A stretch of DNA of 64,000 nucleotides from contig NC_021172.1 in assembly GCF_000230975.2 (NCBI RefSeq), positions 3,472,001-3,536,000 on the forward strand. The letters are read 5' to 3'. The translations under genes were made by a program, and so were the position numbers. Numbering within the stretch: position 1 is the first letter of the stretch; each line of letters begins with the position of its first letter. Shown in pieces: positions 1 to 64,000 of the stretch. The stretch comes from Hyphomicrobium denitrificans 1NES1 (lineage in GTDB: Bacteria; Pseudomonadota; Alphaproteobacteria; Rhizobiales; Hyphomicrobiaceae). The notes beneath the pieces are model-generated. The model searched no databases and was not told where the DNA came from. It was given only the letters and a program-made list of their open reading frames with translations.

Positions 1-157
1 CTCCCCCCGAAAAAGTCACACCCTAGCAGATGTGTTGCATTGCAGCAATGATAATGCAGGACGGGAAGGTGGGGGCGGAAGCTCCGGTATTTGCTGGTTT
101 GTTGGTTGCCGAGCTTTCGCGGCCGATAATTTCGGTTGCTGTCCGGATCGCGGATTT

Positions 158-838
158 TTAGCGGTTGGCGTCGGATTTGTCGGAATCCGACAGACCGTCC
201 CGGGATTCCGGTTCGGCGGTTGAGGTTTCCCGCTTTTTGAAGCTGAGGCGATTGAGCAGCGTGCGATAGGTGGGCCTTGGCGTTTCGAGCGGTGCAGGAT
301 GACGGATAACGACGCTTGTTTCCTCATCCCTATTTTCCGGGTGCGGGTCCGCGACCACTTCAGGTGAAGATGGTCCTAGAGCGACGGCCGCAACGTCAGT
401 CGGTACCCGACCCGCAAACTGGCCCGATGCGAGCCAATAGACGAAACCCGCGAAGAAGCCGGTCGTCAGGAATGTTTTCAGAGCATAGTTATTGAGGATG
501 GTCGGCTCGCCGGGAACCTCGCTCGCATATTGCGCAATGAAGCCGAGGAATGCGATCGCGACGCCGCCGCTTAGATAGAACGCAACGCCGCGAAGCGAGA
601 ACAGTTCGCCGAGACCGGCCACGATCAGCGCGAAGATGAAGGCGAAGACCGCAACGTGCGTGGCTGTCAGCAGCGCAAGTTCGAACGTTTCTCCTGCCGT
701 GCGCGGCAAGCGGCTCACAGGCTGCGCGAGAACCTCGCTTGGAGTGTTGACGAACAACATCATCACGAGACCCGCCGCGATGCTTGCGAGGATAAACCCA
801 AACGCCACCCGGGCGATTGATCCCAGGAACTTCAACAC
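158..838 (-). CDS. Membrane protein of unknown function
   Basis: A 226-residue protein I do not recognise. Four hydrophobic segments are visible at about residues 8-30, 55-77, 85-105 and 122-140. The last ~80 residues are polar, rich in Pro, Glu, Arg and Ser, and probably disordered in the cytoplasm. It lies downstream of rlmN on the same strand with a ~100-base gap, so co-transcription is possible. The ATG at 838 is the first one in the frame and leads directly into the first hydrophobic segment. The presence of a gene is well supported by length and membrane pattern; the function is unknown. Confidence 0.7.
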   Translation of the reverse strand: MLKFLGSIARVAFGFILASIAAGLVMMLFVNTPSEVLAQPVSRLPRTAGETFELALLTATHVAVFAFIFALIVAGLGELFSLRGVAFYLSGGVAIAFLGFIAQYASEVPGEPTILNNYALKTFLTTGFFAGFVYWLASGQFAGRVPTDVAAVALGPSSPEVVADPHPENRDEETSVVIRHPAPLETPRPTYRTLLNRLSFKKRETSTAEPESRDGLSDSDKSDANR

Positions 839-940
839 AATACCCTGCCCTGACCCGCCTTACACTGAGGGATCAATTTACAAGGGCTAAGCTCAGGGTC
901 TCAATAGAATTATCCGAGTCAGGCAGGCGGAAGGTCCGGC

Positions 941-2140
941 CTATGCCTTCTCAGCACCAGCGCGGCGCTCACTGGCGCTCAAACGCAGGCTTTCCGACCG
1001 CAACTGCCCACAGGCTGCGAGAATATCGCGCCCGCGCGGCGTGCGGACGGGACTTGCATAGCCCGCCCGGTTTACGACCTCGGCGAAGCGTTCGATCGTT
1101 TCCCAATCGGAGCATTCGTAGCGCGTATTGGGCCACGGGTTGAACGGGATCAGGTTGATCTTCGCCGGGATGCCTGAAAGCAGCTTCACAAGGGCGCGCG
1201 CCTCCGCGAGGCTGTCGTTGACGCCCTTCAGCATGACGTATTCGAAGGTGATGCGCCGTGCATTCGAAAGCCCAGGATAGTTGCGGCAGGCGTCCATCAG
1301 CTCCGCGATCGGGTACTTGCGATTGATCGGCACCAATTCGTCACGCAGCGCGTCGTTCGTCGCGTGCAGCGAGATCGCGAGCATCGTGTCGGCTTCTTCT
1401 CCCCAACGCGGAATCTCGGGAACGACCCCCGACGTCGAGAGCGTGATGCGCCGTTTCGAGAGCGCCAACCCGTCGCCGTCGGAGGCGACCTCCATCGCGG
1501 CTTTGACGTTATCGAAATTATAAAGCGGCTCGCCCATGCCCATCAGCACGACGTTGGTGATCTTGCGTTCGCTTGAAGGAAGCAGGCGGCCGTCGTCTGG
1601 GCCTTTGGCGCCGGGCCAGTCGCCGATGCGATCGCGGGCCAGCATGATCTGGGCGACGATCTCTTCGGCTTCGAGATTGCGGACGAGGCGCTGGGTGCCG
1701 GTATGGCAGAACGAGCACGTCAACGTGCAGCCAACCTGGCTCGATATGCAAAGCGTGCCGCGATCGCTTTCGGGGATGTAGACGGTTTCGATTTCCGGCG
1801 GGCGGGCTTCGTGGCCGCGCTTTGCGAGGCGCAGAAGCCACTTGCGCGTGCCGTCGACGGAGATTTGCTCCGAGACGATCTCGGGGCGGTCGAGCGTGTA
1901 GAGCGCGGCGAGCTGGCGGCGCAGATCCTTCGAGACGTCGGTCATGTCCTCGAAGCGTGTGATGCCGCGCACGTAGATCCAGCTCCAAAGCTGGGTCACA
2001 CGCATGTTGAGCTGTTTCTCCGGAACGCCTGCAGCGGCGAGGGCTTCCTTCAGGCGCGCACGCGTCAACCCCGCGAGGGAGGGCTTCGCGGCGGAGGCCA
2101 ATGGTTCGGCATCGATTTTAACGAGTGGAGCAGCAGTCAT
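941..2140 (-). CDS. rlmN: 23S rRNA (A2503-C2)/tRNA (A37-C2) methyltransferase
   Basis: Radical-SAM enzyme that adds a methyl group to C2 of A2503 in 23S rRNA and A37 in some tRNAs, using a second SAM as donor. The 399-residue product has the radical-SAM triad CTLTCSFC (Cys138, Cys142, Cys145) preceded by [10 protein letters not shown], the GMGEPL motif, and a conserved Cys near the C terminus (ILAACGQL) that takes part in methyl transfer. The frame is open 34 codons upstream of the chosen ATG at 2140, but that extension is Gly/Pro/Arg-rich and unlike the family, which starts close to the TRARLKEAL helix. Length is normal for RlmN. Confidence 0.95.
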
Positions 2141-2254
2141 AATTAAAAATGGCTTCGAGCTTCGGAAGTGCGTTCTTTTACAGGCGTTCGGCGCCGGTGG
2201 ATAGCATGCCGGATGCCGCGCTCCCCCGCCCCCTCCCTGCAAGGGGGAATAAAT

Positions 2255-2398
2255 AATTCGTCATCCTCGAACGGACGAGCGTTCGCGAGGGTGTTCGAGG
2301 ATCCAGCGCAAAATGTGCCGAAGGCTCAATATTGTGCGTCTTCGACGGGTCTTGCGTTGGATCCCCGGTCATCGCTTGCGCTCGACCGAGGATGACGG
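2255..2398. repeat. Intergenic inverted-repeat element
   Basis: The gap between rlmN and hslU holds no gene. It contains an imperfect inverted pair: GTCATCCTCGA near 2260-2270 and CGAGGATGAC near 2388-2397. An internal CGAGGATCCAGCG / GTTGGATCCCCGG pair sits between them. The layout matches mobile palindromic intergenic repeats common in alphaproteobacteria. It lies just beyond the hslU stop codon, so it could also help end transcription, but no T-run follows it. Confidence 0.5.
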
Positions 2399-2401
2399 GG
2401 A

Positions 2402-3712
2402 TTACAAGATAAATCGGCTCAGGTCGGCATTTTTGGAAAGCTGGCCAACGCGTTCGGTCACGTAGGCGCCATCGATTGCGAGTGCTTGGCCGCTGCGGTC
2501 GGACGCCTCGAACGAGATGTCGTCCAGGACGCGCTCCAGAACCGTCTGCAGGCGGCGCGCGCCGATGTTTTCGACAGTCGAATTCACCTCAACGGCGGCA
2601 TCGGCGATGGCGTCGATCGCATCGGACCTGAACTCGAGCGCTACGCCTTCCGTTTCCATCAACGCGACGTACTGCTTGATCAGGCTCGCCTGCGGCTCCG
2701 TCAGGATGCGCTTCATGTCGTCTCGCGTCAGCGCATTGAGTTCGACGCGGATTGGCAGGCGGCCCTGCAATTCGGGAAGAAGATCGGACGGCTTCGAGAC
2801 GTGAAATGCGCCTGATGCAATAAACAGGATATGGTCCGTTTTTACCGGGCCGTGCTTTGTCGTAACTGTCGTCCCTTCGATGAGCGGGAGGAGGTCGCGC
2901 TGCACGCCTTCGCGGGAGACGTCCGCGCCGCCGGCCCGCGTGCCATCGCCGCGCGAGCAGATCTTGTCGATCTCGTCGAGGAAAACGATGCCGTTGTTCT
3001 GAACCGAGGTTACGGCTTCGGCCGTGATCTGATCGTTATCGATCAGCTTGTCGCTTTCATCTGCGATCAAGATCTCGAAACTGTCTCTGACCGTGACGCG
3101 GCGCGGCTTCGTTCGCTGGCCGAACGCTTTGCCCAGCATATCGCCGAGATTGATCGTCGACATCGAACCGCCGCCGGGAAGATCGAACATCGGCATCTGC
3201 GGAGCCGTATCGGCGACGAGGATATCGATCTCCTTGTCGTTCAATTCGTTGTTGCGCAGCTTCTTGCGGAAGCTTTCGCGCGTTGCGAGCGACGATCCGC
3301 TGCCGACGAGCGCGTCGATCACGCGTTCCTCAGCGGCCTTTTCGGCGCGTGCGCGGACCTCTTGGCGCTTGACGTTCTTGACGAGTGAGATCCCGACTTC
3401 GACGAGGTCGCGGATGATGCTGTCGACGTCGCGGCCAACGTAGCCAACCTCGGTGAATTTCGTGGCTTCGACTTTCAGGAACGGCGCGCCAGCGAGCTTC
3501 GCGAGACGTCGCGAGATTTCGGTTTTGCCGACACCCGTCGGTCCGATCATCAGAATGTTTTTCGGCAGGACTTCCTCGCGCAGCTCTCCGGTCAGCTGCT
3601 GGCGTCGCCAGCGGTTGCGCAAGGCAATTGCGACGGCGCGCTTGGCGTCGTTCTGTCCGACGATATAGCGATCGAGTTCGGAAACGATTTCGCGGGGAGA
3701 GAAGTTGGTCAT
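2402..3712 (-). CDS. hslU: ATP-dependent protease ATPase subunit HslU (ClpY)
   Basis: AAA+ unfoldase that feeds substrates to the HslV peptidase in the cytoplasm. The 436-residue protein starts [20 protein letters not shown], the usual N terminus. It has Walker [10 protein letters not shown] (about residues 57-65), Walker B FLDEIDK, a long I-domain between them, sensor motif GRLPIR, and the C-terminal LSRFIL tail that inserts into HslV. The ATG at 3712 overlaps the stop of the upstream membrane-protein gene as ATGA, so the two are translationally coupled; an in-frame 26-codon extension upstream is rejected. The partner hslV lies upstream on the same strand, separated by that membrane gene. 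Confidence 0.97.
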
Positions 3713-4797
3713 TGCCTTGCCGGTGGAAGATAACGCGCGAACGGCAGGTTTTGGAAAAGCGGCAGCAAGCGTTGCCGCAGCGGATGCCAAAAGACGCCAA
3801 GGAGGAGAACGAAGCCGCCGACGAGGGCGAGCGTCAAGATAAATGATATCGGTATGCCGCCGCTGTTCGGCAAGGCGACGCCGCCGCTCAAAATGTCATA
3901 GACGGCGACGGTGAACGAAGCAAGCGAGGAGACAAGCAGAGCGCGGCGGTCGATGGCGAGCGCGAAAATTGCCAGCAGGAACACCGTCAGCAAAACGATT
4001 GCGGACGTCGCGCCGCTGTTCGTCGCGTGCTTGATCAGCATGAGGGCAGGCGACACGATCAGCGGCGCGGCGACGAGATGCAGCCAGAACGCGCAGTCGG
4101 ACAATCGTGTAACGCGGCGCGGATCGCGAGCGTCATAGAGAAGTGCGACTGCGAGGACGATCAGCCCGTAGCCGATTGCGGCGAACGAGAAGCCGACGCC
4201 GATTTCGTAAAGGCTTCGGGCGGCGACGACGTAGCCAAAGCAGGCAATCAGCGCGAGTGTGAACGGCAGCCGGAAGCGAAGGTAATAGATCAGCGATGCG
4301 ATCAGGGCGGGAAGGCCGAAGACCAGCGTTGGCTTTCGCCAGAAAGCAAGTTCGGAGGCAACGTCCCAGTTCGATGTCTTGAGGTTGTCCCAGTGCAACT
4401 GGATCACAACGGCCGCCGCGGCGAACACGACGAACAGAATGGCCAGCACCATGCCCGGCAATACGGCGCGCAGGCGGGCGACCAGAATTTCGCTCAAGAC
4501 CCAGAAGACCGCTGCGCCGACGGCCATTGTAGCCGCCCAGCCGAGGCCGAAGAAACTTGTCGATGTTGCCGCGAGCACGGCTCCGGCGACGAGCAGCACA
4601 CCGATTGTCAGGAAGACGTCATTGAAGCCATTGAGGAAGCGGAAACGTTCTTCGTCGGCGAGCGCCGGTTCGCCGTCGGGACCAATCACGGGTGCCGTGG
4701 AGCCGCGCATCGCCCGCAGTTTTTCAGCCTGCACGGCGTCGATGACGCCAGCGTCGACGGCAGCCTTCAGGTCGTCAGGGGATAATCCGTTGGCCAT
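3709..4797 (-). CDS. Polytopic membrane protein between hslV and hslU
   Basis: A 362-residue protein with a soluble N terminus of ~55 residues ([20 protein letters not shown], short helices and an acidic linker) and about ten hydrophobic segments from residue 60 to 345. The N-terminal helical region followed by many membrane spans resembles DUF2157-type proteins, but I am not sure of the family. It sits 18 bases after hslV and overlaps the hslU start by four bases, so it is a full member of the hsl operon. That is unusual, because the two protease subunits are normally adjacent or separated only by a small acetyltransferase gene in related bacteria. Confidence 0.85.
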
Positions 4798-4815
4798 GAT
4801 GGGATCGCGCGCCGC

Positions 4816-5388
4816 TCAGGAGGTTTTGGAATCGAGGGTTTCGACCACGATATTGGTGTTCGTGTAGACGCAGATTTCGGCGGCAATGGACATGGCTTTG
4901 CGCGCGATCGTCTCGGCGTCGAGCGGTTGATCGAAGAGAGCGCGGGCGGCGGCAAGGGCGTAATTGCCGCCGGAGCCGATGCCTGCAATCGCATTTTCCG
5001 GCTCCAACACGTCGCCTGTCCCGGTCAGGACGAGGGTCGTCGTTGCGTCAGCAACGATCATCATCGCCTCAAGACGGCGCAGGAAGCGGTCGGTGCGCCA
5101 GTCCTTGGCTAGCTCGACGCAGGCGCGGGTCAATTGTCCGGGGTACTGCTCGAGCTTGGCTTCGAGGCGCTCGAATAACGTGAAGGCATCGGCCGTGGCC
5201 CCGGCAAATCCGCCGATGACGTCGCCCTTGCCAAGGCGGCGGACCTTTTTCGCGTTCGATTTGATGACGGTCTGGCCGAGGCTGACCTGACCGTCGCCGG
5301 CAACTACAACTTTGCCATCCTTGCGAACCGTCAGGATCGTCGTGGCATGCCAGCTTGAATTGCCGGAATTTTGGCTCTCGTGCGTCAT
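4816..5388 (-). CDS. hslV: ATP-dependent protease peptidase subunit HslV (ClpQ)
   Basis: Threonine peptidase that forms the dodecameric proteolytic core of HslUV. The 190-residue product has a short propeptide ending ...SSWHA, followed by [20 protein letters not shown]. The first Thr becomes the catalytic N-terminal nucleophile after processing. The family signatures [18 protein letters not shown] and AIGSGG-like [16 protein letters not shown] are clear. The ATG at 5388 is chosen because the longer upstream frame covers intergenic repeat sequence with no family resemblance. First gene of the hslV - membrane protein - hslU operon and divergent from hisB, so promoters for both lie in 5389-5622. 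Confidence 0.96.
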
Positions 5389-5447
5389 ATGTATCGCGTC
5401 AGTTAAGCTCTTGGTGTCAGGATGCAAGGAGTCTCTGGATTGGCCTT

Positions 5448-5478
5448 GGCGACTCCCCTGGCGGGGAGCCGGCCGCCA
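5448..5478. repeat. GC-rich palindromic intergenic repeat (copy 1)
   Basis: Stem-loop with arms CTCCCC / GGGGAG followed by CCGGCCGCC. A very similar unit (GGCGACTC..GAG..CCGGCCGCC) lies at 20,486-20,515, so this is a dispersed repeat and not a gene-specific signal. It sits in the hslV-hisB divergent intergenic region. Confidence 0.5.
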
Positions 5479-5622
5479 AGACCGGGTATCCAGGGCTGCG
5501 GCCACGGAGCCTACGGTCGGCCTTGGCCGCCGGGGCTTTGTGCTGATAAACGCTCGGGCGGGCTCCGGCAACGCTTGCCGGGGTTGGAATGCTAACGATT
5601 TGGGTGGCGGAGACTGATTCAC

Positions 5623-6219
5623 GTGAAGCGCCAGGCGACGATCACGCGCAAGACTAAGGAGACCGAGATCTCCGCGACCGTCAATCTGGACGGTTCGGGC
5701 GCATATGATATTTCGACCGGAATCGGCTTTCTCGACCATATGCTCGAGCAGCTGGCGCGGCATTCGCTGATCGACATCACACTCCGGGCCAAGGGCGACC
5801 TTCATATCGATTTCCACCACACCGCCGAGGATACGGGCATCGTTCTCGGGCAGGCGGTCGCGAAGGCGCTCGGCGACAAGGCCGGCATCGTTCGCTATGC
5901 CGACGTGCATCTGCCGATGGACGAGACGCTGACGCGCGTCGCGGTCGACGTTTCGAGCCGTCCGTTTCTGATCTGGAAGGTCGAGTTTTCGCGCCCCAAG
6001 ATCGGCGAGATGGACACGGAACTCTTCCGCGAATGGTTTCAAGCTTTCGCGCAGAATGCCGGTATCACGCTGCATGTCGAGAATCTGTATGGCGAGAACA
6101 ATCACCATATTGCAGAGACCTGCTATAAGGGTTTGGCCCGCGCGCTCAGAACGGCGATTGCGGTTGATCCACGCCAAGCCGGGCGTGTCCCTTCGACGAA
6201 GGGCACGCTGCAGGGCTAA
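5623..6219 (+). CDS. hisB: Imidazoleglycerol-phosphate dehydratase
   Basis: Sixth step of histidine biosynthesis: dehydrates imidazole glycerol phosphate to imidazole acetol phosphate in a Mn-dependent 24-mer. The 198-residue protein has the metal-binding signatures [24 protein letters not shown] and [18 protein letters not shown]. Length equals monofunctional HisB. It starts with GTG at 5623 ([16 protein letters not shown]), the family's usual first residues; no ATG lies nearby in frame. It heads a his gene run (DUF2628, hisH) on the plus strand. Confidence 0.95.
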
Positions 6220-6266
6220 TCGGTCATGGAGTTTTGCTTTTGCGGGCGTCGAGGAGTTTGTCTTCC

Positions 6267-6755
6267 GTGGTGACTTACACTGTCCATGAACCGCCGGATC
6301 CCGGTTCCGATCGCGCCGATCGCGGCGTCGAACTGGAGTTCGTCAAAGACGGATTTTCGTGGCTGACGGCGATCTGCCCGCCGATCGGGTTTCTTGCCAA
6401 CGGGCTTTGGCTTTTTACCCTCGCTTATTTCGTCGGCGCTGCCGCGCTCGGATGGGTGCTCAGCACATTGAAGCTCGGTCCGCAGATGACCGGTGTCGTG
6501 TTTCTGATAATCAATATCTACCTCGGATTTGAGATTTCGACGCTGAAGCGCTGGATGCTCGAACAGACCGGCTGGCAGGCGCTGGGTGTCGTCACGGGTA
6601 AATCGATTGCCGAATGCGAGCGGCGTTTCTTCGAAAGCTGGCTTCCGACCCAGCCGATCATCGCTGGTGAGGCGGCGGGGCAATCGGGAAGCTCCGTGCC
6701 ACCCGTCCCGGTGCGGCGCGGCTCTCGCTTCTGGCCGTTCGGCACGCGGCGCTGA
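6267..6755 (+). CDS. DUF2628 small membrane protein
   Basis: About 162 residues. An N-terminal soluble stretch ending [22 protein letters not shown] leads into two or three membrane spans (about residues 45-67, 72-92 and 95-112), then [10 protein letters not shown] and a Pro/Arg-rich tail. The pattern fits DUF2628, which in alphaproteobacteria is found between hisB and hisH, exactly its place here. Its role is unknown. Start is ambiguous between the two adjacent GTG codons at 6267 and 6270; the frame runs back to 6234 but that part overlaps unremarkable sequence. It precedes hisH by 12 bases. Confidence 0.8.
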
Positions 6756-6767
6756 TCCGAATCCGAA

Positions 6768-7421
6768 ATGCAAAACGTCGTCATCATCGATTACGGATCG
6801 GGAAACCTTCACTCCGCCGCCAAAGCCTTTGAAAGCGCGGCGCGCGAGGGTTCGGTGCCTTCCAACATCATCGTCAGTCCGCGGCCTGAGGACGTGCTGG
6901 CGGCGGACCGCGTCGTGCTGCCCGGCGTCGGCGCCTATGCCGACTGCAAGCATGGTCTTGAGCGCGTTCCGGGCCTGATCGCGGCGCTAGAAGACGCCGT
7001 GCGTGCCAAAGGACGGCCGTTTCTCGGGATTTGCGTCGGGATGCAGCTTCTGAGCGAGCGCGGGCTCGAATTTGCGGAGACGCCGGGGCTTGGATGGATC
7101 AAAGGTGAAGTGCGCGCGATCGAGCCTAGGGATCCTGCGCTCAAAATCCCCCACATGGGCTGGAACACGCTTAACGTCGTCAACAGCCACGCACTGTTGG
7201 ACGGCATTCCGACAGGCCCGGACGGATGGCATGCGTATTTCGTGCACTCGTTCGGGTTCGTGCCGAAAGAGCGCCGCGTCGTGGTTGCGGAGACGGACTA
7301 CGGCGGACCGATTACGGCGCTCGTCGCGGACGGCAATATCGCGGGCACGCAATTTCACCCTGAGAAGAGCCAGAAACTCGGTCTCAAGCTGATCGCGAAC
7401 TTTCTTGGCTGGAAGCCCTAG
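6768..7421 (+). CDS. hisH: Imidazole glycerol phosphate synthase, glutamine amidotransferase subunit
   Basis: Releases ammonia from glutamine and passes it to HisF to form imidazole glycerol phosphate and AICAR. The 217-residue class I amidotransferase has the nucleophile elbow [10 protein letters not shown] (Cys89), the oxyanion segment [12 protein letters not shown], and the His-Glu pair in [12 protein letters not shown] near residue 200. ATG at 6768. The partner hisF is at 13,526 and hisA at 10,441, so the his pathway genes here are spread out and separated by unrelated genes. Confidence 0.96.
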
Positions 7422-7444
7422 GGAGCGGCTCTTATTCTCCATCA

Positions 7445-7532
7445 CTCCATGGCCGGTCTTGACCCGGCCATCCAGCTCTAGCTCCTTGAACCCGTGGCCT
7501 TGGATGGCCGCCTCAAGGGCGGCCATGACGTG
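7445..7532. repeat. Paired palindromic intergenic repeat (copy 1)
   Basis: Two stem-loops in tandem: CATGGCCG..CGGCCATCCAG and GGATGGCCG..CGGCCATGACG. The same two-stem unit with a different linker occurs at 16,328-16,420. This defines a mosaic intergenic repeat family of the host chromosome. It lies just after hisH. Confidence 0.7.
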
Positions 7533-7633
7533 AAGGGGCGGTATGGCGCAGACGATGCTGCGACGCGGCCGCGATGGGTCTTGGCTTCGCTGCAGCGGGT
7601 TCGCCGCGGATGACGATTGCGCAAATTACCGCT

Positions 7634-7990
7634 TCAGAATGAAGGGCGGGCGACGGCACTCACGGCAGACTGGAATGCGGTCCAGACGCCGCGCGGCAGT
7701 TGCCACGAGGCGGCCGGCTCTTCGTCTTCGAGGCGTCCCCGCATCCACTGCATACGAGCGGCAATGTGCTGGTCGGCGCGGCCTAGCTCGTGCACGGCGA
7801 GCTCATCGGGGTAGTCGAACAGGATCGCCAAGCGCCGCTTGATCTGATCGGCGCTGAGCCATGTCCGCACATACCAGACACCGTTTCCGACGGGAGCATA
7901 TTCGGACGCGATATAGGGCAGCGAGAACGAGACCGCCCAGGTGTCCTGGTCGGGGGATTTCGGAGTGTGATGGACGAGATACGTTTTCAT
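7634..7990 (-). CDS. Small protein with Cas2/SinR-like layout (paralogue A)
   Basis: A 118-residue protein starting MKTYLVHHTPKSPDQDTW. It shows a first beta strand (TYLVHHTP), a WYVRT strand, an amphipathic helix (LSADQIKRRLAILFDYPDELAVHELGR) and a WMRGR end. The order parallels the gene at 8207-8575 (TYLISYDLAKP, WYVMSE, LRELLTEEDGLLIQA, WFRQRR), so the two are probably paralogues with a ferredoxin-like fold similar to stand-alone Cas2/SinR/VapD proteins. That fold assignment is inference from pattern only. There is no CRISPR array or cas gene nearby. An 18-codon N-terminal extension is rejected. Confidence 0.65.
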   Translation of the reverse strand: MKTYLVHHTPKSPDQDTWAVSFSLPYIASEYAPVGNGVWYVRTWLSADQIKRRLAILFDYPDELAVHELGRADQHIAARMQWMRGRLEDEEPAASWQLPRGVWTAFQSAVSAVARPSF

Positions 7991-8206
7991 GGGCGTATTC
8001 CGGCGGCGTTGGGGGGACAGCGGAGCAAGGAACGCGGAACGCAACGCACTAAAAAACGCGAGTTTCGGCCGAGGGTCATGGCTGGTTTAGAAAAGGGAGG
8101 CCCGGGATCGGGGGAATCCCAAGGCTCTCCATCGTGGTCTTTGAGCGGGACGGACCCATTGGACGAAGAGGGGGGAGACGGACCGCCCCGCCCAAAGACC
8201 TGAAAC

Positions 8207-8575
8207 TTAGCCAGCCCTGGCGAACGGCAGCTCGGGCTCAAGCGGCTCGGACACGGGCGCCGGCGGCGACGGGAAGGCGATAATGTTGCCATCCGGTGCG
8301 AGATCGAGGCCGGGCCGGCGCTGCCGGAACCATCGGAGCGAGGTATTGGTCAGCACTGCGTCGCGCTTGGTTGCCTGGATCAGTAAGCCGTCCTCTTCGG
8401 TAAGGAGTTCTCTCAGCTCGGCCTCAAGCTCGACTTCCTCCCGCTCCGACATCACGTACCAAGTGTTGACGAGCGGGCGGGCCCACTTGTCGCCGAGGCA
8501 CATGATGAGCTGCGCGAGGACGTGCTGATTGCGGTTCGGCTTGGCGAGATCGTACGAGATCAGGTAGGTGCGCAT
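8207..8575 (-). CDS. Small protein with Cas2/SinR-like layout (paralogue B)
   Basis: A 122-residue protein beginning MRTYLISYDLAKPNRNQHVL, the kind of first strand plus loop seen in stand-alone Cas2/SinR-like proteins (T-Y-L-I-S-Y-D). It continues with NTWYVMSEREEVELEAELRELLTEEDGLLIQATKRDA and a tail rich in Pro and Glu. Its start codon lies about 80 bases from a cluster of LexA half-sites (8657-8729), so it may be SOS-induced. A 216-base gap separates it from paralogue A on the same strand. Function unknown; a nuclease role is possible but no catalytic residue can be confirmed by eye. Confidence 0.75.
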   Translation of the reverse strand: MRTYLISYDLAKPNRNQHVLAQLIMCLGDKWARPLVNTWYVMSEREEVELEAELRELLTEEDGLLIQATKRDAVLTNTSLRWFRQRRPGLDLAPDGNIIAFPSPPAPVSEPLEPELPFARAG

Positions 8576-8656
8576 CGTGGCTCTCCTAGGCGGTTCGAGA
8601 GAGGAGGGGTCGGTACGCTACGGTGACCCGGGACGGCGACTGATTTAGGATGCCGT

Positions 8657-8729
8657 GAACATAGGAAGAACATGCCACGACTCACGGTCGTTGTCCAGCT
8701 CTTGTTCCAAAAATGTTCTTGTAAAGTTC
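8657..8729. promoter_or_regulatory. Cluster of LexA (SOS) boxes
   Basis: The alphaproteobacterial LexA site is GTTC-N7-GTTC. Here GAAC at 8657 and 8668 form one site in reverse orientation, and GTTC at 8704, 8715 and 8726 form two overlapping sites; all spacers are exactly seven bases. The only gene positioned to use them is the minus-strand Cas2-like gene starting at 8575. No plus-strand gene begins before the end of the OMP gene, so the region 8576-8868 is otherwise empty. Confidence 0.75.
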
Positions 8730-8868
8730 TTAATATTGATGTACTTGCATTTCCTGCAAGCCTGAGAAGGGCGCGAAGGCGCTCCGGAGAGTTGGGTGAC
8801 CGTGTGAAGCGAAGGGGGCCCGCTGCCAGTGTGGCCCCTCCCGTCCGTTCTAAACAGTTTTGCGCTCG

Positions 8869-9672
8869 CTAAAAGTGGTAGTTGACGCCGACCTTCAGCA
8901 TCGTTTCGGAGTTCTCGATGCTTTTTTTCGGCAACGGCTTACCGTCGGCCATCAGACCGAGTTGATAGTCATTGGTCCCGAAATCGGCATAAAGGCCCTC
9001 GACCTTCAGCGACACCCTTTCGGCAATCATCCATTCAAGGCCGCCGCCCACTACGTAGCCCGTATTCCATTGGCTCTTAGAAAGACTGTAAGGGCCATGA
9101 CCGCCGTTGGCGACCGAACGGCACCAACCGGCAGTAACGGCCGAGGCGTCGGACGGACACGATTCCCCGTATTCCAGGTCTTGAAAAGCAACACCGCCCG
9201 TCGCGTAAGCAAGAAGCGCGGGCGTTAGAAGAAGACCTGCGCGCGCCCGGATGGTTGCGAAATGCTCGATCTTCGACGTTTCAACTAGATAGTTGCCGTC
9301 GCGCTGCGAGTCCGAGATGTTTGCAAAATTGAAATCACCCTCAACGCCGATCACAAATCTGTCGATCTGATGATTGTAGCCAACTGTGCCGCCCAGCATC
9401 GCGCCCGAAAGATTCTGGTTCGGAGGCCCGCAATCGCCACACGGTTTCGGGGGCGCTACGTAGGGATTTAAACTTGGCCAATCCCAATTGTTCCATGTGT
9501 ATCCGGCATTAACGCCGCCGTAGAACCCTGACCAATTGTAGCCTTGGGCGACAACGGGGCCGTCCTTCAAACTTCCCCTGTAATATTCATCTGCTGAAGC
9601 GGTTTGCACCCCAAATATTAGCGCGGGCATAAGCGCCACGAACGCAAATGATCTAATCAACGCACACCCCAC
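8869..9672 (-). CDS. Outer-membrane beta-barrel protein (Omp25/porin-family type)
   Basis: A 267-residue protein with a cleavable signal peptide (hydrophobic residues 6-22, cleavage near TASA-DEYY). It contains NWSGFYGGVNAGYTWNN, the hallmark start of the small rhizobial eight-stranded barrel family, and repeated alternating strands such as GAMLGGTVGYNHQI, RFVIGVEGDFNF and WMIAERVSLKVEG. It ends LKVGVNYHF, with the C-terminal Phe used as the outer-membrane insertion signal. Two Cys pairs (CGDCGPP and CPSD..WC) are probably in loops. A single gene with its promoter in 9673-9818. Confidence 0.9.
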   Translation of the reverse strand: MGCALIRSFAFVALMPALIFGVQTASADEYYRGSLKDGPVVAQGYNWSGFYGGVNAGYTWNNWDWPSLNPYVAPPKPCGDCGPPNQNLSGAMLGGTVGYNHQIDRFVIGVEGDFNFANISDSQRDGNYLVETSKIEHFATIRARAGLLLTPALLAYATGGVAFQDLEYGESCPSDASAVTAGWCRSVANGGHGPYSLSKSQWNTGYVVGGGLEWMIAERVSLKVEGLYADFGTNDYQLGLMADGKPLPKKSIENSETMLKVGVNYHF

Positions 9673-9818
9673 TCACTAGAACTCAACAGGTTATTAAGAT
9701 GTTATTAACAATATCCGTAAACGGACAATATCGATGTGCAAATGAGGAGGATTATTGCGTGCGCGCCGTGTCCGCTATGCAACGCATCCGGATACGAAAC
9801 GGTATCTGGGTCGGGCTT

Positions 9819-10133
9819 CTAAGCCTCGGGAAACAGGCTCAATTGACTGGGGTGCGGGGCGAGCGGGATGCGCCGGTGGGGGCCGGGATCGAAGCGGGCT
9901 TCGAGGCCGGGGAATCGGGCCCGGAATTCTTCGAGCGCCTGGGCACGGCTGCCTGGAAAGCGCGTTTCCTCCCAGATTTCGTAAAGGCGGCGCGGGTCGC
10001 AGACATGGCGGCGCTGCAGGTCGATCGGCCGGATGCGCAGCCAGCGTGCGATCCAGATATCGACAGCGTCATTCTCGGTCAGCGGACGGCGGGCGACCGG
10101 AGGCGGAGGCTCGACGAGGAACGCGGTGACCAT
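9819..10133 (-). CDS. Conserved-looking small protein, function unknown
   Basis: A 104-residue protein of which the middle (TENDAVDIWIARWLRIRPIDLQRRH..RLYEIWEETRFPGSRAQALEEFRARFPGLEARFDPGPH) has helix-forming amphipathic patterns and many Trp and Arg residues, unlike random translation of GC-rich DNA. It ends HPSQLSLFPEA. No family is recognised. The overlapping plus-strand frame at 9699-10,241 is less protein-like and is treated as a shadow. Confidence 0.6.
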   Translation of the reverse strand: MVTAFLVEPPPPVARRPLTENDAVDIWIARWLRIRPIDLQRRHVCDPRRLYEIWEETRFPGSRAQALEEFRARFPGLEARFDPGPHRRIPLAPHPSQLSLFPEA

Positions 10134-10334
10134 GATGCCCTGTTTCGTATTGCGACTCTGCTCTGCGGAGCCGGACGCAGGATTTTCCCCATTTGCGCGT
10201 TGAGACTTGCCTTCGGGGAGCGGGCTGCAACGCGCACTTGACGCCGCGCGCGATCCGCGATTGATCGCGCCCAGAAGTTAGGAAACGAACATAGCAAACT
10301 GATGGCCGGAATTCCCGCGCAGTGAAATTCAGGC

Positions 10335-10430
10335 GCGGGTCGCCCTCTCCCTCAGGGGAGGGTTGGGGTGAGCGATGCCTCCCCTCATCCGGCCTTCGGC
10401 CACCTTCTCCCAAGGGAGAAGACATCCACC
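10335..10430. repeat. Intergenic repeat upstream of hisA
   Basis: The gap 10,134-10,440 has no gene. It contains paired short palindromes of the form CCCTC..GAGGG and TTCTCCC-AA-GGGAGAA. A similar CCCCCTC-TCCGCAA-GGGGGAGGGG unit lies after hisF (14,306-14,335). These look like dispersed host repeats. The hisA promoter or ribosome-binding site must lie within or just after this element. Confidence 0.45.
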
Positions 10431-10440
10431 AGAGGTAGCG

Positions 10441-11169
10441 GTGATCCTTTTTCCGGCCATCGATTTGAAAGACGGCAAGTGCGTGCGGCTGAAGCTCGGT
10501 GAGATGGACGCCGCGACGGTGTTCAACGACGATCCGGCGGCGCAGGCGCTCGCCTTCGAGCGGCAAGGTTTCAAGTATCTGCATATCGTCGACCTCAACG
10601 GCGCCTTCGCGGGCAAACCGGTCAATGGTACTGCCGTCGAGGCGATCCTGAAGGCCATCAAAATGCCGGCGCAGCTCGGCGGCGGCATCCGCGATCTGGC
10701 GACGATCGAAGCCTGGCTTGATAAAGGGATTCGCCGCGTCATCCTCGGCACAGTCGCGGTGCGCGATCCGGTACTGGTCAAAGATGCCGCAAAACGGTTT
10801 CCAGGGCGCGTCGCCGTGGGCATCGACGCGAAGGGCGGCAAGGTCGCCGTCGAAGGCTGGGCCGAGACATCTGAACTGACGGCCGTCGATCTCGCGAAGC
10901 GTTTCGAGGATGCAGGCGTCGCCGCGATCATCTATACGGATATCGAGCGCGACGGCGTTCTGAAGGGGCTCAATCTGCCGGCGACGGCGGCGCTAGCGAA
11001 AGCGACGCGCATCCCGATCATTGCGTCGGGCGGGCTTGCGTCGATAGATGACGTGCGCGCGCTCTTGAAGCCCGAATACAAGATGCTCGAAGGCGCGATT
11101 ACGGGCCGGGCGCTCTATGATGGGCGCATCGATCCAAGAGAAGCTCTCGAACTTTTGGGAACAGCATGA
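10441..11169 (+). CDS. hisA: ProFAR isomerase (1-(5-phosphoribosyl)-5-[(5-phosphoribosylamino)methylideneamino]imidazole-4-carboxamide isomerase)
   Basis: Fourth step of histidine biosynthesis, an Amadori isomerisation on a (beta-alpha)8 barrel. The 242-residue protein starts V(M)[16 protein letters not shown], with catalytic Asp in AIDLKDG, and has the second-half Asp in [10 protein letters not shown]. Phosphate-binding loops LGGGIRD and IIASGGLAS are present. The GTG at 10,441 is chosen because the family begins exactly there; the frame reaches back 22 codons into the repeat. The stop overlaps the next small gene as ATGA. Confidence 0.96.
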
Positions 11170-11390
11170 AGATTGGTGACAAGGTTCGCGTGGACCGTCT
11201 TCCCGACGGTCTTCCCCCCGGCAATCAACAATTGCAAAACCTATTTCGCGGCTGCCTCGGCAAGACGTTTCCGATCGTCAAGTTCGACGACGGTCTTGTC
11301 GAGCTGCATGTCGGGGAAGTGTTCGGCAAGCCTGCCGAATATCATCAAATCTGGCTCGAACCGGGTCAGGTGAAACTGGTCGAGGCCTGA
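11166..11390 (+). CDS. Small protein coupled to hisA
   Basis: A 74-residue protein ([18 protein letters not shown]..) whose ATG overlaps the hisA stop by four bases. The sequence looks like a small beta-barrel: alternating hydrophobics in [27 protein letters not shown] and QVKLVEA. No family is recognised. It lies between hisA and prfC in what appears to be one transcript. Confidence 0.75.
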
Positions 11391-11402
11391 ATTTTGAATG
11401 TG

Positions 11403-13016
11403 ATGTCGCAGACCGCGCCGGTCGGGCCCAAAATGCCGCCCGAAATCGCGCGACGCCGCACGTTCGCGATCATCTCGCATCCCGACGCCGGTAAAACGAC
11501 GCTGACAGAAAAACTCTTGCTGTTCGGCGGCGCCATCCAGATGGCCGGTGCCGTCAAGGCGCGCGGTGAGCGGCGGCGCACGCGCTCCGACTGGATGCAG
11601 ATCGAACAGCAGCGCGGCATCTCGGTGACGTCGTCGGTGATGACGTTCGAACGCAATGGCATCGTCTACAATCTGCTCGATACGCCGGGCCACTCGGATT
11701 TCAGCGAAGATACGTATCGCACGCTATCGGCGGTCGACGCAGCCGTCATGGTCATGGACGCCGCGAAGGGTATCGAAAGCCAGACGCGCAAGCTGTTCGA
11801 GGTCTGTCGGCTTCGCGATATTCCGATCATCACCTTCATCAATAAGATCGATCGCGAAGCGGAAGATCCATTGACGTTGCTCGATCAGATTGCGTCAGAC
11901 CTGGCGCTCGATCTCGTACCGATGGCGTGGCCGGTCGGGATGGGCACGGACTTTCGTGGCGTGCTCGACCTGATGGGCAACAAAATTCTGCTTCCGGAAA
12001 ATGGCGAGCGCGGCGCCTCTTTCGGGCATGCGGAAGCATTGAGCGAGCTTGCCGACATTCGCAAGATCGACGGTATCGACGAACGGATCGCCGACCGCGC
12101 GCTGGAAGGTGTCGAGCTTGCTCAAGGTGCGCTGCCGCCGTTTGATCTCGAAGCGTTTCGCGAGGGACATCTGTCGCCCGTGTTCTTCGGCAGCGCCCTC
12201 AAGAATTTCGGCGTCGAGCAGCTTCTCGACGCGCTCGCGCAATGGGCGCCGGGACCGTTGCCGCGCAAGGCCACGCAACGGACGGTCGAGCCCGGCGAAG
12301 ATCAGGTGACCGGCTTCGTGTTCAAGGTGCAGGCGAACATGGACCCGAACCATCGCGACCGCGTGGCGTTCGTCAGGCTGTGCTCGGGTCGCTTCAAGCG
12401 CGGCATGAAACTTCTGCATGTGCGCGACAACAAACCGATGACCGTATCGTCACCGACGTTCTTCTTTGGGCAAGGCCGCGAAACGGCGGACGAAGCCTAT
12501 GCCGGCGACATTATCGGCGTTCCGAACCACGGGACGCTGCGCGTCGGCGATACGCTGACCGAGAAAGAGAACCTGAAATTCACGGGAATTCCAAACTTTG
12601 CGCCGGAGCTTCTGCGCCGTGTCGTCATTCAGGATGCGATGAAGGCGAAACAACTCAATCGGGCGCTCGACGATCTCGCAGAGGAAGGCATCGTGCAGGT
12701 GTTCACGCCGGTCGCCGGAGGCCGTCAGATTCTCGGTGTCGTCGGTCAACTGCAGTTCGAAGTCCTGCAATCGCGTGTCGCCAACGAATACGGAGTGCCG
12801 GTGACGCTGGAGCAGTCGCCGTTCGAGCTGGCGCGGTGGATCTCAGCAGACGATCCGGCGAAATTGCAGAAATTCGTCGACGCGCATCGCGGCGAGATCG
12901 CGACTGACCGCGACGGGGCGCTGGTGTTTCTGGCCGAGAGTGCCTGGATGCTGAAGTACAAGGGTGAAAAATTTCCGGACATAAAATTCGCCGCGCTCCG
13001 AGAACGCGGCGAATGA
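11403..13016 (+). CDS. prfC: Peptide chain release factor 3 (RF3)
   Basis: Translational GTPase that recycles RF1/RF2 after termination. The 537-residue protein has G1 ISHPDAGKTTLTEKLLLFGG, switch residues RGISVTSSVM, G3 LLDTPGHSDF, and G4 TFINKIDREAEDP. Downstream are the RF3-specific domain with FSP-like QVFTPVAGG and the C terminus GEKFPDIKFAALRE. ATG at 11,403 is preferred; in-frame TTG at 11,394 and GTG at 11,400 are alternatives. It follows hisA and the small gene at short spacing. Confidence 0.96.
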   Translation: MSQTAPVGPKMPPEIARRRTFAIISHPDAGKTTLTEKLLLFGGAIQMAGAVKARGERRRTRSDWMQIEQQRGISVTSSVMTFERNGIVYNLLDTPGHSDFSEDTYRTLSAVDAAVMVMDAAKGIESQTRKLFEVCRLRDIPIITFINKIDREAEDPLTLLDQIASDLALDLVPMAWPVGMGTDFRGVLDLMGNKILLPENGERGASFGHAEALSELADIRKIDGIDERIADRALEGVELAQGALPPFDLEAFREGHLSPVFFGSALKNFGVEQLLDALAQWAPGPLPRKATQRTVEPGEDQVTGFVFKVQANMDPNHRDRVAFVRLCSGRFKRGMKLLHVRDNKPMTVSSPTFFFGQGRETADEAYAGDIIGVPNHGTLRVGDTLTEKENLKFTGIPNFAPELLRRVVIQDAMKAKQLNRALDDLAEEGIVQVFTPVAGGRQILGVVGQLQFEVLQSRVANEYGVPVTLEQSPFELARWISADDPAKLQKFVDAHRGEIATDRDGALVFLAESAWMLKYKGEKFPDIKFAALRERGE

Positions 13017-13037
13017 CGGCGTTGGAATTTAACTCGT

Positions 13038-13349
13038 TCAGACGGAAATGTTGGGGCCGCGTGGTGCGGGTTCGTTGTACCTGTGCTCGATCTTTTCCAG
13101 CCAGCGGTTGAGATCTTTCTCAAGCGCATCCGTCTGGGCAGACGCTTTGCCATGCTGCAGCTCCGTTATGGTCCCCTCGCTGTCGAGAGAACCGCGGATG
13201 GCGTCATGCTGATTGGCGAAATTCGTCAATTCTTTGGAGTGCTCTTCGATGGCGCCGTGCGCTTCGAGTTTCGTGCGCGCTTGCGCAATCCGGTCTTGCA
13301 GCGCCGAAAGGCGGGCGCGAAGGTTCAGCGGAGCAAAGTCTTCGACCAT
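13038..13349 (-). CDS. Small coiled-coil protein
   Basis: A 103-residue, almost entirely helical protein (MVEDFAPLNLRARLSALQDRI..). Regular heptads run through LQDRIAQARTKLEAHGAIEEHSKEL and DALEKDLNRWLEKIEHR. No family is recognised. An in-frame ATG 15 codons upstream (13,394) is possible, but the N terminus MVEDFAP follows a purine-rich stretch and reads better. It sits alone between prfC and hisF on the opposite strand. Confidence 0.6.
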   Translation of the reverse strand: MVEDFAPLNLRARLSALQDRIAQARTKLEAHGAIEEHSKELTNFANQHDAIRGSLDSEGTITELQHGKASAQTDALEKDLNRWLEKIEHRYNEPAPRGPNISV

Positions 13350-13525
13350 TGAGAGAGATTCCTTGTGCAAGTGCAACTCCAGAGTTTCACGCAATTATGC
13401 AAAACTCTACAACGACGATCCGTCGTAAATGGTTCCTCAGCAAATTGGTTTACGCGCTCGACGGCGCCCTAAGCACATGATAGCCGGAATCAGCTCAATC
13501 TCTGAGTAAAAAGAGCGCTAGTGCC

Positions 13526-14302
13526 ATGCTGAAAGTCCGCATCATTCCGTGCCTCGACGTCAAGGACGGCCGTGTCGTCAAAGGCGTCAACTTTGTAGAT
13601 CTCATCGATGCGGGCGACCCGGTCGAGGCAGCCGCGGCCTATGATGCGGCGGGGGCGGACGAGCTTTGCTTTCTCGACATTACCGCGAGCCATGAAAACC
13701 GCGACACGATTTTCGATGTCGTCGAGCGGACGGCGAACCGCTGCTTCATGCCTTTGACGGTCGGCGGTGGCGTTCGAACCGTCGACGATATTCGCAAGCT
13801 TCTCGAAGCCGGCGCCGACAAGGTTTCGATCAATACTGCGGCGGTCAGCAATCGTGCATTCGTCAAAGAGGCAAGCGAGAAGTTCGGCGCGCAGTGCATC
13901 GTCGTCGCCATCGATGCAAAGAAGGTTTCGAGCGAAGGCGAGCCGCCGCGCTGGGAGATCTTCACACACGGCGGACGCAAGCCGACCGGCATCGACGCGA
14001 TTGCTTATGCGCGCGAGGTCGCGGAACTCGGCGCGGGTGAAATTCTTTTGACGTCGATGGATCGCGACGGCACGAAGTCAGGGTTCGACGTCGCACTGAC
14101 GCGCGCGATTTCGGATGCGGTTTCCATTCCGGTTATTGCTTCCGGTGGTGTTGGGACATTGCAGCATCTGGTGGATGGCGTGCAGAACGGCCACGCCAGT
14201 GCGGTGCTTGCCGCCTCGATCTTTCATTTCGGGACGTACACGATTCCTGAGGCCAAGACGTACATGGCGAACGCCGGCCTCGCGATGCGGATGGATGCCT
14301 GA
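13526..14302 (+). CDS. hisF: Imidazole glycerol phosphate synthase, cyclase subunit
   Basis: Cyclase partner of HisH. The 258-residue (beta-alpha)8 barrel begins [20 protein letters not shown], with catalytic Asp11 in CLDVKDG, and has the second catalytic Asp in VVAIDAKK (about residue 130). Phosphate loops LTVGGGVRT and VIASGGVGT are present. Length is normal. It stands apart from hisH/hisA by over 2 kb, and no hisE/hisI follows it in this window. Confidence 0.96.
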
Positions 14303-14351
14303 GTGCGAATTCCCCCTCTCCGCAAGGGGGAGGGGAGCAGATGGCTAAGGC

Positions 14352-15113
14352 TTAAGGCGCAGGTGTCTTGTCGGGATAGAGGCAGATGTCGTTGACGAGG
14401 CAATGCCAGCATTCCGGCCGGCGAGCTTTGCAGACGTAGCGTCCGTGCAGGATTAGCCAGTGGTGGGCGTGCAGCGCGTATTTGGGCGGCACAACCCGAA
14501 GCAAGTCGGCTTCGACCGCACGCGGCGTCGTTCCTTGCGATAAACCGATGCGGTTCGCGACGCGGAAGACATGCGTATCGACTGCCATCGTCGGATGGCC
14601 GAAGGCAATATTCATCACGACGTTGGCCGTCTTCCGACCGACTCCGGGGAGCGTTTCTAGAATATCGCGATCGCCCGGCACCTGGCCGCCGAACTCGTCG
14701 ACGAGGCGCTTCGACAGCGCGACGACGTTCTTGGCCTTATTGCGATAGAGCCCGATCGTCTTGATATAGTCGCGCAGCTTTTCCTCGCCGAGCGCGACCA
14801 TCTTGGCGGGCGTATCGGCGACCTTGAAGAGGGCGGGCGTCGCCTTGTTGACGCCGGCATCGGTTGCCTGGGCCGAGAGCACGACGGCGATCAGCAGGGT
14901 GTAGGGGTTAACGTATTGCAACTCCCCCTTGGGCTCGGGGCTCGCGGCTTGAAAACGGCGGAAAACTTCACGAATTTCCGCCTCCGTCAGCAGCGAGCGG
15001 CGGCCCCCTTTCGCTGCCGATTTTTTAAGCGGCGTCGCCTTTTTTCCTGACTTGCGTTGCGGTTTGGAACTGGGAATGCTTGACGGACTTCTATCCTTGG
15101 GTGCTTTGGCCAT
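14352..15113 (-). CDS. nth: Endonuclease III (DNA glycosylase/AP lyase)
   Basis: Base-excision repair enzyme removing oxidised pyrimidines. The 253-residue protein has the helix-hairpin-helix LPGVGRKTANVV with the Schiff-base Lys, the catalytic Asp in MAVDTHVFRVANR, and the C-terminal 4Fe-4S signature C-X6-C-X2-C-X5-C (CKARRPECWHCLVNDIC). Before the conserved core there is a ~40-residue Lys/Ser-rich N-terminal tail (SSKPQRKSGKKATPLKK), typical of alphaproteobacterial Nth. The ATG at 15,113 is divergent from the DUF2244 gene, 61 bases away. Confidence 0.95.
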   Translation of the reverse strand: MAKAPKDRSPSSIPSSKPQRKSGKKATPLKKSAAKGGRRSLLTEAEIREVFRRFQAASPEPKGELQYVNPYTLLIAVVLSAQATDAGVNKATPALFKVADTPAKMVALGEEKLRDYIKTIGLYRNKAKNVVALSKRLVDEFGGQVPGDRDILETLPGVGRKTANVVMNIAFGHPTMAVDTHVFRVANRIGLSQGTTPRAVEADLLRVVPPKYALHAHHWLILHGRYVCKARRPECWHCLVNDICLYPDKTPAP

Positions 15114-15174
15114 CAGAAAGTCCGTGTCTGCAATCGCGGCTGCCGGGGGTGAAGTGAGTCAGAGAAGCCAAGAG

Positions 15175-15672
15175 ATGACTGACAGTCTCGCAGAAAAGCA
15201 ATCCTCAAAAGAAACGCGATTTGTGCTGCACCCCTACCGGTCGCTGCCGCCTGCAGGCTTTTTAATGCTCATGATTGCGATCGGCCTCGTCAGCTTCATT
15301 GTCGGGATCATTTTCTTTTTCATGGGGGCTTGGCCGGTTTTCGGTTTCTTCGGCCTCGACGTTGCGCTGATCTACTATGCGTTCAAGCGCAACTATCGTT
15401 CAGGCAATCTTTACGAGACGATCACGCTCTCTCCCGAGCTTTTGAAGTTGACGCGCATCCATCCCTCGGGACGCCGCGAGGAGTTCGATTTCAATCCTTA
15501 CTGGACACGCGTGCGCGTCTCGGTCGATCATCCGGACGGGCGGACGTCGATGCGGCTCATGGCTCAGGGGAAGGAAGTGTTGTTCGGTCAGTTTCTGACG
15601 GACGACGAGCGGCGCAATTTCGCCGATGCCTTGACCGGTGCGCTCGTCACGACGCGCGGGTCGCTGTTCTGA
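15175..15672 (+). CDS. DUF2244 integral membrane protein
   Basis: A 165-residue protein with the DUF2244 layout: RFVLHPYRSLPPAGFLMLM, two adjacent membrane helices (about residues 30-50 and 53-75), then a soluble domain with YETITLSPELLKLTRIHPSGRREEFDFNPYWTRV. The family has unknown function and commonly neighbours nth in alphaproteobacteria. ATG at 15,175 is used because the upstream 41 codons overlap the nth start and look unlike protein. Confidence 0.88.
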   Translation: MTDSLAEKQSSKETRFVLHPYRSLPPAGFLMLMIAIGLVSFIVGIIFFFMGAWPVFGFFGLDVALIYYAFKRNYRSGNLYETITLSPELLKLTRIHPSGRREEFDFNPYWTRVRVSVDHPDGRTSMRLMAQGKEVLFGQFLTDDERRNFADALTGALVTTRGSLF

Positions 15673-15673
15673 T

Positions 15674-15886
15674 TTAGTCGTTGAGCATCGTCAGCGCGGC
15701 GCGGCGGTCACCGGGCTTCAGGCGCAAGAACTGTGTGCGCGCCGCCTTGATGTCTTTTTCCGCACCGGTCTCGGAGGCCGCCTTCAAGGCTTTGGTTGCG
15801 GCGTGATCGGCGCCGACGATGAATGCGAGGGCGCCTGCGAGACGCCCCATCATCGCCGCATCGAATTTGAAATCGTCGTCAGCCAT
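15674..15886 (-). CDS. Small helical protein next to glyoxalase I
   Basis: A 70-residue protein (MADDDFKFDAAMMGRLAGALAFIVGADHAATKALKAASETG..) with two amphipathic helices. It lies five bases downstream of gloA on the same strand, so it is the last gene of that pair. No known family is recognised; length and position suggest a real gene. Confidence 0.6.
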   Translation of the reverse strand: MADDDFKFDAAMMGRLAGALAFIVGADHAATKALKAASETGAEKDIKAARTQFLRLKPGDRRAALTMLND

Positions 15887-15891
15887 CGGAT

Positions 15892-16287
15892 TTATTGGAA
15901 CCGGCCGCCACGCTGCAGAACCTCGATCTTGTAGCCGTCGGGGTCTTCGATGAAGAAGAACTTGCCGAACGGCTTGCCGTCGTGGGTCATCGTCTTGATG
16001 TCCTTCGGCTGATAGCCAGCTGCTGCGATACGGGAGCGTGCGGCTTCGAGATCATCGACGGCAAAAGCGACGTGACCATAACCATTGCCGAGATCGTAAG
16101 GCTCCGTGCGGCCTTTGTTGACCGTCAACTCAAGCTCGAAATCGTTCTCCGGGTTCTTCATGTAGATGAGTGTGAAATCGGGCCAGTCGCGGCGATCCGA
16201 GACTTTCAGGTCGAAGCAATCTTCGTAGAATTTCACCGAGCGCGCCTCATCGAGCACCCGCACCATCATGTGGATCGCTTTGGCCAT
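15892..16287 (-). CDS. gloA: Lactoylglutathione lyase (glyoxalase I)
   Basis: Converts the methylglyoxal-glutathione hemithioacetal to S-lactoylglutathione. The 131-residue protein has the paired beta-alpha-beta-beta-beta modules of the vicinal oxygen chelate fold. Metal ligands appear in order: His in KAIHMMVRVLD, Glu in ELELTVN, His in YGHVAFAVDD and Glu in YKIEVLQ. FYEDCFDLKV and IEDPDGYKIE are family signatures. ATG at 16,287; the 28-codon upstream extension runs into the palindromic repeat and is rejected. Confidence 0.92.
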   Translation of the reverse strand: MAKAIHMMVRVLDEARSVKFYEDCFDLKVSDRRDWPDFTLIYMKNPENDFELELTVNKGRTEPYDLGNGYGHVAFAVDDLEAARSRIAAAGYQPKDIKTMTHDGKPFGKFFFIEDPDGYKIEVLQRGGRFQ

Positions 16288-16327
16288 CGTCACGCTTCTC
16301 CCACTGTTTTTCTGTTCGCTTCTCCCA

Positions 16328-16420
16328 CTCCATGGCCGCCCTCCGAGGCGGCCATCCAGGGGTTCAACCAATATTTCGCTTTTTGGCTCTGGATGGCCGG
16401 GACAAGCCCGGCCATGACGT
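16328..16420. repeat. Paired palindromic intergenic repeat (copy 2)
   Basis: Second copy of the unit at 7445-7532, with two stem-loops, CATGGCCG..CGGCCATCCAG and GGATGGCCG..CGGCCATGACG, joined by a different AT-richer linker. It lies between leuD and gloA. Confidence 0.7.
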
Positions 16421-16440
16421 GTTGGTTGGTTGCGTCTCTC

Positions 16441-17049
16441 TCACAGCCACGGACGCGAGGAGGATGTCGACTTTTCGAACGACGAAATCGCGTTCGATTT
16501 CTCGAGCGTCAAGCCGATGTTGTCGAGACCGTTCAAGAGGCAATGCTTGCGGAACGGATCGATGTCGAACTTGATGACGCCGCCGTCGGGCCCACGAATC
16601 TCCTGCTTTTCGAGATCGACCGTCAGCGTCGCGTTAGCGCCGCGTTCCGCATCGTCCATCAGTTTGTCGACTTCGCTTTGCGGCAGCTTGATCGGCAAGA
16701 TGCCGTTCTGGAAGCAGTTGTTGTAGAAGATGTCGGCGAAATCCGGTGCGACGACACAGCGGATGCCGAAATCGAGCAACGCCCACGGCGCGTGCTCGCG
16801 CGAGGAGCCGCAGCCGAAGTTCTCGCCCGCAACCAGGATCGTCGCCTTACGGTATTGCGGCTTGTTCAGAACGAAGTCCGGAATTTCTTTTCCGGTCTCC
16901 GGGTCATAGCGCATTTCATAAAACAGCGATTTGCCAAGTCCGGTTCGCTTGATCGTTTTCAGGAACTGCTTCGGGATGATCATGTCGGTATCGACGTTGC
17001 GGATCGGTAAGGGCGCCGCGACGCCGGTCAGAACCGTGAACTTGTCCAT
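16441..17049 (-). CDS. leuD: 3-isopropylmalate dehydratase small subunit
   Basis: Swivel domain of isopropylmalate isomerase (leucine biosynthesis), working with LeuC. The 202-residue protein has [20 protein letters not shown], the [14 protein letters not shown] signature, and [15 protein letters not shown]. Length is normal. The large subunit leuC is 3.5 kb away at 20,533 on the same strand, with unrelated genes between. Confidence 0.96.
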
Positions 17050-17063
17050 GCTATCGTCTCCAG

Positions 17064-17495
17064 TCAGGCGCGCAACGTATCTGCCAGCGCCCGGAAATAG
17101 CCCTCCGCCGAAGTCAGGCGCCGTGCCTGTGGAAAGGCACCGTACTCCCGGATGGCAGCTTCGAGATCGAAGGGCTTCAGATGCTCAAGGCGCCGTTTAA
17201 CGCCAGCCCGCTTGCGCCCGTCAAGATGCACATCGAGCGCGGCCATAATGGTTTCAAGATAACCGGCAATGCGGCCGAGCTCGCGCGTGGCCGTTATGAT
17301 GGCGGATCGGTCATCCGGGGTGGTTTCGAGTGTTCCGAGGGCGGCGGCTGCGCGCGACAGGGTTGCGGCGACCTCTTCGGCATAGAGAGCGACCTTTTCG
17401 CGGCGGAGCCCGTCGAGGCGGGCGAGTTCCCCTAGCCAACGGTGGACCGTTTCCGCGAAGCTCGAAAGGCGTCGAATGTAGGCGGCAAACCGCAT
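17064..17495 (-). CDS. Hypothetical helical protein upstream of leuD
   Basis: A 143-residue, Arg/Ala-rich, all-helical protein ([53 protein letters not shown]..). It has several amphipathic helices and no signal peptide or membrane span. No family recognised. It starts upstream of leuD and ends 14 bases before it, so they may share a transcript. Confidence 0.6.
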
Positions 17496-17590
17496 GGTGA
17501 AGTCCTGAATGTGCGATCCAGGATTTTACGGCCGAAGATATGCGCGGGGATATTTTTTTGGCTCCGACGACCGGGTTGCGAAGCTTTGCT

Positions 17591-18157
17591 TCAACGGATC
17601 GTCGGATCCTCGTAGCATTTGCGCATGTAGGCACAACGATACGAGCCCGAGAAGTGCATCGAATCGCCCTTGGCGGGCGAAATGAACGTGCAAACCTCCT
17701 CGAGGCCTTCGGGCGTCAGCCAGCCCTGGCGGCGGCCACGCTGAACGGCGAAGCAATCGGCGGTTTCTTCATCCGGTCCGCGAAATTGATGGCCGCATTC
17801 GTGCGCGTAGATCCATTGCTTGACTGGAGTCGAGACTTTATCGAGGTACCTCGGATTCATGATCAGAAATCCGGGATAGGCGGCGCCATAGTCATCGAGC
17901 TTGTTATCGATGACAGTCGGGCGCTGGCCGCAATACTGCGTATTGCCATCGAGCTTGAATTCGCCCGGCCGGAGGACACGGCTGTCGCCGCCGACCGTCG
18001 CGACATACTGCTCCGGCGTCGGAATGCCGTCGCCAAGGTTCTTGGCGTCCTGCGCATCGGCGCCGGGCGCAAAGACAAGCGCCACGCCCATGCAAAGACT
18101 CAAGGCGAACCGATGAAAGAATCCCCGCGCAGTCATCCCCGATTCCGTTTTCAACAA
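17591..18157 (-). CDS. Secreted zincin-like putative metallopeptidase
   Basis: A 188-residue protein with a signal peptide (hydrophobic LSLCMGVALVFAPGADA, cleavage near ADA-QD). The core KQWIYAHECGHQFRGPDEETADCFAVQRGRRQGWL contains an HExxH-like HECGH, with a following Asp/Glu-rich segment and ADC that could supply a third ligand. Four to six Cys residues (YCGQ, HECGH, DCFA, VCTF, RCAYMRKC) suggest disulfides in the periplasm. The family is hypothetical; whether it is catalytically active is not known. Confidence 0.72.
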   Translation of the reverse strand: MLKTESGMTARGFFHRFALSLCMGVALVFAPGADAQDAKNLGDGIPTPEQYVATVGGDSRVLRPGEFKLDGNTQYCGQRPTVIDNKLDDYGAAYPGFLIMNPRYLDKVSTPVKQWIYAHECGHQFRGPDEETADCFAVQRGRRQGWLTPEGLEEVCTFISPAKGDSMHFSGSYRCAYMRKCYEDPTIR

Positions 18158-18251
18158 TTACTCGCCGTCCCTACAACATGGCGCGAAACGCCTTGCGGCT
18201 CAACCATAGCCAGCTTGTGATATCAAGGAGGTTAATGTGATGTGATCGACT

Positions 18252-18695
18252 TCACACCGAGACTTCGGCTTCAATAGCCTCCATATCCTCGTCGGAAAAG
18301 CCGAAATGATGGCCAATCTCATGTACGAGCACATGGGCGATCAGATGGCCCAGTTCTTCGCCGTTTTCCGTCCATTCATCGAGGATGGCGCGCCGATAGA
18401 GAAAAACCATATCGGGTTCACGCGCGCTTTCCATGACGCTCTGTTTCGTCAGGCTAACGCCTTGATAGAGGCCCGTGAGTTCGAATGGGTCTTCGATGTC
18501 AAGACTTTTGAGAACCTCGTCGGTTGCGAAATCCTCGACGCGGATCAGAAGATCGCCGGCCATCTCGCGGAACTCGGCCGGCAGATTCTCCCAGGCGTCC
18601 GCTGCGAGCGCTTCGAACTCGGCGAGCGTTGGCGCTCTGGCGGCAACCCAGTCCAATGACACTTCGTGCTTCCCTATTCTCGCGACGATCTGCAA
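18252..18695 (-). CDS. Zincin-like metallopeptidase family protein (DUF1025 type)
   Basis: A 147-residue cytoplasmic protein ending in HVLVHEIGHHFGFSDEDMEAIE. This contains the HExxH of minimal zincins (HEIGH) with a downstream His/Asp, a pattern known from the small predicted metallopeptidase family PF06262/DUF1025. The N-terminal half (FEALAADAWENLPAEFREMAGDLLIRVEDFA) also fits that family. Substrate unknown. Confidence 0.82.
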   Translation of the reverse strand: MQIVARIGKHEVSLDWVAARAPTLAEFEALAADAWENLPAEFREMAGDLLIRVEDFATDEVLKSLDIEDPFELTGLYQGVSLTKQSVMESAREPDMVFLYRRAILDEWTENGEELGHLIAHVLVHEIGHHFGFSDEDMEAIEAEVSV

Positions 18696-18740
18696 TCACG
18701 GAGATAGTGTCATGGCGAGCGAATGGAAGGGTTTCCTCCT

Positions 18741-19553
18741 TCAGGCGATTTTGTCCGCGATCACCAGCAACTCCTGCAGCGTAAAATGCAACGCGCCAGT
18801 CTCATCGCGGCGCGGCTTCAAGAACGATCGCAAGTTCTGCGGTCCGCTTACCAGAATGCGCTCAAGTTCCGTGATGGTTTCCGGTGTGCATCGCATGCGC
18901 GTCACCCATGATTTGAAATCGAGTTCTTTGCCGAATTGCTCACGCGCAACGATCCTGAATCCTGCATTTTCAAGCAAGCCGATCCATGTTTCCGGCGGTG
19001 GCGCGTGCCCATGACTTGGGTCTCGTAATTTTTCGAAGGTGTTGTAGGCCGCCGTCGCGTCCACGATTTCGCTCGGCGACGCGCCAAGCAGTTGCTGCGC
19101 GTCGGGTGCAACGTTGTCGACCAGAGCGAAGCGTCCGTTTTCTTTCAAAACGCGGCGCGCTTCGCTGACGAAGCGCCCCAAGTCCGGAAAATGATGGGCT
19201 GCCAAACGGCAGCAGACGAGGTCGAAGCTTGCGTCCTCAAAAGGAAGCGCGCCGGCTTCCGCCTTCGCGGTTCCTATGTTGTCGAGCTTTTTGTCGGCGG
19301 CGAGCTTCGCCGTTTGTGCCAGCATCTCGTCCGTGATGTCGCTGGCAACGACATTTGCGACGTGCGGCGCGAATGCGGCCGCCATGTGCCCGGCACCCGT
19401 CGCTATATCGAGAACCCGCCAGCTATGCTGCGGCGCAGCAAGCTCCACGATGCGAGCGAGGCTTTCGCCCTTGGCGTGGACCTCGGAGGTGGCGTAATCG
19501 GAGGCGGCTACACCAAACTGCGATCGGACGAGGGCTGTGGCATCTTTCGTCAT
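18741..19553 (-). CDS. SAM-dependent methyltransferase (class I, UbiE-like)
   Basis: A 270-residue Rossmann-fold methyltransferase. Motif I VLDIATGAGHMAAAFAP (about residues 48-64), acidic loop VVASDITDEML, motif DLVCCRLAAHHFPDLGRFVSEARRVLKENGRF typical of UbiE/BioC-type enzymes. Substrate cannot be told; small molecule more likely than nucleic acid. Single gene, divergent from the FeeM-like gene at 19,727. Confidence 0.85.
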   Translation of the reverse strand: MTKDATALVRSQFGVAASDYATSEVHAKGESLARIVELAAPQHSWRVLDIATGAGHMAAAFAPHVANVVASDITDEMLAQTAKLAADKKLDNIGTAKAEAGALPFEDASFDLVCCRLAAHHFPDLGRFVSEARRVLKENGRFALVDNVAPDAQQLLGASPSEIVDATAAYNTFEKLRDPSHGHAPPPETWIGLLENAGFRIVAREQFGKELDFKSWVTRMRCTPETITELERILVSGPQNLRSFLKPRRDETGALHFTLQELLVIADKIA

Positions 19554-19726
19554 GCTAATCTCAGCTAAGATTTAATTGTTTCCTAAAAATCCTTTTATAC
19601 TCAGGCGCTCGGCCAATAATCTTAATACCCTGCAAGAACATTTGCCGCATCGTCCCGTAGCGGCAGCAAGCCTATGTTCTGCACCACTTTTTTACGGGGC
19701 ATTCCCATAACAAGATCGAGAATTGC

Positions 19727-20476
19727 ATGTCGCAGACGTTAGCGTTCCGCCCACGGCAGGATTCGTTGCCGACAGAAGAGGGCTCATGGCACGGGAACAG
19801 CAAATCCTTCGAATTGCGCATTCTCGAAGACGACAATGACATCCGCGAAGCATTACGGCTCCGGGGCCGGGCCTATTCGGCAATCGGCTATGACATCGAA
19901 AAATCCGACGGCCAATACACGGACCATTTCGACACTCTAGCGACAACGGTTTTGTTCGGTGCCTACGATAGCGGCCGGTTGGTCGGGTCGGTGCGCCTAT
20001 GTTTTTCGCTGCCCCAATCCCTCGCGACGCTTCCGTGCGCCTCACACTATCCGGCTCTGAAGGACATGCATCGCTCGCAGAGCCATGGGTTCGTTGAAAT
20101 ATCGAGGCTGTCTATCGAGCCCAACGTCAATAACATTTCCTATCGGACGACACTCTATGCATTTCTGGTGCGTGCATCGTTGACAGCGGCGCTGGCGACG
20201 GGCGTTTCGATGCTGCTGATCGCGACGCGGCCCGATTGGGTCAAGTTCTATCGTTATATGCTGGGCTTCCAGCAGATCGGTGAGCCGGCGTTCTATCCTC
20301 CCGGCGATTTCAAGATCACGCTGCTTGGCGGGAGTCTTGAGCAGGCGCGTATGCGCCAGCGGCTGCAGAACCGCTTCTTCAAGATTACGGAAGAAGAAAT
20401 CGCCAGCATGCAGAACGCGATCGGACGGGCATTGAGCCGGACCGATCACGCGGAAGAGATCAAGATCGCTGTTTAA
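19727..20476 (+). CDS. FeeM-like N-acyltransferase (LuxI/GNAT superfamily)
   Basis: A 249-residue protein. After an ~30-residue lead it reads LRILEDDNDIREALRLRGRAYSAIGYD, then YTDHFDTLATTVLFGAYDSGRLVGSVRLCF and HGFVEISRLSIEPN. This matches the order of AHL-synthase-like domains: R-x-R-x-x-x-Y region, D-x-F-D, and E-I-S-R. The middle RTTLYAFLVRASLTAALATGVSMLLIATRPDWVKFYRYMLGFQ is like FeeM N-acyl amino acid synthases. It likely transfers an acyl chain to an amino acid or a similar amine. It is chromosomal and not linked to the island luxI. Confidence 0.75.
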   Translation: MSQTLAFRPRQDSLPTEEGSWHGNSKSFELRILEDDNDIREALRLRGRAYSAIGYDIEKSDGQYTDHFDTLATTVLFGAYDSGRLVGSVRLCFSLPQSLATLPCASHYPALKDMHRSQSHGFVEISRLSIEPNVNNISYRTTLYAFLVRASLTAALATGVSMLLIATRPDWVKFYRYMLGFQQIGEPAFYPPGDFKITLLGGSLEQARMRQRLQNRFFKITEEEIASMQNAIGRALSRTDHAEEIKIAV

Positions 20477-20482
20477 TTTGGC

Positions 20483-20516
20483 GCCGGCGACTCTCCTCCG
20501 GAGAGCCGGCCGCCGG
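20483..20516. repeat. GC-rich palindromic intergenic repeat (copy 2)
   Basis: Stem GGCGACTCTCC-T-CCGGAGAGCCGG plus CCGCCGGCG, closely similar to 5448-5478. It lies between two converging genes (FeeM-like and leuC), where it may also act as a bidirectional stop signal, though no T-run is present. Confidence 0.55.
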
Positions 20517-20532
20517 CGCAGTCGTGCCTCGC

Positions 20533-21939
20533 TTAGTCCTGCCAGTTCCGCACGTCGACGAAGTGGCCTTCGAGCGCGGCGGCGGCGGCCATGATCGGCG
20601 ATACGAGGTGCGTGCGGCCTTTGTAGCCCTGACGGCCTTCGAAGTTGCGGTTCGAGGTCGAGGCGCAACGCTGGCCCGGCTTCAACTGATCCGGGTTCAT
20701 GCCGAGGCACATCGAGCATCCGGGCTCGCGCCATTCGAAGCCCGCTGCCTTGAATATCTTGTCCAAGCCTTCGGCTTCCGCCTGCTCTTTGACGAGGCCC
20801 GATCCCGGCACGATCATCGCGTAGGCGAGGCGTGAGGAGATCTTCTTGCCGTCGACAACTTTTGCCACGGCGCGCAAGTCTTCGATGCGACCATTCGTGC
20901 AACTGCCGATCCAGACCACATCGAGAGGAATGTCGGTCATCTTCGTACCCGGCGCGAGACCCATGTAGTCGAGCGCGCGCTGCATCGAAGCGCGTTTATT
21001 TTCGTCGTGGACGTCGGCTGGGTTCGGGACTGCGCCGGTGATCGACGTTACGTCCTCGGGGCTCGTGCCCCAGGACACGATCGGAGGCAGCTTTGCGGCA
21101 TCGAGGCGGACTTCGAGATCGAAGTGCGCCCCGTCGTCGGAATGCAGCGTTTCCCAATACTTCATCGCCATGTCCCAGGCCATGCCTTTCGGCGCCTTGG
21201 GGCGATCCTTGATGAAGGCGAATGTCTTTTCATCGGGTGCGATCATGCCGGCGCGGGCGCCCCCTTCGATCGACATGTTGCAGACGGTCATCCGGCCTTC
21301 CATCGAAAGCGCGCGGATGGCGTCGCCGGCGTACTCGATAACGGAGCCCGTGCCGCCGGCCGTGCCGATTTCTCCGATGATCGCCAGGATGATGTCCTTG
21401 GCGCCGACGCCCCGCGGCGCGACACCATCGACGGTGACGCGCATGTTCTTGGCTTTCTTCTGGATCAGCGTCTGCGTTGCGAGCACGTGCTCGACTTCGG
21501 AGGTGCCGATGCCGTGCGCCAACGCGCCGAACGCGCCGTGGGTCGAGGTATGGCTGTCGCCGCAGACGATCGTCGTCCCCGGCAGCGTGAAGCCCTGCTC
21601 CGGTCCGACGACGTGGACGATGCCCTGCCGCTTATCAAGCTCGTTGTAATATTCGATGCCGAAGTCGCGCGCGTTTGCCGCCAGCGTTTCGACCTGGACG
21701 CGGCTCTGCTCGTCGGCGATGCCTTTCCTGCGGTCGGTCGTCGGGACGTTGTGGTCGACGACGGCCAGCGTCTTCTCGGGTGCGCGTACTTTGCGGCCTG
21801 CCATCCGCAGCCCCTCGAACGCCTGCGGGCTCGTCACCTCGTGGATGAGGTGGCGGTCGATGTAGAGGAGGCACGTTCCGTCCTCGGACTGCTCGACCAC
21901 GTGATCGTCAAATATCTTATCGTAAAGCGTTTTTGCCAT
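20533..21939 (-). CDS. leuC: 3-isopropylmalate dehydratase large subunit
   Basis: Fe-S hydrolyase of leucine biosynthesis, partner of LeuD. The 468-residue protein starts [15 protein letters not shown] and has the [4Fe-4S] Cys ligands in [12 protein letters not shown] and [10 protein letters not shown]. Other signatures are [31 protein letters not shown] and [12 protein letters not shown]. Length is normal. Confidence 0.97.
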
Positions 21940-22051
21940 GTGTTCAGGGGCCTTAGCGCGGCGTCGAAGGGGTGAAACGGTTAGATAGCGTCAGACCGGC
22001 ATTTTCGCAAATCAGCCATGGTCGCAGGTTCGATAAGGAAAGCTTTGCGTC

Positions 22052-22939
22052 TCATCGCGCCCGGCTGATCTTGGATACCAGAAAGTCGCGCAAAAGCTGG
22101 ACTTTTTTCGAGGACTTCAATTCCTCGGCGTACGCGAAGATCAGGTTGAGCGACGGCTGTTCGATCTCCGCCAGCACCGGCACGAGGTCCGACTGCCCGT
22201 CGCTCATGTAGTCCGGGATCATCCCGATGCCGATACCGGCCTGGATCGCGTATTTGATCGCCACGACGCTGTTGACCCTGAGGGCGGCTTCGCGCGGCTG
22301 CGTCCCTTCGCGGCCCGCCGTTTCAATCCAGGACATGGCGTCGAGGTGCTGGGCGGGGATGCCGGTATAGGCGATGATCCGGTGGTGATCGAGGTCGGCC
22401 AGCATCTTCGGCGTTCCGTGCTTGCGCAGATAGTGAGCGGAAGCGAACGCGCGTACGCGGCTTTCAAACAGGGAGCGGCGGATCAGGTCGGCCTGTTCCG
22501 GTTCACGTGTCCAGATCGCGACGTCGGCAGCACGCATGCCGATATCGACCTGATCGTCATTGAGGATCAGCTCGACTCGAATATCCGGATAAAGATCGCC
22601 GAATTCCTGAAGCCGCGGCGTCAGCCAGATCGTGCCAAAGCCGATCGGCGCTGTAATGCGAAGATCGCCGGATGGTTTCGTGGTCGAATCCGACAACAGC
22701 GTTTCGGCGGTCTGCAGCTTTGCGAAAACTTCCGCTACGGTGCGGTTCAAGAGTTCGCCCTGCTCGGTCAGGACAAGGCCGCGCGCATGACGATGGAAAA
22801 GCGTGACTTTGAGGTTGGCTTCCAGCGCCGATATCTGACGGCTGACGGCAGACTGGCTCATGTGCAGCTGCTCGCCGGCGTGCGTAAAACTGCCGGCCTC
22901 CGCCGCCGCGTGAAAGATACGCAGTTTGTCCCAATCCAT
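22052..22939 (-). CDS. LysR-family transcriptional regulator
   Basis: A 295-residue regulator. The N-terminal winged helix (MDWDKLRIFHAAAEAGSFTHAGEQLHMSQSAVSRQISALE) is followed by a helix linker and a periplasmic-binding-like effector domain beginning GDLRITAPIGFGTIWLTPRLQEF. Target genes are unclear. It lies downstream of and in the same direction as trxB, 112 bases before the leuC start, so leuC is one candidate but the sequence does not prove it. Confidence 0.9.
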   Translation of the reverse strand: MDWDKLRIFHAAAEAGSFTHAGEQLHMSQSAVSRQISALEANLKVTLFHRHARGLVLTEQGELLNRTVAEVFAKLQTAETLLSDSTTKPSGDLRITAPIGFGTIWLTPRLQEFGDLYPDIRVELILNDDQVDIGMRAADVAIWTREPEQADLIRRSLFESRVRAFASAHYLRKHGTPKMLADLDHHRIIAYTGIPAQHLDAMSWIETAGREGTQPREAALRVNSVVAIKYAIQAGIGIGMIPDYMSDGQSDLVPVLAEIEQPSLNLIFAYAEELKSSKKVQLLRDFLVSKISRAR

Positions 22940-23054
22940 TCTCGACGCTTTCAGTGATTGGCCATGTTGCGCCGGATCGGGCGCGGCCCATAAGCGGCGC
23001 CGAAGTCTAGCGAAACCCGGTTACGTTGCAATGCGGTGCTGATGGGTCAACGCA

Positions 23055-24023
23055 TTATTCGGCTGCGTCCGCTTGAGCTTCGACTTTGGCAAGATAGCGT
23101 TCGGCCTCGAGCGCGGCCATGCAGCCCATGCCGGCTGCCGTGACTGCCTGACGGAAAACCTCGTCTTTGACGTCGCCTGCCGCGAAGACGCCTGGAATCG
23201 CCGTTGCGGTCGAGTCAGGCGCGGTAATCAGATAGCCGGAGGACGTCATCTCAAGCTGGCCTTTGAATAGCTCGGTCGCCGGCGCGTGGCCGATGGCAAC
23301 GAAAAAGCCGTCCGTCCCGATTTCAGATTTGGCGCCGGTCTTCACGTTTTTCAGAACGACACCTGTGACCGACTTCGGCGATTGCGTGCCGACGACTTCT
23401 TCGACGACGCTGTCCCAGATGACCTCGATCTTCGGGTTCTTGAAAAGGCGCTCCTGCAGGATCTTTTCAGCGCGCAGGAAGTCGCGGCGATGAACGAGCG
23501 TCACCTTGTTCGCGAAGTTCGTCAGGAACAGTGCTTCCTCGACGGCCGTGTTGCCGCCGCCAACAACGACGACGTCCTTGCCCTTGTAGAAAAAGCCGTC
23601 GCAGGTGGCGCAGGCAGAAACGCCGTGACCCTTGAAGTGGACCTCTGACGGGAGATCGAGCCAGCGGGCCTGCGCGCCCGTGCAGATGATCAACGTATCG
23701 CAGGTATAGGTATCACCGCTGTCGCCTTCGAGCCGGATCGGGCGGGCGCGCAACTCGACCTTGTTGATGTGGTCCATGATGATATTGGTGCCGACGTGCT
23801 CGGCCTGCGCCTGCATCTGCTCCATCAGCCAGGGGCCCTGGATCGGCTCGGCGAATCCCGGATAGTTCTCGACGTCGGTCGTAATAGTGAGCTGGCCGCC
23901 GGGCTGCGAGCCCTGAATCAAGGTGGGGGCGAGCATGGCGCGGGCGGCGTAAATGGCGGCCGTGTAGCCGGCAGGGCCGGAGCCGAGGACGATCACCTTG
24001 GAGTGGTGGGGTTTCTTGGTCAT
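23055..24023 (-). CDS. trxB: Thioredoxin reductase
   Basis: NADPH-dependent flavoenzyme that reduces thioredoxin. The 322-residue protein has the FAD motif [18 protein letters not shown], redox pair in [10 protein letters not shown] (CATC), NADPH motif [16 protein letters not shown], and the C-terminal FAD motif [24 protein letters not shown]. Length is normal. Confidence 0.97.
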
Positions 24024-24173
24024 GATTCAAAGCTCCGGGAAGGGCTGATAATTAGGGGAGCCGGGACCGGAACGTCAATGACGGGCAGGGTTAGCCGCGG
24101 CAATAGGGGCATCCGTCAGGCGACCTTGGGCGCGGCACGACCTATTTTGGGGCAAAATCGAGGGGTTGATCGC

Positions 24174-25466
24174 GTGGATGAGGCCAAAACGCCGTCGACT
24201 CTCAGCATGCCTGAGCGAATCAAGGCCATTCTCATCGGCTCTTCCGGCAACCTCGTCGAGTGGTACGATTTTTATGTCTACGCGGCGTTCTCGCTCTATT
24301 TCGCAAAGGCGTTCTTTCCGGCGGGCGACCAGACGGCGCAACTCTTGAACACGGCGGCCATATTCGCCGTCGGTTTCCTGATGCGCCCGATCGGGGCGTG
24401 GTTCTTCGGGCGCATGGCCGACCGGCACGGCCGGCGCGTCGCGCTGACAACCTCGGTTCTGCTGATGTGCTTCGGTTCTGCACTGGTCGCCGTTACACCA
24501 GTCTACGCAACAATCGGCATTGCGGCGCCCGTCATCCTGCTTCTTGCGCGGATGATTCAAGGTTTGAGCCTCGGCGGCGAGTACGGCACGAGCGCCACAT
24601 ACCTCTCGGAAATGGCGACATCCGATCGACGCGGCTTCTATTCGAGCTTCCAATACGTGACGCTGATCGGCGGGCAACTCGCGGCCATGCTGGTGCTTGT
24701 GGTCCTGCAGAAGTTCGTACTGATGCCCGCCGAGCTTGATGCCTGGGGGTGGCGCATTCCGTTCGCGATCGGCGCTGGGCTTGCCGTCATCGCCTACGTC
24801 ATGCGGCGCGATCTTCACGAGACGGAAGCATTCAGCCGGGCGACGCGGCGAGAAGGCTCGCTCAAAGCGCTTCTCGCACATCCGCGCGAAGTTGCGATCG
24901 TCGTCGGATTGACGCTCGGCGGTACGCTCGCGTTCTATACCTACACGACCTACATGCAGAAATTTCTGGTCAACACGTCGGGCTTCGCGAAGGATACCGC
25001 GACGTTGGTCTCAGCGTCGGCGCTGTTCATTTACATGCTGATGCAGCCCGTTGTCGGCGCTATATCCGATGTGATCGGACGGCGTCTTGTGCTGATCGCA
25101 TTCGGTGTCCTTGGAGTATTGTGCACAGTACCGTTGCTCATGACTTTGCAGGCAACGAAGGACCCGTTCGCAGCTTTCGCCCTGATCGTCGCGGGTTTGG
25201 CTATCGTGTCGTGCTACACGGCGATCAATGCGGTCGTCAAAGCAGAGCTTTTTCCAACGTCCGTGCGGGCACTCGGCGTCGGGTTGCCTTATGCGCTGAC
25301 GGTCGCGCTTTTCGGAGGTACGGCTGAGTATGTTGCGCTGTGGCTCAAGCAGGCGGGTCGCGAGACGGACTTCTATTGGTACGTCACGGCCTGCATCGGG
25401 GTTTCTTTGATCGTCTATGCGACGATGCGTGATACGCGCGACGACAGCGCGATCAACAAGAGCTGA
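24174..25466 (+). CDS. MFS transporter of the metabolite:H+ symporter type
   Basis: About 430 residues with 12 predicted membrane spans. SSGNLVEWYDFYVYAAFSLYFAKAFFP is the classic first span of the MHS subfamily (KgtP, ProP, ShiA-like), followed by MRPIGAWFFGRMADRHGRR (MFS loop 2-3 motif) and QGLSLGGEYGTSATYLSEM. The substrate is a small organic acid or osmolyte, not identifiable here. The GTG at 24,174 follows a GAGGGG ribosome-binding site; ATG at 24,207 is the alternative. The open frame upstream of these starts overlaps trxB and is not coding. This is the last complete host gene before the island. Confidence 0.88.
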   Translation: MDEAKTPSTLSMPERIKAILIGSSGNLVEWYDFYVYAAFSLYFAKAFFPAGDQTAQLLNTAAIFAVGFLMRPIGAWFFGRMADRHGRRVALTTSVLLMCFGSALVAVTPVYATIGIAAPVILLLARMIQGLSLGGEYGTSATYLSEMATSDRRGFYSSFQYVTLIGGQLAAMLVLVVLQKFVLMPAELDAWGWRIPFAIGAGLAVIAYVMRRDLHETEAFSRATRREGSLKALLAHPREVAIVVGLTLGGTLAFYTYTTYMQKFLVNTSGFAKDTATLVSASALFIYMLMQPVVGAISDVIGRRLVLIAFGVLGVLCTVPLLMTLQATKDPFAAFALIVAGLAIVSCYTAINAVVKAELFPTSVRALGVGLPYALTVALFGGTAEYVALWLKQAGRETDFYWYVTACIGVSLIVYATMRDTRDDSAINKS

Positions 25467-25471
25467 AGCGA

Positions 25472-25645
25472 TTAAATCAACCTCAACGCCTTCAAGCTGG
25501 CGTGGCCGTTGCGGCCGACAATGATGTGGTCGTGAACGGTGATGCCAAGGGGTTTCGCGGCATCGACGATCTGCTTCGTCACGTCGATATCGGCGCGCGA
25601 GGGTGTCGGGTCGCCCGACGGGTGATTGTGGATCAATATACTCGA
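25472..25645 (-). pseudogene. radC: 3' fragment of chromosomal radC
   Basis: The last ~53 codons of RadC, a JAB-domain protein: [19 protein letters not shown] with the [11 protein letters not shown] metal-site motif, then [27 protein letters not shown], the normal RadC C terminus. Upstream (higher coordinates) the RadC frame stops matching at about 25,645 and continues into an unrelated lead ([10 protein letters not shown]) for a total frame of 66 codons (25,472-25,672). The N-terminal ~170 residues are absent from the window, so radC was split by the island; the missing part should lie beyond the island's right end. Confidence 0.85.
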
Positions 25646-25765
25646 AGACCAGTTTCTGTTATTTTTCAACATATTGCCGACACGCTAAAATCAACAGGGG
25701 TCGTTAATTGGTATATGTGGTGCGTGACTGGTCGTGATGAATAATTCCTGATCATGTAGGATCTT
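25621..25765. repeat. Left attachment-region direct repeat (attL-like)
   Basis: This segment, spanning the radC/island junction, recurs at 32,145-32,290 with about 75-80% identity by eye. The shared core TTGTGGAYCAATATACTC includes radC codons (reverse strand, ILxHN). Further shared blocks are TTATTTTTCAACATATTGC, TGGTATATGT and CCGTGACTGGTCGTGA (GCGTGACTGGTCGTGA here). It is best read as the attachment side of an integrase-type element that targets radC. Confidence 0.7.
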
Positions 25766-26098
25766 AGATGATATTCCAACGTCACGCCGGATCACGGATT
25801 CCGCATCATAAGTCTCGTCATATCGCATCGCCTGGGACTTAAATAGCCAGCTATGACGATTCGGATCAACCGACCGAAGCGTATTCCTCCAGCGACAAAG
25901 ATCGGGAGGGTCTGCAAACCAGAGATTGAATTTGTCCCAGCGATCGAGTTCGCCGACGGGATAGAGGACCGCCTTGCCGATCTTGATGAAGGACGGTCCG
26001 ATACGCATGGCTCTCTAATTTCGTAGCGTGCCTTCGCTGACCTCGCCACGGTAGCAGGTAATGACTTCTTCGAGTGTTAGGTAGACGGGGGACGGCAC
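25691..26098 (-). pseudogene. AlpA/excisionase-like gene, copy 1, interrupted by an amber codon
   Basis: Reading from GTG at 26,098 (preceded by AGGAGA) the frame encodes a helix-turn-helix of the AlpA/MerR-like excisionase type: VYLTLEEVITCYRGEVSEGTLRN, then TAG at 26,015-26,017, then RAMRIGPSFIKIGKAVLYPVGELDRWDKFN in the same frame. In copies 2 and 3 the codon at this place is TGG (Trp28). A single G-to-A change therefore killed this copy. Related proteins bind attachment sites and control element excision. The frame stays open to 25,691 but diverges from the other copies after about residue 55. Confidence 0.8.
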
Positions 26099-26119
26099 AG
26101 GGTCTCCTGAGGACAAGCG

Positions 26120-26144
26120 ATTGTGCAGCAGCCTGTTGCACAAT
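26120..26144. promoter_or_regulatory. Conserved inverted repeat upstream of AlpA copy 1
   Basis: ATTGTGCA at 26,120-26,127 and TGCACAAT at 26,137-26,144 form perfect 8-base arms around a nine-base spacer, ~22 bases upstream of the AlpA start. The identical arms and spacer length are kept upstream of copy 2 (32,641-32,665). A candidate operator or recombination site. Confidence 0.6.
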
Positions 26145-26225
26145 TGGGTGCGCCTTTGGGAGGGCGTCGAGCAGCTTTGCGAGGGGGGCGATTTTGGCGC
26201 TCTCCAAGACAGCCGCTCGGCGAGC

Positions 26226-26741
26226 TCAGCGGCCACCCGCATAAAGATTGCGGCAAGCCTCGTCTTCGGCTTCCTGCAGTTTCCGGACATAGGCGACGAG
26301 GCGCTCGTCGGCGTCGAGCGCATAGAACCTCGAGGGTCGGGGGCCGACCGTCAAGCCCACCGCAATTGGCCGCGCGTTCGTATCTACGAGGAACAGAACG
26401 TCACCGCCCGGCGAAATCGGCCGGTGCTTTGGGTTATCATGCAGTGGGGTTACGTCGACCAATTGACCCGTCGGTGTATGCCAAACTGCATGGTGCACGG
26501 CGATGAGGTAGCCGGGCCCGGGAATGTCCTCCACCACGCGATAATGGAACATCCAGCCGAACAGCGCGCGGCCACCCTTCTGTTCCGCTTGACAGACGGC
26601 GTTCTCAAAACATCGGGTCGGCGTGGCCCAAGCTTCCGGTCGATGAACGGCAAGACCAAGTGGTTCCCGGCTAATGGTGCGAGCGAACGCTTCCAGATGC
26701 GGCTGAACATCGAAGGCATTTGGGGCGGCGGATTCAGGCAC
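26226..26741 (-). CDS. Unknown protein with a cysteine-peptidase-like Cys/His pattern
   Basis: A 171-residue protein. RCFENAVCQAEQKGGRALFGWMFHYR is followed by AVHHAVWHTPTGQLVDVTPLHDN. The order of a Cys at a helix start (C-x-E-N), then His on a strand (HHAVWH), then Asp (LVDVTP) resembles papain-like/transglutaminase-like folds, and similar short proteins are known with SEC-C domains. This is pattern inference only. Third gene of the minus-strand operon 28,845-26,226; it starts 41 bases after the stop of the preceding gene. Confidence 0.65.
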   Translation of the reverse strand: MPESAAPNAFDVQPHLEAFARTISREPLGLAVHRPEAWATPTRCFENAVCQAEQKGGRALFGWMFHYRVVEDIPGPGYLIAVHHAVWHTPTGQLVDVTPLHDNPKHRPISPGGDVLFLVDTNARPIAVGLTVGPRPSRFYALDADERLVAYVRKLQEAEDEACRNLYAGGR

Positions 26742-26782
26742 GAGAAGGTCCTATTGGAAGGGTAGGTACAGCGCAGTCTGTC

Positions 26783-28096
26783 CTACAGGTACGCGATGCC
26801 TTGATTGAGAAGGTTGGCCAACACGTCCGCCCGCGAGCGGGCCGGGTGCACAGCCAGCGCGACCAACGCGCGTGCCACACGTCGCGCGAGATTACGCGCC
26901 AGGACGCGCTGCGGCGTCGAGATTTTTTGTAGTCCAGACCGGCCGTGGACGAACGCGCTTCGCAGCTCGAACAGGTCCTTATAGTCCTGCACTGCCTTCG
27001 CATCTGTGATCGCCGCACCGATCCGGGCAGCAACACGTTCGGTCGCCGACAGCTTTGGATGCGGGTCGGGCTTAGGCCGTAGCTGGCGCTTGTGATCGCT
27101 TTCCAGGCCGAGCGCCGCCTCGATCGCGGTCATGTGAGCCATCACCTCGTCGATGCCGTCGGCGAGGAAGGCCCGGACAAGGAAATGCACGACCGGCGTC
27201 TCAAAGAGTGGCGTCGAGCGCGCTGCCTGCAACTCGGTCCAAGCTGCGTCGGTGAAGAGCTGCAGCTCCGTCTTGGCGCTGTCGTCGAGCGGCAAGGTGC
27301 TCGGCCGCTCCAGCTCGATCTCTTCACCCCAATGGTCTTCGACGATCCAGGGCTCAAGCGTGAGGCTGTCTGGATTGGGTGGCCGCGCCGGCCGGACGAA
27401 GAGGTCTTCGTCTAACGTGTAGATCCACGGCACGCGAAAGCCGCGCCAGTCGACCTCCTGCATTGTCGACCATTCCTCCCATCGGGCCAGCAGTAGGAAA
27501 AAGAGTGCGCCTTCAACGGCTGGAGGGAACCGACCGAGATGGGGTTCGATTTCGCCGAAGTCCCGGCGCATATCGACGAACATAAACGGGGTCGCGCGCG
27601 CCTCGGGTCTCGGATCGACCTCGATTTCTTCCTCAACGACCAACCAATGGAACTGAGCGAGGCGCTTGGACTCGAACAACAGCGACGGGAAGTTGCGCGC
27701 GAGCCTCGGCGCATCGAACAGCTTCTCCAATTCCTCGGCGGTGAACTGGGCAACTCGCGCGCCGCCGAACGTCATCGGCGGCAAATCGTCGGCCAGATCG
27801 AGCGGGCAGATGTGTCGGCGCACCGTCATCACACGCGTGTAGGCTGCGTCGAGCGCGGCCGCGGCCGTGAGCAAGTCGAGCGCGCGCCCCGATTGGTCGA
27901 GCGGCAGCTCGCATGGCAGGCCGAGTGACCTGAGCGCGCTGCTCAGCGCGAACGTGGCCTTGCCGCGACCATAGCGCCGATCGCAGAGCTCGCTCAGTGC
28001 GACGAAGGCCGGCGCTGACAGCAGATTGTCCGGGCCCGGCCGCGGAATGCGCCATAGGGTGGCCAGGGCGTCGAGGAACTGCTGATCCGCCGCCAT
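26783..28096 (-). CDS. Large unknown protein with C-terminal HEPN-like (Apea-like) domain
   Basis: A 437-residue soluble protein with no recognised N-terminal domain. The last ~130 residues (ETPVVHFLVRAFLADGIDEVMAHMTAIEAALGLES..KDLFELRSAFVHGRSGL) resemble the Apea-like HEPN fold: long helices with ELRSAFVHGR carrying an RX4H motif, the catalytic pair of HEPN ribonucleases. The Glu-rich ALEAALG-like helix also fits. It starts two bases after the upstream gene, which also has an Arg-His motif. A role in defence or toxin-type RNA cleavage is plausible but unproven. Confidence 0.72.
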   Translation of the reverse strand: MAADQQFLDALATLWRIPRPGPDNLLSAPAFVALSELCDRRYGRGKATFALSSALRSLGLPCELPLDQSGRALDLLTAAAALDAAYTRVMTVRRHICPLDLADDLPPMTFGGARVAQFTAEELEKLFDAPRLARNFPSLLFESKRLAQFHWLVVEEEIEVDPRPEARATPFMFVDMRRDFGEIEPHLGRFPPAVEGALFFLLLARWEEWSTMQEVDWRGFRVPWIYTLDEDLFVRPARPPNPDSLTLEPWIVEDHWGEEIELERPSTLPLDDSAKTELQLFTDAAWTELQAARSTPLFETPVVHFLVRAFLADGIDEVMAHMTAIEAALGLESDHKRQLRPKPDPHPKLSATERVAARIGAAITDAKAVQDYKDLFELRSAFVHGRSGLQKISTPQRVLARNLARRVARALVALAVHPARSRADVLANLLNQGIAYL

Positions 28097-28098
28097 CG

Positions 28099-28845
28099 CT
28101 AGGCGCCGCCATCGGGCGTCGCCTGTGGCCGCCAGTTCCGCTCTGTACGTTCTCGCGCGAGCTTGGCTTCGAGGCTCGGATGCTTCCGCTCGATGCTCTC
28201 GTTGTAGATATACTCCGCATCGTCCCAGAAGATGGCGACCGCCGCGACGAACTCCCTGAGCCGTTCGACGGGCACGTCCATCAGCGCGATGGGCGGCAGC
28301 CCGGAGTCACGCGGCTGATCCTCGAACGGCATCGGCGGATAAACCCGCCACAGCTCGGGACAGCGCATGGCCACCTCAATGGCTGACGACCCGTCGCCAT
28401 GCCGGCAGGCGTTACCGAGGAGTTGCAGCGTGTCCAAGTCGGCGAAGCTTGGGAAGGCGTTGAGCCGGATGCCGCGCAGTTCCAGAAAAAGCTCGCAGAG
28501 CTGCGTCCAGTTCGCCTTTGTCACCTGCGCAGCCAAAGCGTTGCTGGGCATAAGCTCGCTCGCGCATCCGCGCAGATAACCGCGGAGTTGGCGCTCCCAG
28601 ATGGACTGGATTGCAAGGCCGAACGCCATTTTCGTCTCTTTGAGCACATCCTCCATGTCGGCCTGGGCGAAGGCGTCGCCAGGATCGCCACTGCGACCCA
28701 GTGCGGAAATTTTATCCTCGAGGGCGCAGATCGCGGGGGCGATCACGTCGTCGAAGAATGATTGCACGGTGATTCCGTGCTTCGATGCCGCCACGTCGGC
28801 GTAGCAGTTCTTCCAGCGGAACACCTTCATGCGACTTGAAGACAT
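28099..28845 (-). CDS. Unknown protein, first gene of HEPN-like operon
   Basis: A 248-residue helical protein (MKVFRWKNCYADVAASKHGITVQSFFDDVIAPAICALEDKI..). The centre LDTLQLLGNACRHGDGSSA has a C-R-H-G-D-G segment similar to helix ends in HEPN and MAE_28990/MAE_18760-like families. No enzymatic domain is recognised. It is followed two bases later by the 437-residue gene, showing tight coupling. Start could be ATG 28,845 (MSSSRMKV) or the Met six residues in. Confidence 0.65.
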   Translation of the reverse strand: MSSSRMKVFRWKNCYADVAASKHGITVQSFFDDVIAPAICALEDKISALGRSGDPGDAFAQADMEDVLKETKMAFGLAIQSIWERQLRGYLRGCASELMPSNALAAQVTKANWTQLCELFLELRGIRLNAFPSFADLDTLQLLGNACRHGDGSSAIEVAMRCPELWRVYPPMPFEDQPRDSGLPPIALMDVPVERLREFVAAVAIFWDDAEYIYNESIERKHPSLEAKLARERTERNWRPQATPDGGA

Positions 28846-28866
28846 GAGCTTGTACTCGCTGACTGG

Positions 28867-28953
28867 CTATTTTGTCAGCCATTGGCCATAAGCTTCGACA
28901 TCGATCATCGGAACGGTCCCGCTGAACTGAAGCTGCGAAATCAGCTTGAACAG
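28867..28953 (-). pseudogene. C-terminal remnant cut by the IS element
   Basis: A minus-strand frame [28 protein letters not shown] ending at TAG (28,867-28,869), cut off upstream by the IS3-family left end. Some of its 3' DNA (CGCTGACTGGCT and AGCCATT) recurs at 32,870-32,895 in the next element. The parent gene is not recognised. Confidence 0.35.
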
Positions 28954-30219
28954 TGAGGTGGTCCCGGGAAATCGGACAGGAGGTTAAGGTGGGTTCGACC
29001 GAGAGGAAGGACGGACCCGATGACGGGCAAGCGGAAGCGGTATTCGGCTGAGTTCAAGGCGAAGGTTGCGCTGGAGGCGCTGCGGGGCGAGCGGACGATT
29101 GGGGAACTGGGGGCCAAGCATGGCCTTCATCCGACGATGATCGCCGCGTGGAAGCGGCAGGCGGTGGAGGGTATGGCCGCGGTGTTTGCCGGCAAGGCCG
29201 GGGCGGCGGAAGTTGCCCGCGAGAGCGAAATCGACAAGCTCCACGCCAAGATCGGCCAGTTGGTGGTGGAGCGAGATTTTTTATCGAAGGCCTCCGGTCG
29301 TTGAGCCTGGATCGGAGGCGTCAGATGATCGATCCGCAGCACCCGCGGCTCTCGATCCAGCGGCAATGCCGGCTGGTGTCGATCAGCCGTTCGGCGTTCT
29401 ACTACCGCCCGGCAGGCGAGACGCCGCTGAACCTGGAGCTGATGCGCCGGCTCGATGCCCAGTTCCTGGAGGCGCCGTGGTACGGCTCGCGCCAGATGGC
29501 ACGCTGCCTGCGCCGGCAGGGTTACATGGTCGGCCGCAAGCGGGTGCGGCGGCTCATGGCCAAGATGGGCCTGGTGCCGATCTACCAAGCCCCGCGCACG
29601 ACGGTGCCGCACCCCGAGCACAGGACCTATAAGTACCTGCTGCGCGATCTGGTGATCGAGCGGCCCAACCAGGTCTGGTGCGCCGACATCACCTATATCC
29701 CGATGCGGCGCGGCTTCCTGTATCTGGTGGCGGTAATGGACTGGGCGGCGCGGAAGGTGCTGAGCTGGCGGCTCTCCAACACCATGGAGGCGGACTTCTG
29801 CATTGAGGCCCTCGAGGAGGCGCTTGCCCGCCACGGCGCGCCGGAGATCTTCAACACCGACCAGGGCAGCCAGTTCACCTCGCCCCGGTTCGTCGAGGTG
29901 GTGCAGGCTGCCGGCGCCCGCGTCTCGATGGATGGGCGCGGTCGATGGATGGACAATGTCTTCATCGAGCGGCTGTGGCGCAGCCTCAAATACGAATGCG
30001 TCTACCTGCACGCCTTCGAGACCGGTTCCGAGCTACGGGCAGGCCTCGCCCGCTGGATCGGATATTACAACACCGAGAGGCCCCACTCGGCGCTCGGCGG
30101 CAGGACCCCCGACGAGGCCTATGACCCGGCACCCGGCGACACCAGATTGGCGGCATAAGACAGACCTGAATCCACCTTAGCCAAGCCGCCAAACTGTCCA
30201 AATGAAGGGGACCACCTCA
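28954..30219 (+). mobile_element. IS3-family insertion sequence, 1266 bp
   Basis: The ends are TGAGGTGGTCCC (28,954-28,965) and its exact complement GGGACCACCTCA (30,208-30,219). Inward, further matching blocks GGACAG and TAAGGTGG lie within the imperfect inverted repeat. Inside are orfA and orfB with a -1 frameshift window. The flanks (CAG on the left, CGC on the right) show no target duplication, so either a deletion followed insertion or the duplication has been lost. It has truncated the exonuclease I gene on its right. Confidence 0.92.
29020..30158 (+). CDS. IS3-family transposase OrfAB (programmed -1 frameshift)
   Basis: OrfA is 29,020-29,304 (94 residues): MTGKRKRYSAEFKAKVALEAL helix-turn-helix plus a leucine-zipper-like tail. 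OrfB (usable from about 29,280 to 30,158) is the DDE integrase: WCADITYIP (first Asp), FNTDQGSQFT (second Asp), and WMDNVFIERLWRSLKYE (Glu). OrfB is in the -1 frame relative to OrfA, and the overlap holds the canonical slippery heptamer TTTTTTA at 29,277-29,283, in the T TTT TTA register. Both frames are intact, so the element may still be active. Confidence 0.92.
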
Positions 30220-30861
30220 CGCTTCGCAGCGATGACGGACGATGAGCTTCGAACTGAACTGGCTCAGAAGCCCTGTCCCGTTCGCCGGCTTCGGATCAAC
30301 GCAGCGCCAACATTGACGGCTCTCTACGACGCGCCAGAGGTGATGCTGGACGGCGTTGATATCGATGCGATTGAAGCGCGAGCGCGCCGGGTGAAGGATA
30401 ATCCGGCGCTCTGCTCCCGGCTTGTCTTGGCTTACACTTCAACGCGCGAACCCCGCACGCCTTCACGGCATGCCGAGGAGCGCCTCTATGACGGATTTCC
30501 TGGTCCGCAAGATGAAGCCCGCATGGTCGAGTTCCACGATGCGGATTGGGGAGACAGATTATCGATTATTCAAAATCTCGATGACGAGCGCTTGCGGTTT
30601 TTTGGCCTTCGTTTGCTCTACTTCGAGGCGCGTTCGGTTCTACCAGAAGCTCTCCGACTTGAGCTTGAACATACCCTAAGTGGTCGCTTGGTTGATGTTG
30701 ACGCCGGTGGCTTAACTCTCGAACAGGCCCTGCGCGAGATCGACGAAATGCCAAGCGACGATGCATCGGATGCGGGAGGACTCCTGGCGGACTACCGGAC
30801 ATATCTTGTCGGTCGGATGACGCGAGTCACCGACTTCCGGGCGAAGCAGTTCGCCATCTAG
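30220..30861 (+). pseudogene. 3' part of an exonuclease I (sbcB-like) gene
   Basis: About 213 codons that match the C-terminal part of ExoI: PCPVRRLRINAAPTLTALYD, HAEERLYDGFPGPQDEARMVEFH, and LRFFGLRLLYFEARSVLPEAL, comparable to the ExoI segments around xAQLYNGFF and YRARNFP. The N-terminal DEDD exonuclease domain is missing; the frame runs directly out of the IS right end. The remaining piece lacks all catalytic acids. Identification is by remembered motif order and is moderately sure. Confidence 0.65.
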
Positions 30862-30903
30862 ATACGCTGATGGCGCGGCCGGCTAGCGCGCGAGGGAAGA
30901 GAG

Positions 30904-31548
30904 ATGGCTGCATCGTTTAGCTTCGTCAAAAAGGTTGCGCCAAAATCAATTGATGCGATGGCCATCGCGGAAGTAGTCGATCGGATCGAGACCTTGAACC
31001 AAGGCATCGCCAAGTTCTGGTCAAAGAGCGACGGCTGGGCTCCTGTTGTCGCCGCCGGCCTGCTCGGAAAATCACGGCTCGATTGGCAAGCATCATTGTC
31101 GGGCTCGCTTAGGCTCTGGATGCGCGAGCCATCCAACGCGCTCACGCCGGCGGAACTCATCCTGGCCTGGGCCAATCTGGGAAGCCTCGTCGAAGGCACG
31201 ATCAAGACGCTTCTGTCAGTTTGGTACGAAACCTATAAGGCCGACATCGACAATCTCAAGAAGGCGAACGCTTACGACAACGCAAAGCAGATGGCACACG
31301 CCCCGGACGGTCTCGGGCTGGAGAAGCTGCGCAACTATTGCAAAACGAAAGAGCTGCTCGGCGCCGAAGGCGACGCGCTTGTCGAACTCGTGCAGCAGCG
31401 TCGAAACGCTATCCATGCATTCAAAGACCGACCGATTGGTGACGGGATCGAATTTCAGAAGGCCGTGCGCAGCTATCTCGCACTCCTTCGGACGATCAAC
31501 GGCAGACTTCCATATCCGGATGCGATGTATGAACCGCACGAGCACTAG
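30904..31548 (+). CDS. HEPN-like protein (RX4H), first gene of the element-end pair
   Basis: A 214-residue helical protein. The final helices ELVQQRRNAIHAFKDRPIGDGIEFQKAVRSYLALLRTINGRLPYP carry R-R-N-A-I-H, an RX4H motif in the place typical of HEPN ribonuclease domains. The ATG at 30,904 follows GGGAAGAGAG. The next gene begins 8 bases after its stop. The 3' end of this gene plus the 5' end of the next recur, decayed, at 38,815-39,000, so the pair is a unit carried by related elements. Function is inferred: possible toxin/defence RNase, perhaps neutralised by its partner. Confidence 0.7.
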   Translation: MAASFSFVKKVAPKSIDAMAIAEVVDRIETLNQGIAKFWSKSDGWAPVVAAGLLGKSRLDWQASLSGSLRLWMREPSNALTPAELILAWANLGSLVEGTIKTLLSVWYETYKADIDNLKKANAYDNAKQMAHAPDGLGLEKLRNYCKTKELLGAEGDALVELVQQRRNAIHAFKDRPIGDGIEFQKAVRSYLALLRTINGRLPYPDAMYEPHEH

Positions 31549-31556
31549 GTGAATTT

Positions 31557-32108
31557 TTGCGAGATCTGAGAGACCTAACGCCGCCTGAATTGCTCGTGAT
31601 GCACGCTGCGGTATCGGAGGAACTCCGGCGGCGCGGCGTCATCCGCAGCTCGAACAATCCAGTCGGCGATCTTGCCGAGCATCTGTTTTGTCGCGCCTTC
31701 GGTTGGAAGCAGGCGCCCAACTCAATGCGCGATGCCGACGCCACGGATGCCGCCGAAGTGCGATATCAGATCAAGGGGCGGCGCTTGACGTCGCACAACA
31801 ACTCGCGGCAGCTCGGGGCGCTTCGCGATTTGCCGGCGCAGGCCTTTGATGTGCTTGCCGCTGTTCTGTTCCAGGAAGACTACCGAGTTCTTAGGGCTGC
31901 GCTGATCCCGCACGTCCGCGTCGTGGATCTGGCAAAGCGTGTCGAGCGAACCAACAGTTGGCGGTTCCTGCTTCGTGATGCCATCTGGTCGGTGCCTGGC
32001 GTTCGCGATGTAACCGCCGACCTCCAACGGGCAGAGGCCTCCTGGGCATTGGCATTGACCGAGGGCCCGAAAGCATCAAATTCACGCTCGATCACTGACC
32101 AGGAATGA
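31557..32108 (+). CDS. PD-(D/E)XK nuclease-like protein (DUF6998 type)
   Basis: A 183-residue protein. NPVGDLAEHLFCRAFGW supplies a conserved Glu; ATDAAEVRYQIKGRRL gives the D/E-x-Q-x-K strand of PD-(D/E)XK folds; AFDVLAAVLFQEDYRVLRAALIPHVRV is a typical core strand-turn. I place it with DUF6998-like proteins from memory. It starts with TTG at 31,557; in the decayed copy near 38,960 the aligned codon is GTG, which supports this start. It lies 8 bases after the HEPN-like gene. Fragments of this gene recur at 35,225-35,370 and 38,960-39,000. Confidence 0.7.
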   Translation: MRDLRDLTPPELLVMHAAVSEELRRRGVIRSSNNPVGDLAEHLFCRAFGWKQAPNSMRDADATDAAEVRYQIKGRRLTSHNNSRQLGALRDLPAQAFDVLAAVLFQEDYRVLRAALIPHVRVVDLAKRVERTNSWRFLLRDAIWSVPGVRDVTADLQRAEASWALALTEGPKASNSRSITDQE

Positions 32109-32144
32109 CGGTCCGTGATTGAGCGTGAAGATGGGTACCGAGAA

Positions 32145-32290
32145 GGATAGTTGTGGACCAATATACTCAAAGACGGCTTTCTTTTATTTTTCAACATATT
32201 GCTGGCACGTTGAAATCTACGGGGGCCGCTAACTGGTATATGTAATCCGTGACTGGTCGTGAAAAATAATCCCTGAGCACGCACGCACTT
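32145..32290. repeat. Internal attachment-region repeat (copy 2)
   Basis: Diverged copy of 25,621-25,765. Starting at GTTGTGGACCAATATACTC it keeps the radC-like codons on the reverse strand as ILVHNYPS (HNHPS in radC), then TTATTTTTCAACATATTGC and TGGTATATGT. It marks the joint between element 1 and element 2. 32,109-32,391 holds no other gene. Confidence 0.7.
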
Positions 32291-32391
32291 TAATGATACT
32301 CCAAAGTCATGCGGGATCACGGATTCCGCATCAAGACTCACTGTCATATAGCGTCGTCCGGGACTTGAATAGCCAGCCACCGCGATCCGGT

Positions 32392-32622
32392 TCAAGCGAT
32401 CGACGCGTCGTCCTCCAGTGGCCGGGATCGGGGAAGTTCTGCAAACCACCAGGTCGGATTGGACCCCCAACATTCGCTTGCGGGATAGAGGATTGCCTTG
32501 CCAATCTTGATGAACGATGACCCGACGCGCATGGCTCTCCACTTTCGGAGCGTACCTTCGCTGATCTTGCTGCGGTGGCAAGTAATGACTTTTTCGAGCG
32601 TTAGATACGCGGGTGACGGCAC
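32392..32622 (-). CDS. AlpA/excisionase-like helix-turn-helix protein, copy 2
   Basis: A 76-residue protein from GTG at 32,622 (AGGAGA ribosome-binding site four bases upstream): VPSPAYLTLEKVITCHRSKISEGTLRKW (Trp28 present), then MRVGSSFIKIGKAILYP, the wing typical of AlpA/phage-type excisionases. Equal in length to copy 3. Likely controls excision of element 2 by binding its attachment region, 100 bases away. Confidence 0.75.
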   Translation of the reverse strand: MPSPAYLTLEKVITCHRSKISEGTLRKWRAMRVGSSFIKIGKAILYPASECWGSNPTWWFAELPRSRPLEDDASIA

Positions 32623-32640
32623 GAGGTCTCCTGACAAGCG

Positions 32641-32665
32641 ATTGTGCACCAGCCTGTTGCACAAT
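32641..32665. promoter_or_regulatory. Conserved inverted repeat upstream of AlpA copy 2
   Basis: ATTGTGCA (32,641-32,648) and TGCACAAT (32,658-32,665) with a nine-base spacer, the same arms and spacing as at 26,120-26,144, and at the same distance from the AlpA start. Conservation across two otherwise diverged copies supports function. Confidence 0.6.
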
Positions 32666-32705
32666 TGGATGCGCCTTTGGGAGATCTTTAAAATTGCCTG
32701 CCGGG

Positions 32706-32855
32706 TCAGATCGCAGTCAGCTTGACGCCCGCGGCAAGCTGCTCTGCCGCTTCCTTGCGCTCGCTGTAGCGGCGGGTAAGGTAGGCGGAGCGGCCGCGAG
32801 TCAGCGGGATGAAAGGTGACGCCTTGTGAATCGGCGGCTGCATTGGGAAGAGGAC
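32706..32855 (-). pseudogene. C-terminal gene remnant of element 2
   Basis: A frame FPMQPPIHKASPFIPLTRGRSAYLTRRYSERKEAAEQLAAGVKLTAI ending in TGA at 32,706 looks protein-like but has no start and no recognised family. The region 32,665-33,029 otherwise holds no gene; near 32,870 there is a short match to DNA left of the IS element (28,857-28,890). Confidence 0.35.
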
Positions 32856-33029
32856 CGACCTAGCTTCGCTGACTGGCTGCTTCGCGAGCCATTCCCTCCA
32901 AACTGAACAGCGTCTTGATCAATGGATATTCCGCCATAGCGCCCCCTGCGCTTGGGCGCGACCATATTCTTGAGCACGCGAGATCCGCGGCCGCCCGGCG
33001 CGCAGTACATCGGCCCCCGCTTGTGGGAG

Positions 33030-33500
33030 TCAAACAGCGCGGGAATGCTTGGAAGCCGTACGCGGCAGATATTTGTCCAATCCCCAAAGCAAGAGCCCAA
33101 ACAGGAGATGCGGGACGAACGATGCCGGAATGAGCTTCGCGTTGATGTTGATGCCCGCAAAGCCCCATCCGACAACTGGGAAGAAGACAAGGAGGATCAA
33201 CAACCAGAGCGCTCCGGCGAGCGCCAATGCCGTCTTGATGTTGCGTCGCTGGAAATAGCGCACGAAGATCACCGACCAGAACGTCACGTACGCGATGTGG
33301 AATAGCAAACCAACCGGCAACGGTAGCGGTCGGCGCAGCAAGGTCTCCGCAAAAGCGAGCGAAGGCGGCTCGGGAAAAGGCGATACTCCAGCGGAGGCCA
33401 GTGCGAGCATCACGATCGCGGTGGCTACGGCGACCGCGACGCCGATACCGGCGGCTTTGGGCCATGAACGGCCACCACTCTCTGCGTCAATCGTCATCAC
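33030..33500 (-). CDS. Membrane protein at the end of a MerR-controlled operon
   Basis: A 156-residue protein with four membrane spans (about residues 15-37, 55-75, 88-108 and 118-138). GININAKLIPASFVPHLLFGLLLWGLDKYL is a conserved-looking end. No metal-binding Cys. It is the third gene after the transport-like genes at 33,534 and 33,905 and is presumably co-transcribed. Function unknown. Confidence 0.7.
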   Translation of the reverse strand: MMTIDAESGGRSWPKAAGIGVAVAVATAIVMLALASAGVSPFPEPPSLAFAETLLRRPLPLPVGLLFHIAYVTFWSVIFVRYFQRRNIKTALALAGALWLLILLVFFPVVGWGFAGININAKLIPASFVPHLLFGLLLWGLDKYLPRTASKHSRAV

Positions 33501-33533
33501 CTTCTCCTCGAACCATCGAGCGTGCTCGGCGGG

Positions 33534-33908
33534 TTAGCGTGCTGTGAGCGCCGCGACAGCGAAGGGCGCGATCGTTGGCCAGAAATAAGCAACGGCCAGC
33601 ATCGCTGACGCTGTGAGCATCATCAGCACGGTCGCCGCCGCAGGCCTCTTTCGAGTTCGCAACGACTGCCGCGCGACCCAGATCCACGCGGCCGCGACGA
33701 GCACAACAGCAACGATGATCGATCCTTCATAAATGCTCGCCAGCCAGGCCAATGCACTACCGGTGACGGCTAGTGCGGCGGCGGGCAAAGCGAATGGCAG
33801 AATGCAACACACAGCGCAGGCGAGGGCACCCGTCGCGGCGCCGCCAGCAGCGGATGCGGCGATTGCGGCGCCACGGCTGTCGACCCCAGATTGTGCTGTT
33901 TCTGTCAT
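33534..33908 (-). CDS. MerT/MerC-like metal membrane protein
   Basis: A 124-residue protein with three membrane spans. ALACAVCCILPFALPAAAL carries a C-x-x-C-C in the first span, as in MerT-type mercury uptake proteins, where such a cysteine pair moves the ion across the membrane. No MerP or MerA is found nearby, so the actual metal is uncertain. ATG at 33,908 overlaps the stop of the upstream gene as ATGA. Confidence 0.7.
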   Translation of the reverse strand: MTETAQSGVDSRGAAIAASAAGGAATGALACAVCCILPFALPAAALAVTGSALAWLASIYEGSIIVAVVLVAAAWIWVARQSLRTRKRPAAATVLMMLTASAMLAVAYFWPTIAPFAVAALTAR

Positions 33909-34270
33909 TGTGCTGTCACCGTCGTGCATCCGCAGCCGCCACTCGACTTCGATCCCGTCAGGAAGGGATTGAATAGGGCGTCAAGGGCGTCGTGGGCCGC
34001 TTCCGGCGCTGTGATGGCAAGCGTCAAGCTCTTCTCGCGTTCGTTCAGCTCGAGGGCGAGAAACGCGCAGCATTCCTGCTCGCGGCGAACCATCTCGCGA
34101 ATGCGAGCGCCGGCACGCGGATCGTACGTGAGGACTAAGCGCGCGCCCTCGCGCCGGACGCTTTGCAGCGCAGCTCGGTTAAGCTCCGCAATCCAGACGA
34201 GGCGTTCCTGATACGCGCCCGTGCCCAACGTGCAGGCAATCGGTATTACCGACGATTCAGGAACTTTCAT
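33905..34270 (-). CDS. Cysteine-containing cytosolic protein of the MerR-controlled operon
   Basis: A 121-residue soluble protein. PIACTLG near the N terminus, RREQECCAFLALEL in the middle, and GGCGCTTVTAQ at the C terminus give six or more Cys residues, likely thiol ligands. I recall similar small proteins next to mercury-type genes, but no function is established. First gene of the operon driven by the promoter at 34,306-34,336. Confidence 0.65.
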   Translation of the reverse strand: MKVPESSVIPIACTLGTGAYQERLVWIAELNRAALQSVRREGARLVLTYDPRAGARIREMVRREQECCAFLALELNEREKSLTLAITAPEAAHDALDALFNPFLTGSKSSGGCGCTTVTAQ

Positions 34271-34305
34271 ACTTGCTCCTCCTTCTGGCGATCGGCTATC
34301 ACCAC

Positions 34306-34336
34306 AAGATAGAACTTCAAGTAACTTGAGGTTCAA
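34306..34336 (-). promoter_or_regulatory. MerR-type promoter with 19-bp spacer and SoxR-like dyad
   Basis: On the minus strand, -35 TTGAAC (34,336-34,331) and -10 TATCTT (34,311-34,306) are separated by exactly 19 bp, the over-long spacer of MerR-family-activated promoters. Inside the spacer is a dyad, CTCAAGT-T-ACTTGAAG. It reads toward the 34,270 operon and lies just upstream of the divergent merR gene. Confidence 0.8.
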
Positions 34337-34364
34337 GCCCCTTTTTCTAGGAGCCGCTTGTGTC

Positions 34365-34808
34365 ATGAAGATCGGCGAACTTGCGCGACGCACCCGCACG
34401 AATGCGCCCACCATCCGCTATTACGAAGAAATCGGGCTGCTGCCTGTCCCAGCGCGCCGCGACGGTGGTCAGCGAAGTTATGGCGACAGCGATAACAGGC
34501 GGTTGACCTTCATCAGGCAATGTCGCGCGTTCGGCTTTCCGATCGAACAGGTTCGCTCACTTGTCGCCTTAACGGAGGATCAAGATCGATCGTGCACGGA
34601 GGCGCGGTCCATCGCGCTGGTTCATCTCGAGGCGGTGCGTGAGAAGTTGGCGCAATTGAAAGGCCTTGAACGCAACTTGGCCGATTTCATTAAACGCTGC
34701 GACGCGATCTGCTTCGGCGGTCCCGGACCGGAATGTGTGATTCTCAAAGACATGGCGGAACCGATGGCCGACGGCAAATGCTCGGTAGGCGGAAGGAAGT
34801 GCCGGTGA
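34365..34808 (+). CDS. MerR-family regulator of the mercury-type operon
   Basis: A 147-residue regulator. [26 protein letters not shown] is the MerR winged helix; a coiled-coil dimerisation helix follows ([22 protein letters not shown]). Cys in [24 protein letters not shown] and KCSVGGRKC could bind metal. The dyad promoter at 34,306-34,336 lies between it and the divergent operon. Its stop overlaps the ynfA start as GTGA, so ynfA is translated with it. Confidence 0.88.
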
Positions 34809-35137
34809 CCAAAACCGCAATCGTCTATGTCGCCGCCGCGTTCTTTGAGATAGGTGGGTGCTTCAGTTTCTGGATTTGGATTCGCGAGGGCAGATCGGGC
34901 TGGTGGCTAGCGCCTGGCGTCATTTCGCTGATGCTCTTTGCTTGGCTTCTCACTCAAGTTGATGCTTCAGCCGCCGGGCGTGCTTATGCGGCCTATGGCG
35001 GCGTCTACATCTTTGCCTCGCTGCTGTGGCTATGGACTGTCGAACACGTTCGGCCGGATCGGTGGGATGTTCTCGGGTCCGCGATTTGCATCGTGGGCGC
35101 GGCGGTCATCCTGTTTGGGCCGCGCCTCCCCGCCTAG
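34805..35137 (+). CDS. ynfA: YnfA (UPF0060) membrane protein
   Basis: A 110-residue protein with four membrane spans. [29 protein letters not shown] and [34 protein letters not shown] are the UPF0060 signatures. The family resembles small multidrug resistance (EmrE-like) exporters. GTG at 34,805 overlaps the merR stop; normal family length supports it. Confidence 0.9.
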
Positions 35138-35224
35138 TCATCCTGCCGGTCGGCTGGCGCCCTCGCGAGGATCATTCCCGTCGTCCCTTGAAGTCCAAGC
35201 CGCTTGAAGTGCCAGATCAAAGCT

Positions 35225-35370
35225 AACGTCGCACAACAACTCGCGGCTGCTCGGGGTACCTCGCGATTTGCCGGCGTAGGCCTTTGATGTACTTGCCGGT
35301 GTTCTATTCCAGGAAGACTACCGAGTTCTTAAGGGTTGCGCTGATCCCGCACGTCCGCGTTGCGGATTAC
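35225..35370 (+). pseudogene. Decayed fragment of the PD-(D/E)XK-like gene
   Basis: DNA from ACGTCGCACAACAACTCGCGG to CACGTCCGCGTTG matches 31,790-31,925 of the intact gene at roughly 90% with single-base insertions and substitutions. It covers the middle third only, and no upstream HEPN-like part is found beside it. Left over from an earlier or rearranged element. Confidence 0.75.
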
Positions 35371-35519
35371 CAGGACGGCGGCCGAAATACGACGTGCCGG
35401 CGATCTCGGTTGTTATTTCTCGGTCAACGCCGAGATGCTTGCGAACGAAAAGCGGGCCGTCGCGAACCGCGCATTCCCGTTAGGTCGCGTCCTCACAGAG
35501 ACCCGATGGCCCGTTCACG

Positions 35520-35770
35520 CGAACTGGTGCTCGCCCATCGGAGCCCGGTGATGTCTGGCGAGCGGTCGAAGGCTTGGCGAGGCTGCTGGTTTGGAGGCGG
35601 TCGATGTTGGTTGCCGGATCGGCGCCAACCTTAAAACCCTGTTGGACGAAGTCTCACAGCGGGCGATGCTTGAGTCGGCAGTAGTCCGAGGCTTCCAGGA
35701 CATGATCTCAGACAAGCTGACAGCGGCTCTGCGTGCTCGCTTCGCACCGGAGCACGCCGCGTCAAACTAA
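35520..35770 (+). pseudogene. Frameshifted unknown gene remnant
   Basis: The frame NLKTLLDEVSQRAMLESAVVRGFQDMISDKLTAALRARFAPEHAASN ends in TAA at 35,768-35,770 and looks like a real helical C terminus. Upstream, matching-looking text continues only in other frames (GERSKAWRGCW, VEGLARLLV), implying at least one frameshift. No family recognised. Nothing else is seen in 35,371-35,787. Confidence 0.35.
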
Positions 35771-35787
35771 TATCGAAAGCACAAGCC

Positions 35788-35900
35788 ATGATGGGCGACA
35801 TGGGATCAATGATGTGGGGAATGGCCTGGTTTGGGTGATTGTCATCATCGTTCTTTTGTTGGCAGTCACGGCGCTCGTGAAATACATATTCTTCAGATGA
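35788..35900 (+). pseudogene. Small membrane-protein gene with a frameshift
   Basis: ATG at 35,788 encodes MMGDMGSMMWGMAWFG then TGA; the next frame continues V-IVIIVLLLAVTALVKYIFFR to TGA at 35,898. Joined, they would make a typical ~37-residue Met-rich one-span protein of metal-resistance clusters, so a one-base shift near 35,835 is the likely lesion. A separate 21-codon ORF starting at GTG 35,835 cannot be ruled out. Confidence 0.5.
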
Positions 35901-36054
35901 ACGGCCGCGCATTTGGCACATGCAAGAGTATCGGTCCTTCCGGTAGCAGAAGTCGGCTCATCTTCTGATGCGAGACGACGACCTGAACGACGGCGGAGAG
36001 TGCGAACCCGAGGATCAGCGGCCAGAGTATTTTCCATCCCATGGCAAGCGCCAT
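35893..36054 (-). pseudogene. 5' fragment of a permease (ArsP/YraQ-like) gene
   Basis: From ATG at 36,054: MALAMGWKILWPLILGFALSAVVQVVVSHQKMSRLLL matches the first membrane span of the DUF318/ArsP-type permeases that often accompany metal ATPases. After ~38 codons the similarity ends, and a chance tail runs to TGA at 35,893. The gene is truncated by the joint with the small Met-rich ORF. Confidence 0.55.
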
Positions 36055-36126
36055 TTCCAGTGAGCGTATGACAGCATCGATTATCCGTCGCTCCCGTGCT
36101 TCTACTTATCCGAGGATCTTTGAAAC

Positions 36127-36531
36127 CTATACAGGCGAGAGTGCCTCAATGATCCGGCATTCGGCGATGGTGCCGCAACTACACTGGCCGATGATGCTGT
36201 CGAGCTCTCTCCGCAATGCTGTCAGGTCAGCGATCTTGCGATCAACGTCGGAAAGGTGCTGACGGGCGATCGCATCCACTGCCCCGCAGGATCGATTTTT
36301 CTGGTCTGAAAGGCTCAGGAGCTCACGGACTTCATCGATCGTGAAACCCAGATCCCTGGCCCGGCGGACAAAGCTCAGTCGTCCGACCTGATCGTCGGAA
36401 TAGACGCGGTAATTGCTGCTTGTGCGCGCCGGCGGCGGTAGGAGGCCGATCCGCTCATAGTAGCGGATCGTCTCGATTTTCGTCTCTGTGAGCTTGCCGA
36501 GCTCACCGATCGTCACAAACTCTGGAGCCAT
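36127..36531 (-). CDS. MerR-family heavy-metal regulator (CadR/ZntR/PbrR type)
   Basis: A 134-residue regulator. MAPEFVTIGELGKLTETKIETIRYYERIGLLPPPART is the DNA-binding part; LSLSDQKNRSCGAVDAIARQHL and the C-terminal GQCSCGTIAECRII provide the three Cys positions expected for Cd/Pb/Zn sensing in this subfamily. Divergent from the P-type ATPase it should control; their shared 67-base gap holds the operator. ATG at 36,531 replaces a longer frame that would overlap the operator. Confidence 0.9.
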   Translation of the reverse strand: MAPEFVTIGELGKLTETKIETIRYYERIGLLPPPARTSSNYRVYSDDQVGRLSFVRRARDLGFTIDEVRELLSLSDQKNRSCGAVDAIARQHLSDVDRKIADLTALRRELDSIIGQCSCGTIAECRIIEALSPV

Positions 36532-36536
36532 GGCCC

Positions 36537-36567
36537 TTGACCCTGTAGTTGCTACAGGGTCCATGTG
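36537..36567 (+). promoter_or_regulatory. MerR operator/promoter of the cadA-like gene
   Basis: TTGACC (36,537-36,542) as -35 and a perfect 9-3-9 dyad ACCCTGTAG-TTG-CTACAGGGT (36,540-36,560). This is nearly the published CadR/PbrR/ZntR operator form. The -10 would fall near 36,562-36,568 (CATGTG), which is weak, as usual for promoters needing MerR distortion. Confidence 0.8.
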
Positions 36568-36597
36568 GGAGGTTGCGTCGCAAAAGTCGAGGTGGCC

Positions 36598-38766
36598 ATG
36601 CTTGCGGAACCGGAAATCGTTGGGGATCCGCTCAAGATGCGCGTCGAGGGCATGGACTGCGGCAGTTGCGCCCTGAAGATCGAGAACGCGTTAAAGCGCC
36701 TTCCCGGGGTCAGCGACATCGCTATGACCTACGCTACCGAAACCCTGGTGTTCCGTCTCGACAAAGATCGCACCAAGCGCGCCGTTGTCGAGGATAAGAT
36801 CCGAGCGCTCGGCTTCACGCCACTGCCAGCGGCCGGGACCAGGATGCTTCGCTCGGAGCAAGCGAGCGACGCAGACGATGGTAGGGATCGGCTCTGGTGG
36901 CGCACGCGCAAAGGCGTGTTTGTCCTCGGCACGGGGGCACTCCTCGCGATTGCCTATGCAATCTCCATCGCGGTTCCCAGCGCTTCCTATTGGGCTTATC
37001 TCGGCGCGGCCATTGTTGGGCTTGTCCCGATCGCGCGCCGGGCGGTCACCGGCGCCTTGTCGGGCACGCCCTTTGGCATCGAGACTTTGATGACCGTTGC
37101 AGGGATCGGCGCCGTCTCGATCGGCGCGGCCGAGGAAGCAGCAGTGGTCGTTTTCCTGTTCGCTGTCGGCGAGGTTCTTGAAAGCATCGCCGCAGGCCGG
37201 GCTCGGGCTGGCATCAAGGCATTGATGAACTTGGTGCCTCGTACGGCGCTCGTCGAACAGGCAAGCGAGACGCGCGAGATACCTGCCGAAAAGCTCGCTG
37301 TCGGCGACATCGCCCTCGTCCGTCCCGGTGATCGCATTCCGTCCGACGGCGAGATCATCGAAGGGAATTCCGACATCGACGAGGCGCCGGTGACTGGAGA
37401 ATCGGTCCCCATCGCCAAGGCGGCCGGCGATGCCGTGTTTGCTGGCAGCATTAACACCAGCAGCAGCCTTCGCGTCCGTATCTCACGAACGGCCGCTGAC
37501 AACACGATCGCACGCATCATCCATCTGGTCGAGGAGGCGCAGGGTTCGAAGGCCCCCACCGCGCGGTTCATCGATCGTTTTGCGGCTTATTACACGCCGG
37601 CGGCCATGGTGGTCTCGGCTCTCATCATCCTGGCGCCACCGCTACTGTTTGCGGCTGAATGGTCGACCTGGATTTACCGTGGGCTCGCGACGCTGCTCAT
37701 TGCCTGCCCGTGCGCGCTCGTCATCTCAACGCCGGCAGCAATTGCCTCCGGTCTCGCGGCGGGCGCCCGGCGCGGCCTGCTGATCAAGGGCGGGGCCGCG
37801 CTCGAAACTCTCGGAAGGGTCGTGACGGTCGCCTTTGACAAGACCGGCACCCTAACCGTCGGCAGACCGGAAATCACCGACATCGTCGCGGTCGATGGGG
37901 AAGAGGCGGAGCTTCTCGCGAAGGCTGCGGCTGTGGAGCGCGGTTCCAGTCATCCGCTCGGGCTCGCCATCATCTCGGCGGCGGAAAAGAAAGGCCTTTC
38001 CATCCCACAGGCTTTCGGTGGTAGCACAGCGGTTCCAGGCAAAGCGGTGACGGCACGGCTAAAGAGTGGATTCGTGTCAGTCGGTTCGCCCCGCTATGCC
38101 GCAGAGGTGGTCTCGATTCCGGTCACCATCGACAGCCGCATCGATGCTCTAGAGGCCGAGGGCAAGACCGTCGTTGTCGTGCTCGCTTCCAAGCGCATTG
38201 CCGGCCTGATTGCGCTGAGGGACGAGCCGCGCCGAGACGCCGCCCAAGCCGTGACCGCGCTCAAGAGGATCGGCGTCCGCGTGCTGATCCTGACCGGCGA
38301 CAATGAGCGCACAGGAAACGCGATCGCTGATGGACTTGGTCTTGAGGCCAAGACCGAGCTGCTACCTGACGCGAAGCTCGCCGAGATTGCCGCGCTAAAA
38401 GAACGCGGTCCGGTCGCCATGATCGGTGACGGTATCAACGACGCGCCGGCGCTCGCAGCCGCGTCCGTCGGTATCGCCATGGGCGGCGGCACCGATGTCG
38501 CCTTGGAGACGGCCGACGTGGCGTTGCTCAAGGATCGTGTCGGCGGTGTGGTCGAGCTCATCCGGCTATCGAAGGCGACGCTTTCCAACATTTGGCAGAA
38601 CATCGCGCTGGCGCTTTGCCTCAAGGGTGTTTTCCTCGCGACTACCCTGTTCGGGGTGACGTCGCTCTGGATGGCGATCCTCGCGGATACGGGTGCGACT
38701 GTGCTCGTAACGGCGAACGCGCTGCGGTTGCTGCGCTTTCACTCAGAGGCGTCTGCCGGCTCCTAA
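36598..38766 (+). CDS. cadA: Heavy-metal translocating P1B-type ATPase (CadA/ZntA-like)
   Basis: A 722-residue exporter of divalent soft metals (Cd, Zn, Pb). An N-terminal HMA domain with GMDCGSC (about residue 20), eight membrane spans, the intramembrane CPC motif (IACPCALVIS), phosphorylation DKTGTLT, SHPLG (HP motif), and hinge MIGDGINDAPALAAA. CPC with HMA supports the Cd/Zn/Pb subgroup, in line with the adjacent CadR-like regulator. ATG at 36,598 follows GAGGTGG; an upstream GTG at 36,565 overlaps the operator and is rejected. Confidence 0.94.
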   Translation: MLAEPEIVGDPLKMRVEGMDCGSCALKIENALKRLPGVSDIAMTYATETLVFRLDKDRTKRAVVEDKIRALGFTPLPAAGTRMLRSEQASDADDGRDRLWWRTRKGVFVLGTGALLAIAYAISIAVPSASYWAYLGAAIVGLVPIARRAVTGALSGTPFGIETLMTVAGIGAVSIGAAEEAAVVVFLFAVGEVLESIAAGRARAGIKALMNLVPRTALVEQASETREIPAEKLAVGDIALVRPGDRIPSDGEIIEGNSDIDEAPVTGESVPIAKAAGDAVFAGSINTSSSLRVRISRTAADNTIARIIHLVEEAQGSKAPTARFIDRFAAYYTPAAMVVSALIILAPPLLFAAEWSTWIYRGLATLLIACPCALVISTPAAIASGLAAGARRGLLIKGGAALETLGRVVTVAFDKTGTLTVGRPEITDIVAVDGEEAELLAKAAAVERGSSHPLGLAIISAAEKKGLSIPQAFGGSTAVPGKAVTARLKSGFVSVGSPRYAAEVVSIPVTIDSRIDALEAEGKTVVVVLASKRIAGLIALRDEPRRDAAQAVTALKRIGVRVLILTGDNERTGNAIADGLGLEAKTELLPDAKLAEIAALKERGPVAMIGDGINDAPALAAASVGIAMGGGTDVALETADVALLKDRVGGVVELIRLSKATLSNIWQNIALALCLKGVFLATTLFGVTSLWMAILADTGATVLVTANALRLLRFHSEASAGS

Positions 38767-38814
38767 GAGAACCTCTGCAACAGCGGGGGCATGTAATGTC
38801 GCCATGTGCGACAG

Positions 38815-39036
38815 CGCCTTCAAAGACCGACCGATTGGTGACGGATCGAATTTTAAAAAGCCGCGCGCGACCATCTCGCGCTCCTTGGACGATCAACGGC
38901 AGGCTTCCATATCCGGATGCGATTATGTGCCGCGCGAACGCTAGACGAACTTGTGCGAGATCTGAGAGACCGGACGCGGCCGGAGCTGCTCCTGATGACG
39001 TTTTTATATCCGCAGAAGTCACGCGATGATTGAGCG
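38815..39036 (+). pseudogene. Decayed HEPN/PD-(D/E)XK gene-pair remnant
   Basis: DNA matching the last ~130 bases of the HEPN-like gene (31,419-31,548) and the first ~45 of the nuclease-like gene, joined as in the intact locus: CTTCAAAGACCGACCGATTGGTGACG, then CGATCAACGGCAG, TTCCATATCCGGATGCGAT, and GCGAGATCTGAGAGACC. Single-base indels destroy both frames. TGATTGAGCGTGA (39,025-39,037) matches the sequence just after the intact nuclease gene. Nothing else is seen in 38,767-39,167. Confidence 0.8.
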
Positions 39037-39167
39037 TGATTACGTTTTCATCGCATCCTCATTCAGCGCTAATGCGCACGCCGCCTCAGCTCTTCGAAGA
39101 TCGGCGGTCACATCTCGAACACCGGCACCGACCGGACGCGTCGCGAAGCGATAAGCGAGCGTGAGCC

Positions 39168-39398
39168 TCACTCTTGTTCACGGTCAGTCACATCAAGTTT
39201 GCGCGAGGCACGACAGATCACGAGATTCTTTTTATCCCATTCGTCGAGCCCTTGTAGGGGGTACAGCACCGACTTTCCCACTTTAACGAAAGGCGGCCCC
39301 ACGCGCTGAGCACGCCAGTTTCTGAGGGTTCCCACAGAGATCTCGCCGCGGTAGCGTTCCGCTACTTCGTCAGCGGTAAGAAACTTGATATCAGCCAT
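39168..39398 (-). CDS. AlpA/excisionase-like helix-turn-helix protein, copy 3
   Basis: A 76-residue protein MADIKFLTADEVAERYRGEISVGTLRNWRAQRVGPPFVKVGKSVLYPLQGLDEWDKKN, the best-preserved copy. The helix-turn-helix (TADEVAERYRGEISVGTLRNW) and following wing match phage-type AlpA/excisionase proteins. It heads the third element, which carries the RND and conjugation genes. ATG at 39,398. Confidence 0.85.
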   Translation of the reverse strand: MADIKFLTADEVAERYRGEISVGTLRNWRAQRVGPPFVKVGKSVLYPLQGLDEWDKKNLVICRASRKLDVTDREQE

Positions 39399-39873
39399 TT
39401 TACCTCGTCCCGCTGCCAGGATCGTCGAGTCGGTGTGAAGGATAATTTCGACCTCGAGCGAATGGGTTGAAAGCCGGTTCGGGGCGGCATGATTGACACC
39501 GATCCGTGCCTTCCCGTCACGCTAGGGCATGATGAGGAATGCCGTGTGCGCGAACGGGACAAAAGTAATTTCTGATGAGGAGAGGTTCGCCGGGTGGCGC
39601 CGGCTAAAAATCGGAGGGTTATTCGTTGTTCATCACTTCCCGGACTCTGTCGTCGGTTACTCTATCGTGTAATGCGACGGGGCTCGGGAGGGCTACGCCT
39701 CGCCCACCTCGAGCGCCACGTCCGAACCGCTGCGGCCTCTGTTCGTTTCACCATGAACCGCGTGCGCCGGAACTTGGCCCGCCTAGACATTGTTCTTGAT
39801 CCGAACTGTTGCACGTCCGATGTGGGGCCGCCCAAGCTTAACCGCACGTGGGAGCCGAAATTGAATGAGACCG
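39399..39873. other. Gene-free joint between AlpA copy 3 and the lipid-kinase operon
   Basis: No frame here looks like protein. The longest frame (plus strand 39,594-39,959) has the composition of random GC-rich DNA and overlaps the kinase gene. No repeat shared with the other elements was seen. Confidence 0.5.
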
Positions 39874-40809
39874 TCAATCTCGATCCTGGAACTCTAACGG
39901 AACCATCAGCTTCAAAGCCTCCGCGGCGATTGAGATGCGGATCGGCGTCCGGGCCGTGACTTCGCCATCGACCGACACGTATTGCGGTGTGTCCGTCTCC
40001 AGCACGGCATCTCGAACGGTGAGTTCGTGCGCGATCGACATGTCGAGCGGCCTGCCCCTCGCCACGCCGAGCCAAGCGCGGACGAGGTTCCACCGATTGG
40101 CGGCGGTGACGATCTGAACCAGGACGTCTCGGCTCTCGACATCGGCACGATGGGCGACCAGCACGCCGCCATGATACCGGCCATTGGCTAGGATCACTTG
40201 CAGCGCATCGAGCTCCGTCACCCTGCCATCCTCGGTGATACGGCACCGGAACGGGCGATGGGAGGGGAACTTAGCGGCGCCAATGATGCCATAGGCGAGC
40301 GCGCCGAGATGACGCTTCAGCCAAGCCGGCGTCGCCCGGGCGACGCTCGCGGAGATGCCGAGTGCCGCCGTGTTCAAGAAATAGTCTTGATTCACTAGAG
40401 CGAGGTCGATATCGGCGACCTTTCCCTGAGTGATGGCTTGGACGGCGCCGTCGAGCGACAGCGGCAAGCCGATCGTCCGGGCAAAGCTATTCGCGGTGCC
40501 GAGCGGCAGCAGCCCGAGCACGACGTCGCGGTGTGCGAATTCATCGACCACCGAGCTCAGTGTGCCATCGCCGCCGCCGATCACGATTAGCCGATGACCC
40601 TCTGCGACGACCTCGTGCACGATCTCCTGCAAGCGCACCGGATCACGCACCGGATAGGATGCATCGAGGGTGAATCCATGCTTGGCGAGCAGATCCCTGG
40701 CGCGCCCATAAGCACGAGCACCGTGCCGCGAGTGCGTGTTGACCACCAGCACGGCTCGTCGCTCGCGGCGGATCTGTTCTTCGCGCGATTGCTTACGGGT
40801 GGTGGCCAT
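39874..40809 (-). CDS. Diacylglycerol/lipid kinase family protein (YegS/DgkB type)
   Basis: A 311-residue soluble kinase with the DAGK catalytic domain: VVNTHSRHG, VIGGGDGTLSSVVDEF (the GGDGT nucleotide loop), and LPLGTANSFARTIGLP, followed by the beta-sandwich domain ending VSVDGE and a short tail. It phosphorylates a lipid, perhaps diacylglycerol or undecaprenol. Start at ATG 40,809, five bases after the ATPase stop. Last gene of the uppS-dedA-PAP2 block, so a role in returning lipid alcohol to the phosphate pool is plausible but not proven. Confidence 0.88.
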   Translation of the reverse strand: MATTRKQSREEQIRRERRAVLVVNTHSRHGARAYGRARDLLAKHGFTLDASYPVRDPVRLQEIVHEVVAEGHRLIVIGGGDGTLSSVVDEFAHRDVVLGLLPLGTANSFARTIGLPLSLDGAVQAITQGKVADIDLALVNQDYFLNTAALGISASVARATPAWLKRHLGALAYGIIGAAKFPSHRPFRCRITEDGRVTELDALQVILANGRYHGGVLVAHRADVESRDVLVQIVTAANRWNLVRAWLGVARGRPLDMSIAHELTVRDAVLETDTPQYVSVDGEVTARTPIRISIAAEALKLMVPLEFQDRD

Positions 40810-40814
40810 TGAGG

Positions 40815-43466
40815 TCACGGAAGTTCCTGAGAGGACGTCGGAGCGGGTCGCGAGGCGGTCAGGTTGCGAGCCGCAGGTGGCTGCGGCGGTCCAAGCGCCG
40901 CGGTCCAGAGCGGCACGAGCGCAGCGAGGCCCGCGCAGATGGCGACGATGTCTAACGACACCGCAGCGCCATGAAGCGCGTCCCGCAGCGGCGCAAACCA
41001 GAGGAGGCCGGCCGCGAAGAGGAAGGCGGCGCCGATCCACATGAGCAGCACGCCGTTTCGCAGGAGGCTGACTGGGTTCCGCACCCCGCCTGCCATTGCC
41101 AGGCCGAGCGCGGCGTGGCCGATCATCCAGGTCACGAGCGCCACCGTGCGCGCCCCGGAGAGGCCGAAGCGGTCGAGGCCGATCCAGAAGGAGGCGAAGA
41201 CGATAGCCGCAAGCGTAACGCCACCCGCGAGCAGCCCCAGGACCATGCCGTGATCGAAGAAACGGGCGTCGGGGTCGCGCGGCGGCCGGCACATGACATC
41301 TGGCTCGGCGGGCTGACCGACGAAGGCGAGCGAGGCGCCGAGATCCATGAACAACTCGAGCACGACGATCTGGACCGGCGTGAAGGGCAACGGCAGTCCC
41401 AGGATCGCCGCCGCCGCGCTCGCCAGCACAAGGGCGACCTTGACCGCCAGATAGTAACGGATCGCTTTGCGGAAGTTGTCGTAGAGCCTTCTGCCCTCGC
41501 GCACGGCTTCGACCAGCGTGGCGAAGCTGTCGTCGGTGAGGACGACCTGCGCCGCCTGCCGTGCAACGTCGCTGCCGACCCGCCCCATCGCGACGCCAAC
41601 GGCGGCGGCGCGCAAAGCCGGCGCGTCGTTCACGCCGTCGCCGGTGACCATCACGACCTCGCCAGCCTCGGTGAGCGCCGAGACGATGCGCAGCTTGTCC
41701 GCCGGCTCCGCTCGCGCCACGATGGCGCCGTCCGCAGTCCGTCGCGCGAGGGTATTGGCGTCGAGCCCCTGCAGCTCGGCGCCAGTAAGTATGTGTGCGT
41801 GACGGATGCCCGCCTCGGCGGCAACCGTCAGTGCCGTGCTCGGCTGATCGCCCGTGATGATCGAGACGCTAATGCCCGCACTGCCGAGGGCTGCCATGGC
41901 GGCCGGAACCGCGGCGCGGACCGGGTCCCGCAACACGACAAGTCCCTCCAGAACGAGCTCGGTCTCCGAGACGTCGCGCGAGGGCGGTTGGGCAGCGAGC
42001 ATCCGCGACGCGATCGCGAGGATGCGGCCGCCGCGCCCGCGCTCGGCAGCGGCCCGAAGAAACGTCGCACGCATCGGCTCGTCGAGGGGGCGAACGCCGT
42101 CGCCATCGCGCCAAGCCGAGCAGCGCTCAAGCACGGCTTCGGGCGCGCCCTTGATGCCTATCTCGACGCGGCCATCGGCGACCGCCGCGTAGCCGGAGGC
42201 AAGGCGACGGGTTTGGTCGAATGGAAAATGTTGCTCGGTGGCCCGCGTGATTCCGTGCCCTTCGGCAGCCGACCTGATGGCCCGGTCGATCGGGTCGATC
42301 ATGGCGGGCTCGCTCGCCAGCGCGGCGCTGCACAGAACCCGATCGATCGTCTCTGGCGGCGTTGCGCGGTGCCCGGCCAAGGTGACGGCAGGGATTGTGT
42401 CGGTGAGCGCCATCCGGTTCTCGGTCAGCGTGCCGGTCTTGTCGGTGCAGACGACAGTTACCGCGCCGAGCGTCTCGGCGGCTACGAGGCGACGGACGAT
42501 GGCGCCGCGGCGTGCGAGCCTCAGGCTGCCCAGCCCAAGCACGACCACGATCAGCACAGGTAGCTCCTCCGGAATCGTGGCGAAGGCGAGCGATAGGCCC
42601 GTGAGGAGCATCTCCTTGGGGGATTGCCCGGCGGCAATGCCGATCAGCGGAATGAGCACACTGACGCCGATCGCCGCCCACAACAGCGTCCGCGCGAGCT
42701 CGCCCATGCGCAGCTGCAGCGGCGTCTTCGGCTGCTTCGTCTCCGCGACCAGCCCGGCGATGCGCCCGAGCGTCGAAGCTGCACCGGTGGCGGTGACGAC
42801 CGCGCGGCCGGCGCCGCGCACGATTGCGGTGCCGGCCAGAAGGGCGACGGACTCCGGATCGCCGGCTCCGCGGGGCACGGGCTCCGATTCGCCGGTAACC
42901 AGGGACTCGTCAGCGGCTAAATCCTGGCTCTCGACCAGCCGGGCGTCGGCCGGCACACGCGAGCCGGCGCGAAGCTCGATCAGGTCGCCCGGCACGAGCG
43001 CCTCGATCGGGATGTCGGCGAGCGCGCCGTCGCGCCAGACCAGGACCTTTGGCTCGGCAAGGGCTGAGAGCGCGGCGACAGCGCGCCCGGCCCGCCACTC
43101 TATGGCCGCCTCCGTCAGCGCGACCAGGCCGATCACGCCGAAGACGATGAGGGCATCGTGCAGCTCGCCGAACACGGCGTAGAGGCTGCCGACGGCGAGG
43201 AGCAGGAGCACAAGAGGTTCGCGCAGCGACTCGAGAAGCTCGCTCCACAGGCTTTCCCGATCCCGGGCTGGAATCCGATTAGGTCCGATCTCTGCGAGAC
43301 GTCGGCCTGCCTCCGCTGTCGTCAGTCCCCTTGCTTCGACAGCAAAATCGGGGTCGATCACGGCTCTTCTCACATTGCCGGATTGGGAAGCAATCGAAGA
43401 GCCGGCTGAGGCCGGGGCGTCAGCCGCAGGGTTCCCCGCATGGCTATGGCGACGGCTCCGCATCAT
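40815..43466 (-). CDS. P2-type cation-transporting ATPase
   Basis: An 883-residue P-type ATPase without heavy-metal domains. Motifs: actuator TGES (LVTGESEPVP), membrane-4 PEELPVLIVVVLGLG, phosphorylation site CTDKTGTLTENRM, KGAPE nucleotide site, and hinge VTGDGVNDAPALRAA. There are four N-terminal and six C-terminal spans. PEELP rather than PEGLP, and a shorter N-domain than SERCA-like pumps, leave the ion (Ca, Mg, Mn or a lipid-linked function) open. ATG at 43,466 overlaps the upstream stop as ATGA; the 114-codon open extension is rejected. Confidence 0.9.
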   Translation of the reverse strand: MMRSRRHSHAGNPAADAPASAGSSIASQSGNVRRAVIDPDFAVEARGLTTAEAGRRLAEIGPNRIPARDRESLWSELLESLREPLVLLLLAVGSLYAVFGELHDALIVFGVIGLVALTEAAIEWRAGRAVAALSALAEPKVLVWRDGALADIPIEALVPGDLIELRAGSRVPADARLVESQDLAADESLVTGESEPVPRGAGDPESVALLAGTAIVRGAGRAVVTATGAASTLGRIAGLVAETKQPKTPLQLRMGELARTLLWAAIGVSVLIPLIGIAAGQSPKEMLLTGLSLAFATIPEELPVLIVVVLGLGSLRLARRGAIVRRLVAAETLGAVTVVCTDKTGTLTENRMALTDTIPAVTLAGHRATPPETIDRVLCSAALASEPAMIDPIDRAIRSAAEGHGITRATEQHFPFDQTRRLASGYAAVADGRVEIGIKGAPEAVLERCSAWRDGDGVRPLDEPMRATFLRAAAERGRGGRILAIASRMLAAQPPSRDVSETELVLEGLVVLRDPVRAAVPAAMAALGSAGISVSIITGDQPSTALTVAAEAGIRHAHILTGAELQGLDANTLARRTADGAIVARAEPADKLRIVSALTEAGEVVMVTGDGVNDAPALRAAAVGVAMGRVGSDVARQAAQVVLTDDSFATLVEAVREGRRLYDNFRKAIRYYLAVKVALVLASAAAAILGLPLPFTPVQIVVLELFMDLGASLAFVGQPAEPDVMCRPPRDPDARFFDHGMVLGLLAGGVTLAAIVFASFWIGLDRFGLSGARTVALVTWMIGHAALGLAMAGGVRNPVSLLRNGVLLMWIGAAFLFAAGLLWFAPLRDALHGAAVSLDIVAICAGLAALVPLWTAALGPPQPPAARNLTASRPAPTSSQELP

Positions 43467-43960
43467 CCGCGGCTCCGACGCCCGAGGAGGCGAGCTGCGA
43501 GCTCGGTCAAAAGGAGAATGGCCGCCGACACAGCGAGCCACAGCAGCGCCAGGATGGGACCGCCGAAATCCCGAACGAGGTGCAGCGCCCAAGTGATCGG
43601 TTCGGCGAGAACAATGGGTGCGCCCAAGTCTTTCCGGAGGCTCATCGACTGCGCCAGCAGCCAATCGCTGGACACAGACCAAAGTCCGTAAATGCCCACG
43701 CTCAGCAGCGACCACGCCAGGAGCAGGACGATGCCGCCAATCCAGATCAGAGCGACTGCTCCGGCACTCCGAGATCGGAGATACGCGTCCGTGGTGGCAG
43801 GCGCCCACGGTGTTCCGGCCGATACAGGATGGTTGATGACCAAATCACGCTCGCGGCCGGACTCACTCCGGAAGGCGCGGTTGATCCACTCCAGGATGCG
43901 GGCGGGGGTTCTCGGGTCATGTGCAAAGCGCTGCAAGAGCGCGAGCAGGGTCAGTCTCAT
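43463..43960 (-). CDS. Unknown membrane protein of the lipid-carrier block
   Basis: A 165-residue protein: an N-terminal amphipathic part (MRLTLLALLQRFAHDPRTPARILEWINRAF), two clear membrane spans (about residues 65-88 and 138-158) and a weaker one between. No family recognised. Its ATG overlaps the DedA stop, and its stop overlaps the ATPase start, both by four bases. Confidence 0.75.
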   Translation of the reverse strand: MRLTLLALLQRFAHDPRTPARILEWINRAFRSESGRERDLVINHPVSAGTPWAPATTDAYLRSRSAGAVALIWIGGIVLLLAWSLLSVGIYGLWSVSSDWLLAQSMSLRKDLGAPIVLAEPITWALHLVRDFGGPILALLWLAVSAAILLLTELAARLLGRRSRG

Positions 43961-44652
43961 GGCCGTATTCCCGGGTTGGAGGTTGCGATTGCACTCGGCG
44001 CGGATCGCAGGGCGGCGGTCGCCGCAGCCTGCCGGTGGCGCTGCCGCTGCCGGCGCAGCAGGAGGATCGCGAGGAACCCGGCCGCCAGCGCCGGGACAAG
44101 AAGCGCGCCGAGCATCAGCCAGTCCTGGCTGCTGAGACCGGCCTCGAGTAGGCGGTCGAGACCCATGCCGACGAGTGCTCCCGGTGCGAGCACGACAGGC
44201 GCCCAGAGCACGGCCGAGCCGATATTGGCGGCCCAGAATCGGACGGGCGGCAACACCATAATGCCTGCGGCAAGCGGGATGATGGCGCGGACCGACCCGA
44301 AGAAACGGCCGATGAAGACGCTCTTGCCGCCATGCCGCTCGAAGAACGCCAGTCCCCTCGCGAGGACGGCGGGGTACCGGCTGAATGGCCACACTCGCCG
44401 GATGCGGACGCCGTAGCGGCGGCCGATCCAGTAGGAGATCGCGTCGCCGAGCGCGGCGCCTGGCACGGCGCCGAGCAGCAGCAGCTCGAGCCTACCGCTC
44501 GGCACGAGTGCGCCGGCCGCGGTAAGGATCATGCTCCCGGGCACGATCAGGCTGACGAACGCGAAGGACTCGGCGAACGCCACGACGAAGGCGAGGAGGA
44601 AAGCCCAGTTTTCGAATCGCACGATCAAGTCGAGCGTGTGCTGGGCGCTCAT
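43957..44652 (-). CDS. DedA-family membrane protein (copy A)
   Basis: A 231-residue DedA protein. AFAESFAFVSLIVPGSMILTAAGALV and GAALGDAISYWIGRRYG are the VTT/SNARE-associated motifs; FFERHGGKSVFIGRFFGSVRAIIPLAAG is the conserved G-x-x-x-V/R-x-x-x-P-x-x-A-G region. Members of this family are known lipid scramblase/flippase proteins, including the undecaprenyl phosphate translocase UptA. Start and stop both overlap neighbours as ATGA. Confidence 0.9.
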   Translation of the reverse strand: MSAQHTLDLIVRFENWAFLLAFVVAFAESFAFVSLIVPGSMILTAAGALVPSGRLELLLLGAVPGAALGDAISYWIGRRYGVRIRRVWPFSRYPAVLARGLAFFERHGGKSVFIGRFFGSVRAIIPLAAGIMVLPPVRFWAANIGSAVLWAPVVLAPGALVGMGLDRLLEAGLSSQDWLMLGALLVPALAAGFLAILLLRRQRQRHRQAAATAALRSAPSAIATSNPGIRP

Positions 44653-45527
44653 GGCGTGCCCCTCGACGCGTGCAGCCGAACCCACTCCGCAAGACCGAAG
44701 CCGACCAACAGCCAGAAACCGCCGACCATGAAGCCGCTCAGGACGTCCGTGGTGTAGTGGACGGAGAGAAAGATGCGGCTGAAACCGATGAGCAAGATCA
44801 GCACGCTCGTCCAATATACGACCTCGAAGCGCCCCCGCGGCTCCGGCAGCGCGCGGGCGAGCGCATAGGCGAGAAAGCCGAAGACGGCCATGGCACCGGT
44901 CGCATGGCCGCTGGGGAAGGAGGGCGACGCGGCCGAGACGGCGTCGATGAACATCGGCCGATGTCGGTCGATCGCATATTTGCCGGCCCAGGTGGTCGCC
45001 TCCGCGCCGAGGAAAACGACCCAGAGCGGCAGGGTGGCGCCGCGCCGTCCGCCGGCCCACAGAAAGGCGGTCGCCGTCACCGCCACCGCGGTCAGGGTCG
45101 GGCCGGCGCCCAACGCGGTGATCCAGAGAAAGCCCTTGACCAGCAGAGGCTCGGTCCGCCACGACGTGAAGAAGGCGTTGATCGCCTGATCGAAGCGCAG
45201 CACCCCGCCGGCCTCGAGCACCTCCTCGATCAGCCCGCCGAGGAGGGCGGCGATGTAGATCGCACCGACGACCAGGAGTGTGAGCGGCAGCCCCGTGAAG
45301 AGATGCGGATCGAGGCGCACCGCAAGGACGGCATAGAACCGGGGATGCCGCAGCTTCAGCCAGGCGCGGACCGGTCGCACTCGCGCCCAGGCGCGTGACG
45401 TGCGGATGCGGGGCGCCCAGCCCGATGCTTTCAGCGTGAGGTGGCGGACGCCCCGCCAGCATAGCGCATCCAGCAAGAGGACCGAGGCAACGAGACCGAT
45501 GACAAGCGCGGTCGTTGAAAACGTCAA
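44649..45527 (-). CDS. PAP2 phosphatase (copy A)
   Basis: A 292-residue six-span phosphatase with the full type 2 PAP signature: KYAIDRHRP (KX6RP), SFPSGHATG (PSGH), and SRIFLSVHYTTDVLSG (SRX5HX3D). The N-terminal ~90 residues carry an extra span and a basic stretch. The most likely substrate is a lipid phosphate or pyrophosphate such as undecaprenyl diphosphate. Start is TTG at 45,527, chosen because it overlaps the upstream stop as TTGA, as the neighbouring genes do. Confidence 0.87.
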   Translation of the reverse strand: MTFSTTALVIGLVASVLLLDALCWRGVRHLTLKASGWAPRIRTSRAWARVRPVRAWLKLRHPRFYAVLAVRLDPHLFTGLPLTLLVVGAIYIAALLGGLIEEVLEAGGVLRFDQAINAFFTSWRTEPLLVKGFLWITALGAGPTLTAVAVTATAFLWAGGRRGATLPLWVVFLGAEATTWAGKYAIDRHRPMFIDAVSAASPSFPSGHATGAMAVFGFLAYALARALPEPRGRFEVVYWTSVLILLIGFSRIFLSVHYTTDVLSGFMVGGFWLLVGFGLAEWVRLHASRGTP

Positions 45528-46093
45528 CGGGGCGCCTCGTCCCGGTCGGGTGCGTTCTCGGCCTGCGCCTCGAAGACCTGTTTCGAGAACGCTTCGAGCA
45601 GGGTTTCGCAGCGGTCGAGGCGGGTTTGCGCCTCCGCGCCGAGCGGGGCGTGGTAGAAGTCGAGCGCGGCAATCTTGGCGTGCCACGCCTTTAGCTTCTT
45701 CAGGTCCTCGTCATTCTCCTCGAGCTCGGCGTAAGTGAGCTTGCCAGCCGCCGCCTCCCGGGCGATCTCTCCCTCGAAGCCGTCGCAGCGCTCGATGAGC
45801 TCGCGGTACTCGGCGTCGCGGTCGGCTCGGAAGCGTTCGACCACCCGGACGCGCTGGGCGGCATCGAGGGGCGTCGCCTCAAGCAGCACCGCCTCGCCTC
45901 CCATCTCGGCGATCTCGTGCTCCAAGATCTTAAGCTGCCGAAGATGGTCGGCGGTGCGCGGCAGAAGGCAGAGCCCATTCAGCAGGTATACCGCTCCGAG
46001 GCTTTTCAGCTTGCGCCACAGTGCCATCCGGCGCCGCGCTGGCTCCGGCGGGACCTTGTAGGTAAGCAGCAGCCAATCATCGCGCTCGATCAT
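45524..46093 (-). CDS. ChrB N-terminal-domain protein
   Basis: A 189-residue protein: WLLLTYKVPPEPARRRMALWRKLKSLGAVYLLNGLCLLP is the ChrB N-terminal domain; a helical tail follows. Full-length ChrB is a chromate-responsive regulator with an additional C-terminal domain that is absent here. No chrA is seen nearby. It is coupled to PAP2 by a four-base overlap, so in this setting its role may differ from chromate sensing. Confidence 0.8.
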   Translation of the reverse strand: MIERDDWLLLTYKVPPEPARRRMALWRKLKSLGAVYLLNGLCLLPRTADHLRQLKILEHEIAEMGGEAVLLEATPLDAAQRVRVVERFRADRDAEYRELIERCDGFEGEIAREAAAGKLTYAELEENDEDLKKLKAWHAKIAALDFYHAPLGAEAQTRLDRCETLLEAFSKQVFEAQAENAPDRDEAPR

Positions 46094-46183
46094 GAACGTG
46101 ATTTATGTCACGGCCGCTACAAATCAAGTGTCGCGATAGCGAATTCCTGCTTATCCCGCTCCCAAGAGCGGATATGATCCGGA

Positions 46184-46783
46184 TCACGGCCTTACCCAAC
46201 CGCGGCCAATCAGCTTGGCGAACAGAAATCGATAGAGAGGCTCGGCCAGTTTCGGCGTGACGAGCTGCGTGAAGAGGGTCCGGAGAGGCAGCAATAAGAC
46301 GACGCAGACGGTCGCCACGGACACCGCCCCCACCATGTCGAAAGGGAAGTGGACACCGACGAAAACCCGCGCCCAGGCGACGACCAACGATAGGAAGAGG
46401 AGGAAAAGCCCGGCAATGCGCAACCGCGTCTCCAGCGCGAGACTCAGCCCCACGGCCCACAAGAAGGTGACGTGATCGCTCGGGAACGAACTGTCGGCGG
46501 CGTGCTTCAGCAAGGTGTGCCCGATCGGCACCATCATCGGACGAGGGTGGAACCAAAACAGCGCAATGATCTGGTTGACGAACAGAGCCAGCTCGCCCGC
46601 GCAAAACGCGGCGAGCAGACCGCTGCGCCACTCTCTTTTCCCCCAGAGCCATAGAGCGGCGAGAAGGAGCGGCACCCCGTAGATGATGTCATCCGCAAGG
46701 AACGAGGCTAGGGCAACGAGCCACGGATTGGGATGCCCCGAGGCATTGATCGCCAGAAACAGCGTGTCGTTCAACCGTTCCAT
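46184..46783 (-). CDS. BcrC-type undecaprenyl-diphosphatase (PAP2 family)
   Basis: A 199-residue PAP2 protein starting MERLNDTLFLAINASGHPNPWLVALA, as in BcrC/YwoA-type UPP phosphatases. It has FHPRPM (RP of motif 1), SFPSDHVTFLWAVGL (PSDH in place of PSGH, as in BcrC), and ARVFVGVHFPFDM (motif 3). It would release undecaprenyl phosphate from the diphosphate at the outer face of the membrane. 90 bases upstream of chrB-N and 47 bases after dedA copy B. Confidence 0.88.
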   Translation of the reverse strand: MERLNDTLFLAINASGHPNPWLVALASFLADDIIYGVPLLLAALWLWGKREWRSGLLAAFCAGELALFVNQIIALFWFHPRPMMVPIGHTLLKHAADSSFPSDHVTFLWAVGLSLALETRLRIAGLFLLFLSLVVAWARVFVGVHFPFDMVGAVSVATVCVVLLLPLRTLFTQLVTPKLAEPLYRFLFAKLIGRGWVRP

Positions 46784-46830
46784 TTCTTTCTCTGCTTCAG
46801 TTGGACCCGAGCATTCGTTCAGGGCCGAGA

Positions 46831-47487
46831 CTACTTGACCCGCGGCGGCCGCAATGGGCCGGGGAGCGCACGTTCGGCCTCGTCCTCGAGTTGCGCTTCG
46901 TGCCGGCGCAGGAGAACAAGCGAGACGAGGATGACGATGGCGGCGATCACGCCGACCGCGATCCCGATCGGCTTGGCCAAGTGCTCTACCGTCTGGCCGA
47001 GATAATAGGCGCCCACCCCGTAGAGCGTCGCCCACAGGATGCCACCGCCGGCATTGAATACCAGGAAGCGCGGCCAGTTCATGCGGTTGGCGCCAGCGAG
47101 AAACGCGGCAAGAGCGCGGAGCACGGCAACGAAACGGCCGAAGAAGACGACCTTGCCCCCGTGGCGCTGGAAGAGGTATTGGCCGAGTTTGATCCGTCGC
47201 TCATTGAGCCGGACATAGCGTCCGTATCGCAGCAGCAGTCGATAGCCCACCTCGCGCCCCACCCAGAAGCCGATATTGTCGCCCAGGATGGCGCCTGCCG
47301 CAGCAGCGGCAATCACGAACCAGATGTTCAGATGATGGGTCGTGCCGGCGTAGAGGGACGCAGCGATCAGCGTCGTCTCGCCGGGAACGGGAATGCCCAT
47401 ACTCTCGAGACCGACGATCCCGATAACAACCCAGTAGCCATAGGTCGAGATGAGATGGGGGAGCTCACCATGCGACAAGAAGGACAA
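46831..47487 (-). CDS. DedA-family membrane protein (copy B)
   Basis: A 218-residue DedA protein: YWVVIGIVGLESMGIPVPGETTLIAASLYAG (E-x-x-x-P-x-P-G-E), GDNIGFWVGREVG, and FFGRFVAVLRALAAFLAGANRM. It is a distinct branch from copy A (about 25% alike by eye). It lies between uppS and the BcrC-like gene, which suits a lipid-carrier translocase. Confidence 0.9.
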   Translation of the reverse strand: MSFLSHGELPHLISTYGYWVVIGIVGLESMGIPVPGETTLIAASLYAGTTHHLNIWFVIAAAAAGAILGDNIGFWVGREVGYRLLLRYGRYVRLNERRIKLGQYLFQRHGGKVVFFGRFVAVLRALAAFLAGANRMNWPRFLVFNAGGGILWATLYGVGAYYLGQTVEHLAKPIGIAVGVIAAIVILVSLVLLRRHEAQLEDEAERALPGPLRPPRVK

Positions 47488-47523
47488 GGGAGCGACCTCC
47501 GTCGGTAGTGACGCGTGGCCATG

Positions 47524-48468
47524 TCATTTCCCGAACCGCCGCTTGCGGCGCTGATAATCTCTGACGGCGCGCAGGAAATCGATCTTCCGCAAAGCGGGCC
47601 AAGGGACATCGCAGAAATAGAATTCGCTGTAAGCGCTCTGCCACAGCAGAAAGCCGGACAGCCGGATTTCGCCGCTCGTCCGAATGATCAGGTCCGGATC
47701 CGGCTCTCCTGCCATATAGAGGTGACGCCCGATCGCCGTTGTCGTGACTTCTTTGATGGCATCGGGCAACGTCACTTTCCGCTGGATCAACTCCACCAGC
47801 AAAGCGCGGACGGAATCAACGATCTCTTGCCGACCGCCATACGCGACGGCAATAGTTAGGATCATGCCGTCGTATTTAGCTGTGGACTGCCGAGCTGCAC
47901 GGATCGCCGTGATGACGGAACCGGGCAACAATTCGAGCTTGCCGATCGCCTGAACCTGAACGCGTCGGCAGTGAATCTGTGGATCGTGTGCGAGAGCCCA
48001 GAGTTTTGCCTCGATGGCTGCCAAAATGCCTGCTACCTGGTCGACCGGGCGTTCCAGATTGTCCGTGGAGCAGACCCAAAGTGTAACGGCAGGAATCGCC
48101 AGTTCGCCACACCAATCAAGAACAGCGTCTAGCTTGCGGGCGCCCATGGCGTAGATTTCGTGCGGGTCGAGAATGCCATGGCGTTCGCCATACCGCCGAT
48201 TTCCATCAAGGATGATCCCGATGTGGCGCGGAAGGGGCTGGTTCTGTACTTCGCCGAGGAGCCTGTGCTCATAGAAGCGATATAAGACGCGGAGCGGCGA
48301 ACGTCTTGGGCCGACGCTGAAATGGTCGTTTACGTTTCCAGATGCCGGAAAGGCTGCGCGGCGAGTTGTGAGTCGAGCCTTACCCGTCTCGCTTCGGCCA
48401 GTGAAATTGAGGCCGTGGGTCATCTTCCAGCGGCTAAGGCCTGCGTTGAGGTGAGCTAGCCTAGGCAT
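47524..48468 (-). CDS. uppS: Undecaprenyl diphosphate synthase family (cis-prenyltransferase)
   Basis: Makes long-chain cis-polyprenyl diphosphate from FPP and IPP. HIGIILDGNRRYGERHG carries the catalytic Asp; later motifs AVAYGGRQEIV, PDLIIRTSGEIRLSGFLLWQSAYSEFYF (R-T-S-G-E-x-R-x-S-x-F-L-x-W-Q) and the W-P-A-L end are all present. The family is normally ~230-250 residues, so the true start may be nearer the PRRSPLRVLYRFYEHRLL helix than ATG 48,468. This is presumably a second uppS, the essential one being elsewhere in the chromosome. Confidence 0.9.
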   Translation of the reverse strand: MPRLAHLNAGLSRWKMTHGLNFTGRSETGKARLTTRRAAFPASGNVNDHFSVGPRRSPLRVLYRFYEHRLLGEVQNQPLPRHIGIILDGNRRYGERHGILDPHEIYAMGARKLDAVLDWCGELAIPAVTLWVCSTDNLERPVDQVAGILAAIEAKLWALAHDPQIHCRRVQVQAIGKLELLPGSVITAIRAARQSTAKYDGMILTIAVAYGGRQEIVDSVRALLVELIQRKVTLPDAIKEVTTTAIGRHLYMAGEPDPDLIIRTSGEIRLSGFLLWQSAYSEFYFCDVPWPALRKIDFLRAVRDYQRRKRRFGK

Positions 48469-48479
48469 TGATGGGCACC

Positions 48480-51400
48480 TCAGTCATCCCGTGTACTTGC
48501 TGTCGCAAGCTGGTTCTCATGGAATTCGTCCGTGACGGGTGCAAACCTTCCGTAGCGCAAAGCTAGGGTCGGCAACACGAGCAGATTCAGCACCATCGAG
48601 GTCAACAGGCCGCCAAGGATGACGATGGCCATCGGACCCTCGATCTCCCGCCCTGGTGCTCCGCTGCCAAACGCCAATGGCAAAAGCCCAAGCCCGGTTA
48701 CGAGTGTAGTCATCAGAATCGGCGTCAACCGGTCACCCGCGCCTTTGATGGCTGTTTGCAGTTCCCAAGTCATACCTTCGGTCTCGACCAAATGCTCGTA
48801 GTGGGAGATGATCAGAATTGAGTTGCGTACCGTGATGCCGAACACGGTCACGAAACCGATCATCGAACCGAGCGTCAGCAGGCCTCCCGTGCCGAACACC
48901 GCCAGGACGCCGCCGACCAAGGCGAACGGCAAATTGATCAGAACGAGTACAAGATTGCGCCAGCCCCGGGTAACGATGGACAACAGGATCACAATACCAA
49001 TGCCGATTATGATGGAATTCAGGATCAGCTTGTTCTGCGCTTCGGTTTGGGCCTGGGCACTGCCGGCAAACTGGATGTAGGTGCCGGCCGGCAGCTTGAC
49101 CTGCGCTCCAATCCACGCACGAGCTGCCTGCACGACTGCCGCGGTTGATCCGCCGGCGATGTTGAAGGTCACGCTTGCCATGCGCTGCCCGCCTTGATGC
49201 ATGATCTGATAGCGGCCGCTGTCCTCGTAGATATCGGCGACTTGTTTGAGTGGGACGAGCGTGCCGTCAGGGGTCCGAAGCGGGAGATGGCCTATATCGC
49301 TGACGCTGTTGCGATCCTTGGGATCGAGGATCAGCATTACGTTGAAGACCTGATCGCCTTGGTACGTTTGTCCAACGGTGTCGCCGGCATAGGCGGCGCG
49401 CACCGTATCGAGGACATCGACAGGATCGAAACCCCAGCGGACGAGCGCGGCCTTGCGTAACCTGATCGTCAACTGCGGAAGGCCAGGCGGCGATTGCACC
49501 GTGACTTCCGTGACCCCAGCCACTCCGTTGAGCGCGCGTGCGACCTCTTGTGCTTTTTGATCGATGACATCGAGATTGTTGCCGAAGATATTCACCGCCA
49601 CCGCAGCGGTGTAGCCGGACAGGGTTTCTTCGATCCGTTCGCTCAAAAAGGTCTTGACTGAAAAATTCACCCCGACGAAGCGGGCAAGCGCATGGCGAAT
49701 ATCCGCTTGCGCGTTCTCCTGCTCGTCCCCTGAGAGGCCAGGTTTGAGATCCACCTCGAATTCGCTGTAGTGCGTTCCGTACACATCGCCGGCAAGCTCC
49801 GCACGCCCCACCCGTTGCGCTACGGACCGTACCGTCGGGATCTTCCGAAGCGCCTCCGCTACGCGCCCCCCGATAGCCAAAGATCGTTCGATAGACGTGC
49901 CCGGCACCGCCGACATGTGGATGATGAAATGACCTTCCTTCAATTCCGGGATGAAGCTAGCGCCGAACAGCGGCAAGGTCGCACAGCCAATGATCGTGAA
50001 AGCTGCCGCCAAGGCGATAACCGTGCGCGGCCGGTTCGAAATGCGCAACAGGAGCGCCTCGTAACGCGCACGGGACCAGCGAACGATTGGAGGCTCATCC
50101 GCTTTCGCACGCCGCGCCAGCAAGGCCATGCTAAGTGCCGGAACGACAGTCAAGGCGACGGCAAGGGAAGCCAAAACCGCCAAGCTGTAGGAGATCCCGA
50201 GCGGCGCAAACAGCGCACCGGAAATGCCCGGCAGCAGAAGGATTGGCACAAACACCAGGAGCACCGCGAAGGTCGCGTAGACGACGGGCCCCCGGACTTC
50301 GAAAGTGGCGTCGAGAACGACACGAGCTGCGGGCCGTGGATCGGAAAGCTGCCGGTTTTCACGCAAGCGCCGGACGATGTTCTCGACCCCGATCACGGCG
50401 TCGTCCACTACCACGCCCACGGCGATCGCGAGGCCGCCCAGCGTCATCGTATTGAGTGTGCCGCCGAGCCTTTCGAGGACGATAATGCCGGCGAGCAACG
50501 AAAGCGGTATGGCAGCAACGGCAATTGTTGCCGTACGCAAATCGAAGAGGAAGAGAGTGAGGACGATGACAACGAGGGCGCCCCCGATATACATTGAGCT
50601 GCGGATGTTGCTCATTGCCGTGTTGATAAAATTTGCCGGGCGGAAGAGATTCGCGTGAAGTTCGATCTCTTGTGCTTTGAGGTCGGGTGCTAGTTCCGCG
50701 AGCGCCGCTTCGACCCCGCGCGTAACTTCCACGGTATTTGATCCGTATTGCGCTTCGACGTTCATCACGATACCGGGCTTACCGTCGATTGCCGCGGCGC
50801 CGATCGGCGGCTCGGGAGCCTCCACCACCTTTGCGACGTCGCCAAGCGTTACCCTAGCCGCACCTTGGGCAAGCAAAACGGTGCGCGCGAGCTGATCGGG
50901 CGTCAGCGATTGTCCTTCGCTCTGAAAGACGATTCGTTGATTGGGCGTATCGATGAACCCGGCGCCGCGCACGCCCGTAGCCTTTTGGGCTGCGGTGAGG
51001 ACGTCATTGAGCCCGAGTTGGTAGCGCGCGAGTTGGTCGGGTCGGACTTGGATTTGGAGAGAGCGCGTGTCGCTGCCAAAGACTGAAACGTTAGCGACAC
51101 CCGGCACCGCAAGTAGTCGTCGGCGGATCGTCCATTCTGCCACCGTTTTCAGATCCATCAGTGACCGAGTGTCGGAGGTCAGGCCCGCTACCAGCACGAC
51201 CCCCGTGGACGATGTAAGGGGCGTCATAATCGGGGCCCTTGTCCCTCCCGGGAGTTGCTGCGCTGCGACGGCGAGGCGTTCCGCGACGACCTGCCGATCT
51301 AAATAGATATTGCTCCCGGCATCGAAGAAGACTTTCACGACGGAGAGCCCTTGGATGGAGGTCGATAGCAGTTTCTGGATACCTGGTACGCCGTTGATCT

Positions 51401-51647
51401 GAGTTTCGATCGGAGTGGTGACCAGCATCTCGACCTGCTCCGGCGTCAGGCCCGGCGCTTCGGTCTGGATACTGACCTGGGGCGGAGCGAATTCCGGAAA
51501 GACGTCGTATTTGGCGCCGAGCAGGCTGAAGATCCCATAGCCGAGCAGTAGGCACCCGAGAGCGATAACCACGCCCGGAAAGCGGATGGAGAAGGCGATG
51601 ATTGCCGCTTGCAGGCCCGAAGGGCGGGTGCCGTGGGACGAGACCAT
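48480..51647 (-). CDS. Heavy-metal-type RND efflux pump (CusA/CzcA family)
   Basis: A 1055-residue inner-membrane pump with 12 spans and two large periplasmic loops. DVFPEFAPPQVSIQTEAPGLTPEQVE is the HME-RND N terminus. Span 4 reads GGLAIAVGVVVDDAVIGVENIVRRLREN, with a VDD-A motif (D-D) different from CzcA (DFG..DGAV) and CusA (DAAV). This places it in a less characterised HME branch, so the ion (mono- or divalent) is open. Fusion protein and outer-membrane factor lie directly upstream; two bases separate it from the fusion-protein stop. Confidence 0.93.
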   Translation of the reverse strand: MVSSHGTRPSGLQAAIIAFSIRFPGVVIALGCLLLGYGIFSLLGAKYDVFPEFAPPQVSIQTEAPGLTPEQVEMLVTTPIETQINGVPGIQKLLSTSIQGLSVVKVFFDAGSNIYLDRQVVAERLAVAAQQLPGGTRAPIMTPLTSSTGVVLVAGLTSDTRSLMDLKTVAEWTIRRRLLAVPGVANVSVFGSDTRSLQIQVRPDQLARYQLGLNDVLTAAQKATGVRGAGFIDTPNQRIVFQSEGQSLTPDQLARTVLLAQGAARVTLGDVAKVVEAPEPPIGAAAIDGKPGIVMNVEAQYGSNTVEVTRGVEAALAELAPDLKAQEIELHANLFRPANFINTAMSNIRSSMYIGGALVVIVLTLFLFDLRTATIAVAAIPLSLLAGIIVLERLGGTLNTMTLGGLAIAVGVVVDDAVIGVENIVRRLRENRQLSDPRPAARVVLDATFEVRGPVVYATFAVLLVFVPILLLPGISGALFAPLGISYSLAVLASLAVALTVVPALSMALLARRAKADEPPIVRWSRARYEALLLRISNRPRTVIALAAAFTIIGCATLPLFGASFIPELKEGHFIIHMSAVPGTSIERSLAIGGRVAEALRKIPTVRSVAQRVGRAELAGDVYGTHYSEFEVDLKPGLSGDEQENAQADIRHALARFVGVNFSVKTFLSERIEETLSGYTAAVAVNIFGNNLDVIDQKAQEVARALNGVAGVTEVTVQSPPGLPQLTIRLRKAALVRWGFDPVDVLDTVRAAYAGDTVGQTYQGDQVFNVMLILDPKDRNSVSDIGHLPLRTPDGTLVPLKQVADIYEDSGRYQIMHQGGQRMASVTFNIAGGSTAAVVQAARAWIGAQVKLPAGTYIQFAGSAQAQTEAQNKLILNSIIIGIGIVILLSIVTRGWRNLVLVLINLPFALVGGVLAVFGTGGLLTLGSMIGFVTVFGITVRNSILIISHYEHLVETEGMTWELQTAIKGAGDRLTPILMTTLVTGLGLLPLAFGSGAPGREIEGPMAIVILGGLLTSMVLNLLVLPTLALRYGRFAPVTDEFHENQLATASTRDD

Positions 51648-51649
51648 TC

Positions 51650-52783
51650 CTAGTCCCCCCCGCCCTGGATCTGCGAGCTGAATTCCTGCGACAGCAGCAC
51701 TTGCGCGCCGCTCACGACAAGGGATTCGTTCTTCGGAAGAGGCGGCTCGGCACCATCCACATCTGATGTGGGCAGTTCAGACCGCTGCGGGTTCGCGAGC
51801 GCGGGCACGACATAGCCGCCGCCGGGCTGCGGCTCCGTCGTGGGAATTTCGCGACGGATAAACGTGTTGGTCGCTACCTGAAGATAGACCCATGCGCGGC
51901 CCTGCAGCCAAACCACCGCGCTGGCCGGAATGGCGATGCCTGACGTTGACTGTCCAACGGGAAGTTGGGCGGTCACGTTCATGCCGGGCAATGCGCCGCT
52001 CGCGGCATCGGCGGTGTAGAAGAAGCTGATACCCTGAATTTTTGGATCGGTACGGGTAGCCGGAGAGACGAACTCGATCCTAACACGTTGTCCCGTGGTG
52101 GTTTCGATCGACGCTGTCTGCGGCGCCCGCCCGAGCGAGACCCCCACCGGCAGCGTGATCTGAATCAGCACTTCTTCGCGTTGAATGAGGCCCCTAGCTA
52201 AGGGTGTGCCATCCGCAAGCGAGCGGCCAAGCACCTGACCCCAAGCTTGGTATGCGCTCGCTGTGGCGTTTTGCGTTTGTACTTCTGCGGCCTTTACGCT
52301 TGCTTCGTCGGACCGGTAGGTTGCCTCGGCCGCTTGGAATTGGGCTGTCGAGACGTTTTGGTTTTTGTGGAGGACCTGTGTTCGCTGAAATGCCGCCTGT
52401 GAAGCAGCAAGCTTGGCTTCAGCTATGGCGAGCTGAGACTTGGCATTGGCAATCGTGTTGCCGAGGTCGGTAAAAGTCTGGAGATCAAGCACACTGCCGT
52501 AGGCCTGCACCTGCTGCTGATAGGGCGCAGTGTTCGGCCGCTTCACCTGGAGGTCGGCCTGCTTCTGCAAATTGGGGTCAAGCGTGATCGTGGGCAGCCC
52601 GGTATTCGCGCGCGAAACCTGGACGGCGGCCTTGACCGGCTGCTCACGCTGCGCTTCCGCTGCCGCTCCGTCGCGACCTTTGATAAAACCCCAGACGAGG
52701 AGCCCGCTCAGACCGGCGGTCGAGATTCCTAAGATAAGAATCCAGAACAGCGGCCTCGCCCCGGAAGCGGGGTATCTACTCAT
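51650..52783 (-). CDS. RND periplasmic adaptor (membrane fusion protein)
   Basis: A 377-residue adaptor: an N-terminal span (PLFWILILGISTAGLSGLLVWGFI), lipoyl-like half-motif (YGSVLDLQTFTDLGNTIANAKSQLAIAEAKLAAS), coiled-coil hairpin (QAAFQRTQVLHKNQNVSTAQFQAAEATYRS) and beta-barrel domain with IAIPASAVVWLQGRAWVYLQV. ATG at 52,783 overlaps the stop of the outer-membrane factor as ATGA. No metal-binding His/Met-rich N-terminal tail is seen. Confidence 0.9.
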   Translation of the reverse strand: MSRYPASGARPLFWILILGISTAGLSGLLVWGFIKGRDGAAAEAQREQPVKAAVQVSRANTGLPTITLDPNLQKQADLQVKRPNTAPYQQQVQAYGSVLDLQTFTDLGNTIANAKSQLAIAEAKLAASQAAFQRTQVLHKNQNVSTAQFQAAEATYRSDEASVKAAEVQTQNATASAYQAWGQVLGRSLADGTPLARGLIQREEVLIQITLPVGVSLGRAPQTASIETTTGQRVRIEFVSPATRTDPKIQGISFFYTADAASGALPGMNVTAQLPVGQSTSGIAIPASAVVWLQGRAWVYLQVATNTFIRREIPTTEPQPGGGYVVPALANPQRSELPTSDVDGAEPPLPKNESLVVSGAQVLLSQEFSSQIQGGGD

Positions 52784-54234
52784 GAAGAGGTCTCCGAATG
52801 GGAAAGGCGCGGATCGTGCCGGGGCACCACGGGCCAATGGCCGGGATCGAATAACGGTTGCTGGAGTGCATCCTCCAGGGCGCCGATGGCCTGCCGCTGC
52901 TGCACCACCGCGTCGAATCGCGATAGCGCGGTCGCAGCGACTCCAAGCTTCGCTGTCACCAGCGCTACCCGATCGACCTGACCGGCACGGAACTGGCTTT
53001 CGATTTCATGGACGCGGCGCTCGTCCTGGGACATCAGCGTATCGCCGGTTCTGAGGCTTCGGGTCGCGGTCCGGTAAGCCGCCGCCGCTTGGTCGATCGC
53101 GCCTATGATCTCCGCCTGAAGAGCAGTGAAGGTTGCGGCTGCCTGTCGTCGGCTGGCGAGCGCCTGGGCAATCGGTCCTTGATTCTGGTTGAAGATCGGA
53201 AGCGAGTCCGCGCCAAGGCCGAGTACGTACTTGTTGACGCCAAAGTCATAGTTGTAGCCGGGGCTCAAGGTGATGTTCGGGTATTGGTTTGCGATCTGAA
53301 GCTGCAGCGCCGACTGGGTAGCCTCATACTCTTGGAGGCTGGCTTGCACGTCAGAGCGTTGCGTGAGCGCCTCCTGGCGGAGTGTGCTTGTGTCGGGATT
53401 CGGAGGAATCGGCGGCGGGTGGTCGAGGGCGCCAAGCGACAGGCCGACACCATCGAGTGCGCGCACCGGAATGCCCAGAGCGGTCGCGAGTTGGGTACGA
53501 GCGGCAGCCTGTGCCTGCTCGACGTTGCTGAGAGCGAAGGTGATCTGCGCCCGGGCGACTCGCACGATCATGACGTCCACAGAAGATGCCTCGCCCATGG
53601 TAAGCCGCTGTTCGAGAAGTCGGACTAGCTGGTTCTGGAGGTCCAATTGACGATGGGTCAAGACCAGCCGCTGCTGAGCCGCCCAGAGATTCAGAAGAGC
53701 GGTACGCACGCGAGCGCGCACTTGCCAGCCGGCTAGGGCGAGATCCCAGCGCGCTGAGCTGAGAAGGTGCTGGGCTTGTGCGGTGCGGTCCTCGCGCTTA
53801 CCGAAGGTCTCGAGGAGGAAGTCGATCGTGGGGCCGATCGTGATCGCCGCGACCCCCGCCGGTGGTGCCGCCGCGGCGATGGCAGCTTGGCCGAAAACAT
53901 TGGTGAGGCTGAACGTCGGGTTCGGGCGCTGGCGAGCGGTGATCACGCCCGCCTCAGCACCCACTAGCTTGGCATGCGCGATCGCGATATCGGGGTGGTA
54001 GTAGATTGCGGCCAGGGTAAGCGTTGAAAGATTCCAGGTCGGGGGCCGGTCTACCTTCCCATTGTCGCCAAGCTCTGCGGTGATGAATTGCTGGAGGCGC
54101 TGATCGTTCAGGGTACGGCTATCGAGCGAGGCTGCATTTTCAATCGGAGAGATCGGCTCCGAGTGATAGCTTGCGCAGCCGACGAGAAGCGCTGTGGCGC
54201 TACAAATGGATAGGATCTGGCGCGGTAATAGCAA
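52780..54234 (-). CDS. TolC-family outer-membrane efflux lipoprotein
   Basis: A 484-residue protein with a lipoprotein signal: LSICSATALLVGCASYHS, lipobox LVGC near residue 20. Then two repeats of long coiled-coil helices with strand motifs (ARQRPNPTFSLTN and YPNITLSPGYNYDF). It completes the RND tripartite pump. First gene of the minus-strand block; promoter and the TGACG operator lie in 54,235-54,500. Confidence 0.9.
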   Translation of the reverse strand: MLLPRQILSICSATALLVGCASYHSEPISPIENAASLDSRTLNDQRLQQFITAELGDNGKVDRPPTWNLSTLTLAAIYYHPDIAIAHAKLVGAEAGVITARQRPNPTFSLTNVFGQAAIAAAAPPAGVAAITIGPTIDFLLETFGKREDRTAQAQHLLSSARWDLALAGWQVRARVRTALLNLWAAQQRLVLTHRQLDLQNQLVRLLEQRLTMGEASSVDVMIVRVARAQITFALSNVEQAQAAARTQLATALGIPVRALDGVGLSLGALDHPPPIPPNPDTSTLRQEALTQRSDVQASLQEYEATQSALQLQIANQYPNITLSPGYNYDFGVNKYVLGLGADSLPIFNQNQGPIAQALASRRQAAATFTALQAEIIGAIDQAAAAYRTATRSLRTGDTLMSQDERRVHEIESQFRAGQVDRVALVTAKLGVAATALSRFDAVVQQRQAIGALEDALQQPLFDPGHWPVVPRHDPRLSHSETSS

Positions 54235-54308
54235 TACAAGCCCCCGCGGGCCCGACCCGCGCTTAATTACGGAGCTATGGAAGCTAGAAAGCCCAACTGA
54301 AGAATCGG

Positions 54309-54333
54309 TGACGCAGAGATGACGGAAACGTCA
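54309..54333. promoter_or_regulatory. TGACG operator of the RND operon
   Basis: TGACG at 54,309, TGACG at 54,320 (11-base step, one helix turn), and CGTCA at 54,329 separated by four bases. The same arrangement lies upstream of the response-regulator gene at 56,811-56,846. 54,235-54,500 contains no gene. Confidence 0.65.
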
Positions 54334-54500
54334 CCTTGGGACAGATTCGCCTCGGGCGGGCGCATTGAAACGGATTGCCGCAAAAATGCGGAGTCCGAGG
54401 CAGACCGTTCTGACAGCCTCCGCTGTTTTGCTAACGTTGTGCGCTCGTTAGATTTTGATTTCGGGCGCCAGACCACGGCGTCTGTCTCGGTTAGAAGTGC

Positions 54501-55955
54501 TCAGCCAGAGAGCACGGCAGATTTTTCCGCTATACTCGGAAATCTCAACGAGACGCAGGTCCCCTCGCCGGGTTTGCTGTCGAGAACGACGCAACCGCCG
54601 TGCCATTCGACGATGCTCTTTACAACTGCAAGCCCTAATCCGACGTTCTGGCGAGAACCGGTCCGGGCGCGGTCGACCCGATAGAACCGGTCAAGTACGT
54701 ACGGAAGATGCTCCGGCGCAATCCCGCAGCCGCTATCGATTACGCTCATCTTTAGCATCGGACCGTCCTCGCAAGCTACGACGCGAATCATACCCCCTGC
54801 TGGCGTATGGGCGATTGCGTTTGAGACGAGGTTGCCGACCGCCTGCTGAAATAACGACCGGTCGAGCGGCGCGCAAAGATCGGACGGCGCCGATATGGTC
54901 AGATCTAACCCGGCGTCGGAAGCTGCGGCTTCGTAGAACTCTTGAACCCTAGTCAATTCTTCGCGGATATCGATGCGCTCTAGTCGGAGCACTTCCGGCG
55001 TTTTGTCGGCTCTGGCGAGAAAGAGCAGGCTTTGAATGACGCGCGAGATCCGCCCGCATTCCTCCAAGCACGAGCCAAGGGTGTCGCGGTAGTCCTCGCT
55101 TGATCGCGATTTACTCAGGGCAACCTCAATCTCGCCGCGCAGATTATGGATAGGCGTGCGGAGCTCATGCGCTACATCATCGGAAAATTGCGATATGCGC
55201 GCGAACGAATCCTGGAGCCGATCGAGCATGGTATTGAACGTCTTTGCAAGCCCCGCCAATTCCGCTGGTAGTTCCGGCGTCTCGATGCGTTCGTGGAGCG
55301 TGGCCGACCGGATCCTCTCTGCGGTGCCGCTGATGCTTTCGATCGGCCGCATCCCGCTCCTGGCGATGGCATATCCCACTAGCGAACAAAGTATCACAGA
55401 CACGCTCAGCACGATCCAAATCTGTTCGCGATAATGTGCGAGGAGATCCTCGTCATTGTGGCGATCCATGGCGATCTGGAGGTATCGTGCTGGCACCCCT
55501 TCGCCGCCGGCACGCGCCGTCACGGTCTGAAGCAGCTTGCCGGAGCGCGACACGGCTTCGTGGTTTACCGTGCGCTGCGAACCTAGGCTCGCGAGGTCCG
55601 CTGCGGTGGGCGGAGGCAGTTCCTCCGGCATCCCCGGCGTTTCGACGATCGTTCGTGCATTCCCATCTAGAAGTCGAATATAAATCTCCGGCCGCCGTTC
55701 CGACGACCATACAGGCTCAACTTCGTGCCGGCCCGAAGGCAGGCCGGACGCGGAAGATCGCAACATGAGCTGCGCATTGTTCAAATTGTCCTGAAGGGCG
55801 CCATCATCCTCTTTCTGGAGATTGGTCGCGAGCACCCAGTATAGAAACCCGGTAGCTGCGAAAATAAGCATGAAGGTCGAGAGCGCATACCAAGTCGTCA
55901 TACGAAACGCGATAGATGGCGGCCGACGTCCCGGGGATATCGTATGGAAAGTCAT
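54501..55955 (-). CDS. Heavy-metal sensor histidine kinase (CusS-like)
   Basis: A 484-residue kinase: N-terminal span (about residues 24-44), periplasmic sensor (to ~170), second span, HAMP domain (GMRPIESISGTAERIRSATLHERI), phosphoacceptor helix DDVAHELRTPIHNLRGEIEVAL, N box VGNLVSNAIAHTPAGG, and G boxes SGCGIAPEHLPYVLDRFYRVD and GLGLAVVKSIVEWHGG. The CusS/CopS family senses periplasmic Cu or Ag; the sensor domain here has no clear His/Met cluster, so the signal is uncertain. It follows the response regulator with no gap. Confidence 0.93.
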   Translation of the reverse strand: MTFHTISPGRRPPSIAFRMTTWYALSTFMLIFAATGFLYWVLATNLQKEDDGALQDNLNNAQLMLRSSASGLPSGRHEVEPVWSSERRPEIYIRLLDGNARTIVETPGMPEELPPPTAADLASLGSQRTVNHEAVSRSGKLLQTVTARAGGEGVPARYLQIAMDRHNDEDLLAHYREQIWIVLSVSVILCSLVGYAIARSGMRPIESISGTAERIRSATLHERIETPELPAELAGLAKTFNTMLDRLQDSFARISQFSDDVAHELRTPIHNLRGEIEVALSKSRSSEDYRDTLGSCLEECGRISRVIQSLLFLARADKTPEVLRLERIDIREELTRVQEFYEAAASDAGLDLTISAPSDLCAPLDRSLFQQAVGNLVSNAIAHTPAGGMIRVVACEDGPMLKMSVIDSGCGIAPEHLPYVLDRFYRVDRARTGSRQNVGLGLAVVKSIVEWHGGCVVLDSKPGEGTCVSLRFPSIAEKSAVLSG

Positions 55956-56633
55956 TTAGGCTCGCTTTTCGAGTACATAGCCGATGCCGCGGACCGTATG
56001 GATCAACTTGCTTCCGTAGGGATCATCAACCTTTGAGCGGAGACGGCGCATATGAACATCGACGACATTGGAGTCGCAATCAAAATTGATATCCCATACC
56101 TGTTCGGCGATCAGCGACCGAGACAGTGCATCGCCTGCGCGTCGCATTAAGAGCGACAGCATCAGGAACTCCTTTGGTGTCAGCTCCAGAGAGCGGCCAG
56201 CGCGCGTTGCGCGATGCCGATGGAGATCAATCTCGAGGTCAGCGACCTTTAGAATGGGCGCCTTCCGAGCAACGGCGCCGCGCCGGAGAATGCTGCGTAT
56301 GCGCGCAAGGAGCTCCGAGAAGGCAAAGGGCTTGACAAGGTAGTCGTCGGCGCCGAGTTCCAGTCCCTTGACGCGGTCGTGAACCGCGTCCCGGGCGGTC
56401 AAGAACAGCACCGGCGTTTGCACGCTACGGCGGCGCAGGTCCGCCATGATGGTCCATCCGTCGCGGCCTGGAAGCATGACATCAAGAATAATCACGTCGT
56501 ATTGGCCGGTATATGCAAGGTGACTGCCGTCCTCGCCGTTCTCCACCACGTCGGCGACAAATCCATTCTCTTCCAATCCCTTTTTCAAGGTGGACGCGGT
56601 CTTCACCTCGTCCTCGATAACGAGAATCTTCAT
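55956..56633 (-). CDS. OmpR-family response regulator (CusR-like)
   Basis: A 225-residue regulator. [20 protein letters not shown], phosphoacceptor Asp51 in [12 protein letters not shown], Lys in [19 protein letters not shown], and the winged helix [53 protein letters not shown] at 56,633; the 22-codon upstream frame is rejected. Pairs with the kinase immediately downstream; likely activates both its own and the RND promoter through the TGACG sites. Confidence 0.95.
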
Positions 56634-56810
56634 AACCGCCTCGACCGCAGTTTGAGTAAAGCCTGCCGCAGTGACGCCGTTTAGGGCCAGCTTTGGCAAG
56701 AGGCTGTCCGGGCGAACCGTGATTGGATCTCACGAGGGGCGCACTCGGGCTCGAACTTCTGATTGTAGCATCGGATGTGCTCCTCGCCATCATTGCGGTG
56801 AGCGCGAAGA

Positions 56811-56846
56811 TGACGGCTTCGTCATTTGGTCGTCACCCTTTCGTCA
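56811..56846. promoter_or_regulatory. TGACG operator of the two-component gene pair
   Basis: TGACG at 56,811, then CGTCA at 56,820, 56,831 and 56,842, with exact 11-base steps. Read on the minus strand it is TGACG-N6-TGACG-N6-TGACG-N4-CGTCA, an extended form of the RND-operon site. It lies ~180 bases upstream of the response-regulator start and ~55 bases before luxR, so it could affect both. Confidence 0.65.
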
Positions 56847-56899
56847 GGCTGGTCGGCAACGCTGCTGGAAGCAATCAACGGTTGAGTTGAGGCGCGGCG

Positions 56900-57625
56900 A
56901 TGCATCGCGTCTTCCAAACCTTTGTCGAGCGGCTTGTGGACAGTGTCGATGCTCCGGCGCTTTGCGCTGCGATGGCGGAGGCAGCGATTGCGCTCGATGT
57001 CCCCACATTCGCGTATCTAACGGCTCCGCGCCGGCCCGATGCTGAGCCGGGCCTGATTTCGAGCTATCCGCCCGAGTGGACGAGCCACTATCTCCAGAGT
57101 CGGTACGACTGGATTGATCCGGTCGTATCATATGCGCGCAATCATCTGGAGCCATTCGAATGGGGACCAGATGTCGGCCCGATACGGTTATCAAAACAGC
57201 AACAACAGTTTTTCGACGAGGCGAGCGAATTCGGCATTCGATACGGATTTACGATTCCGATCCACAATGGTCGTGGCACAGTCGCGGTTGTGAGTTTTGC
57301 CACGGAGCTGCGCCAGCCTGCGTTCTGCCGTTCTGTCGCGGAGCATGCACGGGTATTGCAGCTCATGGCGATGTACTTTCATGCGCAGGCGCGTAGGAAG
57401 CTTAACGGCGATCGGATCGTGGATGGCGTGCTCTTGTCACCGCGAGAATTTGAATGTCTCGAGTGGGCTGCACGCGGCAAGAGCGCGTGGGAAATGGCGC
57501 GCATTCTCGGCGTTTCTCGCCGGACAGCGGCCTTTCACCTCGACAATGCGAAGTCCAAATTGAGCGTCCGGACGATTTGTCAGGCCGTCGCCAAGTTGGC
57601 TGCCTCTAAGCCGGCGACCCGATAA
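56900..57625 (+). CDS. LuxR/TraR-family quorum-sensing regulator
   Basis: A 241-residue AHL receptor. The N-terminal autoinducer-binding domain has the conserved ligand residues in YPPEWTSHYLQSRYDWIDPVV (Trp, Tyr, Asp, Pro) and FGIRYGFTIPIHNGRG; C-terminal LuxR helix-turn-helix LSPREFECLEWAARGKSAWEMARILGVSRRTAAFHLDNAKSKL. ATG at 56,900. The tra-like box and luxI follow. It should control luxI and the conjugation genes. Confidence 0.94.
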   Translation: MHRVFQTFVERLVDSVDAPALCAAMAEAAIALDVPTFAYLTAPRRPDAEPGLISSYPPEWTSHYLQSRYDWIDPVVSYARNHLEPFEWGPDVGPIRLSKQQQQFFDEASEFGIRYGFTIPIHNGRGTVAVVSFATELRQPAFCRSVAEHARVLQLMAMYFHAQARRKLNGDRIVDGVLLSPREFECLEWAARGKSAWEMARILGVSRRTAAFHLDNAKSKLSVRTICQAVAKLAASKPATR

Positions 57626-57639
57626 GTTTCGCCTCCGCC

Positions 57640-57657
57640 CCTGTGCAACTGCACAGG
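57640..57657. promoter_or_regulatory. lux/tra-type box
   Basis: Perfect 18-base palindrome CCTGTGCAACTGCACAGG, arms of eight with a two-base centre. The central TGTGCA..TGCACA matches the TraR tra box. It lies in the 93-base luxR-luxI gap, 62 bases before the luxI ATG, which suits activation of luxI. A search of the trb promoter region to the right would show whether it has a second copy. Confidence 0.88.
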
Positions 57658-57718
57658 ATGAGAATACCCCAGCCGATCGCCTTCTATTGCGCAGGCCCAA
57701 ACCTGCCAGGAGGCGAAT

Positions 57719-58435
57719 ATGCTCCAACTCATCACCCCCGACCGCTATGGCGAGTTTATCGACGACCTCGCCGAAATGCACCGGCTTCGCTACCGGATCT
57801 TCAAGGAACGGCTTGGCTGGGACGTTCAGACCAGCGGCGACATGGAAATCGACGAATTCGACGCGTGCCGACCTGTCTATCTTCTGCAGAGGGACGAGGA
57901 CGGTCGTGTTCAGGGCTCTGTACGTTTGTTACCAACGAGCGGCCCTACCATGGTTCGCGACACGTTCCCGGCGCTACTGGACGGAGAGGCTGCGCCATCA
58001 TCCGATGCCATCTGGGAAAGCAGCCGCTTCGGTGTGGATCTCGGTACCAGACAGGCCAAGACGGCTGGCAGCATCGCACGAGCGACTTATGAACTCTTCG
58101 CCGGCATGATCGAGTTTGGCTTGATGCGTCATCTCTCCGATATCGTCACCGTGACGGACGCCAGAATGGAGCGCATTCTCTGCCGCGCTCACTGGCCTTT
58201 GCGGCGTCTAGGTTCGCCGCGACCGATCGGGAGAACGCTCGCGGTCGCCGGCTACCTCGAAGTGTCATGGGACCAGCTTAGGTGCGTCCAGGAAGCCGGT
58301 GGTCTCCGAGGAGTCAGTGATCAACTCGGCGCGAAGCTCGATTTCGCGATGTCTGAGAGCATGATTGTGCGGTCGACAGCGTCATCTCTTGATCCTGCCT
58401 CGGTTGCCGATAGTCGCGAACAACGCGTCGAGTAG
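57719..58435 (+). CDS. N-acyl-homoserine lactone synthase (LuxI/TraI family)
   Basis: A 238-residue synthase with the conserved R-x-x-x-F..W-D..D..R-V-x-G-S-V-R-L..E-S-S-R-F order: LRYRIFKERLGWDVQ, DEFDACRPVYLLQRDEDGRVQGSVRLLPT and AIWESSRFGVDLG. AGGAGG stands 7-12 bases before ATG 57,719. It is downstream of luxR and of the palindromic box, so likely auto-induced. Confidence 0.94.
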   Translation: MLQLITPDRYGEFIDDLAEMHRLRYRIFKERLGWDVQTSGDMEIDEFDACRPVYLLQRDEDGRVQGSVRLLPTSGPTMVRDTFPALLDGEAAPSSDAIWESSRFGVDLGTRQAKTAGSIARATYELFAGMIEFGLMRHLSDIVTVTDARMERILCRAHWPLRRLGSPRPIGRTLAVAGYLEVSWDQLRCVQEAGGLRGVSDQLGAKLDFAMSESMIVRSTASSLDPASVADSREQRVE

Positions 58436-58457
58436 TTGCCGCAAAGCGGTTTCCGCC

Positions 58458-59345
58458 ATGGAGATCCGTGATCTCATGTATCTTGAGGCTTCGGCAGCCG
58501 CCGGCAACTTTACGCATGCGGCTGAGTCTCTCGGAGTTAATGCGTCGACTATTAGCCGCCATATGGGACGACTGGAGGACGAACTCGGGCTCGCGCTGTT
58601 CGAACGCGGGCACGCTGGGGTTCGGCTGACGACCGGCGGCAAGGCAGTGCTGCCACACATCCATCGGGCCTTGGCCGAACTCGACGCCATCCGTCATGCC
58701 GGCAACCAAAACGGCAACGGCGTGTTGGGCGAAGTCCGCCTCGCGGTAAGAATGCCGCCCGTCGGGGAGCCGTTACGAGGCCTGCTGTACGGATGGCGAG
58801 AAAGGCATCCACAAATCTTGCTCACGATTGCGGAGATGAATGAGTGGGAGATCCAAAGAGCCGTGCGGGAGCGCCGCATCGATGTTGCTCTGATGACGAG
58901 CCACACGTTGTGGCCCGAAGCAGCAACCACGCCGCTCTATCGCGAGCGTCTTGTCGCAGCGATGCCGGGCGAACATCCACTGTCGGTGCGACGGACGCTC
59001 GATTGGAAGAGCTTGCGCAACGAAACCTTCCTCGTTCAGGGCTGGGACGATAGTCAGTCGGCCCGCGAATTTTACGCCTCGTTCATGGGTAGCGGTGTCA
59101 GATTTCAATCTCACGCCGGCAGCAAGCAGTGCGTGTTCGCGCTGGTGGCGGCGTGGTTCGGGATCACCCTCGCCACGACGAGTCAAGCGGAGGTCGCCTT
59201 TCCGGGTGTTGTCTATCGACGAATTCACGAGGAAAACGCCTGGGTGCAGGTCGAGCTGGTGTGGTGCCCGGAGGCCGAAGATCCGGCCGTCGGACGGTTT
59301 GTCGCCTTCATGCGCGATGAGGCGCGCTCACGTCAGCTTTTCTGA
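58458..59345 (+). CDS. LysR-family regulator next to luxI
   Basis: A 295-residue regulator: MEIRDLMYLEASAAAGNFTHAAESLGVNASTISRHMGRLEDELGLALFERGHAGV (winged helix), then effector domain from GEVRLAVRMPPVGEPL. It begins 22 bases after the luxI stop and may be co-transcribed. Such regulators are common beside conjugation genes of ICEs. Its 3' end overlaps the DUF2274 stop region by 13 bases (convergent). Confidence 0.9.
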   Translation: MEIRDLMYLEASAAAGNFTHAAESLGVNASTISRHMGRLEDELGLALFERGHAGVRLTTGGKAVLPHIHRALAELDAIRHAGNQNGNGVLGEVRLAVRMPPVGEPLRGLLYGWRERHPQILLTIAEMNEWEIQRAVRERRIDVALMTSHTLWPEAATTPLYRERLVAAMPGEHPLSVRRTLDWKSLRNETFLVQGWDDSQSAREFYASFMGSGVRFQSHAGSKQCVFALVAAWFGITLATTSQAEVAFPGVVYRRIHEENAWVQVELVWCPEAEDPAVGRFVAFMRDEARSRQLF

Positions 59346-59596
59346 GCCCGATTTTCAGAGTGTGGTCGCTGCGCCACAGCTTCCGCGCGGCGCAGTTTGG
59401 CGAAGGCGCGGTCGGTCGCCATGAACCGCAACAGCATGGGACCGATCAGCTTAGCCGGCTCCACGGCTCCCTGGTCGGTTTCGCGGCCAAGCGCATTGCC
59501 ATAGGCGACGAGGTCGCGATGAACAACGGCCGGCAATTCGATCGTGAGCTTGACCGGCTTGTCATCGGGGATCGTTCCAAGCTTCAGCTTTGCCAT
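59333..59596 (-). CDS. DUF2274 protein downstream of trbI
   Basis: An 87-residue protein MAKLKLGTIPDDKPVKLTIELPAVVHRDLVAYGNALGRETDQGAVEPAKLIGPMLLRFM, fitting DUF2274, a small helical (ribbon-helix-helix-like) family regularly found after trbI in ICE-type trb operons. Last gene of the trb operon in this window. Confidence 0.88.
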   Translation of the reverse strand: MAKLKLGTIPDDKPVKLTIELPAVVHRDLVAYGNALGRETDQGAVEPAKLIGPMLLRFMATDRAFAKLRRAEAVAQRPHSENRAQKS

Positions 59597-59605
59597 GTTA
59601 CTTCC

Positions 59606-60778
59606 TCATACGCGGTAGGGTTCGAGAACGAGATCGTGCGTGACCATCACGCGCACGGGAAAGCCCGGGCGGATAGTGATCGTCGGCTGAATGTTGAGAG
59701 AGCGCCCGACGACTTGTTCGCCGACCCGACTGAAGCTCTGCGAGGCGCCCTGTCGGATCGCCTGCGCCAGATTGTTCTCGCTGTTGCTCGTGCCCGCTTC
59801 GGAGCCCACGCTCAAGAGCGTGGAGAGGATCGCCGCCTTGAACAGCATGCCCCAATGGTTGTCGACCTCGTCCTCGAGGCCGGCGTAGCCTTCGGTGTCG
59901 GCGCCCGGCTGACGTTCCAGGACGATTGAGTGGCCGTTTGGCATGATCAGGCGATTCCAGACGAGCAGCGCGCGCGTCTGCCCAAAGGCGATCTGCGCAT
60001 CGTACTGCCCGACCAGGCGCGCGCCTTGCGGGATCAGAAGGATCTTTCCCGTCAAGCTGTCATAGACGTTTTCCGTCACCTGAGCGGTAACCTGACCGGG
60101 AAGGTCGGAGCGCAGGCCGGTGATCAGGGCAGCGGGGATCACTGCGCCCGCTTGCAGAATGTATTTGCTGGCGGCGGGCTGGACGCGATCTGAACTCGTG
60201 GTGCGTCGGTCGACGGCGCCGTTGAGAAACGCGAGCTTGTGATCCTGCGAGGTCAGGTCGCTTGTACCGGCGGCCGCGACGGTAGGCGTCGCGCCGGACG
60301 GAGTTGCTGCCGATGCTGTTTGCGCAGTTTGCTGGACATTCGTCGTCGTGAAGAGACGGCTCGTGCGCGCGGCCTCTTGCTCTTGCGCGATCCGCTGCTG
60401 TTCGGGATCGGTGCCGGTCGGCATGCCAGAGGTTGCGGCTCCGCTCTTGAGGATCGGCCGGCCGAGATCGCCGGGAAGCGGCGGCCCGAGCTGCGGCGCG
60501 GGCTTGGGTAGCCCCGTGTAATCCCGGGGAAGATTGGCCAGGCCATCAGGCGTGTTGCGATTGTTGGTGTTGTAGAGCTCGGAGCCCGTGGTCTGATGCT
60601 GGGGTTTGAGCGCTAAGAAAAAGGCGCCGCCGATGCCGAGCGCCGCGGCCGTGCCCAGGCCGAGAAGCACTTTTCGCGACAGGCGAGTGACCGGCGGCCG
60701 GCTCGACCGCAGCCGCATCTCCTCGGCTGGGCGACTGCCTCCGCTCGGCTCGCCTACTTGACGGGGGTCATCCGTCAC
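59606..60778 (-). CDS. trbI: Conjugal transfer protein TrbI (VirB10 homologue)
   Basis: A 390-residue VirB10-type protein that bridges inner and outer membrane in the T4SS. One N-terminal span (SRKVLLGLGTAAALGIGGAFFLAL), a Pro/Thr-rich linker, and the C-terminal beta-barrel domain (YILQAGAVIPAALITGLRSDLPGQV, LLIPQGARLVGQYD, RPGFPVRVMVTHDLVLEPYR). GTG at 60,778 overlaps the trbG stop as GTGA. Confidence 0.93.
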   Translation of the reverse strand: MTDDPRQVGEPSGGSRPAEEMRLRSSRPPVTRLSRKVLLGLGTAAALGIGGAFFLALKPQHQTTGSELYNTNNRNTPDGLANLPRDYTGLPKPAPQLGPPLPGDLGRPILKSGAATSGMPTGTDPEQQRIAQEQEAARTSRLFTTTNVQQTAQTASAATPSGATPTVAAAGTSDLTSQDHKLAFLNGAVDRRTTSSDRVQPAASKYILQAGAVIPAALITGLRSDLPGQVTAQVTENVYDSLTGKILLIPQGARLVGQYDAQIAFGQTRALLVWNRLIMPNGHSIVLERQPGADTEGYAGLEDEVDNHWGMLFKAAILSTLLSVGSEAGTSNSENNLAQAIRQGASQSFSRVGEQVVGRSLNIQPTITIRPGFPVRVMVTHDLVLEPYRV

Positions 60779-61761
60779 GACTGCGGCCTCCCATCGGTGC
60801 GGACAATCCGCACGAGCTGCTGATGCTTGCCGCCGAGCTTGAGCTCGGCGGCGGCGAACAGCCGATCGACGATCATGTGGTTGCCTTTGACGCGGTAGTT
60901 GACGAGCTGGCCGTCGCCTTCGGCGCCGATGACCCAAAGCGGCGGCAACTCGCCCTGGCTGATGCCGCTCGGAAACTCGATGAACACCTGCCGGCCATCG
61001 TCGAACGCGCGAAGCGGCCGCCAGGCGGGATTGTCGCCCTCGATGCGATAGCGAAAGTTCAGCGCGTTGATATCGACTCGGGTCGCCACGGGCATCGCAG
61101 CGTCGGCCGCCGCGTTCTGCTGACGAAGGGCGATGAGCTGGTCTTGCGCATAGGCCCAGGAGACCGATGCCATGTAGGTCTTCTCGTCGGAATGCAGCTC
61201 GAGGTGATAGGTCCGCCGATCGGTGTTGATGACGAGGTTGCTGATGAGATCGGCGCGCGTCGGCTTGACGAGAATGTGGATGCGCTTGGCAGCGCCGGCG
61301 CCGCTCTCCGTATCCCCGATGATCCAGCGCACGGTGTCGCCCGCCGCGACGGGGCCGGAGCCGACAAGCTGTTCGCCCGGCTCGAGCGCGATGTCGGTGA
61401 TCTCACCGGGTGCGGCGTAGACTTGGTAGAGCGCGCCGTCGGAGAACGGATAGACCTGAATGGCATTGAGATAACCCGCTCGCGTTGGCTGAATTCTGGC
61501 CGCGCCATTAGCCTGGTCGACGCGCGCGTGCGGATCGGCGGGTTCGGGTGGCGGTTTCGTCGATCCGGGAAGCCGCTTGAGCTGGCCGGGTAGAGGTAGC
61601 GGCTTGGGCAGCTCGACAATCTGCACGGGTTTGGGTGGATCGGGCTGAAGCACAGCCTGCTTCGGCGTGTCGTCGTAGCTGATCTCGGGCGGCTTCCACG
61701 TCGAGCACGCTGCCAGCGACGTCGAAACAAGCAGAAGGGTTGCGAGAGGCAGCGAGCGCAT
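60775..61761 (-). CDS. trbG: Conjugal transfer protein TrbG (VirB9 homologue)
   Basis: A 328-residue VirB9-type protein. Lipoprotein signal (MRSLPLATLLLVSTSLAACSTWKP, lipobox LAAC); Pro-rich linker; then the VirB9/TrbG core: AIQVYPFSDGALYQVYAAPGEITDIALEPGEQL, HILVKPTRADLISNLVINTDRRTYHLEL, and FRYRIEG..FIEFPSGI. Its ATG overlaps the trbF stop by one base. Confidence 0.94.
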   Translation of the reverse strand: MRSLPLATLLLVSTSLAACSTWKPPEISYDDTPKQAVLQPDPPKPVQIVELPKPLPLPGQLKRLPGSTKPPPEPADPHARVDQANGAARIQPTRAGYLNAIQVYPFSDGALYQVYAAPGEITDIALEPGEQLVGSGPVAAGDTVRWIIGDTESGAGAAKRIHILVKPTRADLISNLVINTDRRTYHLELHSDEKTYMASVSWAYAQDQLIALRQQNAAADAAMPVATRVDINALNFRYRIEGDNPAWRPLRAFDDGRQVFIEFPSGISQGELPPLWVIGAEGDGQLVNYRVKGNHMIVDRLFAAAELKLGGKHQQLVRIVRTDGRPQS

Positions 61762-62441
61762 CAGCCGAGCTCCTTTGACCAGTTGAGGGCGTGGACGTAG
61801 ACGCCGAGCGGATTTTTCTTCAGCCGATCGGCGTCGGTCGGCGTCTGCACAACGATGGTGAGGATGGCGCTCCAGCGCTCCGTGGCGGCGAGCGCGTTGT
61901 CGACATAGCGCCGCTCGACCCATTCGACGCGGAAGCTGCTGTCGGAGGCGCGGATCACGCTCGCCACCTCGACGGACACCTGCGTCTTCCCGACCTTCGA
62001 GAATGGATCGTTGGTGCGGGCGTAATCGTTGAGCGCCAGCGCGCCCTTGTCGGTGACGTAGTTGTAGGCGTCGAGCCAGTCTTGCCGCAGCACGACGGGG
62101 TCGGCAGGAATGCTGCGCACCTCATCGATGAACCGAGCGAGATGCCAGGCGATCTGCGGATCGGTTGGCTGATAGTCGGCGACCGCCGGTGCGATGGCCT
62201 GCGCCTGGCCCAGCCTATCGACCTGCACCACCCACGGCGTGATGGTCCCCCGGGCCGATTGCCAGACCAGCCCGCCAGCGAGGCCGCCGCTCAGCGCCAG
62301 CGCGCCGAAGAACGCGAGCCGCCAGCTTTTCGCCTGCACACGGGCGGAGCCAATGCGCTCGTCCCAGACTTGGCCGGCCTTTTGATAGGGTGTCTCCGGC
62401 TCGGGCGTCTTGCCGTATCGCACGGTGGATCGTTTGAACAT
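61761..62441 (-). CDS. trbF: Conjugal transfer protein TrbF (VirB8 homologue)
   Basis: A 226-residue VirB8-type protein: cytoplasmic lead (MFKRSTVRYGKTPEPETPYQKAGQVWDERIG), one span (LAFFGALALSGGLAGGLVW), and a periplasmic NTF2-like domain ending PLGVYVHALNWSKELG. Inner-membrane assembly factor of the T4SS. Confidence 0.94.
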   Translation of the reverse strand: MFKRSTVRYGKTPEPETPYQKAGQVWDERIGSARVQAKSWRLAFFGALALSGGLAGGLVWQSARGTITPWVVQVDRLGQAQAIAPAVADYQPTDPQIAWHLARFIDEVRSIPADPVVLRQDWLDAYNYVTDKGALALNDYARTNDPFSKVGKTQVSVEVASVIRASDSSFRVEWVERRYVDNALAATERWSAILTIVVQTPTDADRLKKNPLGVYVHALNWSKELG

Positions 62442-62444
62442 GGG

Positions 62445-63710
62445 CTAATCCCCCTCCGAGAGGTCGATCTGGTGACCGCCGCTCGCCCGATCGCCGGACC
62501 GGATAGCGTGGTCGGCGGCGGACACGCCGCGGCTGATGGTCTGACTGCGCTTCATGCGCTGCGCCCAGGCCGGCGGACCGTCTGAAGGTGTCGAGGATCC
62601 CGCACCGCCGGCGCTCGCTGGCGCGCTTCCGCGCATCACGGCGAGCTCGCCCGATGCGAAGCTCTCTTTCAGGCCGGCCGCCGCGCGGCGAAGCGGGCTC
62701 ATCGCCACTGACCCGGCGGCTTGAGCGACACCGGTCGCCCCGCCGGCGCGATAGGCGGCGGTGGCGCCGCCCGCGAGGGAAGCGCCCGCGCGCGCCGTGC
62801 CCGCGATCGCACCACCCGCGGCGGCGAGTCCGCCCGCCGTGGCTGCGATTCCAGCGGCGCCGATGCCTGCCGCCGCGAGACCGGTGCCGACCGCGGCGCC
62901 AGCGCCCAGTTGCGGGCCTCCGGCGATCAGGCCGTTGGCGATGCCGGGACCGAAGATCGTGAGGCCAAGCAGCGAGAGCGCCGCCAGGATAAGCGTCAGC
63001 GCGTCGGAGATCGTCGGCGGATTGTTGAAGCCGCTGGTGAACTGACTGAAGATCGTCGAGCCGATACCGATGATGACGGTGAGCACCAGGATCTTGATCC
63101 CGCTCGACACGACGTTGCCGAGCACGCGCTCGGCGAGAAACGCGGTGCGGCCAAAGAGTCCGAAGGGGACGAGAACAAACCCAGCGAGTGTCGTCAGCTT
63201 GAACTCGATCAAGCTGACGAAGAGCTGAATCGCCATAACGAAGAAGCTGATGATGACGATCAGCCAGGCGACCAGCAGGATGATGATCTGCACCAGGTTG
63301 GCGAAGACGCTGGTGAAACCCATCATCCCGGAGATGGCGGTCAGGATCGGCTTGCCGGCGTCGATCCCGACCCCGGCGATCTTGCCGGGCTGAAGAAGCT
63401 GCGCGGCGCTGATGGTGCCGCCGCCCGCTTCGATGCCGAGCCCAGCGAAGCTGTTGTAGATGATCTGCGCGAGGTTGTTGTAGTTGCCGATGATGAAGGC
63501 GAAGATGCCGATATAGAGCGTCTTCTTGATGAGGCGCGCGAGCACGTCCTCGTCGGGCGCCATCGCCCAGAAGAGGCCAGCGAGCGTGATGTCGATGGCG
63601 ATGAGAACGCCGGCGAGCCAGCGCACATCGCCTTGGACCAATCCAAATCCGGAATCGATGTATTGGGTGAACGTCCCCAGGAAATTGTCGATGACGCCGG
63701 TGCCGCCCAT
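62445..63710 (-). CDS. trbL: Conjugal transfer protein TrbL (VirB6 homologue)
   Basis: A 421-residue polytopic protein: MGGTGVIDNFLGTFTQYIDSGFGLVQGDVRWLAGVLIAIDITLAGLFWA, six to seven spans, and a Gly/Ala-rich C-terminal tail (GAGAAVGTGLAAAGIGAAG.., then Ser/Pro/Arg). Forms the inner-membrane channel part. ATG at 63,710; 36 codons of open frame upstream overlap trbK and are rejected. Confidence 0.93.
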   Translation of the reverse strand: MGGTGVIDNFLGTFTQYIDSGFGLVQGDVRWLAGVLIAIDITLAGLFWAMAPDEDVLARLIKKTLYIGIFAFIIGNYNNLAQIIYNSFAGLGIEAGGGTISAAQLLQPGKIAGVGIDAGKPILTAISGMMGFTSVFANLVQIIILLVAWLIVIISFFVMAIQLFVSLIEFKLTTLAGFVLVPFGLFGRTAFLAERVLGNVVSSGIKILVLTVIIGIGSTIFSQFTSGFNNPPTISDALTLILAALSLLGLTIFGPGIANGLIAGGPQLGAGAAVGTGLAAAGIGAAGIAATAGGLAAAGGAIAGTARAGASLAGGATAAYRAGGATGVAQAAGSVAMSPLRRAAAGLKESFASGELAVMRGSAPASAGGAGSSTPSDGPPAWAQRMKRSQTISRGVSAADHAIRSGDRASGGHQIDLSEGD

Positions 63711-63715
63711 GGTGT

Positions 63716-64000
63716 TTACCTGTCGGGAGATTTGGCTGATGCCGCGGGCGGCGCAGTCGTGCTGGGCGGCTGATAGGTGAAGAAGCGGCGGCGGCTCTCG
63801 GCCCAGGCAGCTTCGCAATCGGCGTCATCCTTCGCCTGCGCGGCGAGCACCTGGCATCGTTTCAGTTCGTCCGAGAGCGGATCGGAGGCCGTTGCGGGAC
63901 CTGCAGGGTGGTCCAGCAAGCGCGATGGAGCCTCACGAAAATGCAGCGTGGCAGCAACGATGGCGATGGCGACCAGGGCGAAGCCGATGGCGCGCGCGAT
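63716..64000 (-). CDS. trbK: TrbK-like entry-exclusion protein, 5' end outside window
   Basis: The frame is open to the window's edge and encodes IARAIGFALVAIAIVAATLHFREAPS (membrane anchor) followed by CQVLAAQAKDDADCEAAWAESRRRFF, the two-Cys pattern of TrbK-alt proteins, ending five bases before trbL. The start is beyond base 64,000. In conjugative elements this protein limits entry of a second copy of the element. Confidence 0.8.
   Translation of the reverse strand: MARAIGFALVAIAIVAATLHFREAPSRLLDHPAGPATASDPLSDELKRCQVLAAQAKDDADCEAAWAESRRRFFTYQPPSTTAPPAASAKSPDR

Follow-up and report, generated by a model that had tools for sequence, protein, structure and literature searches.

In Hyphomicrobium denitrificans 1NES1, three mobile elements lie head to tail within radC: two small integrase-less carriers (E1 and E2) and one large conjugative element. 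We consider it highly probable (roughly 0.88) that this tandem array of CIME-like elements and an ICE is the product of site-specific recombination at a single attachment site in the gene, an estimate that jointly covers our reading of a HEPN/BisI-type gene pair as defence cargo that the integrase-less class carries at its right end, outside the recombination machinery. The array is delimited by repeats, measures 82.65 kb and runs in the order radC C-terminal half, E1, E2, 69-kb ICE, radC N-terminal half; its greater part lies outside the window, i.e., the whole stretch of 64,000 nucleotides analyzed. The pattern of repeats, AlpA genes and gene pair at 25-40 kb is real and far above chance. 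At the left boundary, the following features mark the target site:

25,472-25,672, minus strand: radC C-terminal half, profile positions 63-118 (Pfam RadC, 1.1e-21)
25,626-25,632: attL core TTGTGGA, 7 bp, repeated at 32,151 and ext 108,278

Searching the genome itself placed the C-half profile match (63-118) at 25,487-25,654 and the N-terminal half (profile 2-76) at C1:3580265-3580489, 82.6 kb away and outside the window. The two halves overlap around the core only, the gene being split exactly there, at the His-Asn codons of HNHP on the radC strand (minus strand of the window); the far-end copy of the core occupies ext 108,278-108,284. Of 21 further genomes in the genus, 19 gave an uninterrupted radC match.

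The first element, E1 (25,626-32,151, 6.5 kb), comprises:

25,691-26,098, minus: AlpA-like pseudogene, in-frame stop at 26,015-26,017 (ORF list, translation)
26,120-26,144: 25-bp dyad upstream of AlpA, also at 32,641 (E2) and in related arrays
26,226-28,845, minus: three cargo genes (171, 437 and 248 aa), no family match
28,948-30,225, plus: IS3-family insertion with 32-bp imperfect terminal inverted repeats (75%; NF033516 IS3, 3.2e-11)
30,202-30,861, plus: C-terminal part of an ExoI/SbcB-like exonuclease gene (Pfam Exonuc_X-T_C, 2.3e-10)
30,904-31,548, plus: putative HEPN-type protein, 214 aa, intact frame (alignment, model, fold comparison)
31,557-32,108, plus: BisI-family PD-QXK nuclease, intact frame (Foldseek, profile, PADLOC)
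32,081-32,157: right end of class II (the integrase-less class), inverted arm motif TTCACGCTCGATCAC / GTGATTGAGCGTGAA, then the core

E1 keeps both attachment sites (cores at 25,626 and 32,151, the right one being TTGTGGA at 32,151-32,157) and the arm motif, and a scan of its ORFs found no integrase, relaxase or T4SS families, a composition typical of a CIME; comparison with the genome's own integrase, TrbE, TraG and relaxase likewise gave zero matches. E1 may still be excisable alone; as a CIME it would be moved in cis by the flanking ICE. Its three cargo proteins had no match in Pfam, PADLOC or NCBIfam. The IS3 insertion splits two stretches matching element Eb of the genome G480, with matches to G480 on either side, and the ExoI/SbcB-like gene, 470 aa in G480, has a full-length relative in L010.

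The open frames of the pair are intact across 30,904-32,108, as an earlier note on this DNA had proposed. In the putative HEPN-type protein the RRN..H region is invariant in the alignment (model pLDDT 88). The nuclease matched NhoI in Foldseek (E 6e-17; chain 8q5n_B, TMt 0.88), Eco15I by profile (7e-45) and mREase_II in PADLOC (2.5e-53). Its catalytic residues E41, D61, Q71 and K73 are invariant in 24 sequences and differ in numbering by a uniform 8 positions from Eco15I E49, D69, Q79 and K81, which are the mutated residues in the part of the Eco15I account available to us (PMC11347163). Homology thus predicts a BisI-family, methylation-dependent type of restriction endonuclease, for which methylated GCNGC would be the candidate target.

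The second element, E2 (32,151 to ~39,150, ~7 kb), is more heavily rearranged:

32,392-32,622, minus: AlpA-like gene, dyad upstream at 32,641-32,665 (similarity to the third AlpA)
33,030-35,137: cargo, DUF6789-like protein (below the family cut-off), two small proteins, MerR regulator, YnfA/UPF0060 (Pfam)
35,226-35,367, plus: mid-nuclease gene fragment (92% to 31,788-31,928)
35,369-35,668, plus: qatD fragment (89% to ext 106,363-106,662, the island's qatD)
36,127-38,766: cargo, MerR regulator (minus) and heavy-metal P-type ATPase (plus) (Pfam)
38,816-38,997, plus: HEPN 3' end and nuclease 5' end, the decayed E2 right end (84% to 31,417-31,601)
39,057-39,149, minus: inverted nuclease 3'-end remnant (75% to 31,970-32,064 reversed)

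The two small cargo proteins had no Pfam match. What had been read as a nuclease fragment at 35.2 kb is one as far as 35,367 and then passes into qatD; this nuclease/qatD chimera (35.2-35.7 kb) indicates that recombination between elements also shaped the array. The decayed copy of the pair at the right end of E2 was confirmed. Reading the sequence between 38,997 and 39,168 revealed no att core at the E2/ICE joint, so that the right boundary of E2 was placed from the pair remnants and the third AlpA gene. E2 thus keeps its left core at 32,151 and lacks the right one, and does not have the two sites of a CIME; with that core lost, it would now be movable solely within a 76.1-kb E2+ICE unit. Integrase, relaxase and transfer genes were found in neither E1 nor E2, which sets both apart from an IME. 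The proposal that older members are decaying is not borne out as an order: in E1 the pair is retained, AlpA is broken and an IS3 has inserted, and E2 retains AlpA and has lost the pair.

The two small elements share their ends. The suspected attachment-type repeats were borne out as an alignment of 25,626-26,162 with 32,151-32,683 (79.4% identity, 540 columns, E 2.6e-128) that starts at the 7-bp core TTGTGGA. Blastn of E1 against E2 recovered this left 530 bp (79%) and three right-end pieces, with no further match between the interiors, which are unrelated, and E1 against the ICE gave nothing. Ten mononucleotide shuffles of E2 against E1 yielded zero matches. An origin as tandem copies of a single element, which later diverged and had their cargo replaced, would account for the adjacency of E1 and E2, their 79% identical left ends and the right-end pieces in common. 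We nevertheless regard it as very improbable: the interiors have no blastn similarity, identity varies from part to part (79%, 84%, 92%, 75%), and the right part of E1 has a closer relative in a G480 element (90% over 1.9 kb), the left end of E1 being less similar to E2.

Third comes the ICE, 69 kb long and extending from 39,150 through ext 108,278, with these features:

39,150-64,000: part in the window, with metal cargo, regulators and trb genes
39,168-39,398, minus: AlpA-like gene at the left end (Pfam HTH_17, E 1.9e-7)
56,900-58,435: LuxR/LuxI pair
59,606-60,937: TrbI (1.1e-68)
60,775-61,923: CagX/TrbG (CagX, 2.4e-68)
ext 78,368-78,553: small excisionase-like gene inside the ICE, which may resemble RdfS

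Beyond the window it carries TrbE- and TrbB-like ATPases, TraG, a relaxase, ArdC, QatABCD and an integrase (CagE_TrbE_VirB 4.7e-6, T2SSE-type ATPase 1.4e-36, T4SS-DNA_transf 1.7e-102, DUF3363 5.9e-92; the Relaxase match itself falls below the cut-off). The T4SS, coupling protein and relaxase of an ICE are therefore all represented, and transfer is predicted from these genes. The tyrosine integrase (Phage_integrase 2.2e-11, L008:8779-10098) starts 180 bp from the right core, beside attR, and the core stands at the array's two outer ends; at the third joint the ICE lacks its own left core, which is present in G447.

All three AlpA-like genes that the earlier note had listed (25,691-26,098, 32,392-32,622 and 39,168-39,398) exist, the first broken and the third intact. 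The second keeps its HTH part and has no Pfam match; it was recognized through the third (55% over 42 aa). The first and third are alike at the protein level only. The third is 76% identical over 66 aa to the radC-adjacent AlpA of the single ICE in G447. AlpA stands at one end, as suggested, in 8 of 9 radC arrays whose radC C-half side was fetched, and was not found in the G332 array. AlpA is a candidate excision or directionality factor. The proposed layout, pair on the left and AlpA on the right of each joint, stands for AlpA, while the first boundary has radC on its left, and the third shows pair remnants followed by AlpA with no core there.

Placement of the pair opposite AlpA was not upheld as a rule. 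It is true for E1, Eb of G480 and the decayed E2, and false for the ICEs of the window and of G447; because the other end of the ICE carries QatABCD and the integrase instead of the pair, the arrangement fits only the integrase-less class. The pair occurs in three of nine radC arrays, namely this one and two located through HEPN (G479, G480); it was seen in none of six arrays located via the integrase (three of them only partly fetched). Its carriers all belong to the integrase-less class (E1, decayed E2, E1 of G479, Eb of G480), and Ea of G480 holds a 45-bp nuclease remnant. Outside these arrays the two genes are not linked: the nuclease adjoins HEPN in 2 of 49 HEPN loci, some of them incomplete, both in radC arrays; 12 nuclease loci fetched with flanks from 11 other genomes had neither HEPN nor radC alongside.

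Comparable arrays occur elsewhere. Relatives of the integrase adjoin a truncated radC N-half in 9 of 11 other genomes tested; the other two (G171, G101) have no radC half beside the integrase and a whole radC elsewhere. G447, from a different genus, contains a single element of ~72 kb in the order radC N-half, integrase (79%), largely colinear ICE, AlpA, radC C-half, i.e., the same ICE alone in radC with AlpA and integrase at opposite ends, which supports serial insertion at one site. In G332 a single split radC contains two elements, each with an integrase; G479 has one integrase-less element plus an ICE, and G480 three stacked elements with no match to the integrase, two of which carry Gabija, CBASS, MkoA/MkoB, TIR and AbiE-type genes and the third an efflux operon. 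Across genomes the cores agree over a short stretch only (TTGTG and one or two further bases; TTATG at the inner joint of G332).

The split gene, three cores, shared ends, unrelated interiors, uninterrupted radC in relatives, lone ICE and similar arrays together argue for serial insertion of related elements, as had been proposed. The tyrosine integrase from the far end of the ICE would join element ends to the short core, splitting radC; E1 and E2, with AlpA on the left and arm motif plus core on the right (decayed in E2), would have been inserted by the same integrase type, from the present ICE or an earlier one. On the other side of the balance stand the coreless E2/ICE joint, the brevity of the core shared between genomes, the two genomes G171 and G101, and the recombination between elements.

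As to the origin of the small elements, we give about even odds to E1 and E2 being classical CIMEs, that is, former radC ICEs or IMEs whose integrase and transfer genes were lost in place, with ends inherited from a single ancestor and no mobility of their own. CIME decay is a known way to tandem arrays in the available part of the streptococcal account (PMC5704250), decay is visible in the degraded E2 and in the E1 lesions, and in Ea of G480 the AlpA is of ICE type and the right end of class II. However, a class formed only by local decay is expected to resemble the local ICE end, whereas over 37 bp the right ends of class II show 87% identity among themselves (three G480 elements with different cargo and one in the own genome) and 50% to integrase-linked ends, and class II AlpAs of three genomes do not group with the ICE clade (support 96/98 in a short alignment).

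These same features would also suit a separate lineage of integrase-less carriers that rely on radC integrases in trans for excision and insertion, as satellites of the ICEs, a reading we consider possible while leaning against it. Besides the near-constant right end, four of five class II elements, Ea being the ICE-like exception, have their own AlpA lineage with the dyad directly upstream; none of the five that were read completely (own E1 and E2; G480 Ea, Eb and Ec) matched the integrase, E1 of G479 being incomplete; a helper integrase is present in two of three class II genomes (own, G479); and E1 and Eb are 90% identical in DNA over 1.9 kb, stopping at the core. Yet class II, with its defence or metal cargo, recurs in the radC arrays of only two other genomes (G479, G480), the best radC-type integrase in G480, a MAG, has only 28% identity, and sampling of further genomes did not recover class II right ends: the exact pattern occurred in the own genome only among 397, the right-end DNA in G480 only among 195 sampled, and a search for nuclease plus right end returned only the own genome of 385 for the end part. 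Still more tentatively, class II may be a family of integrase-less mobile defence islands, reduced to an excisionase-like AlpA with its dyad operator and a near-constant recognition end, and inserted, stacked and exported in trans by radC-ICE integrases, in which internal core loss (third joint, G479) would fuse islands to the ICE as permanent cargo.

The system shows a conjugative element and integrase-less defence and metal islands gathering at one chromosomal gene; adjacent stacking followed by internal core loss is a likely route for ICE capture of defence genes, and the short core, constant end and single integrase family make the array a clean system in which to ask whether integrase-less islands are able to use another element's integrase to move. 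Stacking of this kind is already known; the integrase-less carrier family is unusually uniform.

In the portions of the literature available to us, the closest parallel is the CIME-ICE tandem accretion in streptococcal ICE/IME/CIME arrays (PMC5704250), which likewise aligns attL, an integrase-less element, internal att, ICE and attR at one gene, and whose CIMEs kept att sites and lost integration and transfer genes. Unlike there, the target here is an internal codon stretch of radC, and the members lacking an integrase have in common a distinct right end and, for the most part, a distinct AlpA lineage, with defence and metal genes as cargo. As far as the available text goes, radC-integrated ICEs and IMEs of Mesorhizobium use an ICEMlSym(R7A)-type transfer system and share with our ICE the radC site, the trb/traG/relaxase backbone, LuxR/LuxI regulators and a small excisionase-like gene within the element; unlike E1 and E2, all 79 delineated ones have a recombinase of the tyrosine or serine type, tandem insertion is raised as a mere possibility for ICESyms, and that portion makes no mention of an AlpA gene opposite the integrase (PMC8627217). 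Islands I23, I44 and I55 of Pseudomonas fluorescens SBW25 similarly place an integrase gene (intY) and alpA at opposite ends and have a short direct-repeat core, with a different integrase and host; the accessible part of that account describes neither radC arrays nor an integrase-less class (PMC12595487). Finally, the nuclease resembles the BisI family (NhoI, Eco15I) in its fold and four catalytic positions (E, D, Q, K); unlike the enzymes described in the available part of that account, which contains 0 occurrences of HEPN (PMC11347163), it is encoded just after a HEPN-type gene, with a full ExoI-like gene also ahead of it in G480.

The array stands in radC. The genome of Hyphomicrobium denitrificans 1NES1, a single contig of 3.81 Mb in which the window spans C1:3472001-3536000, yielded two RadC matches, one to the C-half of the gene at window positions 25,487-25,654 and another to its N-half at C1:3580265-3580489. 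The DNA between both halves was fetched and read with the window as one stretch, in coordinates that continue those of the window (ext). The core TTGTGGA occurs at 25,626, 32,151 and ext 108,278, which thus sets the length of the whole array at 82,652 bp, that of the first element (E1) at 6,525 bp, and that of the second (E2) plus the last element at 76,127 bp. As for the site itself, 19 of the 21 other genomes of the genus have an uninterrupted single RadC match, the exceptions being G443, without a match, and G435, whose radC is split at two contig ends and is therefore uninformative on insertion. In G436 (L160), the whole radC lies on one contig and an extra C-half with an adjoining AlpA-like gene on another, reflecting either a mixed population or a second copy. 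All twelve uninterrupted sites printed share one identical ten-residue protein stretch through the core. Where the gene is split, its N-half stops at the His-Asn codons or immediately beyond them, and radC is therefore presumably inactivated. A tRNA as insertion target was discarded, as the window contains none.

The AlpA genes, repeats, HEPN/nuclease gene pair and remnants described in an earlier note proved real, and self-comparison of the window gave four relevant matches: 25,626-26,162 with 32,151-32,683 (79%), 31,788-31,928 with 35,226-35,367 (92%), 31,417-31,601 with 38,816-38,997 (84%) and, inverted, 31,970-32,064 with 39,149-39,057 (75%). This similarity is above chance, since ten mononucleotide shuffles of E2 gave zero matches against E1. 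All three AlpA genes are present, although the first has an in-frame stop and the third is related to the other two at the protein level only. The nuclease fragment noted at 35.2 kb is also there, but it does not stand alone: it continues directly into a piece of qatD. This fusion (35,226-35,668), in which both fragments are joined within 2 bp and the qatD part has 89% identity to the qatD that the ICE carries, suggests that right-end cargoes have recombined with one another. An origin of E1 and E2 by duplication in tandem was set aside because their interiors share no blastn match.

To the right of the third AlpA gene there follow metal genes, a LuxR/LuxI pair, TrbI, CagX, TrbE- and TrbB-like ATPases, TraG, a DUF3363 relaxase, an ArdC-type protein, QatA/QatC/QatD, and a 439-aa tyrosine integrase adjoining the radC N-half. 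The labels trbE and trbB have family hits behind them; QatB is inferred from position. A genome of a different genus in the same family (G447) carries a similar ICE of ~72 kb alone in radC, in the order radC_N, integrase (79%), largely colinear body, AlpA (76%) and radC_C. Because the same kind of ICE is found there on its own with AlpA beside radC_C, gene order identifies the third AlpA as the left end of the ICE. The claim that the pair occupies the end opposite AlpA in every element accordingly fails: the other end of the ICE, outside the window, is without it. Besides the terminal AlpA, the ICE contains a small excisionase-like ORF (L006:14368-14553; ext 78,368-78,553), with counterparts in G261 and G447 at 66-69% identity. 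Pfam gave no hit for this candidate RdfS-like ORF, which is recognised by its similarity between ICEs.

The integrase was searched against 103 family genomes at E up to 1e-80 and against 397 genomes of the order at E up to 1e-90, and relatives were found in 11 genomes besides its own. A truncated radC N-half adjoins the integrase in nine of these; in G171 and G101, the integrase has no radC N-half beside it and a whole radC is present. G332 (L127-L131) harbors two such integrases, 37 kb apart, in one split radC with an att-like joint between them. The ORFs of these stacked elements were read as metabolic cargo, and no match to trbE, traG, relaxase or AlpA was found in them. The radC C-half side was fetched for nine arrays, ours included; AlpA lies between the C-half and the rest in eight of the nine and was not found in G332. 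G035, G282 and G310 were seen from the integrase side only. The distance from radC to AlpA is 7.5 kb in G261, within which an apparent serine recombinase was read by eye, and 1.2 kb in G229; neither was counted as a stacked array.

A scan of named genomes with the HEPN alignment returned 49 loci, the neighbours of which were read in 24. The nuclease gene directly follows HEPN at two of the 49, L009 (genome G479) and L010 (genome G480), and radC is split in both genomes. In G480, three elements stand between the radC halves on one contig:

Ea: begins on the left with AlpA and on the right retains a match to the final 45 bp of the nuclease gene
Eb: bounded by AlpA on the left and by ExoI-HEPN-nuclease on the right
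Ec: no AlpA found

Our integrase had no match between these radC halves at E up to 0.05, the best one elsewhere in the genome being 28% identical, and the eight G480 proteins scanned by Pfam had no integrase domain. PADLOC named nine of ten G480 proteins, namely a ThsB-like TIR, AbiEii, MkoA, MkoB, GajA, GajB, a CBASS cyclase, TRIP13 and an SbcB-like exonuclease. In G479, one contig has radC_C plus AlpA, and another carries HEPN-nuclease, AlpA, a full ICE, integrase and radC_N, the joint lacking the core as does the E2/ICE boundary (joint 3) in our genome. These integrase-less elements (class II: E1, the decayed E2, G479 E1 and the three of G480) are thus carried by three genomes, two of them MAGs.

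E1 itself has a close relative in Eb. Window positions 30,220-32,161 match G480 at 90%, up to the core, and 28,865-28,953 match at 88% on the other side of an IS3; ~5.3 kb of G480 lies between both matches, where E1 has the IS3. E1 therefore looks like an Eb-type element shortened by an IS3-linked deletion. The IS3-family element (28,948-30,225) coincides with the loss of this stretch and of the ExoI-like N-terminal part. Three further E1 genes on the minus strand (26,226-28,845) have no family hit, two of them with HEPN-like stretches by eye, and PADLOC returned nothing for these three or for HEPN.

The nuclease model matched NhoI (E 6e-17) and Eco15I in Foldseek, and the family profile retrieved only these two from PDB at E up to 1e-3 (7e-45 and 1.4e-31). 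Residues E41, D61, Q71 and K73 correspond to those mutated in Eco15I; by fold and catalytic residues, this is a BisI-family enzyme of predicted activity. The putative HEPN assignment is based on an invariant motif and a weak fold match; Foldseek returned nothing below 1e-3 for the HEPN model. Each of the two genes is common (1,067 HEPN and 1,062 nuclease proteins), nuclease relatives occurring in 18 of 397 genomes of the order, ours included. Neither HEPN nor radC was beside the nuclease, even in wider flanks, at any of 12 loci from 11 other genomes; at L087 there is an AlpA-like match at a distance of 2.9 kb, and at L088 a weak integrase match. Outside class II, HEPN and nuclease are thus found apart at these 12 nuclease loci. 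Among the HEPN loci read, the gene without the nuclease also occurs near flagellin genes in Bacillales, and in Cyanobacteria (L025, L036, L037, L050 and others). That the pair belongs to the recombination machinery was rejected because HEPN is widespread at unrelated places and because the ends of G480 Ec and of the ICEs look complete although the pair is absent from them. A phage or plasmid origin was likewise rejected: phages gave no nuclease match, viral contigs lacked the exact right-end pattern, and distant blastn found nothing among plasmids. HEPN matches four plasmids at 41-52% identity.

We compared right ends over 37 bp, that is, the core and the 30 bp before it. The four class II ends (own E1, G480 Ea, Eb and Ec; G479 E1, without core, and the decayed E2 were left out) have a mean identity of 87%, and eight integrase-linked ends 69%, whereas identity between both sets is 50%. 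A search of 397 genomes of the order found the exact class II pattern a single time, in our genome; class II right-end DNA was found only in G480 among 195 of its relatives, and nuclease plus right end, among 385 genomes of the class, in our genome, along with a single match of 107 bp, in G1014, to the nuclease portion. A tree of 12 AlpAs groups the ICE AlpAs with that of G480 Ea in an eight-row clade (support 96/98), leaving those of own E1, own E2, G479 E1 and G480 Eb outside, with most forks open in this short alignment. A 25-bp dyad (up to four substitutions) occurs at eight places in 13 array sequences and in none of 20 mononucleotide shuffles. Four of the eight immediately precede a class II AlpA on its upstream side; of the others, two are close to the 3' end of an ICE integrase and two are at other positions in class II elements. 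The integrase-side copies lie at ext 106,713, between qatD and the integrase, and at G447 array position 70,986.

Comparison of these arrays reveals a single site, cores and ends in common, interiors that are unrelated, and stacking in several genomes. The integrase would bind the arm motif (GTGATyGAGCGTGA) and recombine the core, and every further insertion next to an existing element, at its core, would leave a stacked array, with AlpA setting direction or acting as a regulator; any two surviving cores might then allow excision of the DNA between them. With the core lost at joint 3, E2 would therefore be fixed to the ICE. CIMEs, as described in PMC5704250, have lost integration and transfer genes while keeping att sites, and it is established that they accrete with ICEs or IMEs. 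Two further papers list radC among ICE and IME sites in Mesorhizobium (PMC8627217) and report acquired islands of P. fluorescens in which integrase and alpA lie at opposite ends (PMC12595487). Integrase-less elements stacked in radC are not named in the open-licence literature searched and, as far as that literature shows, a uniform class of elements that lack an integrase, have a right end of their own and are stacked in radC is new.
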